Source: Tetradesmus obliquus (lineage: Eukaryota > Chlorophyta > Chlorophyceae > Sphaeropleales > Scenedesmaceae). Taken from it: DNA of 64,000 bases. A program made the position numbers and the translations under genes. Positions 1 to 64,000 of this stretch are shown here, one piece after another. How positions within the stretch are numbered: the first letter of the stretch is position 1; every line of letters begins with the position of its first letter. The notes under the pieces were generated by a model. That model searched no databases. It saw only the letters and a list, made by a program, of their open reading frames with translations, and had not been told where the DNA came from. Where the stretch lies: NCBI GenBank assembly GCA_030272155.1, contig CP126203.1:3534001-3598000 (forward strand), read 5' to 3'.

Positions 1-61
1 TTCAAGGTGTTCTCAATGTTGTCATTTCTGAAATCATGTCTTTTGTATCGCTTTGCTGCAG

Positions 62-1164
62 GACGCTGCTGAGCCGCTTCCCTGAAGCGCTGGTGGTGCC
101 GGACCTGCGTGAGGACATCCGCTTCAAGGACTTTCCAGTGGTGGTGGGCTGGCCACACGCGCGCTTCTACGCTGCCGTGCCGCTGGTCAACAGCGACAAC
201 GTGCGCCTGGGCACGCTGTGAGTAGTGTGCAGCAGTTTGTGTTGCAGTGCTGAGGCAAGGGTTCTGAGTCTGCGTTGGGTGTGGCGTGGCTGCGTGTATG
301 CAGCTGTGCCGCTGGTCAACAGCGACAATGTGCGCCTGGGCACGCTGTGAGTACAGACAGATTAAAGTGACATACAGTGACATGGCTGGCGTGTTTGGTG
401 GTGGGCTGGCCACACGTGCGCTTCTACGCTGCCGTGCCGCTGGTCAACAGCGACAACGTGCGCCTGGGCACACTGTGAGTAGTGTGCAGCAGTTTGTGTT
501 GCAGTGCTGAGGCAAGGGTTCTGAGTTGGGTGTGGCGTGGCTGCGTGTATGCAGCTGTGCCGCTGGTCAACAGCGACAACGTGCGCCTGGGCACGCTGTG
601 AGTACAGACAGATTAAAGTGACATACAGTGACATGGCTGGCGTGTTTGGTGGTGGGCTGGCCACACGCGCGCTTCTACGCTGCTGTGCCGCTGGTCAACA
701 GCGACAACGTGCGCCTGGGCACATTGTGAGTAGTGCGCTGTCGTTGCGTTGCGTAGTGCTACGGCAGGCGGTTTTGGTGTGCGCTGGATTTGCAGTGGGT
801 GCTTCTACGCGGTTGTGCCGCTGGTGGACTGCGACAACGCGCGCCTTGTCACGCTGCGAGTACTTCTTGGTGCAGGCTGTCTCATGCAGATTTGTGCTTG
901 GTGCTGCGCTGTGGCAAGGTACGCATGTGGCGTTGTAAGTAGGTCGCCGTGATGGATCAAAACACTCTGCTTAAATCTATGGTTCTGCTCCTGCTGGCGC
1001 TGCTGCTGCTGCTGCTGCTGCTGCTGCAGCTGCACGCTGTACATTGATACCCCCCTCCTGCCCTCCTCACTATTGCTGCTGTTGCTTGTCCCACTACAGG
1101 TGCATCCTGGATGTTAAGCCGCACGACTTCAGCAGCGACAGCTGCGCGCTGCTGCTATCAACTC

Positions 1165-1205
<41 letters not shown>

Positions 1206-1272
1206 AGGTGCATCCTGGACGTGAAGCCACGCGACTTCAGCAGCGACAGCTGCACACTGCTGCTATCAACTC

Positions 1273-1310
<38 letters not shown>

Positions 1311-3523
1311 AGGTGCATCCTGGATTTGAAGCCGCGTGATTTCAGCAGCGACAGCTGCACACTGCTGGCGCAGCTGGCCAGCATGGTCATGCGCGAGGTG
1401 GAGCGCAAGCGCGCCATGAACGACGTGCTGTGCAACACCGCCGTGAGGCATGAAAGGTGAGCGCACATGCTGTGGTTGCTTTGAGCTGCGTGCTGGTGTG
1501 TGTGCCTGTGTTATGCGGATCGGCATTGCTCAACTGTATCCCTCAACTCCTTTGCTGCCGCTGCTGGTGCTGCCCCTGCTGCTGCTGCTGCCTTGTGTGC
1601 ACAGTGGTGACAGCATCACGCATGACCGCCAGGGGCTCATGCTGTGTGACATGGCCACAGCCAAGTGGGCCATCTACCTTGTCAACGAGGCATGGCACAG
1701 AACCACAGGCATCAGCCATGAAATGGCGGCTGGAGGGCACTTTTGGGACCTGTTTGAGCCACCAGCTCCGGCACAGGTGCGCTTTGCTTGCTTGATACTT
1801 CCCTGTGGCAAGATTTGATCACTGGTGGCGCGCATTGTGCGTTTGTTCCTCTTTGTGAGACAGATGTGATAGCAGAGGAGATGATTGGCCACCCTTGGAC
1901 TCTTGAGCACATATAAGCGCTATGCCGAACAGTACATTGTCAGTCACGCAGGTGCGCCTGACATGGTGTAAACACCACATCATAAATCGCAACGTAGACG
2001 GCTCATGTGCCGTGTGTCTCACTTTGCTGCTATTTGTGCTTGGCCGTCTGCTGCTGCAGGTGCAAGCCTACCGATTGGCAGTAGAGCAGCGGCGCAACTT
2101 CGAGCTGCGCATCCCTTGCAACGTCGGCGGCGGCGCAGGCGGCAGCAGCATCGGGCGCACCAACCCGCAGCTTGAGCCCCTGCTGATTCAGCAGGCCAGC
2201 AGCACAGCAGGCAGCGTGGCGGGTGGCAATGGGCTCAACCATAGCGGGGCGCTGCTGCAGCCGCAGCCTGTGCAGTCCACCTGGTCGGGTTCATTGCCAG
2301 GTGTGAACAGCTTTTCAGGCGCCTGTCATAGCCAAAGCATTCAGCAGCAGCAGCAGCAGCAGGATGCGAGCGGCGGCAGCGGCGGCAGCAGTACTGCGGC
2401 GGCAGCCGGAGCCGGCGCAGGCACGCCGTCAGCAGCCGGCGGCAAGGCGATTGGCTTTGTGTCTGCGTTTTCGGGGCACGAGGCGAGCCGGCGGCGCAGC
2501 ATTGGCGGCAGCATGCGGTATGTGCGCTTCCAGTTCCGCAGCATATCAAGTGCGGCATCCCACATGACGCCCGCTGTCTCGATCCCGCCTGCGCTGCTCA
2601 GCCAAGACACCCGCAGCAACTTTTACTGGGCGACAGTCGACATCCCTTCGGCCGCCAGCACGCACGGTGGTGATGAAGCAGGCAGCAGCTTCATCAGCGG
2701 CTCAAATCTGTACTTCACTGGCGGGCCTGGAGGGGTGTTTGGAGGCACTGATAATGCATGGGCTGGCAGTGTGCATGCCAGCGACAGTGCAGCACCCAGC
2801 ACGCATTCGAGCGGGCCTCACACTGCTACTGGCCCTGGCAGTGACTCGTCATCGATGCAGCAGCAGATGGGCGGCATGAAGACCACCTTTTCGCTGATGC
2901 CGGAGGACAATCCCTTCCAGGATATTACCATCGGCAGCTTGCTGGGCTGGGGCTCGTACGGGCGCGTGCACCGGGGTGAGCTTTGGCTGCTCATTAGCAA
3001 TTGTCTACAGCCGTCCTGGATTCAAAATGTCAGCACATTGTGTTGCGCTGCTGAGCTGCTGTTTTGGCCATATGCACTTGTTGCTTCGCGCTCTGAGGGA
3101 GTGAGGGGTGCTGGGCCGGCTGCGCGATCATTTGGATGTTCACGGTGGACAAGCAGACAAGGCAGTGGGTTGCCTCGCTGGGTCTGTATGTGTGCCACAA
3201 CCGCGTGTCGGCACTGTCTCAGTTCAGGTTTCCAGGGTGGCTTGGGGTGGTCGCGCTCAGTGTACTTCATGCTGCTGCTGCTGCTGCTGCTGCAGGCTAC
3301 TGGAATGGCAGCCTTGTGGCAGTGAAGGTCCTGGAGCAGGTGGCTGGGGACTTCAACCCGTGCACCAGCCTGAAGCACATGCTACCTCCTCTGACACGGC
3401 TGCTGCTGCTGCTGCTGCTGCACGCTACTGGAACGGCAGCCTGGTTGCTGTCAAGGTCCTAGAGCAGGTTGCCGGGGACGTCAACCCGCGCACTAGCCTG
3501 GAGCATTTGCCACCTTACCTGAC

Positions 3524-3558
<35 letters not shown>

Positions 3559-5210
3559 AGGCTACTGGAATGGCAGCCTTGTGGCTGTGAAAGTGCTGGA
3601 GCAGGTTGCCGGGGACTTCAACCCTCGCACCAGCCTGGAGCCACTGCTGCACCACCGGCTGAGCCACCCAAACATCGTGGCCATGTTCGACGTGTGCACG
3701 CAGGTGCGCTGTCTGTGCTTGCAGCAGTGAAGTTGCTCAGTTCGCAGTGCTTTCTCAGCACTGTACAGCACAGTGTTGCCAGTGCCGAGGGCTTTCCAAC
3801 GGTCGGGTTGTGTCTGCTATCGTTGATACAGCCGCATGTGTAGTCCAGAATGGATTTGCACCTTGCGGTTGGGCTGGTTCAGCTTTTGATTGTAACCTGC
3901 ATGTTTTCCGTTCCAAAACCGCCATCTTCCGACTTTGCTTGCCATCATTTCGTGTGGTTTCAGGAAGTGGACGTGTGCGAGGACAGCCGCCCGCTGCAGG
4001 AGGTGTGGATGGATGCTGCCTGCTGTCTTCTAACCCTATCCGACTGTCTGTTTCGTGTCATTGGCTGATGTTATGCCCCGCAGGAGGTGGACGTGTGCGA
4101 GGACGGCCGGCCCCTGCAGGAGGTGTGGATGGTGCTCGAGTTCTGCAACAGAGGCACGCTCTCCGACGCAATCCAGCGCGGCTGGCTGCTATCCGTGCGC
4201 GATGGCGCGCCACAGCCGGGGCAGCTGGATTTGCTTCGGGCCTTAGCCACAGCGCGCGAGGTTGCGAGAGCTATGGAGTACCTGCACAGCCAGAGCGTGT
4301 TACACGGCGATTTGAACGGGAATAACATCCTGCTGGCGGGCGCGGCGCTGGCGCCGGACGGCGTGGACCGACGGGGTTTTACTGCCAAGGTGGCGGACTT
4401 TGGCCTGAGCAGGATCATCACGCCAGGTGGGTACAGCTGTGCTGTGCTGTGTGATGTTACGCAGTTTGTGCAGATGCTCAGCTTGGTGGTCAGCTTGATT
4501 ATACCTGTCTGCGTCATCTCGTGGCGCCGCTGCGTCTGCGCTGCAAGTTTGTGTTCCAGCATGTGCAGGGTGCAGTGTTGGCGTCATGGCGCAGAACTTC
4601 TCATTGCTGTTTCCACGGCTACTCACACTGCTGTTCACGCCGCTTTTCATGCACTGCAGAGAACGAGAAGATCATCACACGCACGCACGGCACCATCACG
4701 CACATGGCACCCGAGGTCATCACAGAAGCCACACACAGCAAGGCAGCAGATGTGTACTCCTTTGGCGTCGTGCTTTTTGAGCTGCTGAGCGGCAGCAAGC
4801 CCTACCAAGGCATGCATTATGCTCAAATCGTATCCAGCATTACTAGCGGCAAGCTACTGCAGATGCTGCCGCAGCAGGCGCCGCACCTGCCGCCCGGTCT
4901 GCTAGAGCTGGTGGCTTCTTGCTTGGCCACCAAGCCAGTAGATCGGCCTACGTTTATTGAGGTGCATAGCAAGCTGCAGGAGCTGGAAACTGCAGTTGCT
5001 GCACAGCAGCAGCAGCAGCTGGCAGCAGAGCAGCAGCAGCTCGCGCCCGCTCAGCCGGCACAGCAGCAGCAGCAGCATGTGGGGTACGGCTGCTATGCTG
5101 CGAGTGCTGCAGCAGCAGCAGCGGCAGCAGCAGCAGCAGAGGCAGGTGGCGATGCATGCGGGTGCACGCAGCAGGTGATGAAGCAGGCAGCAGCTGCAGG
5201 CTTGCAATAG
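62..5210 (+). CDS. GAF/PAS-like Ser/Thr protein kinase (5' end outside window)
   Basis: Exons 62-217, 1313-1456, 1605-1776, 2060-2975, 3561-3703, 4084-4426 and 4660-5210 join in phase to about 807 residues ending at TAG. The left edge cuts the gene. The order is a GAF domain (RFYAAVPLVNSDNVRLGTL, then CILD), a PAS-like segment (AIYLVNEAWHRTTGISHEM), a low-complexity Ser/Ala/Gly linker, then a kinase domain. Visible kinase motifs are GWGSYGRVHRG (Gly-rich loop), VAVKVLEQ (ATP-anchoring Lys), HGDLNGNNILL (catalytic loop), DFGLSR, and MAPEV in place of APE. The catalytic loop has HGD where HRD is usual; the Asp is kept, so it is probably active. The Arg change suggests that activation-loop phosphorylation is not used in the standard way. 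GAF-linked kinases of this type are common in chlorophytes, and a signalling role is likely with unknown ligand. The C-terminus is Gln/Ala-rich. Four of the six introns visible contain truncated copies of neighbouring exons. Confidence 0.85.
257..860 (+). repeat. Donor-type tandem copies of the GAF exon end
   Basis: The last ~55 bp of the kinase GAF exon plus its donor recur with donor points after 346, 474, 597 and 725. A decayed copy ends near 855, where the donor has become GCGAGT. Copies 2/4 and 3/5 share flanks, so the array is a higher-order dimer of about 251-257 bp. All but the last keep GTGAGT. The copies lie inside the intron downstream of the intact exon. Confidence 0.9.
1100..1312 (+). 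repeat. Acceptor-type tandem copies of the kinase CILD exon head with (CTG)n
   Basis: Exon heads beginning GTGCATCCTGGA occur after AG at 1100, 1208 and 1313 (spacing 108 and 105 bp). The last opens the full exon. The second and third are directly preceded by a long CTG run whose final CAG is the acceptor. The 3-bp period difference equals one CTG unit. All three acceptors look usable, so choice of acceptor is uncertain. Confidence 0.9.
3296..3560 (+). repeat. Acceptor-type copies of the kinase GYWNGSLVAVK exon head
   Basis: Exon heads start at 3296, 3424 and 3561. Each follows a CTG run. The middle copy is preceded by AC rather than AG, so its acceptor is broken. Only the third continues through HPNIVAMFDVCTQ to a donor, so it is taken as the real exon. 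Each copy carries the codon for the ATP-binding Lys. Confidence 0.9.
3964..4083 (+). repeat. Acceptor-type copy of the kinase EVDVCED exon head
   Basis: Exon head EVDVCEDSRPLQEVWM starts after AG at 3964 and recurs as EVDVCEDGRPLQEVWM at 4084, a 120-bp unit. Only the second runs on into the kinase C-lobe. Confidence 0.9.
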
Positions 5211-5550
5211 CATCAGCTGATGCATGCGGCTGCGGCATGGCGCACATGCGTGCGCGCGCGGTTGCAGGTGTTTGAACCTATGTTACAAGTGTTGTGGCTG
5301 TGGCAGCATGGTTGCCGCTGCCACAACTTGCGAGGGGTGTGTGGAGGGGGGGGGGCGCAAACAAACAGAACTGTAGGAGGTATTTCGTGTGACGATGATG
5401 TGTGCGTGTTTGTCTGTTGATGAATCAGGCTGTTGGTGCACCAGACTTGCAGCATCTGGAAGCTGGAAGCTGAGTACTGTTTGCTAGCATCCTTTGCTGG
5501 CAACGGCTGTTGTAGAGCTTGTGCTGCCAAGAGTGTAGGTCTGAGTTGTG

Positions 5551-6310
5551 AGCTGCAGCAGTCATAGCTGCTGTTCTCAAAGGTGGCAGCCGCCAGCTCT
5601 GTCACCAGCCATGCGGGCTGCCGTTGCGTGCTGGCAGCGAGCTTTTGCAGAGGCTGTGATGCCAAGATTGTAGAGCCGTGTGGTGCTTCGCTGCAGCAGT
5701 GATAGCTGCTGTTCTCAAAGGTGGCAGCCGCCAGCTCTGTCACCAGCCTTTCCCAGCTGCTGCGTGCTGGCAGCGAGCTTCTGCAGAGGCTGTGATGCTA
5801 AGATTGTAGAGCCGTGTGGTTGTTCGCTGCAGCAGTCATAGCTGCTGTTTCGAGCTGGCAGCCGCCAGCTCTGTCACCAGCGTTGCGTGCTGGCAGCGAG
5901 CTTTTTCAAAGGCTTTGATGCCAATGTTGTTAGAGCCGTGTGGTTGTTCGCTGCAGCAGTGATAGCTGCTGTTGTGAAGGGTGGCAGCCGCCAGCTCTGT
6001 CACCAGCCTTTCCCAGCTGCTGCGTGCTGTGATTGTGTGCTGGCAGTGAGCTCTTGTAGACCTTGTAGTGGCAAGATTGTAGAGCCGTGTGGTTATTTGC
6101 TGCAGCAGTCATAGCTGCTGTTGTCAAGGGTGGCAGCCGCCAGCTCTGTCACCAGCCTTTCCCGGCTGCTGCGTGCTGTGATTGTGTGCTGGCAGCGAGC
6201 TCTTGTAGAGCTGGTGGTTGCAGTATTGTCGAGTGGTGTTGTTATGAGGTGCAGCGGTGGGCGCTGCTTTCCATGGGTGGCAACCGCTAGCTCTGTCACT
6301 ACCCATGTTT
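5551..6310 (+). repeat. Tandem array (~125-150 bp units) in presumed kinase 3' UTR
   Basis: Six imperfect units each hold the segment GGTGGCAGCCGCCAGCTCTG preceded by GCAGCAGTNATAGCTGCTG, at about 5551, 5690, 5826, 5950, 6100 and 6247. The core includes TGGC-AGCC-GCCA, which can fold as a small hairpin. A diverged single copy lies near 8440. No coding role is visible. Confidence 0.85.
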
Positions 6311-8876
6311 GTCGGATGAGGTACAGCCTGTGCTTGTTGCAGCACTGATATCTGATGGCAGTGCGGACCAGTGCTAGGAGCTGTATGTGCAGCCGTATGT
6401 GGAGAGCGTAGTGAGTGTGCACTTGCAGGAAGCACTGATCAGCAGCGGCGGCTGCAGAAAGGGTAGCACGCTGCCCTCAAAGCAGTACATCGGGTAGATT
6501 GCCGGTGGCTGCGCATGTGGCTGCATCTGCTCAAAGGTCGCAGTCGATTCACGCATGCGCTGTCACCTTGCTGTTGTGGGTTGTTGTGGATCCAGCACTC
6601 TCTGGCAAGCTAGCATACAGCCGCCGAAGGGCGAACCAACATGGCTCAAACATCCGTAATTCTGTGTTTGTTCATGCTGCATGCGGCTGGTGCGCCGCGC
6701 CGCTGCAGCGGTGGAAGGTAGTGTTGTGCAACAAGCGCTGGCTGCTTGCAGCTGCATTGGTACGGCTTGTGCAGGCATGGTCCCTGGTGTGCCGCAAGCC
6801 CCTGCTGCAGCTGCAAAGCAACACCTGCGATGCAGGCTCCAGTGCAGTCGAATATCTCTTGGTTTGGTTGCGCATGCTACTGAGTAGCCATGCATTGAAC
6901 TGTCCTTGCCCTACCCTGTTTGGGCATTCCACTCCCATCCTGCACCCGCAGGCAGCCGAAATCCATCTAGACAGTGTGCAGGCAGCAGCACAGCATCTGC
7001 TGTCGTCGCTGCACGTGTGCACACTCCCTGGCTGCCTGCCTGCGCGCGCTGTTACCCATCAGCCCAGCATAGTGTGTTATATTGTTACATTGTTACGTCG
7101 ATCGGGCATGCCCGGCGTAGATCATGCGACAGTTCCTGTCGGATGTTTGAAAATGTTATTAGGTGATGCCGTTACATCGGATCACAGGTCCAGGAATCCA
7201 CCATGCATCCTTGCACATGGACGGCCGGCGCTGCTTGCTGCTGCCAGACTGCTGCAGCTGCTGCTGCTGCCTCTGTTGCGCCACGAACCTGCACACCACA
7301 TCCCGCTTTGCACACCTGGTGCCTGTGAGCCCTTTTTTCAATTTGGGACGGTTGGCTGAGACAGCTGTCCATGCAGCGTTGTTTGAGCTGGCTGTGCATC
7401 AGGGTGTGAAGTAGTAGTGCATCGGTGCGTAGCCGCAATCTGAAATGCCAGCGTTGGGGTGTTAAGCGTCGCACGATTGCCCTCCCATCTGTGTTACATC
7501 ACGGAGGCCAGTGGGGAGGACGTATGCTGCAACAATGTTGCTGCTGCTGCTGCCCTTGCTGCTGCATCGTGCAGAGGATGGTGCATGGCTGTTGCCGCAT
7601 GCTTTCTTTGATGCATGCGGTCAAACAACAAACATGCACGAGTGGCCTAGTGTCGAAAGCCACTTGAGTGTTTGAACAGGCCCTGTATTGCTCAGCTGAA
7701 CTTGTATGTTTGTATTGTGTGGGTTTGTACTGTGTGGGTTTGTGTGCCGCTTGCCCGTCCTCCATGGCTGATGTGCTGTGCTGCTGGCTTGAGTCAACCT
7801 TAACCTTCTGAATGTGGACTACCCTATGACAGGGTGCTCACAACTTGTATGCATGTAGCCGTCCAGTGAAGACGGGCTGTGTTCCTGTCGTGTAACACAC
7901 AAATTGTGTCACAACTCAGAATGAACCGGACCCGACCTCAACTGGTACATCGCCTATCGAGATACCTTTACTGAGAAGCTCAGCTTCAAGCCGCTTGCAA
8001 GGCTTGCAAGTTGCAATATGCCTGGTTGGACTCGAACTTGGATGCAATCTGGCCACTGGCTAGTGACTGGCAGTTGCTGTTATGCTCAAGCTTTAAAGCT
8101 GCCCCACCAACAGACTGCACGTTTTTTTTCAGTTGCAGGGCCTTTGATCTGCTGTACTGTTCATAACCACAACTGGCAAGGTGAGCATCTGAGCTCACAA
8201 GCCGACGTCCACTCGACATGACAGGCTACCACATGCAGTCCCTGAACTGTAGGGGAGTCCCCTCAGAACCGCTCACGGCCCTGCACCAGCACACCTAAGC
8301 CCATTGATGCTGTGGTTGCCGGCTGCTTGATCATTTGAACAGTCACCTGTGTTGTGGCTTCTCCTGTCGTTACACAACCGCCGTAGTCCCGCAATCACAT
8401 GATGTGTCACATTGACCAGGGCTTCTGCTCACGTGGCAGTTTCATGGCAACCGTCAGCTCCGTCATGACCTGCAAACATGTTCTTATTCTATAGCTCTTT
8501 TTAATTACCGCAACGCAGCCGTATGTGTATGGTTTCGCTCCTGCAGAAGTTCGTTGAGCAGAGCAGCGCAGTCTTTCGACACATTCGGTTACAGCCAGCA
8601 GACTGCGTGGCACAGCCTGAAAGGCCGATATCGTCGCTGGCTTCGTCGAACATATACTACTCAGCTTGAAAATCAGTTGTTCACCTGCACGCCGTTTGAA
8701 CGCAGCGAAGGATTGACTTCACCCAGTACAGTACAGTAGATAGAACTGGCTGTGCTGGGACATTTAGCAGCAGTATTCCGTCTATACCGCCTCATAAGTA
8801 AGTTCAAAGGCACTTTGCATATATTGCTCGTTGTCACTTAGCTGAGCTGTTAGCACGGCCGGCAGATCAGCGTACT
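6311..8876. other. No supported gene; likely kinase 3' UTR and intergenic
   Basis: I see no recognisable protein. The longest open frame (6499-7359, +) has Cys/Leu/Ala-rich composition and no family resemblance. A TGTAA poly(A) signal lies at 7891-7895 inside a motif shared with the LysM gene 3' end, so the kinase transcript probably ends near 7.9 kb. Confidence 0.5.
7891..7895 (+). terminator. TGTAA poly(A) signal, kinase gene
   Basis: TGTAA is the usual chlorophyte nuclear poly(A) signal. The surrounding text (CTGTGTTCC, then GTGTAACAC) matches the 3' end of the LysM gene at 29319-29338. Confidence 0.5.
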
Positions 8877-11800
8877 ATGGTCAACATGCATCCTGCTGCT
8901 CTGCGCTGCCTGTTGCTGCTGTGCGTGTTCGAGCGCAGCACTCCTTGCCTTGACCGCAGCACAGCTCCAACCAGCAGCATGCAGGACTCCCAAGTCGTTG
9001 GCATGGGTTGGAGCAAGCAACAGCAACAGCCGCAGCAGCAGCACCTTCTACAGCCAGAGACCACATCAGCAGGACAGCGGCATCAGCAGCAGCGGCCACC
9101 ACCTCCGTGAAATCAATGCCTTAAAAGGCATGACAAGCGGCACCGCCATCAAGAGCAGCATGCAGCTACCCCTGGTTGTGCACGTAACCATCAGCAGCGG
9201 CAGCAGGAACCATCCTGCAAGCAGCAACAACAATGGGGCACGCAAGCACAGCTCCAGGCAGCTGCTGCTGCTGCAGGGTGAGATTGGTCAACGCTTCCTG
9301 CAAGCATCGCCACCTCAGCGCAGGCTGCTGCAGGAGAGCGACAACACCTATGGGGCATCTACAAACGCCAGAGTGATCAGCCCGCCTCTGCTGCCCTCCC
9401 ACACTGTGGTCCACAGCTTCACACCAGAAACAGCAGAAGCAATTGCGCACTCCGACAGCAGGTGAGGAATGAGACGTAGTATTGATGCTTTGAGCATGGT
9501 GCTGCAGTCGCTCTTGCAGAATTGCATCGCCTGTGCTGCAGCTGCTGCTGCAGCTTGCTGGGCATACCTGACGGCAGAAGAAGCAGCCTGTGTCCCATGC
9601 ATGTTTCCCACCCACGCGAAATAAACATTAAAATTTCAATGCCTAGCATCACATGCACAGCTCTTTACACGGTTGACATCCTCTCGTCGCCTTGCTGCTG
9701 ACTGTGCTGCTGTATCCTGCCTGTACTGCCTGTCCTTGCTGCTGCACTGCCCCTACCCTGCAGCAGCGTGCACCGCCTGGTTGCTGCCCCGCCCACTCAG
9801 CATTTTGCTAACTGTACTGCACTGTACTGCTTGTATTGCCGAATGTGCCGCCAACTGTACTGCCCTAGCAGCAGCATGCAACCCCTGGTCGCTCCCCTGT
9901 CCACTCAGCACGTTGCTTACTGTACTGCTCTGTACTGCTTGCATTGCAGAATGCTCCACAAACTGTACTACCTTTGCAGCGGCGTGCAACCCCTGGTCGC
10001 TCCCCTGTCCACTCAGCACGTTGCTTACTGTACTGCTCTGTACTGCTTGTATTGCGGAATGCCCCACACACTGTACTGCCTTAGCAGCAGCGTGCAACCC
10101 CTGGTCGCTCCCCTGTCCACTCAGCATGTTGCCAACTGTACTGCTTTGTACTACTTGTATCGACGAATGTACCGCCAACTGTACTGCCTTTGCAGCGGCG
10201 TGCACCGCATGGTCGCTCCTCCAAATCGGCGCAACTACGCGACAGTGGAAGCCGACCCCTCCACCAGCAACCCCTTCCGGCGCGAGTCCATTGTGCGCAC
10301 GCGTGCGCGCTCCTACATCGACAACGACCCCCACAACCGCAACGTGGACAATGTGAATCCCCTACGCCGCCGGACCTGGGACTACGCGAAAGCCCCAGAC
10401 AGCAGCACCGACGGCGACTTCAAATACGTTGCAATCACGCAAACGGAGCTGCCAGTAGTTGCGGTCGGAGGGATCTCGTTTGCGCAGACGTTTGAAGGCG
10501 CAACTGCGGTGGCCTCGTCTGATTCGATTGCGATGAGCAAGGGAGGCAAGCTGGGGACGCCTGCCAGCACGACAATTGCAGCGGGATCGGCAGTTACATG
10601 GGTGGGGGCACTGGTGGCGGCAAACCCGTACTCAAAGACATCTACTGCTGTGTCAACTGCGCAACGGCTCGGCTCCCTGGCGGCGTCTGGTGTTGCTGAC
10701 GGCGGAATCACGCTTGCGCAGGTGAGGCTCGTGTTACGTTGTTGTTACTATTGTTGTTATTACTGGTATCGGCTACTGTGTTACTGATGTCACTCTGCTG
10801 TGTGCTGTCACTCGTGCAGTCTGGCAATTCGCTTGCGCAGGTGAGGGCAGGTGTCACTTTTCTGTCACTGATGCTGCCGCGGATTCAGTGTGATGTCCAG
10901 GCATGGTGCTGATGCTGGTTAAAAGTGATGAGCTAGGCGAGGCGCAAGCTAGAGATGCACCCAAACGAAAGATGCATGCGACAAACGCGGCTTGCTCCTC
11001 TGCATAATCACTACGTAGACTGAGTCAGCGTCCACATGGCACACGCTGAGGCCCTTGGCTGGGATGAGCTAAGGAAGTCACAAGCTAGAGCTTCGTTCCT
11101 TGACATGCATGCAACAAGAGCTGTTTGATCGCTGGCAAATCTTTACGCAGGCTAAGTCAGCATCCAGCATGGCAGAGGCTGAAGCCGTTGACGGCCATGG
11201 GTGTCTGTCATTGATCTTATGTGCTGCAACGCTGCCTGCTGCGCTGCCACTGTGTCACACATTTGCATACTTCTCGCTGACTCGTGCAGGCTGAGTCAGC
11301 GTCCAGCATGGCACAAGCTGAGGCTTCGGGCTGGGATGCGCTGGGCCAGCCACATTCTGTATTTCCAGCCAACTACAATATGCCTGCAACAAACTCATGG
11401 TGTTTGCTCATCTGTCAACCATGCAGGCTGAGTCAGCGTCCAGCATGGCACAAGCTGAAGCCCTGGGCTGGGATGAGCTCGGGGACGCTGATGAGTGCCC
11501 ACAACAGCTGCTTGCTGCACTGCTGCCGCTGTGCCACTCGTCTGCAACCCTTTATGCAGGCTGAGTCAGCGTCCAGCATGGCACAGGCTGAAGCCCTCGG
11601 CTGGGATGAGCTCGGCGAGTCTGGTGAGTGTCCGCGCTGCTGGCACGACCCGCTGTCATATTCAAAGCAGAGCGGCGCTGCTGCGCCCATTCCAGCGGTG
11701 GGGCACCCGCAGCAGCGCATACCGCCAGGAATGGCCCCATATGGCTCTGGGATGCGCCTAGCAGGACCTCGAGACAACAGCAGCAGCAGCAGCAGCGTGA

Positions 11801-12222
11801 GTGGGGATGCACAGGCGGCTGCTGCTGCCAGCAAAAGAGACGCACGCGGTAAGCAAGATAGTTCGGTTGAAGCAGCGGCGGCTGGGATCGCCCCATATGG
11901 CTCTGGGACGCGACTCGCAGGACCGAGGAATAGTAGCAGCAGCAGCAGCAGCAGCGTGGGTGTAGGCGCAAAGGCTGCTGCTAGCAACGGGGGTGCGAGG
12001 GATGTGCAGGGTGGCTTGAGTGTGGTAGCAGCGCCGGCGGTTGCATCTGCCGCGGGCAAAAGCAGCAGAAACAGCAGTTCAGGGCAAGCTAAGCAGAGGG
12101 ACAGTGCTCGCGCTGTTCCAGCAAGCGCAGAAGCAGCACAAGGTGCAGCCAGAGCTGCGACAGCAGGCGCACAACAGCAGCAGGTGCAGCCAGGGAAGCA
12201 GCAGCAGCAGCAGCGGGTGTAG
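8877..12222 (+). CDS. Unrecognised Ser/Ala-rich protein (N-terminus unresolved)
   Basis: Supported coding exons are one ending at 9461 (frame open from about 8950), 10196-10721, an optional 21-nt exon 10820-10840, and 11560-12222. The junctions join in phase. The conserved-looking core is in 10196-10721: basic RRNYATVEADPSTSNPFRRE, then an Ala/Ser/Thr-rich stretch with QTELPVVAVGGISFAQTFEG. Downstream, APYGSGMRLAGPR and APYGSGTRLAGPR form two in-frame repeats, each followed by a Ser run. The start is uncertain: ATG 8877 gives a leader-like RCLLLLCVF but is not in frame with the rest without an unseen intron. The stop at 12222 falls inside a minisatellite; a different reading could reach TAG near 12978. 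I recognise no family. Confidence 0.45.
9763..10195 (+). repeat. Four 108-bp tandem units spanning a 3' splice site
   Basis: Unit starts (GCRGCRTGCA) are at 9763, 9871, 9979 and 10087, with the real exon head at 10195: exactly 108 bp each time. Every unit carries a pyrimidine-rich stretch, an AG, and a copy of the exon head reading (C/G)NPLVAPLSTQ. Because 108 is a multiple of 3 and stops are absent, the array is open in more than one frame on both strands. Confidence 0.9.
11020..11559 (+). repeat. Acceptor-type copies of the AESASSMAQAEA exon head
   Basis: Copies of GCTGAGTCAGCGTCCAGCAT, mostly preceded by a pyrimidine-rich tail and GCAG, start near 11149, 11289 and 11426 before the full exon at 11560 (spacing about 135-140 bp). 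More decayed copies lie near 10930 and 11020. Confidence 0.85.
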
Positions 12223-12860
12223 CAAGGGTAGCAGCGGCAGGCACGCACAGTACAACAGCAGCAGGTACAGCCAGGGAAGCAGCAGCAGCAGGTGCAGCCA
12301 AAGCAGCAGCAGCAGCAGCAGCGGGTGTAGCCAGGGCAGCAGCGGTAGGCATGCGTAGTACAACAGCAGCAGGTGCAGCAAGGGAAGCAGCAGCATCAGG
12401 TGCAGCCAGGGCAACAGCAGCAGCGGGTGTAGCCAGGGCAGCAGCGGTAGGCACGAACAGTACAACAGCAGCAGGTGCAGCCAGGGAAGCAGCAGCAGCA
12501 GGTGCAGCCAGGGAAGCAGCGGTAGGCATGCGTAGTACAACAGCAGCAGGCGCAGCCAAGGAAGCAGCAGCAGGTGCAGCCAGGGCAGCAGCGGTAGGCA
12601 CGCACAGTACAACAGCAGCAGGTGCAGCCAAGGAAGCAGCAGCAGGTGCAGCCAGAGCTGCGGCAGCAGGCACACGCAGTACAACAGCAGCAGGTGCAGC
12701 CAGGGAAGCAGCAGCAGCAGGTGCAGCCAGGGCAGCAGCAGCAGCGGGTGTAGTCAGGGCAGCAGCAGCAGCAGCAGGTGTAGCCAGGGCAGCAGCGGTA
12801 GGCACGCGTGCAACAGCAGCAGGTGCAGCCAGGGAAGCAGCAGCAGCAAGTGCTGCAGGC
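12180..12860 (+). repeat. GCA/CAG-rich minisatellite
   Basis: A compound array of about 70-80 bp units is built from GGTGCAGCCAGGGAAGCAGC and GCAGCGGTAGGCACGCRYAG. Stop codons fall only rarely, so several frames on both strands stay open (Ala-rich, Ser/Gly-rich, Gln-rich, Leu/Pro-rich). It overlaps the 3' end of the preceding gene's reading frame. Confidence 0.85.
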
Positions 12861-12978
12861 TGAGGCTGAGAGGTGGAAGGCTGCCTCACCTGATGCAGCT
12901 GATGTGGGTCTGACAGCAGCATTTGTTTTGTGCAGATTGCTCCAGCGGGATGATGGCCAGCTGCCTGGCTTGAAATAG

Positions 12979-13909
12979 TAGCGGAACGGCGGGCGCTGTT
13001 GCAACTATACTATCGAATAGAATGTGCTGGTTGTTGTCACGATGCTGACTGGTGATCAGTCAATGCTGCTTGGCATGACTCAGGGTTTCAACATACATGC
13101 TGACTTGTTGCAGCCGCAGTGCTACATCGAGACTGACATCAGTTATTGTGCTGGGTCCTACCCTTCGTGGACATTACAGCTCCCTTCGTTTTTATTTTGG
13201 TTTTACATTGCCTTGATTCATTCCTTGTTACCATTCAAGCATGTGATTGAAGGTGGTGCTGGTCAAGCTTTAAGCCTGGGGTTGTGGGGAGCTTCTGGCC
13301 CTCTGCTGGAACTGTACTTTTATCGTCAATTTGAAGTAGAAGAAGGTGATTGCCAACTTGACAAGCTGCTAGTTTGGCACAGGCTGTGTGTGACCAACTT
13401 GCTGTGGCATGCAAAATATGCCAGCGCTGCAGTCGTCACTTGGACACGGCTCCAGGATTTCTATTGGTAACCACTGCTACACCTAGGCCTTGCCAGGGAT
13501 TTTGTCAGGGAATCACAAGGTTATTACAAGTGGCTGTGTGCATTCGCGGTTGCCCTGTTGGCATCAGCAGCAGCGTCAACACTGCTGGTTCAGTAACAAT
13601 ACGACTGGTGCTGGCAGTGCAACAGCCGCAACCTCTTACAGTCGCAGTCAGCCCGACGCAACGACTGCAAGATTGTTGCCACCTCGGTTCAGCAAACAAA
13701 CCCCATCATCAGATGAGTCATGATGTTACAACTGAATGTACGTATGCACTGGCTGGTACCCTACTGCAAGACCGCCATCCAAGCCAGCTGAGGCGACACT
13801 TCATCATCGTCATCATGTTACCCATCAAGCCATAGCATCAATGCCTGAGGCGACACCTGGTGATTTATCTGCTCAACCAGACAGCACTGCGGCAAAGGGG
13901 TGTACCCTT
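12979..13909. other. Convergent 3' region, no gene seen
   Basis: This lies between the 3' ends of the Ser/Ala-rich gene (+) and the reductase gene (-). TTACA at 13726-13730 reads TGTAA on the minus strand, about 180 nt after the reductase stop. The 148-residue open frame from 13024 resembles nothing I know and is not called. Confidence 0.5.
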
Positions 13910-16826
13910 CTAAGTACCTTTTGAGTCTTGCAGCTGCTCAGCCAGACTGCTTGCAGCGACACGCGCATCAAGGTTGCTCTTCATGGCCCTGCCAGCAGCA
14001 GCAACGGCACACAGCAGCGCAGCAGCACACCGCTGGGGTTATGACATGGAACAGGGGAAGAAACAAAGAAAAACTTGGAGGCGCGCTGGGACTTTTTGCC
14101 AAGTTGTCACTGCCACAGGCTGCGGCTGTGAGGCACAGGCAGTGCGCTGTGTTGCTCAGTGCAACCAAGTTAGCAAGCTGCACACCAAGTTGACCATCCA
14201 GCACACAGCCACAGTGTGTCAGTTACCCAATCAGTCACATTGCATTCCAGTCTTGCGGTCAATGCAAGCGTCTGACAGATCCATATGAAACGCTCACCTC
14301 GCCACCTGCCCCCTGGCCCACTGATGAATCTGCCAATCCAAGGTAGCCACTAGACACCCAGCAGCAGCGCCTGGCCCAGGCTTTGGCTCAATGATGATGG
14401 CAATGACACCACTCTGCAAAGCCCTTGCTGCGCTCACCTCGCCACAAACCTCCCCAGTCCTGGAGGCCACCACACGTCCAGCAGCAGCGCCTCACTCACG
14501 CTGCGGCCCCAGTAGGGCACCACCACAGGGTGCGAGAGAAAATGCCGATAAACCCAGCGGGCAAATGCAAGCGCCTTGCTGACTGTCCGTAGGTCGGTGG
14601 GTGACCCATTTGCGTAGCTCACCTTGCCACCGACCCCGCCACAAACCTCCCCAAGCTCTGGCGGCCACCACACATCCAGCAGCAGCGCCTCACTGCACCT
14701 GTGGCCCCAGTAGGGCATCACAACCGGGTGCTACACAAAGTCACAAAAACCCAGCGGAAAATGCAAGCACCTTGCTAACTGTCCGTAGGTCAGTGAGCGG
14801 CCCACTTTCCTGCGCTCACCTCGCCACCATTCCTGCCACAAACAGCCCAAGCTCTGGCGGCCACCACACATCCAGCAGCAGCGCCTCACTGCAGCTGTGA
14901 CAGTGAAAATGGATTGCTGCAAACCAAGTGCGACATAGCACACAGCTGCACTGCGGCAGACACCCCCCATCAGCTCATCACCATAACAGTTGTAAGACAC
15001 AATGCAAGCGTCGTGCAGACCCTTTCACACCGCTCACCTTGCCACCGACCCCGCCACAAACCGGCCAAGCTCTGGCGGCCACCACACATCCAGCAGCAGC
15101 GCCTCACTGCACCTGTGGCCCCAGTAGGGCACCACCAAAGGCCCGCCGCGCCCAATGCTGCGCACAATGGCAGCAGCAGCCGTCTCTGCTGACGGCATCG
15201 TTATACTCGGCTTTAGGGCTGCTGCTGGTGCAGCCGCCACTGCAGTGCTGCTGCTGGGGCTGGCAGCAGCAGCAGCGGAGTTGGCTTCTGCTGCTGAAGC
15301 AGCAGCAGAAGCAGCAGCAGCAGCTGGCGTTTGAGGTGCCCACATGCTCAGCAGCCCAGGTGTAACTACAGCACCAAGCACCATGGCTTGTGCAGTGACA
15401 CCACTGCCGTGAAGCTCGTGGTGAAGTGCATTGCACAGCGCGTTGACTTTGGCCTTCTCAGCTGCATAGGGCGCAGCAAAGGCCCCGAGCCGGTGCATCG
15501 AAGAGCTGATGGCCACCACTGCTCCCTTGCCGCGCTGCACATAAAACAACAGCAGTAGGAGGCAGCAGCAGAGCAGCAGCGGCAGCAGCTGCGTTGGCGG
15601 CCGCGCACTTTGTGCTGGGGATGGAAGCAGGGTGGATCGGCCACCACCACTGCACCTTGACTTTGAAGTTCACGCTCAAGCATCAAACCTGCATGTCTGC
15701 ATGCACCACTGGCAGCATGCATACCTGCACCATGCCTGGCAGCAACGCTTTGACCAGCACACAGCACGCGCTGCCATTCGGCAAATGACGTCACACCCTC
15801 CCATACCACCTTGTCATAACAGCAATTCAACAGCTGTTCGTACCTGAACCATGTCCGGCAGCAGGGCTTTGACCAGCACGTAGCACGCGGCACCGTTCAG
15901 CGCCTGCATCCTCTCCTCCTCCTCATCACTGAACTGCCAGTAGTTGGTCATCATCGGCACTGCCCCACCAGCATTGGCAACCAGCAAGCTTATGTGGGTG
16001 CTGGTGTGTGTGATGTGCTGCAGCAAGGCGTCAAGCTGCTGGCGCTGCGTCAAGTCTGCAGCAAAGGTGCGCACCTGCAGCAGCCATGGGCAGCGGCAAA
16101 TATGCCTGCGTCAGAAGTTTTGGTTGCACAGATCACGGTTATGGGGGTGCTGCTTTGTGTGATGTGCTGCAGCAGGGCCTCCAGCTGCTGCCGATGTGTG
16201 AGGTCTGCAGCAAAGGTGCGCACCTGCAGCACAAATAGACAAGCCGCTGGGGTTGCTGCTGCTGTGTGTGTGTGAGGTGCCAAAGCAGGGCGCCCAGCTG
16301 CTGGCGCTGTGTCAGATTATTGAGTACAGACCTAGCATGCATTACAGGACTCTGCAGCATGCCAAGCAGCCCACATGCGATAGCTGTATCCTGTGGAATA
16401 CACAGGCAACCGCACAATACATCGCACCAAACTAAGTCAGCGCATCCGGCGGCAGGCTAGCTCAAACTAGCAGTGAAGTTATCACCTGCACGTCGCTGTG
16501 CTGGCGCTTGATGTCTGCTGCTGCTGCATCCAGCTTGGCCTGTGAGCGCGAGACCAGCAGCACGTTGATGCCATTTCTGGCTAGCTCTGCTGCTACTGCC
16601 TTGCCGACACCCTCCGAGCCTGCAGGGGCACAGACGACGCTGCATGTCAAACTGTGCAATTGGTTGCAGGTGCAAACAGGCATGCCAGTACGTTGCGGCA
16701 GGTTGATGCCGTGCCTGGCTAGCTCTGCTGCTACTGCCTTGCCAACACCCTCCGAGCCTGCAGAGGCAGACAGGCACAGCATCGTGTGGTGTAGATATTG
16801 ATATTACATTGAAGTGCATGAAGTAG

Positions 16827-16858
<32 letters not shown>

Positions 16859-17094
16859 GGCCCAAGCATCTCGGTTCCCTGCTGCTGCGTCCTCCTGAGC
16901 ACTCCCTCACCCCAATGTCCCTCACCTCCTGTGACCAGCGCCCATTCACCCTTGAATTTCTGCACAGGCGGATTCAGCAATCCTAGCTCTGCGAACAGCC
17001 ACAGCTGTCGAAGAGCCTTCGCTGCCAGCACTGCACTTGCAGCTACTCCTAGCACGGCGAAGCGACTCTTCCAGTCCGACATTGAGGCTTGCAT
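13910..17094 (-). CDS. Very-long-chain 3-oxoacyl-CoA reductase-like SDR
   Basis: Five exons (16926-17094, 16486-16619, 15844-16074, 15038-15534, 13910-13988) join in phase to 369 residues with a TAG stop. The first ~45 residues include a hydrophobic membrane segment. The Rossmann motif is TGGSEGVGKA (residues 54-63), followed by VANAGG (Asn ~135), Ser 188-190 in AISSS and YAAEK (Tyr 201, Lys 205), so the catalytic Ser-Tyr-Lys set is complete. Overall order resembles the KCR/HSD17B12 group, which reduces 3-oxoacyl-CoA in the ER fatty-acid elongase. An Ala-rich insert of about 50 residues before the PYWGHRCSEALLLDVWWPPE tail is unusual. HSDL1-like proteins or another SDR oxidoreductase are alternatives. 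The terminal exon is assigned by phase and acceptor only. Confidence 0.8.
14290..15037 (-). repeat. Donor-type copies of the reductase fourth exon end
   Basis: The segment encoding VVPYWGHRCSEALLLDVWWP plus the donor AAG/GAG-GTGAGC occurs in full at 15038-15130. It recurs as truncated copies with donors near 14817, 14620, 14430 and 14293, about 140-220 bp apart. All keep GTGAGC or close to it. They lie in the last intron. Confidence 0.9.
16140..16340 (-). repeat. Acceptor-type copies of the reductase third exon head
   Basis: The exon head RTFAADLTQRQQLDALLQHI (16074 downward) recurs upstream at about 16235-16150 as RTFAADLTHRQQLEALLQHI. A more decayed copy lies near 16340-16280. A similar copy of the second exon head (SEGVGKAVAAELARHGIN) lies at about 16690-16760. 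Confidence 0.85.
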
Positions 17095-17581
17095 GCTTAA
17101 ACATGCAGTGCGGTCGTGCTACGGAGCTTGTAGGAGTTTGCAAGTCAAGAAGTGTGCGTGTGTCCAAGGTGACGGATCTGCGGCAAGCCCTTCACGTTTC
17201 TGCCATGCAGGCCACCTTGTTCAGCTCACAGGATCGTAAAGTATCCGGACATCGCGCCTTGACAGCGGGTCAATCTGCCAGATGCCTGTACCCTTGCAAC
17301 CTTGCTGACTAGACAGTTGAGTAACAGATTGTTGCTCAGTCCTGCAGGATTGAGCATCACCCAAAGCGCGGCTTACTGGCTGCTGCTTAACAACTTTGTT
17401 TAAACGAATGCAGCAAAGCGCAACGCATGTGGTGGCCAACAACACATGCCCTTAGGCACTAATGCACAACACATGCACAGTCGGCAGCAATGCTGCTCGC
17501 AACCACCCAACAGCACCCTACAACCTGTACCTACAAAACTCCATGCATACACCAAAAAATAAAAGTTGCCGATTGCATACA

Positions 17582-17586
17582 TTACA
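17582..17586 (-). terminator. TGTAA poly(A) signal, SET gene
   Basis: TTACA on the plus strand reads TGTAA on the minus strand, about 145 nt after the SET gene stop. It sits in a ~90-bp segment that has a diverged copy near 31945-32040. Confidence 0.5.
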
Positions 17587-17730
17587 AGAATTTAAGCACA
17601 ATGCAACATCATGCATACTCACATAGCTAGACGGCGCCCCCACGCCATCATGGCTGCTTCAACTGCAGACTCTAAAACACCAACTGAACATGGGAGAACA
17701 GCAAAACGCCTGAGCAGCAAGGCCCTAGCC

Positions 17731-19619
17731 CTAGCCCTTAAACCCAAGGCCCTTCTTAGGTCGCTTGCTGCCACCTGCTGCTGCTGCTGCTGCTGCTGCG
17801 CCGCCCCTGCTGCTGCGCTTGCCTCGGCCGCCGCTGCCTGCTGCTTTGCTGCCGCCATCTGCTGCTGCTGCTGCTGCTGCAGGCTGCTCCTCTTCATCAA
17901 CATAGCCCACCTGAAGGTGATTGCACCATCAACGGCAATTGCAACAAGTGACATTGATGGTCAGAGAGGTTTGCTGGCTGTTAATGCCATCACGTAACAC
18001 TGCAGCATGCACCATAGTCAGCCATGTAACACAATAGCATGCAACTTAGTCAGCTTCGAGTTCAAATCATTGTCGCTGTCGTCCAATTCAATCAGATCTG
18101 CTTCATCAAGGCCAAGCATGTGGCCATGCACCTGACGCCAGAACAGTGTTTACCCGGACACACAACACCCTGCCCTGCAGGCCGACACGCAACACCCTGC
18201 CTGACCTTGTCTCTGTCATCCGACTCATTCAGATCCGCCTCATCAGGTCCCAGCATTTGGCCATGCACTTCTCAACTGGCACTGTGTTACCTGCACACCC
18301 AAAAGCCTGCATCACGAACCATCACACAAAACCTCCAACAAAAAAACCTCACCTTATCGCTGTCATCCGACTCGATCAGATCTGCTTCGTCAGGTCCCAG
18401 CATGTGGCCATGCACCTCCCGCACCGCCCCTGCAGCTCCGACCTCATAAGTGTGCTTCCCACTCGCATCCGCAGGGTGGCGCTGCCGCTTGCCGCTGCTG
18501 CTGCTGCTGCCGCGCTTCTTGCCTGCTGCTGCTGCTGCCGGTGCATCGGAGGCTGGCTCGTCCTCTGACTCTGAATAGCCGACCTGCGCAGCATACATGC
18601 AGAGGCATGGCAATGGCGCTCAACAAAAGAGAGCCTGTTGGCAGATACCAGTCGCCCTCACGACCCTCACAACTAAGTGACTGCCGGTGGCGTAGCAGCA
18701 CATGGCCAAGCAATGCTTGAAGGTGCGCAGCTTTGCATTTTCATGCTAGACTGTCCATATTAACATGCTTATCTGCAGCCACAGACAGCAAGCTCCTCTG
18801 CTTCCAATGGACAACAGCAGCAACTTGATGTGAGCAGAAAGTCATGGATGATCACTGACATGTTAGTAACAGTTATAACAACTAGTGCATGCATTCCACG
18901 CACCACGTTCTCGCTATCGTCACTCTGCCACACATCCTCCTCAGAGGGGCCAGTCATTGCTCCATAATGCGGCCTGCTGTCTTTCTTCTTTTTCTTCTCT
19001 GCAGCCCCTGCAGCCTTCTTTTTGTCACCGTGCTTGTGCTTGTGTTCGTGCTTGTGCTTGCTGTGGCTGCTGTGTTTGTGGTGCTTCCCTGCTTCTGTGC
19101 CTGCTGCTGCTGCTGCTTTGTGGTGCTGCTTGCTGCTGTGCTGCTTGCCAGCTTTTGCCTTCTTTGCCGGCGGCTCTGCTGCTGGGCACACAGCAGGCAG
19201 GCAGGCAGCATGAAAGGAGCTGTGTTTGGTAGTGAATTTCAGGTGTAGTGATGCGTCACTGGCAGCAGTAGTGCAGCACAACACCTGGGGTGGCATGCTA
19301 GGTGCCATGCGCGAGCAGCATAACAGCCGCGCCAAAGCCTGCACTGCCATATGCTTCTTATGCCCAAGCAGCATAGCGCATAGGCAGACCCGCATACGCA
19401 AACCCATATTCCCACCAGACCCCACACCCCAACCAGCACATGCATGCAGGCAATTGCTGTTATATCCAAAACCGCCACAGGACCTCCTGCAGCAGCGCAC
19501 CTTCCTCTTCGCTGCCATCTAGGCCGCTGTCATCGTCCTCGTCATCATCACTTAGCTCATCCTCATCATCTTCGTCATCGCTGTCATCATCGTCGTCATC
19601 ACCTCCCTGCGTTCAATGC

Positions 19620-19657
<38 letters not shown>

Positions 19658-20406
19658 GATGGTCACGCCACAGTTTTGAGAGATAAGTTTCCTCGCCTTT
19701 GTTGTGTCTTTCTGTTTAGCACCAGGGCCTCTACTTCTGCAGCGGCAACATGAGCTATGAACCTCACTTCCTAAAAATCTTGCAACCTGTCACCTGCTGC
19801 GCCGCCAGCATGAGCATGAGCCCCTCCTTCTTGAGCTGCTGCAGCAGCAGGGCCTCCCCCAGAGCCACAGCAGCAGCCATCCAGGGTCGGCTGCCTGCTG
19901 CTGCTGCTGCCATGGCTGCTGCTGCTGCTGCCGCGTTGCCAGGCAGGCGCTTCAGGCAGTCACCAGCAACCTGCGCAAAACATGAATGCAGACACACAAT
20001 AGGATAAGTTCTTGTTAGTAATACCGTTGCTACACCGTGCGGTGTAGTATAAGCCTCTTGACAGATGCTGCAACGATGCTAGACAGCAAGCTGCAGCAGG
20101 CACCGCTGCTGCCACCACAGCGCCTGGCAGCCAAGCATTGAACCAGCAAGCTCCTGTGCTGCCTCTCCTGCACGCATTCACCTGCAGCAGCACTGTGACC
20201 ACCAGCTCCCCGAATATGTACCCAACAAATAATATAATCATCGTTACGGATGGCAATCTAAATATTATATGTCGAATGAACTTTCTTTTTGATGATAGGA
20301 TGAAAGGCGTATCACCTGCAGCAGCACTGTGGCCACCAGCTCCCCAAACTCTCCCTGCAGCAGGTCACGCCCCAGGTCCAGCCGCTGCTGCTGCTGCTGC
20401 TGGGCG

Positions 20407-20445
<39 letters not shown>

Positions 20446-23400
20446 TGCTCCGCCTGCTGCAGCTGCTTGAACTCTCCCTCCGTCATCAGCAGCACCTGCA
20501 GGGAGCAGGCAGCGCAGTGGAGGTGAAGGGCCAGGCAAACATAGCAGCAGCAGCAGCAGCAGCGTACACGGCAAGGCACATGCTACTTGCAAGATCGTCA
20601 TCAGTGCGTTGCTGTATGATCCCATCGTACATGTGGTGGCAGATGAAGCCAGGTTCACTCAGCAGACACAACAAGCTGCAAACTTCCGCCAAACAGCTGC
20701 AAAAGGCAGACAAAACCCCTTCATCATTTATGCCTCCCACACCTGTACGATTGTGAGCAGCTCATCAGGCAGTGGGGCTGCAGCTGTGATCAACAGCTGA
20801 CTCTCCTGCGGCTGCTGCTGCTGCAGCAGACCCGATGATGCCAGCAGGGACAGCTTGGCTGCCAGCAGCTGCAGCAGCAGCAGCAGCAGCAGCAGCAAGG
20901 CGGCAGCAGCAGCAGCAACAGCAGGCAGCCAAAGCGGCAGCAGAACAACAGCACAAGGTGGTTTCGGATATAGAAATTTGTGTGGCAACTTGACGGTAAC
21001 AGAAGCCCCCGCAGGCAGGCCAACAGCTGCGAGCAGTAACGCACGAAGGCAGCACAGCAACTGGCGCTCAGGCTCAACACCACAGCATGCGCATTGCTTC
21101 ATGCTGGTCACACACACTGGAACCAGGCAAACGCACGTCACCCCTACCCTGCACCTGGCGAACAAACCAAGTTCTGTCTCACCTTCTTTGCTTTCTTAGC
21201 TGGCCAGAGGTGAGTTGCAGCAGCCACCTTGCTGGCAGCATCAAGCAGTTTACGCACAGGCATAACTATGATACAGCGCGTGCAACTCATGCAAGTTGCT
21301 GATAGTTCGGCAGTTTGCAAGGCACCCTGCACCCTGCGCTTCACGGAGAACCAAATTATGTCTCACCTTCTTTGCCCTCTTAGCCGGCCATAGGTGCGTG
21401 GCAGCAGCCACCTTGCTGGCAGCATCAAGCAGCATCGCCAGCGGCAGCACCACATAGTTATGCGGGTTGCCTGCCGCCTCTGCTGCTGCTGCTGCTGCTG
21501 CTGCTGACTTTGACTTGGCTGCTTTTGAGCCCGTTCCTGCTGCTGCTGCTGCCGCCCCTGGCAGAGCAGGAGGCGCGTCTATGAAGCCGTAGGTCTGCAG
21601 CAGCTGAGCATCTGACAGGTCACCATAGGTATGCAGCACCTGGGTGCCGGCTGGGATGTCACGCTCTGCAGGAAACAGCATAAAAAGATAGAGACAGAGG
21701 CACACAGCAATCAGCAGTGACCATGTTGACTTGCGCATCTAGCAGGTCACCGTAGGAGTGCAGCACCTGAGAGCTTGCTGGGCTGGCGCGCTGTGCAGGG
21801 CACTGACAAGCAGATAACTGGTGTTATCAGTGTCGTCAGTATCATCAGTGTTATCATTGACCTGCCATCATGTGCAAAGCATGGTCTGAGGGCCAAATCT
21901 CTAGTTTGGTCAATGTTTGACCAGATGTTGCCCAATGTTTGACCAGAATACAACATAAGCCAAGCCCCGCAACCACGCACCAGCCTTCATGGAGAAGAGG
22001 TCCTTGAAGCGATGTCACGTGAGCAACATGCGCATACAGTGCTGCAGACTTCAGCTCTGGTTGGTCAATCCTTGTCCAAAGTTTGACCAGCAATTGACCA
22101 GCGCAAAACACAAGCACCGACCACCCTTCAATGGGAAGAAGTCCTTGGAGCGCTGTCACATGATCAGCATACACACAGGGTCCTGCAAACCCGAACTCAA
22201 TTTCTACCGATCTTTGACCAAAGTTTGGCCAACGTTTGACCAGCACGCAACACACGCCGGGCACTACACAAACTCACCAGCCTTCATGGAGAAGAAGTCC
22301 TTGAAGCGTCGCTTGCTGCCGTCCCCCAGCGTCACCTCTGCCTCGCTGCGCATCAGCGCCAGGCTGGTGTTCCGCAGCTGCGGCCTGCTGCTGTGGTTGA
22401 GCATGTCAATGGCGGGGATGAGGTACAGCTCGTCCGTGGCTTCCTGCAAACATACGATTCACAGCAGCAGCAGCAAGACATGCTCAAGCGCCATCTGCTT
22501 CTCCTGACATGAGATACAGCTTGCTCACGGCTTTTTGCAAAAGTATGTGCATCTCGCTAGCATGAGAGAATTGGCAGCAGGATTGAACATCGAGCAATAC
22601 AAAATTTTAACTTCTGATCATATCTTCGGCAGAGTAAAGCCATGTGGCACAAAGCGCCGCACCTGCTCCCACCTGCACTCACACACAGACACCGCAATCA
22701 AACCCACGTATAACACAAAAAAGTAACGACCTCTGCACCCCACCTGGCTGGCGCCCGTGAGCCAGTTGTCGGCCTTCATATGAAAGGCACGTGTCTGCAC
22801 CATGTCTGCTGCACGCCTGAAGGCCTCAAAGCTAATCGAGCCTACAGGAAACATGCCCTGCGGCGCTGCCGCTAGCTTGGGGGCAATGTCTGCTTCGTAT
22901 ATGTCCTGGATGCTGCGCCCGCTGCTCTCCAGGCTGGTACCTGCTTGCAGGAAAACGGCGGTCGCCAAGCAGCAGAAGAGAAAGATGTGAAAATTTGCAT
23001 TTTTTCTTGGAGGTTTGGAAACATGCAGCAGTGTCCTACTGCCTGCGATGCTGGCACTGCTCTGTTGAATACAGCGCATGTGCTATGTGAAACTCAGACA
23101 GGAGGCTTACTGCACCTGTTTGGGTGCTACGCCTGCAGCTCTGCAAACTGCTGCTGCCTGGCAGCTGCCAAAGATGAATTGCTTTCCACCCAAAAACCCA
23201 CTGCTCCAAAACCCTACAAACCTAAACCCAAGCCGCTTGAACCCTACAAATTACTTATAAGGCGGCTTACCTGCCAGCAGCTGCCGCTCCTGCTCACTCC
23301 AGTTCAGCAGGCAGTCAGAGGCCTCCGGCAGTGTGTCAAAGTAAGGCACAAAGGGCGATGCCTCGCCTTTTGCTGACTCAGCCATCAGCATGACAGTAGT

Positions 23401-24467
23401 GGCAATGAATGGGCTGAAGGGTGGCTGCTGTGCTTGCAGGAACTGGCTGACTGCTGCGGTGCAGGTAGCAGGCACTGTCGCTCCCCTGCAGCGGTCAAAC
23501 ATGGTCAAACGCAGTCAGAGTGAAGACAGGTAGTTGGATCTGGAGTGCAAGGGACACAGCAGTGGTGTGAGGCGAGGAATGTAAAGCTGTGTAGTGATGC
23601 CAGCTGGGAGGGCTGCCACTGCTGCGGTGGTGTTGACTGATTACAGCAGATGCTCTGTGCCTCTCGGTTGCACCATGCCCTTTGCTGCAGGCCGTGATTT
23701 GCTATGCTGTGCTGCTGCACATTAATAGTGTATTCATAAGACAATGTGTTGCGCACGCGCATTGCATGCAAGCAGGAGTATGCACGAACTCGAGTCACTG
23801 CGCTTGCCCACAGCACGCGCACTGCAGCACTTCTGCCATCTCACACTGTGCAGAAGTGTTTACTGCGTGCTAGGTTCAAGAAGCGCTGGCACAGCTGTAA
23901 GGCATCAGCTTAAAACCGCGCGATGTATGCTAGCTGCTGCATTGCCATTTCACCACAACCGCGCTGTTGTCGATGCTAGATGACCGTGCTGGGTTTAGGT
24001 CAGCTGGACAGCAGCCAAGCAACCAGTCATCAAAGGCATGCCACACGAACCAATCGCAATGCAGGGGACAGGGCTGCTGCTGACCTGTCCCCACGTTGCT
24101 GCTGGGAATCGTTGCTGCTGCTGCTGCTGCCATGACATCTGTGCTGCTGCTGGCAATGCTGCTGTCACACTGTGATAGCTTCACCTGTGCCTGCTGACAC
24201 CCATTTGACCGTCCGATGCCTGCTGATAATCCTGCAGCATCTCGCAACTCACGGTTTCGTGATGTCTTCCACATCCAGGTGCAGTGTGCTTGGCACAGGT
24301 ACCAGCAGCAGCTGCTCCCCTTCAGCAATGTCCTGCTCGGCATACACTCCTCTATCGCCAGAGGATCCAGTCTTGTTGAATAGATTGATTTTGGGATTGA
24401 CGTATCCACCACGATCCTTCAGCCAATTGACAAAGGCAGCCATGATTTCCGCGACTGCTGCCGACAC
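17731..24467 (-). CDS. SET-domain lysine methyltransferase with acidic/basic C-terminal extension
   Basis: Twelve exons (24253-24467, 23271-23485, 22744-22940, 22278-22443, 21367-21665, 20743-20868, 20316-20495, 19794-19970, 19501-19606, 18904-19181, 18353-18583, 17731-17910) sum to 2370 nt, 789 residues. The N-terminus FVNWLKDRGGYVNPKI with RGVYAEQDIAEGEQLLLVP, the IPAIDMLNHSSRPQL motif (~residues 218-233) and HTYGDLSDAQLLQTYGF place it in the split-SET group of Rubisco LSMT and SETD6. These transfer methyl from SAM to protein lysine. The substrate-binding half follows to about residue 525. The last ~265 residues are unlike the family: an Asp/Glu run, a His/Lys-rich HKHEHKHKHGDKKK stretch, casein-kinase-like ESDDSD patches, and a basic KRPKKGLGFKG end. 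That suggests a nuclear or nucleolar protein. The extension joins in phase but could be a separate gene. Confidence 0.8.
18060..18290 (-). repeat. Donor-type copies of the GPDEADLIESDDSDK exon end
   Basis: The end of SET exon 11 (MLGPDEADLIESDDSDK plus donor) recurs near 18210-18265 and 18060-18130, spacing about 140 bp. Both copies are diverged and lie in the last intron. Confidence 0.85.
21985..22277 (-). repeat. Donor-type copies of the SET NHS exon end
   Basis: The end of exon 4 (KRRFKDFFSMKAG plus donor) recurs near 22120-22150 and 21975-22010. The intervening intron is rich in TTTGACCA because that motif was copied along with the unit (22040-22250 and 21890-21960). Downstream, the end of exon 5 (LLDAASKVAAATHLWPAK) recurs at about 21175-21250. 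Confidence 0.85.
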
Positions 24468-24750
24468 ACTCGCAACAAAGCCACAGTACAGAGCGCGTTA
24501 CAATGTCTGTCAACTCAGCAATCTTCTTAGTATTGTCTGAACGTAGCAGAACGCATTGTCAACGTCGTATCTTCATCGAAACCTGAACGTGTGACATAAG
24601 GGTTGGGCTTGAAGCAGAAGTACGGGCCGAGGCTGCCCCTGGCAGTGATCAAGCGACTCTGTATGCTGCAATTGTTCTTAGTGCTTTAGCCCACGCGTGC
24701 CAAGGCGGGATCAGACTGGACTTGCAACGAAACAGTCGTTGACGCAAAAC
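24468..24750. promoter_or_regulatory. Divergent promoter region between SET and LysM genes
   Basis: The two start codons face away from each other with 283 bp between them, so both promoters and 5' UTRs must fit here. I see no clear TATA box or other named element. Confidence 0.5.
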
Positions 24751-27700
24751 ATGGCTCTGCAGCTTCACGCCCGCAGCTGTGTAGCTGTTAAAGTAAGGTT
24801 ACATGCTGCTTCTATCGGCTTTTGCGTCTGTTGTCGTGTTGGTACATAAGTAGGCAGGCGTTGGACTGCAGCAGCAGCTCCAAGGACACAGCTGTGCAGC
24901 AGTCGAGCAGGGCCCGCAAAACTCCTGCCGCTTGCGTCAGATGTTGACAGCAGCGTCGAGGCTCAGCATTTTGGCCCGAGGCAGGTCCATTCATGGAACT
25001 CACACCTAGCTTGGTTTTTGTGACTCGCAGCAGCAGACCCGTGCCAGGCGAGCAGCAGTGGTGACCAGCGCATACCAATTCGATGTCTCAGTGCGGCCAT
25101 ACACTCTGCGCAAGGGTGACACACTCAAGAGCATTGCACAAAAGCGAGGTAAGCAGCGCTGGTTCACTTTGCCATGCTGCAAGCATATTCTGCCTCACTA
25201 GCATCCCTCTGTAGCATGCTGCATGCCTGAGCAGCACTGCACAGCAATCGCCACAGCCACCATGCCAACATAGAGCACAGCAGCAACACAGTCACAGCAT
25301 CTACACTTCTGCTTGCTCTGCGTCCGTGCTCTGGCTTTGCACCTATGCACTTCCCGCGAGCCGCTGCTCCACCTTAGTTTATGCGACTTCCATGCGCCAC
25401 TGTTGATGTCTTACCATCGGCCCTGCCCGCCTCACCTCGTTGACCATTTCATAATCAAAGCTGACTGCTGCTGTGTCTGTGTGTTATTTTTGTTTGACCA
25501 GGCCTCACCGTTGACCAGGTCATCAACATCAACCCAGAGGTGAAGCCAGATGCAGTAGCAGCGGGCCAGACCATCCTGCTGCCTGCAGGAACGCTGTCAT
25601 CACGAGACAGGGAGATTTTGGAGGGCATCGGAGCAGTGTACCGCATCTACCCGGTGCGTGCAGTTGCTTGCTTGGCAGCAAAGCAGCAGTGCAGCCATGA
25701 AACACCTGTAGTGCCTACTACTAGTAGTGACTGTGATGAAACATTTTCTGGAAACCAGCAGCGTGCAGCTGTCAGTACGAGCACAGCTTATGCTTACAGT
25801 AGTTGGCTGTGGCTGGGATCTTGGAGGTCATCGGCGCTGTCTACCGCATCTACCCAGTGAGCTTTTCTGCGATCTTATTGCTGCAGCACTACAGCGCAGT
25901 GTTTGCAGTGCAGCGACCACGCACAGCTAGGTGTAGTGCCTAACGTGGGCCCGCATCATTGGAGTACCAGCAGCGTGCAGATGCAGTACATGTACGGCAG
26001 TGGTATATGTGTCTAGTGGTTGGCTGTGATTGGGATCCTGGAAGGCATCGGCGCTGTCTACCGCATCTACCCGGTGCGTGCAATAGTTCCGTTTGGCAGC
26101 AAAGCAGCAGTGTGGCCGTCAAAGACCTCTAGTGCCTGCTACTAGTAGTGACTGTGATGAAAAATTTATGATGCCAGCAGCGCGCAGCTGTCAGTACGAA
26201 CACAGCTTATGCTTATAGCGGTTGGCTGTAGCTGGGATCCTGGAGGTCATCGGCACAGTATACCGCATCAAATCCGGTGCGTGGTCTGCAGCAATGCACG
26301 GCCCCTGTATGGATGGATGCACTGCAGGAGGAGACAAGTGATGGACATACCATGCGGCAATTTACCCCACTATACACCGCCTCGGCGGTGCTTGGCTGCA
26401 GCTGCCAGTGCAAGCATACCGCCTGTTTGATAAGCTGCTGCTGCTTGCAACAGCCACCCACCCGCAAGCTGCAATGATGCAATGCAAGCAGCAGCTCTGC
26501 CGTCAATGACATCACCATTGGTTGGCAATCTTGCATTACGCCGCTGCTCCTGCTGCTGCCGCTACAGGTGCGCAAGGGCGAGTCTCTGGCTGACATCACC
26601 AGCAAGCGCAACATCAGCCGCGCTGAGATGGCGGCGCTGAACAGCGGAGTGAACCTGGACAAGATCAAAGGTGGGCAGCAAACAACACTGGACAGTTGAA
26701 TACACAGTCTAAATGTTTGCTGCACGCAAGTTGCATGCACTGCATGTAGTGTGGGCAGATGGCGGGGCTCAACGGCGGAGTGAACCTGGACAAACACAAA
26801 GGTGAGCAGGACCAGCAAAACTGGAACCTGCCGACTTCATTGATTGCTGTGTTTTACAGTCTGCAACGGTCTGCGGTGCAACTCTCTCAAGCCCCTGCAT
26901 CATCGTCTCTGCTGCCTCTTGCTGCAGAGGGCCAGCTGCTGCGGCTGCCCGCCAACAAGTTCACCGTGCATGTCTGCGACCGCTGCCACACTTCAACGCA
27001 GTTCATGTAGCCTAACTGCATGCTCCTTTGCTGCTGCTGCTGCTGCTGCTGCTGCAGAGGGCCAGCTGCTGCGGCTGCCCGCCAACAAGTTCACCGTGCG
27101 CGAGCGAGAGATGCTCATCGGCAGCGGCATCCTGCCGCCCGAGTTCTTCGCGGCAACCAAGAACCCCTTCGTCATCGGCGCAGGCGCACGTGAGTTTGTC
27201 ACGTTATTCGTCATTATTGTAACGGCTGTGTTGTATGGCAGCAGCATCCTGCCGCCCGAGTTCTTCGTAGCCACCAAGAACCCCTTCGTCGTCGGCGCAG
27301 GCGCACGTAAGTTTGGCACGTTATTTGTCATTTTTTGTAACAGCTGTGTTGTGTGGCAGTGGCATCCTGCCGCCCGAATTCTTCGCAGCCACCAAGAACC
27401 CCTTCTTCATCGGCGCAGGCGCACGTGAGTACCTTGTGATGTCGGCAGAAGTTTTTCTATGCGTCGCGGCAGCGCTGGTGTAGGTGCTGATGCGAGCATG
27501 GACAGTGGTAGTGTGCTGCACTGTTGCAACGCCGTGTGGCATGATGCATGCGTATGAATCAACAGCCAGCGAGCTGGTTAGGGCTCTGACTGTCAGCAGG
27601 GCTTCTGAAAGGTAGATGATGGGATTGCGCGCTGGCGAGGCTGGCTGTCAGTGGCCAGGCAGGGGGAGGGGCAGCTGTGTTGGCTTCTGCACAGCTGCTG

Positions 27701-28024
27701 TACAGCTGTGCCCCCTGCGCAGAACGTGCGTGCAAACATGTATACACAACAGCGGCACATCGCCATCTGAGCCGCTGTCCTGCGTTTGTGGCGCTGACGC
27801 TGCAGTGATGCTGATGTGTGGCTGTGTGCTGGCGTGCTCAACCAAGGGAATTTGCCATTGAGGCCAATCAAAGCGCAGCATCAACTGAAGCTGCTCTGCT
27901 GTTATTGTGTGTCCTTTGCCGCGCTGCCGCTGCAGTGATGCTGGTGTGCGGATTTGTGCTGGCGTGGCAGCGCTTCTATGACGAGGACAAGGCCATTGAG
28001 GAAGAGATGAAGGACCAGCTGTGA
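24751..28024 (+). CDS. Two-LysM membrane protein, probably plastid-targeted
   Basis: Six exons (24751-24792, 25031-25148, 25502-25653, 26568-26670, 27058-27189, 27936-28024) sum to 636 nt, 211 residues. The N-terminus MALQLHARSCVAVK plus QQTRARRAAVV is short, basic and Ala-rich, like a chloroplast transit peptide. LysM 1 begins YTLRKGDTLKSIAQKRGLTV and runs to TILLPAG. LysM 2 begins YRIYPVRKGESLADI and runs to LLRLPANK. A single hydrophobic helix, LMLVCGFVLAW, lies near the C-terminus, followed by an acidic DEDKAIEEEMKDQL tail. LysM modules bind GlcNAc-containing glycans such as peptidoglycan and chitin. A membrane-anchored plastid LysM protein might act on envelope or division structures, but that is inference. 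The start was chosen because only this first exon gives phase. Confidence 0.8.
25654..26276 (+). repeat. Donor-type copies of the LysM exon end GAVYRIYP
   Basis: Three truncated copies of the end of exon 3 lie downstream of the intact donor at 25653, ending near 25857, 26071 and 26276, about 205-215 bp apart. The second reads GILEGIGAVYRIYPVRA with an intact donor. The copies carry the ACTAGTAGTGACTGTGATGA intron segment along. Confidence 0.9.
26926..27424 (+). repeat. Copies around the LysM EGQLLRLPANK exon
   Basis: A truncated exon head (EGQLLRLPANKFTV) at 26926 precedes the full exon 27058-27189. Two exon ends (ILPPEFF to GAGA plus donor) follow at 27243-27306 and 27359-27424. The same exon therefore has acceptor copies upstream and donor copies downstream. 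Confidence 0.9.
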
Positions 28025-28039
28025 GCAGCAGCAGCAGCT

Positions 28040-28253
28040 GTACAAAGCACCAGCAGCAGCAGCAGCAGGCGGCAGCACTTCTATGATCAGGACAAGGCCA
28101 TCGAGGAGGAGATGAAGGACCAGCTGTGAGCAGCAGCAGCAGCAGCAGCACAGCTGGGGGCGGCAGCAGCAGCAACAGCAAGACAGCGCTGGCAGGTGGA
28201 GATAAAGATCAGGCCATTGAGGCGGAGACGAAGGACCAGCTGTGAGCAGCTTG

Positions 28254-28289
<36 letters not shown>

Positions 28290-28436
28290 CAAGGGCGTAC
28301 AGGCGGATATGAGGACCAGTAACCTGCGGCGGCAGCAGCAGCAATTGTGCGCAGCAGCAGCACAGCTGGCGGCTGCAGCAGCAGCAAGACAGAGCTTACT
28401 TGTATGCTCTTGCAGGCGGAGGTAAGTACCAGATTT

Positions 28437-28471
<35 letters not shown>

Positions 28472-28500
28472 CACAGCTATTGAGACGAAGATGAAGGAGG
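28040..28500 (+). repeat. Copies of the LysM terminal exon within the 3' UTR
   Basis: The end of the coding exon, including the stop (DKAIEEEMKDQL then TGA), recurs at about 28076-28127. More diverged copies lie at 28200-28245 and 28470-28505. CAG runs separate them. A truncated upstream copy of the exon head lies near 27800-27845. Confidence 0.85.
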
Positions 28501-30212
28501 AGATGGGAGCGGGACCTGCAGCAGCAGCAGCAGCAGCAGTATCAGACCTGCTGGTGAAGCAGCTGCTGTACACAGCATCCTGTGTACAGGATCGTGAATT
28601 TGCCAACAGCAGGTGTTTCGGAGCATGCGGTCCCGCGTTGTTTGAACAACGTGGATGCTCGTTGCTTCTTTGTGGCAGCTGGGCGCTTGGGCAGTCTAAT
28701 GTAGGCATGGCGGTAGGTCTGTGCAGCCGCGGTGCTTGCTGTCAGCAGCTGGGGAGTTGGTGAGGACCAAAGCGCAGCAAACATCCGCTCTGCCGGTTTC
28801 AGTTGTGTTGGGTTGGGAGTGAATTGTGAGTGGGCCCATGGGTGTTGCATGCTAGTGCTCCCTGTGAAGGAGGCATCCGCGTAAAGCAGACTGCTGTAGT
28901 TCAGTGCGTATCAGTTGCGCAGTTCGCCGCTGGTGTTGACGTGTGTTAGTCATACAGCACGGGGTGCGACAACTCTGCCCAAACCCAAGCTAAGCTGCCG
29001 AGTGGTGCGCTGTTGTGCAATCTGCATGCCAAGCAACAAGGCTTGTCTTTGCATGGTATCCTTTGTTTCCGCGCGCACATGCATACGCGGCAATGCCGAC
29101 ACAGCTGCATGAAGCACTGCCATTGATGGCACCGCTGTGCCACTCGCAAATAATTCCAGCCATCGGGTCAGTGCAAGGTCTGGCTGTTGGTCAGCTGCAG
29201 GATTGGATGCCTGGGTCAACAGTTTAAACATGATGCATCAGCATGTGAATCCCGTGTGAGGTTCGAAGCGGTGGTTGGCCAGCGAGTCTGCCATTGACTC
29301 GAGAATGGGGCTGCATCTGTGTTCCCGTTGTGTAACACTCACAGGCTCAAAGTGTTGCTTTTCAGCCTGGTAATCAGCAGTCTGCCTTGATTTCTCAACA
29401 ATTCAGGCACATGCCCCGTCCCTTCAAAGACACATCTAATGTGTTGCATTACAAGCTGTAATGGAGCACCTCTGACAATGAATTGGAGTTGTTTGCTTGG
29501 GTTGAGACTTACATTCTCTGCAGTGCTCTCATGTGTCACGGACATGACATCTACAGTGAAGATCAAGCCACACAAAGGTTGGATTAGGTGCCGCACGAAG
29601 AAAACGGGAAGGAAGACGCAGACGCGGAGGTGTCTAATTGAAAGGTTCCGGTGGTGATCAGTCCGGTGTTTCAGTGGCTGGCAGGTGACGGCTGACCAGA
29701 GGCTGGCTGGATATCTCAGCCGTTATAGCTCCACGAATGGACATGGTGCGTGTCTCGCAGGTCAGCTATGCACCATACGTGCTTGACACTGCTGCGCACT
29801 GCAGCAGCAGCAGCAGCATGCTGACCAGACTGTTAACTACTGACACACTTGGCACTTCCGGTTAAGAACGTTGGAAAAACTCATCTCTCTGTTGAATCCA
29901 ACGCCTTCGTTGTCGCTCAGCTACCGCACGGTTATCGGTTGTACAGGCCTGTTTCGAAATATCCAAGTCTGCAGTGTGGCCAGCAGCGCTCTGTGCATGC
30001 TATAATCATAACGTTGTGAGATCTGAAAACCGTAATCCATTGGTTTGTACGTGCCGTGTTACTTCAGATTCACAAGACCAACTACAGCAGCATGCAGTAG
30101 CAGCGTCACGAGGATCAGCAGAGCAGTAGCACCTCAGGAACGGCCAGGTGCAGATCTGATGCCCAGTTGCGTTTAAAATCTCCAGCAGTTGGCCGCAGCT
30201 GCTGCGCCAGCC
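28501..30212. other. LysM 3' UTR and intergenic; no gene supported
   Basis: TGTAA at 29331-29335 is the best poly(A) signal for the LysM gene. Between there and 30212 I see no recognisable coding sequence. The 85-residue minus-strand frame at 29339-29596 has no supporting features. Confidence 0.4.
29331..29335 (+). terminator. TGTAA poly(A) signal, LysM gene
   Basis: TGTAA occurs within CTGTGTTCCCGTTGTGTAAC, almost identical to the presumed kinase 3' end at 7879-7898. Confidence 0.55.
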
Positions 30213-30836
30213 ATGCCCAGTAACCAGAAGGTCAGGGGGGCCAACAAGGGCAGCGGCACAGCAGCGCAGGGCAGCAGCAGCAGGCCCACACCATGCATCA
30301 GATCCGTGAGTTGCACACTGCTGCAGATTGCGAACTGCCTACTGTTCAAATGCATGTTCAATGATGCTGTGTGGCGTTCAATGCCAGCTCCTCTATTGCA
30401 CACTGCCAGCTCACAGATACCCTGCTTGCTGCATTGCTCTTGGCAAGGATAAGGCGCACCCGCATATCTTTTACAGGTTCTTGGGTCTGCCTAGTAGCTA
30501 GATGAGGCCCGATTAAAATTGAATATACTTGCCTTAATCCAATCTGTGAGCTCCCTTGACGGCATTCATTCCGCTCACTACATGCATGCTCACGCTTGCA
30601 GGAGGCGCCCAGCAGTGCTGCAGCTGCAGCAGCAGCAACAGCCGATCACCAGCAGCAGCCCACCCCACGGCAGCGCATCACAGCAGTGACGCCTTTCTGG
30701 CAGCAGCTGCCTCAGCAGCGGCGGCTGGAGCTGCTGTCGGCAAGGCTGCCAGAGCTGCGGCAGCAGGTCGCAGCCAAGGTGGCAGCAGAGCTTGCCTTTT
30801 CCGGGTCATGTATAAAAACGAATTTCATGTGTGAAG
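30213..30836 (+). CDS. Small unrecognised gene, 3' part unresolved
   Basis: ATG 30213 opens MPSNQKVRGANKGSGTAAQG. The donor after 30305 joins in phase to an exon from 30602 reading PRQRITAVTPFWQQLPQQRR and LELLSARLPELRQQVAAKVA. The FW..LP...R.ELL pattern recalls conserved helices in some plant zinc-finger/DUF629-type proteins, but this is weak. The exon seems to end at a donor near 30836; I cannot find the continuation. The tail of this region (GATCGGAGGGTGCATAGGAG) recurs near 31036, so the 3' end may be another junction duplication. Confidence 0.4.
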
Positions 30837-31295
30837 GTACGGATCGGAGGGTGCATAGGAGGGCTTGCAGGCGGGTGCGGCTGCAGGCTGGCAGTAATTA
30901 GTAGAATCTTGCTACTGGCCGTGTTGATGAGGAGGCCACTGGCAGTACACGGTCGTGAAGGGAGAGTTTCATTTTACAACATGTAAGCAGGACTGAAGCT
31001 GGCTCTGGCGCTGAAGGTCGTGTGTATTGGTACAGATCAGAGGGTGCATAGGACGGCTTGCAGGTGGCAGCAGCTAGGCTTACTCACCAGGGTATGGCTT
31101 TACAGTGGCAGGTCAGGTCACCTGTGCCGCACGGTGACACACAAATGAAAAAGCGCCGGTTTTGCTTCGAAAATGGCTGGTTTGGCGTATGTGGCTGCCA
31201 CTACCCCAGGTCACCTGAACAGCTGTGTCATGCAATGACATAAGCATATGCTTACCCACTGGTAACATTTCAATTCAACCAGTGGTATCTCTCTC

Positions 31296-31424
31296 AGGCT
31301 GGCGCCAGCGACAGTGGTGCTAGAGGTCAATATGACCCCCGACGGTTGGTATCCTCGAGCTGAGGGTGAATGTCAGTGGTGCTTACCAAAACTTTCAGGC
31401 TGGCGCCAGCGACAGTGGTGCTAG
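31296..31424 (+). repeat. 29-bp direct repeat, 100 bp apart
   Basis: CAGGCTGGCGCCAGCGACAG plus TGGTGCTAG occurs at 31296-31324 and 31396-31424 without change, each after a pyrimidine-rich stretch. This looks like a recent junction-type duplication. Confidence 0.85.
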
Positions 31425-31728
31425 CCGATGAAAGTCACATAGGACGCATTCAACGTGTTGTGTGTACACATGTCAGATGTCTTATGTGGCACACATGATA
31501 GGTGTGGCGCGATCACTTGTTGCTGTGGCTGTGGTTGTTGGACTGGATCCACCTCCGGAGGTACAACGACACAGGAAGCGCAGTGCAGCAGCTGCAGTAG
31601 CTGTTCACACCAGTACCTGGATCAGCGCGTGCTGCATGATTATGCATACACACCTGCACACCACTGTACATGTGTGAACCTTCTCACTGGTAATGTCCCC
31701 CCTATGAGCCTCTCGTTGGCTCCTGACT

Positions 31729-31779
31729 GGGGTTCCCACTCCTCGTTGAGTGGAGCATTTAATGTAATGTAATGTAATG
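31729..31779 (+). mobile_element. Non-LTR-like 3' end with TAATG pentamer tail
   Basis: GGGGTTCCCACTCCTCGTTG, then AGTGGAGCAT, then (TAATG) repeats. The same 3' sequence and tail is at 63951-64000. A shared 3' end followed by a short pentamer repeat is typical of LINE/SINE 3' termini. The element body upstream is not recognised. Confidence 0.55.
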
Positions 31780-31966
31780 GCAGATGCTTGAAGCACTACG
31801 TGCCAAGGGTCATCATGATTTTGGCAGATAGTCCGGTCACTGGTTGTGGTGTTCAAACATGTTGCCGTGATGCGCAGAACAGCAGCAAACAGGGACAAAA
31901 TTGCTAGATGTGCTCCTGCTGCTGTACAGCCAGTTACATATAAAGGAAGTTGCCGAATTGCATTCA

Positions 31967-31971
31967 TTACA
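31967..31971 (-). terminator. Possible TGTAA poly(A) signal for the 32.7-33.5 kb gene
   Basis: TTACA on plus reads TGTAA on minus, inside the segment that resembles the SET gene 3' end. Confidence 0.35.
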
Positions 31972-32237
31972 AGCATAAGCATCATGCAACATAATGCGCA
32001 CTCACATGGCAAGAAGTGGTCCCCCGAAAGGCCACCGTGGCTGCTGAACTTCAGATTAGCATGTACAGCCGTGCCAACGCTGCCATTTGAAGTAGCACTA
32101 ACATGAGAACATGGCGTCAAACAATCAGCCACAATGCTACATGCAGAACGTTGCTCAGTGCTGTTTCCCTACAGCACCCCACGAGCCAACCAAATGCGCC
32201 TGCTACACAGACGCCACCGCCGCCACCACTGCTGAGT

Positions 32238-32321
32238 AGTTCTTGGTGACAGCTGATCAGTTCTTGGTGACAGCTGATCAGTTCTTGGTGACAGCTGATC
32301 AGTTCTTGGTGACAGCTGACG
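32238..32321 (+). repeat. 21-bp tandem repeat, about four copies
   Basis: AGTTCTTGGTGACAGCTGATC units repeat head to tail with no or almost no change from 32238 to about 32321. Each has a TGATCA palindrome at its junction. Confidence 0.9.
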
Positions 32322-32658
32322 TCAAGGCGAACCGGCAAAGGAGTCTAACATCAGCATGCAGCTGCTGCTCTGATGTCCGCTGCTCAGGTGGCTGGGCATA
32401 AAAAGCACTACACAAAGCCTGTAGAGCCTGCAGGCCAAAACTGTCCAGTGTCTATCTTACTGGAACCATCCACAAATAAGCTTCTGAAACCCACGCGCAA
32501 CCTCCTAATGTATGTATTGAGCAGCAATGTCACCAGTCGGCAGCTGCCGCTACCGAGTGCTCTGTTTCACTCTGTCCTCAGACGCTGCTGCAAGCAACAG
32601 CCAAGCACAGCTACACCCAGCCTCCTCCCAAATGAACGGGATCACTGCACCTGGATGA

Positions 32659-33490
32659 TCAAGCCCCGCTGCGCTTGCTGCTGCTAGTGGTCGGCCCCAG
32701 AGGTCCCATGTCTCCTGTTTTGATTTGCTGCAGCAGCGCCCGGGATGCAGCAATGTCTGCCCGCAGCTCATCTACTATAGCTTCCAGGTCCTTGTTGGCT
32801 GCTGCGCTGCTGCTTGATGTGCTACTGCTGCTACTGCTGCTGCTGCTGCTGCCGCTGCTGCTGCTGGCCAGGAGGCCTGGCTGTCTGCTGCTGCTTTGAA
32901 GCTCCCGCTCTGCTACTGCCTGCACCTCGTCCTGGAACTCCTTCATCCTGCGTGGCTGCTCGGCGATGGCTATACCCATCTGCAACATATAGAAGCAGCA
33001 GGTGATTGTGAAAAGATATGAGATCTGCATGCTGGTAGATGCATGTCAGCAGCTAAGTGTGGACAGAGGCTGTCAGCGAGCAGCTGGCAGTGACTGCGGT
33101 GCTTTGGCAAGGACGACATGACCTGCATGGGGCTCAGCATGGTGTTAACCAAACATGCTTTGATGGTCTAGATAATGTCATGCATCACTTGTGCGTGGGA
33201 CAACTGGTGCATGTAAACTACACCATGCGTCTTGCACAGGTACTACTACTGGCACTGTTGCTGCTGCCACTCCTTACCTGGCTCGCACAATCAAGCGCCA
33301 CCTCTGCAGCACGCCGGCTTGCCACTGTCACCATTGCCTTTGCGTACACTAATGGCTCCGGGAGAGGCAAATCAACGGCACTGGCAGCAGCATGCACTCG
33401 CAGTGACCTCCGAGCTGCAGGGCGCTGAGTGACTGATGGAAAACTGTGTGCCTGCTGCTTGTGCGATAAGCTAGTCTTGTTTGAAATCAT
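32659..33490 (-). CDS. Small, probably plastid-targeted coiled protein
   Basis: Two exons (33278-33490 and 32659-32979) join in phase to 177 residues. The N-terminus (MISNKTSLSHKQQAHSFPSV, then RPAARRSLRVHAAASAV) has the Ser/Arg/Ala composition and VHAAA-type end expected of a chloroplast transit peptide. The mature part is helical: ASRRAAEVALDCASQMGIAI, then RRMKEFQDEVQAVAERELQ. A poly-Ser linker follows, then a second helix (DLEAIVDELRADIAASRALL). I do not recognise the family with confidence. The pattern is like small cyanobacteria-derived plastid proteins of unknown function. Confidence 0.6.
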
Positions 33491-36124
33491 CGTAACTTGA
33501 TTCTGCCTTGCAACCAATCAGTCAACTATGGCGATGTATAAGCGACTGGAGGTCAAGGCTTTGAGCAAGCTAGACAGCTTCACGGCCACAGTTGTGCGGT
33601 ATTGCTGTGTTTGATGGAATATCAGTTCATGTTCGTGTTATCCTCTGGTGACAGCAGTGACGGCTGCGCGCTGGGGTGAAGGTGCAGCACTGGTATTTTT
33701 GTGGCTCCAGACCTACACCCTATCACCTGCTTGACATGGCTGGTGAACGGCATCGTGCATGAGTCAGCGCAGTCAGCTCGCCACGTTATCTGGAATAATG
33801 TTGAATTTCTATGTGTGTATGGCACCATATGCGCTAGGCCGACACGCACAAGTCACAACAGACACCGCAAAACTGTAACGTAGCTCACTCTGGCAGAGTG
33901 AGGCAGCTGAGCTGAGGCAGCTCATGACGTGCCGCTCTGCCATAACTATCCCCTCTCTAAAAAAATTAACATGGCTTGCACCCACCCAGTCTGCATCCTA
34001 CAGGATGATCAATCGCTTCCAAACTCAAGAATGGACAGCATGCAAGGACGGCATGCAGGACTAGCTCCACCAGAGGCATCTGCAACTGCAACACAGTAAG
34101 CACAGTGGGTTCACCACAACAGATCGATACATGAAATGCTTTACCAGACTACCAGACCATGGATTAATCCTGTTGTAGCTCATACCATCAAAAATGGTGC
34201 CAGGACCCACATGCAAGTATCCTCTCTCTCAAATAGATTACTCCCTTGCAAAGCAGCACCTGCTCACCATCGAGGTCCAGGTCGCTGTCGCTAGGGCGCC
34301 CACTGCCCCTCCCCCCCTCTCCCCCTACTCTGGAATAGGGGTAAATCATGTTGCAAAGCAGCACCTGCTGAAGCGCTGCCACTGACAAGACATCCAAGTC
34401 ATCTGGCCGCGTTGGCATTTCACATCAATCCTAATGTGGCTTCATATGATGTGGCTGCAACACTAGCCCCGCCAGTCAAACTTGCAGGTGACCGCCGGCG
34501 GCTGCAGCACACACACAACACTGCAGCGGCATCAGCGTGGCCACACCTGGTACGTCATGTAGCGTAGTCTTGCTCTCTACACAAAACGAGCTGCTGTTGA
34601 AAGATGAGGTTGACAATATATATATCGGCATTGCTTGCAAACACAGCACAGAGGTGCGTTTGGTCATGCCAGCAGAACTGGATCATGCCTAGCTGTGGGA
34701 ATTGCTGCGATGCTTGCAAGTGTGATGGAGCTGTACCCATCCTGCTGCCACTCCGTGGCATGCAGGGCTGATCTTGAGGTTGCTATGGTGTGAAGGGTAC
34801 CCTGATGACAACAAGAGGTGACTAATGATGAACAGTGTCTCCCGCTGCCTCCGCCGCCTGCCAGCTGCAACCCCACCAAATAATGATGAACAGTGTCTCC
34901 CGCTGCCTCCGCCGCCTACCAGCTGCAGCCCCACCAAAATAGCGGCGGCGCAATGTCACACAGCATGTGCAGGATGCAGCTGAATATGAAGTTTTAATAC
35001 CAGCAGGCCAATGTCTTGCTGCCACTGTCAATGCTGCTGCCAGCACACCACGCAGCCAGCAGGTGCTGTTGAGTTCCCTGCAGAGGCAGCACCGCTACCG
35101 ATCCTATGCACATTGACAATAGTATGACTCATACTCGGTCGGACTTCTAAGAACCAGGGTGAATGCATAGCTGCGCACCTTCAAACAAAACTGGACCAGT
35201 ATGCGTGAAACGCAACATCAAATGCGCCACAAGCGCAGACCACGCACCCTGTTCGGCGCAACAGGCAGATCCCAAAAGATACCCACTGGTGGCATAGCAG
35301 AGTGGCACCGGCTTAATGCCAAGGTGCCAAAAGGTTGCAGGATGTGGATCAGTTGGTCTGTGGCTACAGTGCTGTAAACACCACCTCCCCCGCAGATGGT
35401 TGAAAGTCAGAAGTGCAGCGTGCATTGACAGCTATCACAAAGGGTTGCAGTTGCAGTTGAGCTCAGTGCTCTCAGCGCAATGCAAAGTCACTTGCAAAAG
35501 CATGCATTAAATGGCTGTGTGCATACAGCTGCGTAAACTACTGCCAGTGGTGCCAGGCAGCTGCTCATTCGCAGCACGCGACAGCAACTTGTAGTTCAGC
35601 TATGCGTGCCACGCGAGGCGCGATGCAGTCTCAAACTCAAGAAGTGTAACATGCTATCAAGACGCGCTTCCTTGTTGTGGCTGGTAGCCAGGTCACCCTG
35701 CGCCTGCTGCGCAGTGTGATGGTTCACACTGGTATCGCCTGCAAGGCCATGTCAGTGCTTGCCGCTGCTTACACAGCAGGCAGTGCCGGCAGGTATGCTG
35801 CGCAGTCTGCAGATTCCAGCCACTGCACAAGCAGACACAGTGCAGCAGCAGTGGCAACCGCATTATGCTAACAACAGCAGCAAAGCTGGGTTACTGGCAC
35901 AGTTGCGGCAGTGACAGTAGCAGTACCGCCGCCATGCTGCGATACTCACTACTGCTGGCGGTCACGCCACTCTCTTGTGTGTCAGAGTGTTTTAAAAGAA
36001 GGAAACGACCCCGCGAGTGCCCTGCTGGGCTGTGAAATGTGCCGCTTCGAGCTACAACAAAGAGCAGTAGATCTGTTGGGAGCTGTAGTGCAAGCACACT
36101 GCGAACTGCTGTTGGTTACCTACC
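33491..36124. other. Region with no gene I can support
   Basis: Possible minus-strand coding fragments exist (34555-34760 reads IQFCWHDQTHLCAVFASNAD; 34970-35046 reads LAAALTVAARHWPAGIKTSY), but they do not link into a phased model and match nothing known. A 58-bp duplication lies at 34824-34939. The rest looks intergenic. The 3' end of the membrane-protein gene may extend into the right part. Confidence 0.4.
34824..34939 (-). repeat. 58-bp tandem duplication
   Basis: AATGATGAACAGTGTCTCCC and the following 38 bp occur twice in tandem with two or three changes. On the minus strand each copy ends with GGGGYTGCAG followed by an exon-like start, consistent with an acceptor-type duplication. Confidence 0.75.
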
Positions 36125-36338
36125 GTGGTGGCATCCATGCCGTATCCGTCCAGCAGAGCATGCCGCATCGCGCAGTAGCCCAGCTTGGCGGCACCAGCAG
36201 CTTTGGCCAAACCTTGGCCCACTGACCTGCAAGCTGCTTTAAAGCACATATAAACACTTACCGTGGTTGCGTTCATGGCGTATCCGTCCAGCAGCGCGTG
36301 CCTTATAGCGCAGTAGCCCAGCTTGGCGGCACCAGCAG
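36125..36338 (-). repeat. Donor-type copies of the AAKLGYCAIRHALLDGYGMN exon end
   Basis: Two further copies lie downstream of the exon that ends at 36400: 36262-36338 and about 36125-36215. Both have AG at the front and a GTAAG/GTAGG donor at the back, so each could be recognised as an exon. The first is 77 nt and would shift the frame if included. Confidence 0.85.
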
Positions 36339-36399
36339 CTAACGTCAAACCTTGGCCCGCTGACCTGCCAGCTGCTTAGAAGCACATACAAACACTCAC

Positions 36400-39300
36400 C
36401 GTGGTTGCGTTCATGCCGTATCCGTCCAGCAGCGCGTGCCTTATAGCGCAGTAGCCCAGCTTGGCGGCGCCCCAGCATGCGTTGTCAGCGGGCTTGCTGC
36501 TGCAGCTGTCACCCGCAGCGTCGATGTAGCCGTAGCACTGCTTGCACTCTGCAGCAGCAGCAGCAGCAGGCAGAGTTTGAAGCTCGCTGTTTCGGTCACC
36601 TTCTGGTTGTTGAAACTGTGCTTCTCGGGCACCAACTGCAGGCATGACATGCTAGGATAACTGGCACAAGGCTGTGCCGCCCTGTTACCGCCAGAATGCA
36701 GCAGTCAACGCACCCAGACTGCCCAAAGGCATCCCTGTCTGTGGTGTCTTTGGCATTCAACGAGACCCAGATCATGCATGCCGTAACGAGATCTAAATGT
36801 GCCATGTGCCAAGGTTGTTACCCCTCACACAGCAGCAGTCAACCCACCGAGGATGCCAAAGGTGTCCCTGTCTTTGATGTCATTGGCGTAGATCAGGAAC
36901 CAGATTGCATAGGCCTCCACTGCAACCACGCTCAGCATGCACAGTGTGCCCAGCAGAGCCATGCCGCGCAGGTAGCGCACATCACCAGGGTAGGGCCACA
37001 TGTGGGGGCCGGGCTTGCCATTCCTGCAACATCAACCAGCAGGACAGGGCAGGGCATGTACCATGGCAACTTTCTTCTGCAGCACATGCTGCCCTGCTTT
37101 CCTGTTGCAGCCCGCTGTGATCCCGCACAGCAACATCCCAAAATACCAACTTTATAAAGGCAGGCATGGCGCGCAGGTAGCGCACGTTGCCTGGGTAGGG
37201 CCACATGTGGGGGCCAGGCTTGGCAAGCCACCCCTGCAAGCATATCAGTCTTAAAACCAGATAGTAAGCAGCGACGTTATTTCAAGCAGGAGTGTACGGT
37301 ATGCAGATCAACTGTATGCAGCTTGTTGGTGCGGCAGCAGCTGCCTGTGCTGCTGATGTGCTGGTCGGTGCCAAGCCTGCACATGCGCCTATGCCACCTG
37401 TGATCTTGTCAAACGCTGCTTCCTTTCTCAGCACAACCCACTCATTCACTTCCAGCACAGATACGTGTAGGTCGCACATCAATGTTGCAGCAGCATGTTC
37501 TGTGTGTTGAGATTCGAACACGTCTTGTTGGCGGAGTCCCTACCGTGTCGTGCGCAGCAGGGTCACGGGCGTCAGGAAGGATGTGCAAAAGTTGAAGGCA
37601 TACACCTGCTGCATTGTCATAGCATATAAATACATATTCGCCTGCTCAGTGCCCACCTTGCTGTGCGCAGCAGGGTCAGGGATGTCAGGAAGGACGTGCA
37701 GAAGTTGAAGGCGTACAGCCTCTGGACCGTCAGCTCATCCAGCTTGTTGGACAGCGCTTTCAGCCATGCAAAACAGCCTTTGGGGGTTGGCTCCTCCTCA
37801 TCAGCAGCCACATCCTCCTGAATAAACATGCAGCAGTCAAGTGAGTTGGTTTTGGTTGATCAAAAAAACATATGGAGACGCTTTGGCAAAAAAATGCTTC
37901 AAAAAAGTACGAACATTGCAGGATTCGAACCTGGTACCCCTCATGAGACGCCCACCTGGGTCACCCTGTTGCTGCCAGTCCTGCGCAGCCCCATCAAGTC
38001 GAAAATAGCAGCGGCAGAGTCGCCGCGCTCCTCGAGCAACTCAGCAGCAGCTGCCTCCTGCTGCGCTGCTGTCAGCCTTTTGAATGCACGCTTGCGCGCA
38101 GTGGTCTTGCGGATGGCGGCTTTAAAAGCTTTCTCGGTCACGACTGTGCACTTGGTGATCAGCTCCTGCAAGTAGAGTCACAAAGGGCAAGATAGCCAAT
38201 CAGCAAGCAGATGGTGTGGAAGTGCTGTGTGGTTCTGCGGATGGCGGCTTTGAATGCCTTCTCGGTCACGACTGTGCACTTGGTGATCAGCTCCTGCAGT
38301 GACGTAAGGTGCAAAGTGGGTGAGAGCCGCAACATGCTGGTCGGCGGCAGCAGATGTGCAACACAGTTGAAAGCAAAACCGCTGAAGTGCGAGCAGTGCG
38401 CATGCGCCAACACCACTTTGCGCAACGCTCAACACTGCACAATCCACTAGCAAATGGCAAAAAGTGTCTGGGGTTTTTTGCCCAAGATCTCACACCCAGT
38501 GACACCTTGGGACACCTGGTGACGCCAAGTGACACCCGGTGACTCCAATTACACTAATCCACAACTAGTGACACTGGTTGCAAGCTGCTCACCTTGGCAC
38601 TGTCTGGGCTGTTTTCGATGACCTTGAGGCATCACCAGATGCAGCAGCCATTGGAGCCGTTTCAAGCACATGCAAGCACAGCAGCGGGAGCAGTAACAGC
38701 AGCAAGTGGTGCCAAACATGTATATTCCATGTGTTGGATGTTTTGGCATATGCTGCTCGGCTCTGCAGCTCGTTCAAACAACAAACAAAGGCATTGTTGT
38801 CAATGCAGAACACATCATGGCAGTATCAACGGCACTGCGCCAACAGGCTGCTGATGGTGTCGTGCTGACTGCCGATGTTGATTATGCAGGTGGCAGGATG
38901 CACTGACTGTCGCTGCATCCGCCGCACCTTGTTGAGGGGCACCAGCTGCTCCTCCAGTGACACCATGTTGAACCAGAACATGAACAGCAGCATAGACTGG
39001 GCCCAGCAGCAGCAGCAGCAGCAGCAGCAGCAAAACTTTAACGGACAGCGGGCTACTGGAGCAGCAGTGTGCAGCTGACGCAAGTGCTGCGTGCAGAGGA
39101 GTTTGGTGATGCAACAAAACCTGCCGCAAGCTGCAGCCACAGCTCTGCACCTGGTCTTGTACATGCAGTGTGTGCCTATGTGATGAAGCTGATTTGCCAA
39201 TGCACAGCCAAGCTGAATGATTGTAAAGCGCTTTAACGATGTTGATAGCACACCTGCATGAACATGATGCTCCACTGCGGCAGCACACTGGTGGTCTTGT

Positions 39301-41240
39301 CGCTCCAGGTGAGCCAGCTGGCATACAGGCTGTAGAGATTGATCAGGCAGAAGGTCACCACAAAGTAGATGCAGAACCACATCCTGCACACACACCCGAC
39401 AGGCAGAAGGTCACAAAAAACAGGCAGAAGGTCACCACAAATCAGGCAGAAGGTCACCACAAAGTAGATGCAGAACCACATCCTGCACACACACCCGGCA
39501 GGCAGAAGGTCACCACCAATCAGGCAGAAGGTCACCACAAACAAGGCAGAAGGTCACCACCAGTCAGGCAGAAGGTCACCACAAAGTAGATGCAGAACCA
39601 CATCCTGCAGACACACCCGACAGGCAGAAGGTCACCACAAACCAGGCAGGAGGTCATTACAAATCAGGCAGAAGGTCACTACGGAGTAAATGCAGAACCG
39701 CATCCTGCACACACACCCGACAGGCAGAAGGTCACCACAAATCAGGCAGAAGGTCACCACCAGTCAGGCAGAAGGTCACCACACATGAGGCAGAAGGTCA
39801 TCACAAAATAGATGCAAAACACATCCTGCAAACAAGCATCACCAGACCAAGTCGGGCGCACAGCATATTGACACACCTGCTGCAGCCAGTGTGGAAGCAC
39901 CGATACGTAGATGCAGCCACACTTTGCTGCACGTCTTTCTTGGCAGTGCATGTGTCCACACAATTGCAACAGGCAAGCAGTGCAGGTGCCCGCTGGCTCT
40001 GCTGCATGCAGCGCTTCCACTTGTTATGCGCCGACAACTGCTGAATGTGCAGCTGCCCCGCACTTGTAGAAGGGTGTGTTCTCCCAGTCCACAATGACGT
40101 GTCATAACAGGCTTAAATAACACTTTACAGAGATCTGCTTGAGCTGACTATGCTCACTTGTAGAAGGGTATGTTCTCCCAGTCCACAATGACCTGAAGGC
40201 TCATCAGCCTGCATGCAGGAAACAGCAGCATGTGGCAGTATGTTATGCTACAATACGTCAACAGCCAGCTGTTGTGACGTTTAGTGCAGCGGAGGGTGGT
40301 GAAATCACAACTGAAAGCACAGGCTCATCATCAATACAATGGGAACCCCATTCAATACACATGCACACACAGGCATTTGCAAACGTCTAAGGATCACATG
40401 GCACCAATAACGTGCCAACCCCCAAGCCAGTGCTACTGCGCAGCAGAATAAACATTGTACAAGTCAACTGCAGAGACTTTAACGCACCGGTAGTACTTGA
40501 AGCGGCGCATCAATGCAGCAGCCGGCATCCAACAGTCATTACATAACACTGTAACACATTATGTAACAAACTGGAGTGAGGCTGAACACACCTGTAGTAC
40601 ATGAAGCGGCGCACCGCCATCTCATTGTTGGTCAGCACCACCAGCAGCAGCGTGAGCAGCGGGTATGACACAAACAGCGCAAACATCATCGCCTGGAAAG
40701 ACGACACCTGCCCCCCGGCAGACCAGTAGCGCTCAATGGAGTGCTGCGTCACCATCAGCGCAACCATGACGGTGATGACGTACTGAAACACCTGCAGGCA
40801 GTGACACCGGGCAGGCGGTGACACCAGGCAAGCAGTGACACCAGGCAGGCAGTGACACCATCAGGGCCACCATCACTGTGATGACGTATTGGAACACCTG
40901 CAAGAACAGGCGCAGCACATGCATAACAGTAATGTTGTAGTGATAGTCGGTTACAATTATGCCATGACTGGGTGCTAGGGGCTCACGCATACAGACATAT
41001 ACCACAGGAACATAGGTCATGCAGCTGCTCACCTTGAATGCGCAAGACAGCACACACACACATCGAACTCCTGGCCTCCGTTGCATGGAGTGGTTTGAAA
41101 AACCCCCAAAAGTAGCATAGTATCACACTGCAGCTCACCTTGAAGGTGCCTGACAGCATGGTCACGAAGTAGGTGTATGCTGCTGGCGGTGTGAAGGGCA
41201 GCGGGCTCAGCTCGGTCTTGCTGTACACCTGGCGGCGGCT

Positions 41241-41289
<49 letters not shown>

Positions 41290-41779
41290 GCCATGCAAGT
41301 TCAAGAGTTTGAGCCTCAACAGGTGTAGCAACAGCTAGCTGCATAGGCATCTCCATGCAGTGACAGCATCTGCAATCAATGATAGCAGCAGTTCGAATGG
41401 GAGACTAAATGCTGCTCTGTACGCTTGCACCCAGCTGCATTTAGGTGTTGTTCCCTGGTGATTCTCCAGGCGTGACTCACTGGTCGAAGCTCTCGATGCT
41501 CTTGCCGCTCATGTATGTGCCAAGCGCAGACTTGCAGCGGTATGAGCCAGCTCCCTGCAAGGCAGTTTCCCAAACAGTCACTTGCAGTGCTGTTCTCGAC
41601 GACAACTGCACATTGCTGTACATACGTGCAGTAAAAGGGAATTTGTCATTGCTCTCACCATGACAGGTGGCTTCCCTAGCTTTGCCTGCCCTGCAGCAGG
41701 CTGCTGCTTTGGCGCTGCCTCGTTTGCTGCTGCTGCTGCTGGCACCAGGCACACCTCCACCACTGCTGCATCGCAGGGC

Positions 41780-41813
<34 letters not shown>

Positions 41814-42158
41814 CTGACTCAGCGGCATCTGCTGCTGCCAGGGACTGCTGCAGTGCCTTCTCCGCAGATGTCTCTGCAGGAATGGCGGCAGTAGGTCTCA
41901 GAACGTGTGTGATAATATCAACGCAATGCAGTGGGAATGGCATAAATGTCAGAGTTTTGCATATATGTGGCAATGGGAACTGAGCAGGGTGAGCACAGGA
42001 TGGTGGCACTGCATCTAGCAGAGCAGCACATTGCAGATCAGCTACTGTAGCTGTGGCAGCAGCAAAAGTATTACCTTCTGCTGTGATGGTTATGAAGTCC
42101 GGCCCCTGCATGAACACCTTGACAGCCACGCAGGGGAAGCATCCTGGTAAACCAGCAC

Positions 42159-42196
<38 letters not shown>

Positions 42197-42446
42197 GACA
42201 GCAGCTTCAGCAAGCAGCGCTGTGGACAAGTATTGTGCTTTCTTAAATTAACCGTTGTATAATATCTAGCTGGATGTTGGTACATGTGTGGGCTGCGTGA
42301 CAGCGGTGCTGCCAGATGCATATGAGCGGCAGCAGCTGGTCAACAGATCAGGCTGCCAGTCAAACAGTCAAACATCTGATCAGCAGCAGAACTGCCTGGG
42401 CGAACGCCCCACCTGCTTGAGACTCAGCCATGTTTGACCGAAGCAT
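36400..42446 (-). CDS. Unrecognised multi-pass membrane protein (C-terminal end open)
   Basis: Exons 42413-42446, 42075-42143, 41659-41873, 41481-41554, 41139-41238, 40592-40791, 40158-40208, 39254-39383, 38928-38996, 37956-38165, 37657-37817, 36848-37023, 36600-36635 and 36400-36548 follow in phase for about 558 residues. The last exon ends at a donor and the terminal exon was not found. After a cytosolic N-terminus with an Ala run come about six hydrophobic segments: VFQYVITVMVALMV, MMFALFVSYPLLTLLLVVLT, FCIYFVVTFCLINLYSLYA, SMLLFMFWFNMV, AFNFCTSFLTSLTLL and ALLGTLCMLSVVAVEAYAIW. A basic/acidic loop (RKTTARKRAFKRL) lies between the fourth and fifth. The tail is Cys-rich (CKQCYGYIDAAGDSC, DNACWGAAKLGYC) and probably non-cytosolic. 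I recognise no transporter or channel family; an ion channel or scaffold is possible. Confidence 0.6.
37901..37931 (-). other. Pol III box-B-like sequence with T run in an intron
   Basis: On the minus strand GGTTCGAATCC (37921-37931) matches the tRNA T-loop/box B consensus. About 15 nt later comes a six-T run (37901-37906), like a Pol III terminator. The rest of the tRNA fold is missing, so this may be a tRNA or SINE remnant. Confidence 0.35.
38205..38310 (-). repeat. Acceptor-type copy of the ELITKCTVVTEKAFKAAIR exon head
   Basis: ELITKCTVVTEKAFKAAIRR occurs at about 38235-38300, upstream of the intact exon starting at 38165. It has its own GCAG and then diverges. A matching upstream copy of the KPGPHMWPYPG exon head lies at about 37150-37238. 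Confidence 0.85.
39390..39845 (-). repeat. Nested array: 22-bp units inside ~125-bp copies of the MWFCIYFVVTFCLI exon head
   Basis: The exon head with its acceptor (GCAG then GATGTGGTTCTGCATCTAC) occurs near 39833, 39703, 39605, 39482 and then the full exon at 39383. Within each copy the 22-bp piece GGTGACCTTCTGCCTGATTT is itself repeated several times in tandem, so two levels of tandem duplication are visible. Confidence 0.9.
40792..40905 (-). repeat. Acceptor-type copy of the VFQYVITVMVALM exon head plus 18-bp units
   Basis: VFQYVITVMVALMV occurs at about 40905-40860 with its own CTTGCAG acceptor, then several units of about 18 bp (GGTGTCACTGCCTGCC type) lead to the full exon at 40791. Donor-type copies of neighbouring exon ends (RRFKYYR near 40490; WENTPFYK near 40075) are also present. 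Confidence 0.85.
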
Positions 42447-43099
42447 GTTGTTTTCGGTTGACGTGGAGGTAATCACGGTGGGGGGAGCGATTTGCTTTGT
42501 TGTTTGAGATGCAGTACCTGCAGTGCAAGTCAGCAGCTTAGCACACTTTTCCTACAACAGCAGCCGAGACAGCGTGTAACTTTTTTGCTTTATACCACCG
42601 TCGGTTACTGAATCCTCGCACCTCTTGCGTGGATGATCGCCAGGGCTGCAGGCTACTGTTCGCCAGGCTGTGAGTTATCCCAGCACCGAGAATTAATCTT
42701 TAAAACCATAATTGCCGGAAGTATATTACAAGACCAGGACCAGCCGTCTCGAGCAAGTCGTGGCAGTCAACTGCCCGGGCTGAGTTGGCGGTCACCCAGC
42801 ACAATCCTCATCAGCACTTTGACAGCACAGCACGCTGTCATCAGCAACTGAGACGACACGCAAGAACAGACACCTGACATCAGACACATACCGAATGATT
42901 GCAGGATGCAGTGGCTGCGGCAAGCTACACAACAGCTGTACTGCTGTCATGTGTCCAATGTAACTTGCTCTGCCCTCCAATAGACACAACAAACGCAACG
43001 ACCAACCCACACATCCCATTGCAAGAGAGTGCCATATGGAATGGCTGCCATCAGCATTCTTCCAACGATCTACTGTTTCAAAGCCAGTGAGCTTCAATC

Positions 43100-43283
43100 A
43101 ATCATTGGGGCACGCGGGGGCGCAGCAGCCCACCCTCAACCTGCAGCATGGTGGTACATGCACCTACTGCTGCCGTTGCTGCTGCTGCTGCTGCTGCCCA
43201 TATATGTAAGGCACACGGGGCCGCAGCAGCACCAGCAGCCCACCCTCAACCTGCAGCGTAGTGTGGTACATGCGCCTGCTGCC

Positions 43284-43314
<31 letters not shown>

Positions 43315-43449
43315 TCCAAATCACCAGGGCAATCGAGGCCGCAGCAGCACTGGCAGCCCACCCTCAACCTGCAGCGTGGTGTGGGTACATGCCGCTGCCG
43401 CTCCTGGCGCTGAAGCAATTCCTGCTGCTGCTGCTTCTGCTGCACACTT
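43100..43449 (-). repeat. Copies of the P450 terminal exon downstream of its stop
   Basis: Three truncated copies of TTLQVEGGLLVLLRPRVP lie beyond the stop at 43450, ending near 43325, 43205 and 43100, about 120 bp apart. Each follows a CTG run or pyrimidine tract plus GCAG. They fall in the presumed 3' UTR. Confidence 0.9.
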
Positions 43450-44169
43450 CTAAGGCACACGGGGCCGCAGCAGCATCGGCAGTCCCCCCTCAACCTGCAG
43501 CGTGGTGTGGTACATGCGCCGCTGCAGCAGCCCCTGCCAGCCCCCAACTGAGGGGTGCAGCTGCAGCTGCAGCTGACCAACAAGCATCGCAATGACCACC
43601 TGCACAGCAGCAGCCGCAGCAGCAGCCGCATGTTAGTAGGCTTGTGTGCGATTGGCTGTGCAGCCTTTGCAAGCTGGGGCATGGCCACAGCACTAAGCTG
43701 TTGCGTAGCCATACCAGCGGCAATCAGCACAGGCAATCAGCACACCATTGCAGCTGTGCACACGCCACTGACCCACACCCCCCGACACACATTGCAGCTG
43801 TGCACACGCCACTGACCCACATGCAGCTGCGGCACACGCCACTGACCCACACCCCCCGACACACATTGCAGCTGTGCACACGCCACTGACCCACATGCAG
43901 CTGCGGCACACGCCACTGACCCACACCCCCCGACACACATTGAACTGGCGCCCCCGCCAAGATACGCATGACTTGTTTGCGCATATGTGTGTGGGCTATT
44001 TGGACATGCGTGATAATTAGACAATCCCGCAAGACATAGTCTAGGGGAACAGCAGTTGAAAGCCCACCTGCAGCTCTATGCGAGCCAGGGCCTGCCCAGC
44101 ACAGTCCCGAGGGCCTATACTGAAGCTCCAAGGGTCATTGGGAGGCTGCTGCCTGCTGCCCTTGCCTCC

Positions 44170-44208
<39 letters not shown>

Positions 44209-47090
44209 AGTGCCGTTTGCCGCACTACTGCTGCCAATTGCATCTGTATCTGCTGCTTGCGCGTCAATGCTGCTGAGGCTAGCGCTGCCTCCATCAATGC
44301 TGCTGTAAGCCGCGCCGTCCATGCTGCCGCCACTGCTGCTGAAGCCGTTCCTGCTGCTGCTGCTGCTACTTGATCTGCCTACTAGCCAGCGCTCAGGCCT
44401 GAAGGCTTCTACATCAGGTCCGTAGGTTTCAGGGTTGTGGCCAAATGCAAAGAAAGGGACGCCCACAATGGTGTCCTGAAAGGAAGCAGCACAGAACAGC
44501 AGTACAAATGGGGAGCAAGGCAACCGCATGAGATCGCAGCGCATCACTTGACTGACACATGTGCCATTGCAGGCACCAAGACTGCATAATGTAGTTCCGC
44601 ACTTTGCCAGTTGCCAACTTGCCAGTAGCCAGTTTGAGTGTGCACAACAGTGGAGCACAGCTGTCGCATCCAACGAATTCTCCTCACAGCACGCATCATC
44701 GCATAAGAGCACACCTTGGGAATCACAAGCCGCGCACGCAGCTGTAGATCTGCTGTTGCAATCATCCTAAAAGAGCCGTTGGCAGCGTGGCTGAACAGCC
44801 TGCCCACAACAACCCAAAGCCTTCCCACAGGCATGCACACCTACAAAAACCTGCAGCACACACACCAAAAACAGTGAGAACCTCCCACATCTGCGCGCCA
44901 TAGTCACCACACGCACCTTGGGAATAACCAGCCCCTCCCGCAGCTGTAGGTCTCCTGCAATGTTCATCCTGAACGAGCCATTAGCAGCAGGGCTGAACAG
45001 CCTCAGCCCTTCCCTGATGACTGCCTGCAGGAATTGCAGCTTGCCTAGCAGCTGCCAGGTGAAGGGGGAGGGCTGCGGGTTGGCTGCAGTAGCCAGCAGG
45101 CCTACTGAGTCCAGCTCCTGCGATTATCAGTGTGAAGTGGTGCAGCGTCAGTGATTGGCAAAAGAGGGCAGTTTGAGGAAGTGGTGCAGGGCCGCAACAG
45201 GAATGAGCTTGCCCAGCAGCTGCCAGGTGAAGGCGGCGGGCTGCGGGTTAGCTGGAGTAGCCAGCAGCCCCACTGAGTCCAGCTCCTGCAATAAAAAAAT
45301 TGAAACACGGTGTGCGATGTCAGCAATCGCCAAAGCAGCGTAATTGTTGGCAGTGGTGCGGGGCCGCAACAGGATACGTTTGGCCATGAAGCCCCTCCCT
45401 GATGACTGCCTGCAGGAACTGCAGCTTGCCTAGCAGCTGCCAGGTGAAGGGGGCTGGATTGGGGTTGGTGGAGTAGCCAGCAGCGCTACTGAGTCCAGGT
45501 CCTGTGGTTACATCAAGAACACCACGACTGTGACGTCATGACAGATGCATACTGCTGCAGCCAGCACAGCACATCCATAAAGACAGAAAGCAACAGAAGA
45601 AGGGCCTAAAAAGCTCTCCAGAGGTCAATGAAGAAGGTAGATGTTCACCGCTTAGCTGCAGAGCACCTGCTCCAGCTTCTGCATACACTGGTGATAGCTC
45701 CTGCGTGGCAGGCCAGGGCCCCTAGCGTCCAGCTCAATGCCATGCTGGTGATTTCAAAGCCAGCCAGTGCAGCGCTACCAGGAAATAAAAACGCTACAGC
45801 AAGCACATGACACCAAAACCAAGGCCACAAAAGCAGAGACACAGCCCTCTGAAGGCTGAACAGTGCAATTGACCACAACAACCGTCGACTACTGCGCACC
45901 TGCTCCAGCTTGTGCAGTGCTGCTGGGTGGCAGGCCAGGGCCCCCAGCGTCCAGCTCAGCGCCATGCTGGTGGTCTCAAAGCCAGCCAGCGCAGCGATGA
46001 CCAGCTCTGCTTTCAGCTGGTCCAGGGTGAGGGGGGTGCCTGTTGCTGGGTCAAGAACCTGCAGCAACTGGCCTGCGAGCCGGCAGCAGCAGCACAAGGG
46101 TGAAGGCAGGCAAGCATGGCTATATTGAATCGATGAAGCAGCAGCAATCACCAGCTCTGCTTTCAGCTGGTCCAGGGTGAGGGGGGTGCATGTGGCTGGG
46201 TCAAGCGCTTGTAGCAGCTGGCCTGCATTCAGAGCGCAGAAAGCAGACAGGGGCGGCAGGTGTTTTTCTTTAGCAGCCAAGCAGCGGCAGCAGCAGCAAT
46301 AACTAGCTCTGCTGCCAGCTGGTCCAAGGTGAGCGGGGCCCCTGTTGCTGGGTCAAGCACCTGCAGCAACTGGCCTGCGAGTCAGCAGCAGCAGCACAAG
46401 GGTGAATTCAGGCAGGCATGGCTGTGACACACTTTCAAGCAGCAGCGATGACCAATTCTGCTTTCAGCTGGTCCAAGGTTAACGGAGAGCCTGTGGCTGG
46501 ATACACCACTTGCAGCAGCTGGCCTGCATCCAGAGGGCAGAAAGCAGAGGTGGCAGGTGTTATTGTTTATCAACCAAGCAGCGGCAGCAGCAGCAATGAC
46601 CAGCTCTGCCTTCAGCTGGTCCAAGGTTAGCGGAGCCCCTGTTGCTGGGTCTACCACCTGCAGCAGCTGGCTTGCTAGTGCAAAACAGAGGGGTGGCAGA
46701 TGTTTCTGTTGGCAACCAAGCAGCGCCAGCAGCAGCTAGTCCAGGGAGAACGGGGCGCCTGTTGCTGGGTCAAGCACTTCTAGCAGCTGGCCTGCATTGA
46801 GAACGCAGACAGCAAGGGCGGCAGGTGTTTCTGTTGGCAACCAAGCAGCGGCAGCAGCGGCAGCAGCAATGACCAGCTCTGCCTCCAGCTGGTCCAAGGT
46901 TAGCGGGACGCCTGTTGCTGGGTCTACCACCTGCAGCAGCTGGCCTGCAAGCAAGCAGCAGCAACGCACAGAGGAGGGCAGGCGTTGCTGTTGTTATACT
47001 GTTATTTGACTTGTTACAATGTTACCACCTCTGCTGGGATATGCTTGCCGGCAACTGCATGCTCCCCTGGCGCCAGGCCATGACAGCATG

Positions 47091-47128
<38 letters not shown>

Positions 47129-48391
47129 ATGCACACGCAACTCTACCATTACATGCGGTCACACTCACCTGCGATGGTGTGCTCGCCTGGCGGGTCAGCC
47201 ATGGCAGCGCGCACCTCTGCTGCATTGGCCTCATTCCACTCCCTGGCCAGCTGGGCCTGAACATACAGCAAACAGCAACAAAGCAGCAGCCAGTGCAGCA
47301 GCAGCAGGTGGTGGTCAAGGTGTTGACGATTGCAATGCACTGCTGAAGCAGCTGCTGCATTGGCCTCATTCCACTCCCTGGCCAGCTGAGCCTGCAGCAC
47401 CGACAGTAGACAACAAACAAAGCAGCAGCAGCAGCAGCAGCAGCAGTTTGACATGGTGATCAGGGTGTTGATGATTGCAGTGCACTGCTGAAGCAGCTGC
47501 TGCATTGGCCTTTCCACTCCTTGGCCAGCTGCACCTGTCAGCAACGACAGCAGCAGCAAAACCAGTAACAGCACCAGCAGCAGGAGCAGGGGCAGCCAAC
47601 ACTGCAAACGGCTGGTGGCAGCAGCGTGGTAGCTTGGAGTGTACACCACCACCAGCAGCTGCAACTCAGAATCTTACCTAGCCAGGGCCCACTAGCAATA
47701 TGCGAGAACATCCAGCCAAGGTTCAACTAGCAGGTTCAACCTCTCAAGAAACCTGAACTACAAAAGCCAGCTCACCTTTGCTTTGTCAGGCCGCAGCTGC
47801 CGCAGCAGCCGCAGCATGGGGTGGCTCATCTCCTCATGCATGACTGCCAGCATGCCAGACACCAACTCCAGGTAGCGGCTGCGCCTGCAGGCAGGTAAAA
47901 CACAGTGCATGTGGTCAAAACTACGCCTCTGTACACCACTGCCATGGCACTGCTACAGCACTGCTGTGGTGCAAGGTATACGCACCAAACCCCAGCACCA
48001 TCTCCAGGTGGCGACTGCGCCTGCAGGCGGCTACGGCCGCACTCAACATGCTGCTAACCTTATGCCTGCTGGGGATTCATAAGCCTGATTCGTTTCCCCT
48101 TGCAGCAGGCAAAGGGTTGAGCTGTCAGCCTGTGCGTCAATGCATGCCTGGCCTGTTCAGCACTGCTACATATGACGCAACGCAAGCAGCATGCCCGACA
48201 CCAGCGCCAGCAGCACAACTGGTGCAGTTCTGTGTAAAGCAGGCGCCACTCACTTCTGTGAGACTGCGCCAACGTCCCTGCCATAAGCAACCTCCCCAAT
48301 CACATCCAGCGTGATGCGGTCCGTGATCTGGCACAAGTTGACTGAGGACCATCCAGCAGGCCCAGCAGCAGCAGCTGCACCTGCATTGCCA

Positions 48392-48428
<37 letters not shown>

Positions 48429-50583
48429 GTTGTGATGCAGCTGCTGCTGCCACCTGCTGCTCGATGATGCGCTCACACAAGCTGACAACAGTGGGAAGCA
48501 CCTGCAGCAGCAGCAGCAGCAGCAGCAGCGGCAACAGTTCATGAAGCCACATTTGACTTGAAGATAATGCCTGGTCGAGCCTGGTTGCACTGGTCCCAAT
48601 GCACCAGGCTGTAGCAATGGACGGCGTGCAGCACACTGTGCGCACCACATGCAAAGCACACCTCGTAGTCCCATAACACCCAAACTTGCAGTTTATCATA
48701 AAACCTGAACTTGCAGTCCATCATAACACCTGAACCCGAACCTGCACACCTGAACCAACAGGCCATCATAACACCTGAGCCCAGACACACAAAAAACCAA
48801 TTACAACCAACCGTAACGCACCCGCTTCAGGTTGGTGGAGGTGAAGCACTTCATCCACGCGCCCCGCACTGCCGCCCAGTAGCGGCCTTTTGTCCTGGCA
48901 TTGCTGCATGCCCATAGGTTGGCTTCCTTTCGGTGGCTAGCTTAAATCATGGCTGTAGCCTTGGCTGTAGCCATGTGCACAGCGCGCTACCACCTTCCAC
49001 ACACCACATGCCAGGATGCACAACTCGCAGCCTGTCACACCAACACCTCGCAAATGGACCTCGCAAATGGCTACACAGAACACACAAACACGCACCCGCT
49101 TCAGGTTGGTGGAAGTGAAGCACTTCATCCACGCGCCCCTCATTGCCGCCCAGTAGCGGCCATCAGAGCCGTTTGCACCCGCATCGCTGCTGCTGAGGAT
49201 GTTGGGGCACCTTGGGTGGCTGGCTGCCTCGATGGGAGCATATAGGCGGCCATCTTTCGGCACGTACGTCTTGCTGGCCTGCGCAGCAGAACAGGTCACA
49301 TTGTGTAGGTTGAGCGTCAGCGAGAATGATCTGCAGGTGGGTTGATTACGCGGAGAGTGTGAGAGAGTGTATGATGGTGGATTGACAGCATCACTGCTGC
49401 TGAGGATGTTGGGGCACCTTGGGTGGCTGGCCGCCTCAATGGGGGCATACAGCCGGCCATCTTTTGGAACATATGTCTTGCTGGCCTGCATAGCAGAGTA
49501 AGAGGAGCGCATAGGATGGGGTTAGTGAGAATGACCTGCAAGTGGGTTGATTACGCGGAGAGTGTGAGAGAGTGTATGATGGTGGATTGACAGCATCGCT
49601 GCTGCTGAGGATGTTGGGGCACCTTGGGTGGCTGGCTGCCTCAACGGGGGCATACAGCCGGCCGTCTTTTGGCACATGAGTCGTGCTGGCCTGTGCACCA
49701 GAGAGGCATGTGTTACTAGAGCTGTTAACTGAAGATGTGGCTGCATCAAGGAACGCTGTAATGCATACTGGTCTTGTGGCACTGGGTGCATTGCGCGTGC
49801 CGGAGCGCAGCACTGCTGCTGGCCTGCAGAATGCAAGTGCTTGCTGTTGCACAGCTCCTGTCTGCTGGCGCGACATGCACAGCAGCACACAGGTCTGACG
49901 CCCTTGGTTATGTTTCACTGACACCGAGAACAGCGGCGGCAGCAGCAGCAGCAGCAGCAGCACCCACCTGCAGCACTGCCCGCACCAGGGTAGGGTCTGT
50001 CACAATCACTGCCCACTTTGACAGCATGCGGATCCTGAACACCCCTCCATACTTGGCAGTCCTGCAGCGCAAGATAAACATACAGAAATGACTGAGGTTT
50101 CAGCACCTAGGATGCGTGCTGGCCAGAGACTGTTGCAGTGCAGGCATCTGCACTGTGACTGGAGCCACAAAAAACATCCAAGGTTGGCAGGGCCCCCATG
50201 CTGGGACTGGCATGCGCGGCAACTGTGCAGCATTTTCGAAGGTGAAATGAGGCTTGTACTGCTGCATGCTTACACTGCCAGAGTAGGTCGCTGCGACTGC
50301 TGTTGCATCGGCAAGTCGAAGCATGTTGCTGCTGAGCTGCAGGCAATGCTGCTGCTGCTGCTGCTGCTGCAGTCAGTGTTTACTCTCACCACTCCGCCAT
50401 CTTCAATGGTGCCTTGGTGGTCAAGAATTCGTTTGCGTGCCCCCAAAGCCAGCTCGAGGCAGGAGGAGCTGGCAGGGCCCTCAACACGCGCCACTGCTTC
50501 CAGGAACCCAGGACCATGCTGACGAGTGGCCAAGCCAACGCTGCCAGAAGCGTGTAAACAATAGTGGATAGCGTGAAAATCAT
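43450..50583 (-). CDS. Cytochrome P450 monooxygenase, complete
   Basis: Ten exons (50390-50583, 49968-50061, 49096-49278, 48254-48501, 47776-47884, 47169-47256, 45900-46072, 44917-45117, 44068-44475, 43450-43599) sum to 1848 nt, 615 residues. The N-terminal anchor IFTLSTIVYTLLAALAWPLV is followed by the hinge LPAPP. The I-helix has AGFETTSMALSW, the K-helix has REGLR (Glu 399, Arg 402), the PERW motif is in EAFRPERW, and the heme loop is FSIGPRDCAG with Cys ligand near residue 555. The end VEGGLPMLLRPRVP matches the usual beta-strand tail. All catalytic marks are present. It is probably an ER-bound monooxygenase needing a P450 reductase. Two Ala/Gly/Ser-rich insertions (about residues 185-205 and 465-540) make it longer than the usual ~500 residues. 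The substrate and CYP family cannot be told from sequence alone. Confidence 0.9.
43740..43945 (-). repeat. Compound tandem repeat in the last P450 intron
   Basis: CACACGCCACTGACCCACAY and CCCCCGACACACATTGCAGC alternate in units of about 20, 45 and 70 bp from 43755 to 43940. Read on minus, each unit contains GGGTGTGGGTCAGTGGCGTG. No coding role is visible. Confidence 0.85.
45118..45500 (-). repeat. Acceptor-type copies of the ELDSVGLLATPANP exon head
   Basis: Copies of ELDSVGLLATPANPQPAAFT lie near 45505-45395 and 45286-45165, before the full exon at 45117. Each has a GCAG-type acceptor, spaced about 170-220 bp. Confidence 0.9.
46073..46955 (-). repeat. Six truncated copies of the P450 I-helix exon head
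   Basis: The exon head GQLLQVLDPATGTPLTLDQL and the following KAELVIAA occur in full at 46072. Copies begin near 46222, 46375, 46525, 46665, 46793 and 46950. Units are about 125-155 bp. Each has GCAG before it and an Ala/Trp-rich decayed stretch after it; none reaches AGFETTS. A donor-type copy of the second half (AGFEITSMALSWTLGALACH) lies downstream at about 45690-45775. Confidence 0.9.
47257..47560 (-). repeat. Acceptor-type copies of the AQLAREWNEANAA exon head
   Basis: Copies near 47395-47345 and 47540-47490 precede the full exon at 47256. Each is followed by CAG-rich intron sequence on the plus strand (CTG on the sense strand). Confidence 0.85.
48830..49095 (-). repeat. Donor-type copy of the GRYWAAMRGAWMKCF exon end
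   Basis: GRYWAAVRGAWMKCFTSTNL plus a GTGCGT donor recurs at about 48830-48895, downstream of the intact exon ending at 49096. Spacing is about 265 bp. Confidence 0.85.
49279..49695 (-). repeat. Acceptor-type copies of the VPKDGRLYAP exon head
   Basis: Two upstream copies (about 49690-49590 and 49487-49385) of VPKDGRLYAPIEAASHPRCP and its LSSSDA end precede the full exon at 49278, about 205 bp apart. The intron part (GTATGATGGTGGATTGACAG on plus) is nearly identical between copies, so the duplication is recent. Confidence 0.9.
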
Positions 50584-51996
50584 TTTGCGCAATTCTGTGA
50601 CTACTCACTTAAAAACGAGCGATGAGACCATCGGAAGCACGCTCCTGCCCTCAGTGTTGCCTCGATCCGTTGCATGCATGTATATATACGATGCAGTGGT
50701 TGTGGTGTTACAGTATTGTGAAGGTTACCTGATCAGGGTCTGTCAAGGCAGTGTGAATGGCCTGACAACTTGTCATGTACTGCTAGAACAGTAACCCAAC
50801 AGGGCCTGTCGCAGTGTGCCACAGTGTGCATGCCCGTCATTTGCGGTTCAGTCACTGATTAGCCACCTGGTTGATGAGGAATCAACAGCAGACTATGCCG
50901 ATGGGACAACAATAAGCTCACCAGCAAGTGGTGACTGCTCACCAGTGCGGGTCAGGCCAGCAGCACTGCCGCACCGGCATCACTTGGGCTAGCCTTGGTG
51001 CTAACAAACACCCCATTTGTTCACTCGCAGGGAGTTCATCTGGAAAGGCTGCATCAGTTGTTGGCAGGATTGCTGGGAGCCTTGGATGGTATACGGCAGT
51101 AGCAGCATTACTAATGCTGTGTGACACCGCAACGGCGGCACATCTGGTGCCAATGCAGCCACTTACAACATCATTGTCACAATGTTGCACAGATCAGAGC
51201 CGTACGAGGCGATCCTGTGTTGCTGTGAGTCACTCAACTGTAGTACAGTGTTGGCTTGCACCGCATTAGTGCATCATCATCATCATCATCATCACGTTAC
51301 CCATCAAACCACCGTGGTTGCGATGCGGGCCGCATTGGTGCATGCTTGCTTTGCTGAAGTTTTCATCATACTCATACTTCGCTGCGCCCGGCATGAACTG
51401 AAGCTGCAGTCTTGTTGTGTAGTGCAGCATTTGCGCTGGGGTCAGGAGCCTCGCAGGGCTGTTGTGTTCAAAACTAACTGTCTGTTATTAGGTGATCACA
51501 CACAGTGTTTGCGTGGCTTGTTGCATGGCAATTCAGTGCATGTTCCTACAGCCATTCATGCCACTCAACAGCAACAAACCAGCTGGCTGCAGCAAATATA
51601 CGGGTAGGAGCACTGATGCCAATACAGAGTGTACAGCGTGTGGTGCAGTTGTTGCTCGTTCCTTACCATTTGCTTCTGTACTGGCACTGCCACTGCTGCG
51701 CAGAGGGTTCATATAATGCATGTATGTGGTTCTTGCCAATTGTGTTGAGAAGATTGCAAGTAATATGTCCATCCGCAATGCATCGGAATCGGGGCTGTTT
51801 TGTGCCCTACAGTAGAGTGATCATGATGGCTGGGGCAATGCTTTCGGTTTAACGCATGTCGAAGTGCACGGGAAGTGCTGCATCTCTGCATTGGCTTGGG
51901 ATATACAACGCAGTTGCTAACATGGTACAGCGGTGCTGCACCCTTCTGGGACCACTCATGTGGGGCACGCGGACAATAGAGCTGTTGCTGTGGGTA

Positions 51997-52112
51997 GATC
52001 TGTAACATGATTACCCCCATTTCTGAGCAGAGGGCTTAGATCGGTGCTTGCGTGCAACAATACTGTCCAACAGAGGCTCTGCTCAACAATAGGGGTAATC
52101 ATGTTACAGATC
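51997..52112. repeat. 116-bp inverted repeat with TGTAA in both arms
   Basis: GATCTGTAACATGATTACCCC (51997-52017) and its exact reverse complement (52092-52112) form 21-bp perfect ends. Beyond them TCTGAGCAGAG and CTCTGCTCAACA extend the pairing imperfectly. Each arm carries TGTAA pointing inward along its own strand. No clear target-site duplication is visible. Confidence 0.85.
52104..52108 (-). terminator. TGTAA poly(A) signal for CEP120 gene
   Basis: TTACA in the right arm of the inverted repeat reads TGTAA on the minus strand, about 200 nt after the CEP120 stop. Confidence 0.5.
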
Positions 52113-52308
52113 CAGCAGTGCGTAGCTCAGCCAGAATAGCATGAGTTGCTGTTACCAGTGCTAGCGCTGCAAGGCTCCAGGGCGTATACACAGTGAAGGC
52201 GTTCAGCTGGCTGCCAGTGCCAGGTACCCATGGCACAAACAGACTGTGCATACATTGCCCTGCTCCACCGGCCTGCCAGCTGCTGCAGCTAGTCCAGAAC
52301 ACAGCTCA

Positions 52309-54801
52309 TCACACGCTCAGCTGCTGCTCTGCCAGCGCTTGCACGCGCGCGTCGATCTGCAGCACCACAGGGTCGTCCCTTGCATACAGCCCACTGGCAA
52401 TCAGCTCCACCTTCTCTTTCAGCAGCCGCCGCACCTCCGCCAGCGGATCAGCAGCAGCAGCAGCACTGGGGCTCATCTGCTGCTGCTGCTGCGCCTGCTG
52501 CTGCTGCTGCTGCTGAGCAGGGCTCGGCGCCGGCTGCTGTTGCTGCTGCTGCTGTGGTGAGGTGTGCTGCTGGTTGCTGGCAGCAGCAGCAGCAGCTGCT
52601 GCTGCTGCCGATTTTGCTGATGATGGCCGTGGCTGGTTGAGGATTGCTGCCAGTGCAGCAACCTCTGCTAGGGCCGCATCAGCAGCAGATGCTGGCCCAC
52701 CTGCAGCAGCAGCAGCAGCCGCTGGGCTGCGTAGCTGTCGCTCACGGCTGGCCCTGCCGTGATGCCTGAAGTCTGTATCAATGTCATCACTGCTGCTGCT
52801 GTAGCCAGAGTCAGAGGCCTGCTGCTGCTGTTGCTGCTGCTGCTTCCAAGGCTCCTCTTCACTGCTGCTGCCGCTGGCATAGCCTTCAGCAACCCCTGCG
52901 TGCTGCTGCTGCTGCTGCTGGTGACGCTGCTGCCACCGCTGCTGCTGCAGCGCTGCGACTGCTGCTGCCTTCTTACTGCTGCTGCCATGTGCAGCAGCTG
53001 ACCGATCATGCTGCTGCCCCAGCTCATCTTCTCGCCGGTTATAACGGTTCTCTTTGCCCTCGTGATGGCGCCTCCTGTGCCGCTGCTGCTGCTGCTGCCG
53101 CTTGTGCTGCTGCCAGCTGCTGTCACTGTCGCTGCCATGCGAGGCGTGACTAGGGCTGGCTGCTGCCGCCGCCGCTGCTGCTACTGCTGATGCCAGTGCT
53201 GCTGCTTTGAGCTGTGCCAGCTGCTCCTTCACGTTAGACAGTTCAGCCTGCTGAGCAGCTGCCAAGCTGCAGACACAACAGAAGAGGCAGAAGAGGGGAA
53301 CAGACACCATAAAGCAATCACACTGTTATTCCTTGCTGTGATGGCTCCTGTGTGTAATGATGTGACTAAACCACACACAAAGCATCCTGTCTGACCGCCG
53401 CTGCATAATCAACAACTGCGCGTAGAATCAACGAATGCTTTGAGCTAGAGAGAGACCACCGCAAGTGAGGCAGGAAGGTTACGGCACACGGACATGCAAA
53501 CATGCCATCATGCAACATACCTGTTCTGCTCCTGCGCTGCTGCTGCCGCCTGCTGCTGCTCCATCTGCCGTAGCGCCTCCGCTTGCCGCTGCTGGTGCAG
53601 CGCAGCCATCTCGCGAGCCAGCTGCAGCACCTGCACAACATGCAACACACAACACGCAGTTGCACATATGCTTCATGCATCTTGAGCGCCCAGTAATGAT
53701 ATAGCAGCAGCTACACAACATGCAGCGCATCACACTAGCCTCGCTGCAGCGCCTCAGCAAACTGGCCTGCAAACAGTCGCAATGCGCAGCATGTGACAAG
53801 TCCTCTGCTGACATACAGTGCTGAGGCCAAGAAGCATGTGCCTGACCATGCTGCTGCACCAGCTGCTGGCATGCCTGCACTTGCATTCCCACCTGCTGCT
53901 TGTACTGCTTCTTGAGCTTTATGGCGCGAGCAGCGCGGTCCTCTGCGCGCGCTGCTGCCGCCTGCACCTCCTGCAGCTGCAGCTGTAGCTGGGCTTCTGG
54001 CGTGTCACGCTGAGCTGCACGGTACTCGCTGAACTGGGCCTGAGAGTTTATGTACATGTGATTGGGCAAGGCAGTGCAGCACGGTGTGCAGTCAATGTTC
54101 TTTGCAGCAGTTTTGCAGCACAAGCAACGCCCTGGGCTTGCATACCACACGTATGACGGCTACCCAAAAAGCGTGTCAACAAAGCGTCCGCCGCTACACG
54201 CCTTGCATGCAGGATGACTGCGACCTGCGCGCAATGCTCTTTCTGCATTGCTCCATGTCAGTGCCAGGCGTGTCTGCATGCAAGCTGCACCAGTAAGCTG
54301 CGCAGCAGCACATGCAGAAGCCTGGACTCACACACCTCCAGTGCTGCGGCACATGCCGCTGCAGCCAGCATACAAGCAAGCTGCACCAGCAAGCTGCACC
54401 AGAGCACAATTAGGATCATGTACAAGCGCACCTCCAGTGCAGCAGCACGTGCCTCTGCAGCCAGCAGCCGCGACTCTGCTGCATCCCGCTGCCGTGCCAC
54501 TGCTGCGGTGCGGTCGCGCTCCAGTGACAGCTGGTGCTCGCACTCCACCTGTTTGTAAGCGGCGCAGCGGCACAAGCAGTAATCAGGTAGCAGTTGCTGC
54601 CTTTCCATACACCTTGCAGCCAGCAGTTGCCCAGCAGGGTGCAGGTGTGCGCACATCCACACAAACAGCACTGAGCACGCACCTGCAGCCGCCGCACTGC
54701 TGCCTCTGCCTCACTCATGCGGCCTGCCTGCTGCCGCTCCAGGTCAGCGCGCCGCCTTGCCAGGTCAGCCTCAGCAGACAGCACCTCAGACTCGCGCTCC
54801 T

Positions 54802-54835
<34 letters not shown>

Positions 54836-57800
54836 CAGCAGCAGCAGCAGTGCGGCACATACACGGGTCAAGCTTGCGATGTGTGAGGCAAACCGTCTCG
54901 CCACATCAGCCTCAGCAGACAGCACCGTGGGCTCGCGCTCCTGCAGTAGCAGCAACAGCGTTCAGCACATGCCTGTGACAAAGAACACACCGCAGCAGCA
55001 GTGTATACGGCCGGCGGTTGCAGCACAGCGCGGGCTGAAGGATTCTGACGCTGCCACCTCTGCCATACCTGCTGATCAAACCAACCCAACCCATCGCTCG
55101 CCACCGCCCTAGCTTGCCTCAGGATGCACAGTGGCAGCTGTGCCACACATCTCGCATCTGGCTGTGCCGCACAGCTGGCGGCCAGGTCTCCCCTGCACCG
55201 CGGCCAGCAGCGCCTTGGTCTGCTGTCACCTGTGACCTGTAACATTTCGCATCTTGCTGCGCTTGATCTCACCTGCACTGCGGCCAGCAGTGCCTTAGTC
55301 TGCTGCTCCAGCCGGCCATACTCCGCCTTGAGCGCAGCTGCCTCAGCTTCACGTGCGCGCTCGCGCTTCCACCATTGCTGCTCGATGACGCTCATGCGCT
55401 GCTGCTCCAGCTCCTTTAGCTGGGCCCTGAACCGCGCCTCCTCCGCCTGCAAGCACCACCAGCAGCAGCAACTTTGATCAAACACGTAGCACCACCATCA
55501 CACACACAGCAACATGACGCGAGCATCTTCTGCCAGCAATCAAACAACAGGCAGGCAGCAGTGTGATCAGTGTGACATGGCAGCGTGGCGTGCAGTGCGG
55601 TTATCCTTGCTCGGGCTCCTTCAGCTCAACCCTGGACCGCGCCTCCTCGGCCTCCTAACGCCAACACATGAAAATCAGGCTCAGCAGTATCATTGCGCGT
55701 GCCCTTCTGCGCAATTGTTGCATGCACGATGATAGTGCTGCTGCAGTTGCAATGGGCTCAGTGCAGGTGCGCTACACTGAACAGCATGAATGAATGCCGT
55801 ACCTTCTTCCACACTTCCAGCTCCCAGGCCACAAGGTACTCCGGCATCTGCCTGAAGTCACCAGGAACAACACCCAGAACTGCACCAGGAAGTTCACCAT
55901 CAGCAGCCGAGTTCACACTGGGAACTCCAGCTGCTGCAACAGCAGCGCTATCATGCAACAGCTGAGCTTGAGGTGCAGCAGCACTCCCAGCAGCTGCTGC
56001 CATCCCCTGCTGCAGCTGCTGCTGCCGCAGCGCATACGGCCGCGCAGGCGCTGGCAGCACCCCCGCTGCTGCTGCTGCTCCTGCTGCCGGTGCATGCAGC
56101 TGCTGCTTGGGTGGTGTGCGGTTGCCAGGGCTCCGGAGAGGAGTGAGTGGGCCGCTGCTGCTGCTGCGCTGGTAGTGCCTGGCGCGTGCAGGCGACGCTG
56201 CTGCTGCTGCTGTTGCTGCTGCTGCACCTTTGTCTTCCAGTGACAGCACTACCCGCAGCAGGCCAACCTGCGGCACATAACGCATGCAAAGGTTGAGTTT
56301 TGAAAGCCAGCTAGCAGCACGGTAATAAGCTGCCTACATGCCATGCAGCCAGCTACACATACATGCACTGTAGCAGACAAGCTGTTCTCCTGAACTAATG
56401 CTGTCGCAGAGGGAGAGTGTGCATGTGCCACACCTGCACCTGCTCCTAGCGCTCCTCCCCGCCGTCTGCGCGCGCCATCATGGCATACACAGGTGCATAG
56501 CCATCAACCCAGCAGATGGCAACATATGCATGCACTACCGTTTATCAAGCTGTTGCCTTGAACTGCTGTGGAAGCTCAGAGAGAGAACGGCAAAACAGAT
56601 AGAGAGAGTGGCAGCCAAAGCAGAACCCACCTGCACCTGCTCCTGCCGCTCGTCGCCACCATCTGCGCGTGCCATCATGGCATACACAGGCGCATAGCCA
56701 TCCACCCAGCACTCCTGCAGCAGGGCTGATAGTGACACGCTCGCCACACCCAGCAGCAGGTCGGCACGCAACCTGCAAAACAGCACGGCAGGCAGCAGAC
56801 GGAACGTGTGAAGGACAGGAAGCCGCATTCATAGCAGTGCAAAGGTGCAGAATTGTTGTGAGGGCCTAAGCACATGGCTCCTTGCCTGTACAGAAATGCA
56901 CCGCCGACAGTACAGAAGCACTGCACGCCGTGCAGCAGCAGCAGCAGCAGCGACAGCAGCACATTTTTCTCTGTGGCATACTTCCAGCACCACGCACGGC
57001 TCCGCAGCCAGCAGCAAATCCCACACAGCCGCAGCCGTTGGGCAAGGGCACACCAAAACGAACGCACCATAAACTCCGAGCAACAGCAGCAGCAACTCAC
57101 TTCTCCCTGTGCCGCACTTCCAGCACCACGCGCGGCTCCGCAGCCAGCAGCCCTGCCAGGCCCATCACGCCAGCTGCAAAGTCCACGCAGCCGCAAGCGC
57201 TGAGCATGGAACCAACAAACATATTGCACTCCAGAAACAGCAGCAGCAGCAGCAGCAGCAGCGGCAGTAACAACTCACTTCTCTCTGTGCCAAACCTCCA
57301 GCACCACACGCGGCTCCGCAGCCAGCAGCCCCGCCAGGTTCATCACGCCAGCTGCAAAGTCCACGCAGCCGCAGCCGTTCGGCAGTGCTGCCTCGCTACC
57401 ACGCAGCACGTCGACTGCTGGCAGCGTGCGCAGCGGGGTGAGCTTTGGCGGCAGCTTGGCGCTGCAGGGGCCTGTCAGGAAGCCTGCAAGCGGCAGGGCA
57501 GTGAGAGAGAACAGCCAAGGGTGTTACAGAGAAAGACATAGACATGAGGACTTGGGCGGCAGCTTGGTGCTGCAGGGCCCTGTCAGGAAGCCTGCGGTTT
57601 GCAAGGGTGAGAAACAGAGACGCGATTGCGAGGCAGGCAGCAGTGCATTGCAAGTTAGGGCGGCCGCCTGCAGCGCCTGTTAGATATGGTGCAGACCAGG
57701 TGTCGAGGCAGCTGTATGCATGCTTGTTTCAGGCTTTGTAGCAGAGCTGCATTGATTTCAGTTGGCTGGCCTCACCAATCAGCTCCTGGGGCAGGAAGGC

Positions 57801-59675
57801 TTGCACGTACGCAGCAGCCATGGCAATCGGCAGCCGTCTGCCAGCCTGAAAGCTTCGTACATCCAGCGTGAACGTAAAGTGCCGGACAGGGTCAGCTGCT
57901 GCTGCAGCAGCGTCAGCTGCAGCTGCACCTGCTGCTGCCGCATCTGCCGGTGGCGGCGCTGCTTCAACTGCGTCTGCAGCAGCTGCAGGTAGAGCTGCTG
58001 TGTTAGGGCTAGCTGGTGTCTCCAGTTGCTGCAGCTGCAGTGCATCTGAAAGTACGTCAGCAGCCGCCGCTTCAGGCGCCGCATTCGCTGCTGCTGCTGC
58101 TGCTGCAGCATCGCCTTGCGCGTCCGCCACATATTCTGCTGCTGCCAGGGGCGCATCAACAGCGCCTGACGAAGCAGCTGTTGCTTGAGCAAACCGGCTG
58201 TCAGATTCTGCGGCCTGCAGCTGCAGCAGCTGCTGCTGTCGCCTGCGCTGCGCAAACGTAGGCAGGCTTGCCTCTGCAGCTGCAACAGCATCAACGGCAG
58301 GTGCAGTTGCTGCTGCCTGTGGCTCTTCTGCAGCTGCAGCTGCTGGAGGGCTGCCCAGCGCATCGCCTGCCTGCTGATGCCAGCTGCTCCTGGAGTGTTG
58401 CCGGCTAGCTGCAGCACTGCTGGTCGCCTCAGGGCGTCCTGCAGGCAGGGACTGTATGCCTGCCTCCTGCTGTGACAGCTGCTGCTCAACCTGCTTCTTC
58501 TGCTGCTGCTGCTGCTGGCTGCTTGGCAGATGCGCGCTGTCTTGTCTGCTGCTCAAGCTGACCACAGTGTTGTCTGCTCCAAGCTGATGCTCTTCTCCAA
58601 ACGCAGCAGGTGCTTCAGGATCTTGCTCATCATGCAAAGAGCTGCTGCTGCTGTTAGGCACCATTCCTGTTCCTCTGCCTGCCGTTCCCTTGTCTCTTGA
58701 CTTGGACGGCCGGAGGCTAGCTGCAGCAGAAGAGTGCTGGCTGCTCCTGCGGCTGCTTGTGGCAGAAGTGCCCGCAGCTCCTGCTGCAGGACTGCTGCTG
58801 CTGGCTGCTTCTGCTGCTGGGGGGCCACTGCTAGTGGTTTGCTCGTTCAGCTGTGGCAGTGCCCGCTCCTCTGTTAGCGAGTAGGCTACACGCAGCTGAG
58901 GTGGGTCTGTGAGCTTTGATGCATTTAGCTGTAGCCATTTGCCTGCGGCAGGATGCAGCCGCAGATGCAGCAGCGGTTGTAGACAGAGTCACATGTTGGA
59001 ACAAGGTGAAAACACTGCTGCATACACCGCAGCTTGCTCTTGTGCTTACCGCTGCAACTTCTTGCTCTCACTGTGGCAACTTGCTGCCATACAGCTGTCC
59101 GCGCTGTGCATGCAGGCAGGGGCGCGCACATACCTGTTGGGTCTGACTTGTACTGCGACTGCAGCTTGGCTGACCGTAGGCTGACCACTGCCCAGCCCAG
59201 CTTGCTGCCATCTTTGCTCAGCACAGTTAGCTTGCAGTGGCTAGAGCCGCTGGCCTGTGCCTTCCTGAGCTCATCTTTGCTGACGCGCCAAGTCAGGCTG
59301 CAGTTCCAGACGTGTGCATCTGTGCTGACGCTGTACTGTGTTGACTTGGAGTCTCCTGCAAGACACCAAGAAGGTTCCAGAGACCAACGGTGGTTTGGAC
59401 ACTTGGTCAGAAAGAAGGACATGATTGGAGACATGGCGATGTAGCTGTTTGGGTGATGCACAGGGCGCATGCCTGCATGTACAGTGCTGTAGTGCTTGTC
59501 CTGCAGGAGGGCTAGGCCAGATGAGGTTCCTGCACTGACCTGCGAAAGCTGCACAGCACAGCAGCGCCTGCGGCTCATCGCCAAAGCCACGGCCCTCCAG
59601 CACTTGCACTTTGAACAAGTAGCCATCGCCAGCAGCGGCAGCGCAGCCGCCCGATGGCGCTGCAGGGCTGGTCAT
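52309..59675 (-). CDS. UNI2: CEP120/UNI2 basal-body (centriole) protein
   Basis: Twelve exons (59540-59675, 59134-59355, 57776-58942, 57279-57483, 56631-56772, 55803-56267, 55273-55446, 54683-54799, 54432-54548, 53893-54039, 53521-53630, 52309-53266) sum to 3960 nt, 1319 residues. An N-terminal C2 domain (YLFKVQVLEGRGF to KWLQLNASKLTDPPQLRVAY) matches CEP120. A long Ala/Gln/Ser insert follows. A second C2/DUF3668 region runs from about residue 455 (RHFTFTLDVRSF, EPRVVLEVWHREK, LLLGVASVSLSALL, VGLLRVVLSLED). Then come WELEVWKK and the coiled coil, residues about 780-1000. The C-terminal motif LIASGLYARDDPVVLQIDAR corresponds to the conserved CEP120 end. In animals CEP120 promotes centriole elongation; Chlamydomonas UNI2 is its homologue in basal-body maturation. 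At 1319 residues it is longer than the ~1000 usual, because of low-complexity inserts. Confidence 0.9.
54800..55000 (-). repeat. Copy of the CEP120 EREPTVLSAEADVARR exon head
   Basis: An upstream copy, EREPTVLSAEADVARRFA at about 54951-54890, precedes the full exon (ERESEVLSAEADLARRRA, 54799). A CTG run (sense strand) ending in TAG abuts the real acceptor. Similar copies flank neighbouring exons near 55640 and 55210. Confidence 0.8.
56430..57278 (-). repeat. Donor-type copies of two CEP120 C2 exons
   Basis: The end of exon 4 (CGCVDFAAGVMNLAGLLAAE to HREK) recurs at about 57100-57195 and, decayed, 56965-57045. The end of exon 5 (WVDGYAPVYAMMARADGG) recurs at about 56430-56505. An acceptor-type copy of the exon 4 head (GFLTGPCS, then KLPPK) lies upstream near 57545-57596. 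Confidence 0.9.
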
Positions 59676-60469
59676 TGCAGGCTGCTGCTGCAAGCGTGGT
59701 CGGTGCAGTGCAGTAAGAAATCACAGCATGATGGAGGTGCGCGCTATGAAGTTGACAATTCTATGATTATTCGGGGTTTATCAACGGCAGCTGATTGGTA
59801 CAGCTAGGCGTTGAGTAAGCCCGGGGCACGCAGGATACAGCTGTGCATCCACAGCTGCTAGGGTGCTGCTGCTGCTTGAGCTGGCCAGCAATCACACCTC
59901 GAGGTTCGCCTGTCCGAAGCTTGTGGGTCTGAGTACATCAGCATTCAGATTTCTGCGCTATCTTTGCGCCTTCACCGATCATGTACAGTGCACTGTATCG
60001 TTGTTGTGCTGCAGCAGTAACACAGCTTCAACGGCAGAGCATGCTGAGCAAGCGACTTCATCAATCAAATTGCAAGATCGACATGTGTGGCGATACGAGC
60101 TGCTTCAGGAGGGTTTGTCCGTCAGCGTTGTCATGCCGTTGTCTGTCAGTGCGCATTTCAAATCAGCTGTCCATTACAGCATTGAGGTGTGAACCGTACT
60201 AAGTCAACGTACTCATAACGCCTTACTACGAAGAATCAAAGTTCTCGGAAGTCCGGCTGACGAGGGTTGCTTCTGCCTTGACCTGGTTGGTTGGCCTACC
60301 TACAGAATGAGGCCTTTCTCTGCACACACTTGACAGGCAATGATGCAGACAAGATTTTTGAGATGAGAATGCTTGTTGGACTTGGATTGCAGCAGTAGCC
60401 TAGAGAGAAAGCCAGGCCTCTGCCCAGGCCCCATCTGCTGTTGCTGTGTCAAACCGCAGCAGCATCAGC
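59676..60469. promoter_or_regulatory. Divergent promoter region between CEP120 and GBP genes
   Basis: The two genes start 794 bp apart on opposite strands. No convincing coding frame or named motif is visible. Confidence 0.45.
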
Positions 60470-63400
60470 ATGGAGAGCACCAGCAGCAACCAGCAAGGAG
60501 AAGCTCTCGAGCTGATTACGTATAATGTAGAAACTGGCAAGTTTCATGTCGGGCAGCGAGCATTGGCAATCCTGCGGGACATCAGGACGCCACTGTCTGT
60601 GGTGGCAGTATGCGGGAGGTGCGCAGAGCAACAGCCCCTGGATTTGTGCATGCTGCAATCGGCAAACAACTTTAGCACCATGAGTTGCATGACTTCGGTA
60701 CCAGTGAACACACCCAGCAACAGTAAGGAGAAAGCCCAGCCTGGAAACTCTCTCAGCAGCTGCACGGGCCGTCACGGCGCATGGGTTGCAGGACAGCAGC
60801 CCTTACAGCACACCTGGTAGCGATGCTTGTCACAACACTGACATGCACTCCATCAGCATCAACTTCCGTATGCTCCTGCAGGGCAAGGCAGGGCAAGTCC
60901 TTCATCCTCAACCAGCTCCTGCAAGTAACAGGTGGCTTCCAAATAGGCTCCACCACACGGCCCTGCACCAAGGGCCTGTGGATGTGGTCAACGCCTCAGA
61001 AGCGTGTGGATGAAGATGGCAAGGAGTACCACATCGTGCGTGGCTGACAGCAGCAGCTGCAGGCACTGTCAGCCGTTGAGGAGACAGTGCCGAACAGCAG
61101 GAGCAGTGATTTGCAAGCGTGCTATGTGTCCGCTGCAAAGCCGCCCAGTGCAGCCACCCGCAGCATGCGCCTAGACCACCAGGGGCTGTAGGGACAGCAC
61201 CACAGTACATGAATTATGTGTGTTACAGCTCCATATCAGCAGATAGCGCCGTGGTTTCAACTGGCCGTCATGCCAACAGCAGCTGTTTATTGCGCCGGCA
61301 TACGCTGAGGTGGTGTTGCGTGTGGCTGTTGTTTTGCAGGTGCTGCTGGATACGGAGGGCATTGATGCCTACGACCAGGTGGGGCTGAGCAGTGTTAGTC
61401 AGGCGTCCAGGCATGCCCGTGCACGAGTAACGACACAGCACCGAACAGCATGCAGCAGAAACAGAGCTACAGCCACATGGCCAGCTGCATCACGCCGCAC
61501 TGGCTGCCACATACACCTGCAGCAGCAACACAGAGAACAGGTGTTCATCAAAGATGGGGCTGCCTGCTTACGTATGCAGCAGTGGCATCACTTTATTTGA
61601 AGCAGCTGGAAGTGTGACTCCTGCACCTTTGAAGCAACACCGCATACTGCATGCTCGCTGAATTGTGTTTCATGTTGCTGACATGCGTCCTGCCACTGCT
61701 GCATGGGGCCTGCGGTCTGTTCTGCAGACAGCCCAGTACAGCACACAGATCTTTTCTCTGGCTGTGCTGCTGTCCAGCCTGTTTGTGTACAACCAGATGG
61801 GCGGCATCGACGAGGCAGCACTGGACAGGTGACACGCTCAGCACAGCTGCTGAAGCGTAGGCTGTATGGGCACATGCAGAAGAGCCATGGAAAATAGCCG
61901 CAATGGAGCTGTTGCAGGGTGCTCAGCTGCGGTCATCAGCTTGACTATGCAACTGCTGGCACCCATGCATTATTTAGAAAGCTTTCAGCTGGGCACTTGG
62001 CTCTGCACTTTTAAAGCGATTACAAGCCAATCAATGCGGTGGCTGCATTTAACGTTGTTTAGCAGAGCAAGTACCTTGTTGCTGCGCACTGATGACCTGC
62101 CTCCTTTAAGCAGCCGAGGGTACTTACTCCCTCCTCTCCTTGACCACCTGCTGCTGCTGCTGCTGCTGCTCTCTGTGCGTAGGCTGAGCCTGGTCACTGA
62201 GATGACCAAGCACATCAAAGTGCGCACCAACAGCAAAGGGGTGAGTAAAAAGCGCTGGCGACGCAGCTGCTGCGGTGTGGTTGCAACGTGCTTGCCGGTG
62301 ATCAATCTTGTCAGCAGACGCGCAGTGCAGGTGACTTGAAATGGATAATTGCACAGGCCACTCGCTTATAAAGTAACACACACGCGGTGAGATGGGATGT
62401 AACTTGTGACCAGGATGACATTGAGCGTTCATACCTGCTGCTGCTGCTGCCGCCGCCGCTGCTGCTGCTGCTGCTGCTGCTGCTCCGTCCAGACGGACCG
62501 CGAGCTGCGCGAGTTCACGCCCTCCTTCCTGTGGCTGCTGCGCGACTTCTACCTGCGCCTGGAGGACGAGCACGGCCGCACTGTGAGTGCTTCAGTGGTG
62601 CTGCTCTGTTTTCTTTCAGCTGCATTCTCAGTAGTTGTCTGTGCTCGATACGCTTACGACATCCTTGTTTTCAGCTATGTCTGCTGTGGTAACGCACGTG
62701 TGCATGCGTAATCTCCTGCGCAGGTGACGCCTTACAGCTACCTGCAGACCGCGCTGATGCTTGTGTGTGTAAATCTTTTTCGGGATCTGCTGGTTGTAAC
62801 ATGTCATGTCCTGCGTGATCTTCTGCGCAGGTGACGCCCAACGACTACCTGGAGACCGCGCTGATGCCTGTGGGCGGGCTGGGTGCTGCGGTGGAGGCCA
62901 AGAACGCCATCCGCACCAGCATCAAGGGCCTGTTCCCTGACAGGGACTGCGCCACGCTGGTGCGCCCCATGCACGACGAGCTGGTGAGTGGAGGTGGGAG
63001 TGATGGGGGAGGGGGGTGTTTGTCTGTCAGGCAAGGGAGCGTTGTTATTGATGTGGAAAGGATGGCGACCATGCGCGCCAAGCTGTTGAGGGGCTAGAGG
63101 GAGTCGCTTAGTAAGACATATGCATAACGGAGGGCGTGTTCCCTGACAGGGACTGCGCCAAGCTGGTGCGGCCCATGCACGACGAGCTGATGAGCGTGAT
63201 TGGGGTGGATTGCAGTTGTGCAGCAGGGAAGCCAAGGACGCTCTCCGCACCAGCATCGCTGCTCATCCTCACAGCAGCATGACTGCAGGCGACAGCACCC
63301 TCACATGACCTTGCTGGTACTGCAGCCTGCTTAACGTCGTGCGACCACAGGCAGTTGCACATGCATGGACTGTCTATTATCTAGCGCGTGATGCTGCATC

Positions 63401-63640
63401 ATTCTGTGTGGCTGCAGGCGTTGGTGACGCTGGATCACATCCAGCACAGTTGTTCACTGCCGGCGGCTGCTGCATCCTGCTGCACCATAACTTTCCCAGC
63501 AGCTCTGTTGACGCTAATTTTCGCATGATGCTGGATGGTTTGTGCAGGCGCTGGTGACGCTGGACCACATCCAGCCGGAGCAGTTGCGGCCGGAGTTCAG
63601 GGACGGCGTGGCCTCGCTGCTCAAGCTGATACTGCAGAAG
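60470..63640 (+). CDS. Guanylate-binding-protein-family GTPase (3' end outside window)
   Basis: Exons 60470-60618, 60882-61035, 61340-61378, 61728-61828, 62183-62240, 62493-62582, 62831-62983 and 63548-63640 join in phase for 279 codons and end at a donor, so the gene continues past the right edge. The large-GTPase domain has G1 GRARQGKS (residues 49-56), a switch region with STTRPCTKGLW, G3 DTEG (105-108) and LLRD (182-185) at the position of the GBP TLRD guanine-specificity motif. NDYLETALM, FPDRDCATLVRPMHDEL and LRPEFRDGVASL are family-typical. GBPs are dynamin-like GTPases; plant and algal members act in membrane or condensate processes, some in defence. ATG 60470 was chosen as the first in-frame start. 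Thr to Leu in TLRD is a mild deviation. Confidence 0.9.
62720..63460 (+). repeat. Junction copies around the GBP exons
   Basis: VTPYSYLQTALM (62725-62762) is an acceptor-type copy of the exon head VTPNDYLETALM. FPDRDCAKLVRPMHDEL (about 63138-63190) is a donor-type copy of the exon end. GDAGSHPAQ/ALVTLDHIQ-related sequence (63416-63455) is an acceptor-type copy of the last exon head. Confidence 0.85.
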
Positions 63641-63950
63641 GTGAGTGGGGCGTGGCTTCACAGCTGGATTGGCGCTTTGTGGGGGCTGGTCAGCTTCTAG
63701 CAAGGCGCTGCGCTATTGGGCGATCTTTTGGTGTCTGTGCCGAACAGTCTGGCTGCTGATCCTGGATGCAGGTGTCAGGATGCATCACATGACAAGTGAC
63801 GCAAACCAAGCAAGAAGTGACCCGTCGGCGCTTGCACCTGCGAGAGCACAGCAGTTTCTGCTGCATGCTATGCAACAACACATGCCACGTGCTGTTCACT
63901 GACGGCTTGCTAACAGCTTGCGCACAGCTCAAACCCGGTGTGTGTGCATT

Positions 63951-64000
63951 GGGGTTCCCACCCCTCGTTTGAGTGGAGCATGTAATGTAATGTATGTAAT
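63951..64000 (+). mobile_element. Second copy of the TGTAATG-tailed element, cut by window edge
   Basis: GGGGTTCCCACCCCTCGTTT, then GAGTGGAGCATGTAATG and a pentamer-like tail. It matches 31729-31779 in the same orientation. It would lie in a GBP intron. Confidence 0.55.

What the first reader, a model, noticed from the sequence alone, without database searches (positions are those of the whole stretch)
62..63640. Pervasive tandem duplication of exon-intron junctions in nearly every gene
At least 20 separate places in eight genes show the same thing: a unit of roughly 60-260 bp that crosses a splice junction is repeated in tandem. Acceptor-spanning units leave truncated exon heads upstream of the real exon; donor-spanning units leave truncated exon ends downstream. 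I found no case that breaks this polarity. Many copies keep AG or GT, so the introns are full of cryptic exons that could be spliced in. A single tandem duplication across a junction explains the polarity, but why junctions are hit so often is not explained. Tandem duplication is an established model for intron gain; here it seems to be an ongoing, genome-wide process.
Basis: partly seen in the sequence, partly recalled or inferred. Interest (0 to 1): 0.9.

Follow-up and report, generated by a model that had tools for sequence, protein, structure and literature searches.

The report
Decaying exon-end copies inside introns
In this algal-looking genome many introns hold old, decaying, same-direction copies of the neighbouring exon's end with its splice site; they are far commoner at exon ends than chance gives, look untranslated, and appear to be left over from mostly past rather than ongoing duplication.

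Summary
Self-comparison finds 45 local direct-repeat events in the window, 40 containing predicted exon, and 51 in 23 readable regions sampled elsewhere, 42 containing exon. Over all sequence held, 87 of 101 contain exon (41% expected under random placement) and 2 are intron-only (23% expected).

The interpretation needs correction. (1) Polarity is geometry. (2) Substitutions, indel rate, stops and splice sites mostly fit neutral decay, not use as exons. (3) It does not look ongoing: no exon-containing event has a full-length copy at 95% identity or more. (4) The classic intron-gain signature is nearly absent: 1 of 153 donor columns. (5) Of 65 junction copies, 25 repeat the intron part too; in 30 the match stops within 26 nt of the junction, far more than simulated decay gives.

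Best reading: old local duplications, tolerated at exon ends, now fossils. Why exon ends dominate, and why intron parts are often missing, stays open.

The parts
139..863 (+). Donor-side array after exon 62-217: exon tail + GTGAGTA repeated, with two unrelated intron types alternating (period about 128 inside period 251)
1074..1367 (+). Acceptor-side copies, offset 108, ahead of the exon ending at 1456; CTG tract before acceptors
3270..3648 (+). Acceptor-side copies, offset 128, predicted real exon 3561-3703 (kinase gene)
3961..4132 (+). Acceptor-side copy, offset 120; match starts at CAG; predicted real exon 4084-4426 (kinase)
9696..10219 (+). Acceptor-side array, offset 110, predicted exon starts at 10196
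14436..15141 (-). Multi-copy exon-containing array, offset about 197, short-chain dehydrogenase gene
15722..15901 (-). Donor-side copy, offset 119, match ends at GTA
15985..16231 (-). Acceptor-side copy, offset 149
16557..16768 (-). Acceptor-side copy, offset 138
18070..18422 (-). Donor-side copies, offset 137
21133..21432 (-). Donor-side copy, offset 184
25614..26283 (+). Donor-side copies, offset 203; intron parts of copies 1 and 3 agree better than those of 1 and 2 (LysM-domain gene)
26626..26825 (+). Donor-side copy, offset 131 (LysM-domain gene)
26909..27430 (+). Acceptor-side copy (offset 131) and a donor-side triple repeat (offset 118) on the same exon
27785..27966 (+). Acceptor-side copy, offset 130
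27966..28545 (+). Donor-side array, offset 105, CAG-rich
36118..36471 (-). Donor-side full tandem duplication, offset 138, 2.5 copies, about 90% identity
36683..36905 (-). Donor-side copy, offset 133
36957..37225 (-). Acceptor-side exon-head copy, offset 205
37535..37732 (-). Donor-side copy, offset 113
38101..38298 (-). Acceptor-side copy, offset 128, 93% identity over 70 bp
39342..39834 (-). Acceptor-side array, offset 99, with a 22-bp sub-repeat
40061..40195 (-). Donor-side copy, offset 94, 95% identity over 41 bp, intron flanks unrelated
40743..40902 (-). Acceptor-side copy, offset 106
44712..45003 (-). Donor-side copy, offset 202 (cytochrome P450 gene)
45005..45510 (-). Acceptor-side copies, offsets 168 and 217 (P450 gene)
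45697..46004 (-). Donor-side copy, offset 222 (P450 gene)
45991..46993 (-). Acceptor-side array, offset 150 (P450 gene)
47217..47589 (-). Acceptor-side copies, offset 135 (P450 gene)
48816..49161 (-). Donor-side copy, offset 274, 96% identity over 72 bp (P450 gene)
49181..49703 (-). Acceptor-side copies, offset 207 (P450 gene)
54277..54466 (-). Donor-side copy, offset 96
55403..55666 (-). Acceptor-side copy, offset 205
56431..56711 (-). Donor-side copy, offset 197; copy carries a stop in the exon's frame, and the intron part matches only after a gap next to its donor
56932..57384 (-). Donor-side copies, offsets 136 and 178
57443..57618 (-). Acceptor-side copy, offset 108
62705..62872 (+). Acceptor-side copy, offset 107 (guanylate-binding-protein-like gene)
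62925..63194 (+). Donor-side copy, offset 206, 94% identity over 64 bp, donor of the copy reads ATGAG

Best explanation
Small local duplications with offsets of about 90-250 bp, in direct orientation, arose mostly in the past by ordinary DNA repair or replication. Those that covered an exon end were harmless because splicing still joins the real donor and acceptor. The extra exon end then lies in the intron and decays about neutrally, while the real exon is held by selection. Over time intron sequence turns over, intron-only duplications become unrecognisable, and what remains visible are exon-end fossils. SHOWN: direct local copies, enrichment for exon, about neutral decay, scarcity of young exon-containing events. 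INFERRED: duplication by repair or replication, harmless splicing, and intron turnover as the eraser.
For: Copies are local and direct: 100 clusters at offsets 90-250 versus 18 in a three-times-wider control range of 500-980 at E 1e-6; 1 inverted row of 88. Decay: exon columns facing an intron copy differ in the window at .135/.109/.239 for codon positions 1/2/3, versus .244 for intron-intron columns; in the rest .147/.147/.244 versus .219. Indel rate .0086 per exon-to-copy column against .0187 per intron column; stops 14 against at most 22.2 expected. Splice dinucleotides intact in 54 of 65. Among events with copy identity of at least 90%, 4 of 9 contain exon, close to the 41% of random placement; among older or partial ones 83 of 92 do (Fisher p .0023). 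25 of 65 copies repeat the intron part too, mostly in arrays.
Against: The exon bias is larger than detection allows. Simulated intron-only duplications are found in 54 of 60 at per-copy divergence .086 and 40 of 60 at .12, or in 40 of 40 at .09, 33 of 40 at .12 and 16 of 40 at .15 for 125-bp units with another indel setting; yet the 80-90% identity bins hold 17 exon-containing, 0 intron-only and 3 outside events. Matches that stop at the junction in 30 of 65 copies are not reproduced by simulated decay (2-10 of 150), even at exon identities of .95-.97. Exon-part indels are multiples of three in 14 of 57 against 29 of 237 in introns (Fisher p .035; 10 of the 14 in three arrays), which hints at some frame constraint. 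The young class has only 9 events. Gene models are computed, without transcripts.
Confidence: 0.5

Rival explanations
1. Junction-bounded copying: a process copies the exon end together with its splice consensus, but not the adjoining intron, into the intron nearby, for example by templated repair or from a pre-mRNA fragment.
For: In 30 of 65 copies the match stops within 26 nt of the junction. No significant intron match within 800 bp in 20 of those 30. Exon divergence of such copies is similar to that of full duplications, and identity is roughly flat across the copied block (14 ungapped copies).
Against: Direct orientation only. Offsets overlap those of full duplications, though about 200 bp is over-represented. 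Copies that reach the far exon end are not joined to the spliced neighbour exon in 85 of 88. No AG or GT at the exon-internal edge clearly beyond background. In 10 of the 30 an intron part is found after all, displaced or gapped.
Confidence: 0.22
2. Exon-anchored gene conversion: old duplications whose intron parts have diverged completely, while the exon part is repeatedly re-copied from the real exon.
For: Would explain similarity that ends at the constrained region, scarcity of intron-only relics, and bias appearing with age.
Against: Identity does not fall toward the block edges. Blocks of about 40-90 bp are short for conversion (recalled). Ratios fit a simple clock in alignable parts.
Confidence: 0.13
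3. Selected copies: the extra exon ends are kept because they serve as alternative exons or regulatory decoys.
For: 54 of 65 keep the splice dinucleotide, many with strong scores. Position 3 exceeds twice positions 1-2 in the window subset (2.78; 3.28 for copies whose match stops near the junction). Exon-part indels are multiples of three more often than in introns (14 of 57 versus 29 of 237).
Against: Intact sites fit neutral decay at the measured divergence. 43 of 57 exon-part indels break frame, stops are near the neutral level. Periods divisible by three make up 32%. Outside the window the position ratio is 2.12.
Confidence: 0.06
4. Intron birth by duplication of an exonic AGGT segment (the Rogers model), ongoing across the genome.
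For: The known model involves tandem duplication and splice sites (PMC3443670, passages read).
Against: Donor aligned to acceptor in 1 of 153 donor columns. Copies lie inside introns in another arrangement than the model gives. No exon-containing event at 95% or more.
Confidence: 0.04
5. Assembly artefact.
For: None seen; raw reads were not available.
Against: Copies mostly differ by several to about 30%, with decay patterns that track codon position, and lie on at least seven of the 17 contigs.
Confidence: 0.01

Closest known systems
Junction-spanning tandem duplication in a potato RdRp gene (PMC4974935; part of the abstract and passages read)
   Same: A tandem duplicate of an upstream intron-exon structure that brought acceptor, polypyrimidine tract and exon sequence along; an 83-bp duplication inside an intron is also reported there.
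   Different: There it made a new intron and exon. Here the copies look like decaying relics within existing introns, and many lack the intron part.
[quoted passage not shown] passages read)
   Same: Local direct duplication touching splice sites.
   Different: The expected donor-to-acceptor alignment is almost absent (1 of 153).
Tandem exon duplication and mutually exclusive exons (PMC9013439; search listing only)
   Same: Exon sequence repeated in tandem next to the original.
   Different: Here the copies studied are truncated and show little or no coding constraint.
Small tandem duplications from fill-in at staggered breaks (PMC8355091; passages read)
   Same: A known route to short direct duplications that does not need repeats or homology.
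   Different: The passages speak of insertions under 100 bp and give no preference for exon ends; break ends were not tested here.

Membership tests
[quoted passage not shown]
   1 of 153 donor columns
[quoted passage not shown]
   No related eukaryotic genome at hand; protein search could not be made
Junction-spanning tandem duplication (potato type) | Unit holds both intron and exon sequence, repeated head to tail | tested here: inconclusive
   Met by 25 of 65 copies, intermediate 10, not met next to the junction by 30, of which 10 show a displaced or gapped intron match
Tandem or mutually exclusive exon duplication | Whole exon copies under coding constraint | tested here: not met
   Substitution pattern, indel rate and stops near neutral; a weak excess of 3n indels is the only counter-sign
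Introner or transposable element | Inserted sequence belongs to a dispersed family | tested here: not met
   30 spacer sequences against the sequence held gave only one own-array hit and short hits up to 49 bp; two whole-genome DNA queries hit elsewhere only within exon stretches
Processed retrocopy | Copy joined to the spliced neighbouring exon | tested here: not met
   Of 88 copies scored that reach the far exon end, 85 had at most 16 of 20 matches to the neighbour exon; 3 had 17 or more and were not followed up
Minisatellite array | Three or more head-to-tail copies | tested here: inconclusive
   Span of at least 2.7 periods: full-unit class 17 of 25, intermediate 3 of 10, junction-stopping class 9 of 30

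The most novel reading that the evidence does not exclude
The genome carries, or once carried, a process that copies exon ends with their splice consensus into the adjacent intron without the adjoining intron sequence, guided by splicing or by exon-specific chromatin; introns would then grow partly from fossils of their own borders.
Probability: 0.2. Interest if true: 0.85.

Novelty: new variant of a known kind. Interest (0 to 1): 0.58.

Why it matters
Single cases of duplications across exon borders are known, but here such events, arrays included, span 11.2% of a readable 230-kb sample and 27.6% of the window. Such a genome is a natural laboratory for how splicing ignores duplicated splice sites, for how introns lengthen, and for whether exon borders are mutational hotspots. 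It also warns annotators: gene finders will call some of these relics exons, as mine did.

Tried and rejected
Fully self-trained gene finder: collapsed into repeat noise; replaced by a seeded model. 'Copies are translated': disfavoured by indels, stops and codon positions, with a weak excess of 3n indels against that. 'Spacer is a complete mini-intron, copies are mini-exons': not supported, AG within 3 nt of the edge in 16 of 35 versus 11-16 in control windows, GT in 11 of 28 versus 5-10. 'Selection destroys the extra splice sites': not supported, 54 of 65 intact. 'Copies come from paralogous genes': two whole-genome queries show no paralog sharing the introns. 'Spliced mRNA as source': not supported. 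'Intrinsic unit size of 100-150 bp': dropped, because exon detection length plus a minimum spacer of about 40 nt can give the peak, and by-eye reading shows copies below threshold. 'Intron-only duplications merely undetected': a more sensitive search adds few (8 intron-only and 11 outside against 101 with exon at E 0.1). Species name: not established; a green alga is my guess from gene content and composition.

One search drops it and retrains the gene finder; event counts, random-placement expectation, age table and density now come (first run).
Full report
WHAT WAS LOOKED AT. The window is positions 3534001-3598000 of contig C13 in a 104.66-Mb, 17-contig genome. No annotation, transcripts or relatives were available. 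Recognisable genes include a protein kinase, a short-chain dehydrogenase, a LysM-domain protein, a cytochrome P450 and a guanylate-binding-protein-like GTPase (5 of the 8 predicted proteins given matched a family). GC is 56%, and acceptors often follow CTG-rich sequence. For comparison I fetched 24 ten-kb regions at preset positions on contigs 1, 2, 5, 7, 9 and 11 and 8 short kinase loci. One of the 24 reads N throughout and was dropped, leaving 23 regions, 230 kb, and 321,531 readable bases in all.

IS IT THERE. Yes. Self-comparison gives 85 nearby direct repeats in the window and one inverted match. Counted as loci there are 46 in the window and 51 in the sample, against 0 in 3-mer-shuffled sequence. 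At the same threshold, offsets of 90-250 bp hold 100 clusters while a control range of 500-980 bp, three times wider, holds 18.

IS IT MORE THAN CHANCE AT EXON ENDS. I trained a two-strand gene finder on this sequence (donor CAG|GTGAG, acceptor CTGCAG|G) and retrained it without the unreadable region. It labelled at least 91% of bases as exon in 7 of 8 Pfam hit stretches and 24-36% in one, but six of the eight, the poor one included, were also training seeds; the two window hits that were not gave .96 and 1.00. By copy pairs in the first run, 60 of 120 span a single junction against 26.6 expected, and 11 lie within introns against 47.3. By events after retraining, 87 of 101 contain exon, 2 are intron-only and 12 lie outside; random placement gives 41%, 23% and 37% (binomial p 5e-21; first run 88, 3 and 10). 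The window (40 of 45) and the sample (42 of 51) agree. Simulated intron-only duplications are found in 54 of 60 at 8.6% divergence per copy and 40 of 60 at 12% (33 of 40 at 12% for 125-bp units), and a more sensitive search does not reveal a hidden crowd of them. Detection bias therefore contributes but does not suffice.

POLARITY. A single duplication across an acceptor must leave an exon head upstream, and across a donor an exon tail downstream.

WHAT HAPPENS TO THE COPIES. They decay about neutrally. Where one copy is exon and the other is not, window differences at codon positions 1, 2 and 3 are .135.109 and .239, with .244 in intron-intron columns; elsewhere .147.147.244 and .219. This is what a frozen protein and a free copy give: half rate at constrained positions, full rate at position 3. 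Pairs with both copies labelled exon show .097/.073/.188 in the window and .138/.170/.220 elsewhere. Indels per column are .0086 against .0187 in introns, and stops are 14 against an upper expectation of 22.2. Splice dinucleotides survive in 54 of 65 copies. Results on the other side: 14 of 57 exon-part indels are multiples of three against 29 of 237 in introns (Fisher p .035; 10 of the 14 lie in three arrays), and a junction-anchored subset of the window shows a higher position-3 ratio (2.78, and 3.28 for copies whose match stops near the junction; 2.12 and 2.23 elsewhere). I take these as composition, repeats or noise, but some constraint on some copies is not excluded; I raised the selected-copies rival from 0.05 to 0.06 for the indel result.

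AGE. By best full-length identity, exon-containing events number 0 at 95-100%, 4 at 90-95%, 7 at 85-90%, 10 at 80-85%, 27 below 80% and 39 with only partial matches. Intron-only plus outside events number 3, 2, 0, 3, 4 and 2. So 'ongoing' is not supported. Of the 9 youngest, 4 contain exon, as chance predicts; of the other 92, 83 do (Fisher p .0023). The bias thus appears with age, though on few young events.

TWO KINDS OF COPY. Of 65 junction copies with a well-scored, truncated exon, 25 repeat the intron part as well (17 of them in arrays of at least 2.7 periods), 10 are intermediate, and in 30 the match stops within 26 nt of the junction. Of these 30, 10 show a displaced or gapped intron match within 800 bp and 20 do not. 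Simulated decay gives 2-10 of 150 such cases. Exon divergence is similar in both kinds, identity is roughly flat across the copied block (14 ungapped copies), and some pairs at .95-.97 exon identity have unrelated introns. The first array in the window shows it plainly: two intron types alternate after near-identical exon tails. This is the strangest part, and ordinary ageing does not explain it.

HOW IT MOST LIKELY WORKS. I commit, at 0.5, to old local duplication tolerated by splicing, followed by neutral decay and intron turnover that leaves exon ends as the visible relics. Short duplications are known to arise in repair of staggered breaks (PMC8355091, passages read; they speak of insertions under 100 bp). 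Tolerance implies that the spliceosome keeps choosing the real sites; pairing across the short exon would do so, which is inference from general knowledge. Rivals are junction-bounded copying (0.22) and exon-anchored gene conversion (0.13).

COMPARISON WITH WHAT IS KNOWN. The nearest published case I found is a potato gene in which a duplicated intron-exon segment made a new intron (PMC4974935, part of the abstract and passages). The standard model of intron birth by duplicated AGGT segments (PMC3443670, PMC2891723, passages) predicts donor-to-acceptor alignment, found in 1 of 153 donor columns. Eight searches of open-access papers listed 8 to 20 papers each out of up to thousands of matches; none of those listed is, by title and start of abstract, a report of such a genome-wide pattern in an alga. 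Subscription papers were not covered.

LIMITS. Exons are predicted. The sequence held is 0.3% of the genome, and the sample leans on contigs 1 and 2. Copy-level results rest on the first gene model and were not rerun. Arrays contribute several copies to copy-level counts, so event-level figures are the safer ones. Cut-offs on exon length, score, identity and offset removed rows before each count; they are in the scripts cited.

Noticed in passing
window 5428-6307: Non-exonic array with period 134-149 bp downstream of the kinase gene.
   Followed up: no
window 34823-34938: 58-bp tandem duplication at 96.6% identity outside exons, one of the youngest events.
   Followed up: partly
window 12132-12848: CAG-rich array of mixed periods (33, 72-75, 102, 147).
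   Followed up: no
window 31728-31778 and 63950-64000: A dispersed 51-bp direct repeat at 92% identity, 32 kb apart.
   Followed up: no
window 51997-52112: Imperfect palindrome of about 116 bp, the only inverted self-match at the threshold used.
   Followed up: no
window 55190-55225 and 54890-54940 (minus strand): Further exon-end copies seen by eye that are not in the list, the first with GG where the donor GT would be; the census is a lower bound.
   Followed up: no
contigs 8, 12 and 14, P450 hits: Neighbouring P450 exon hits, picked by eye, that cover the same profile stretch a few hundred bases apart; possibly the same kind of exon copy on other chromosomes.
   Followed up: no
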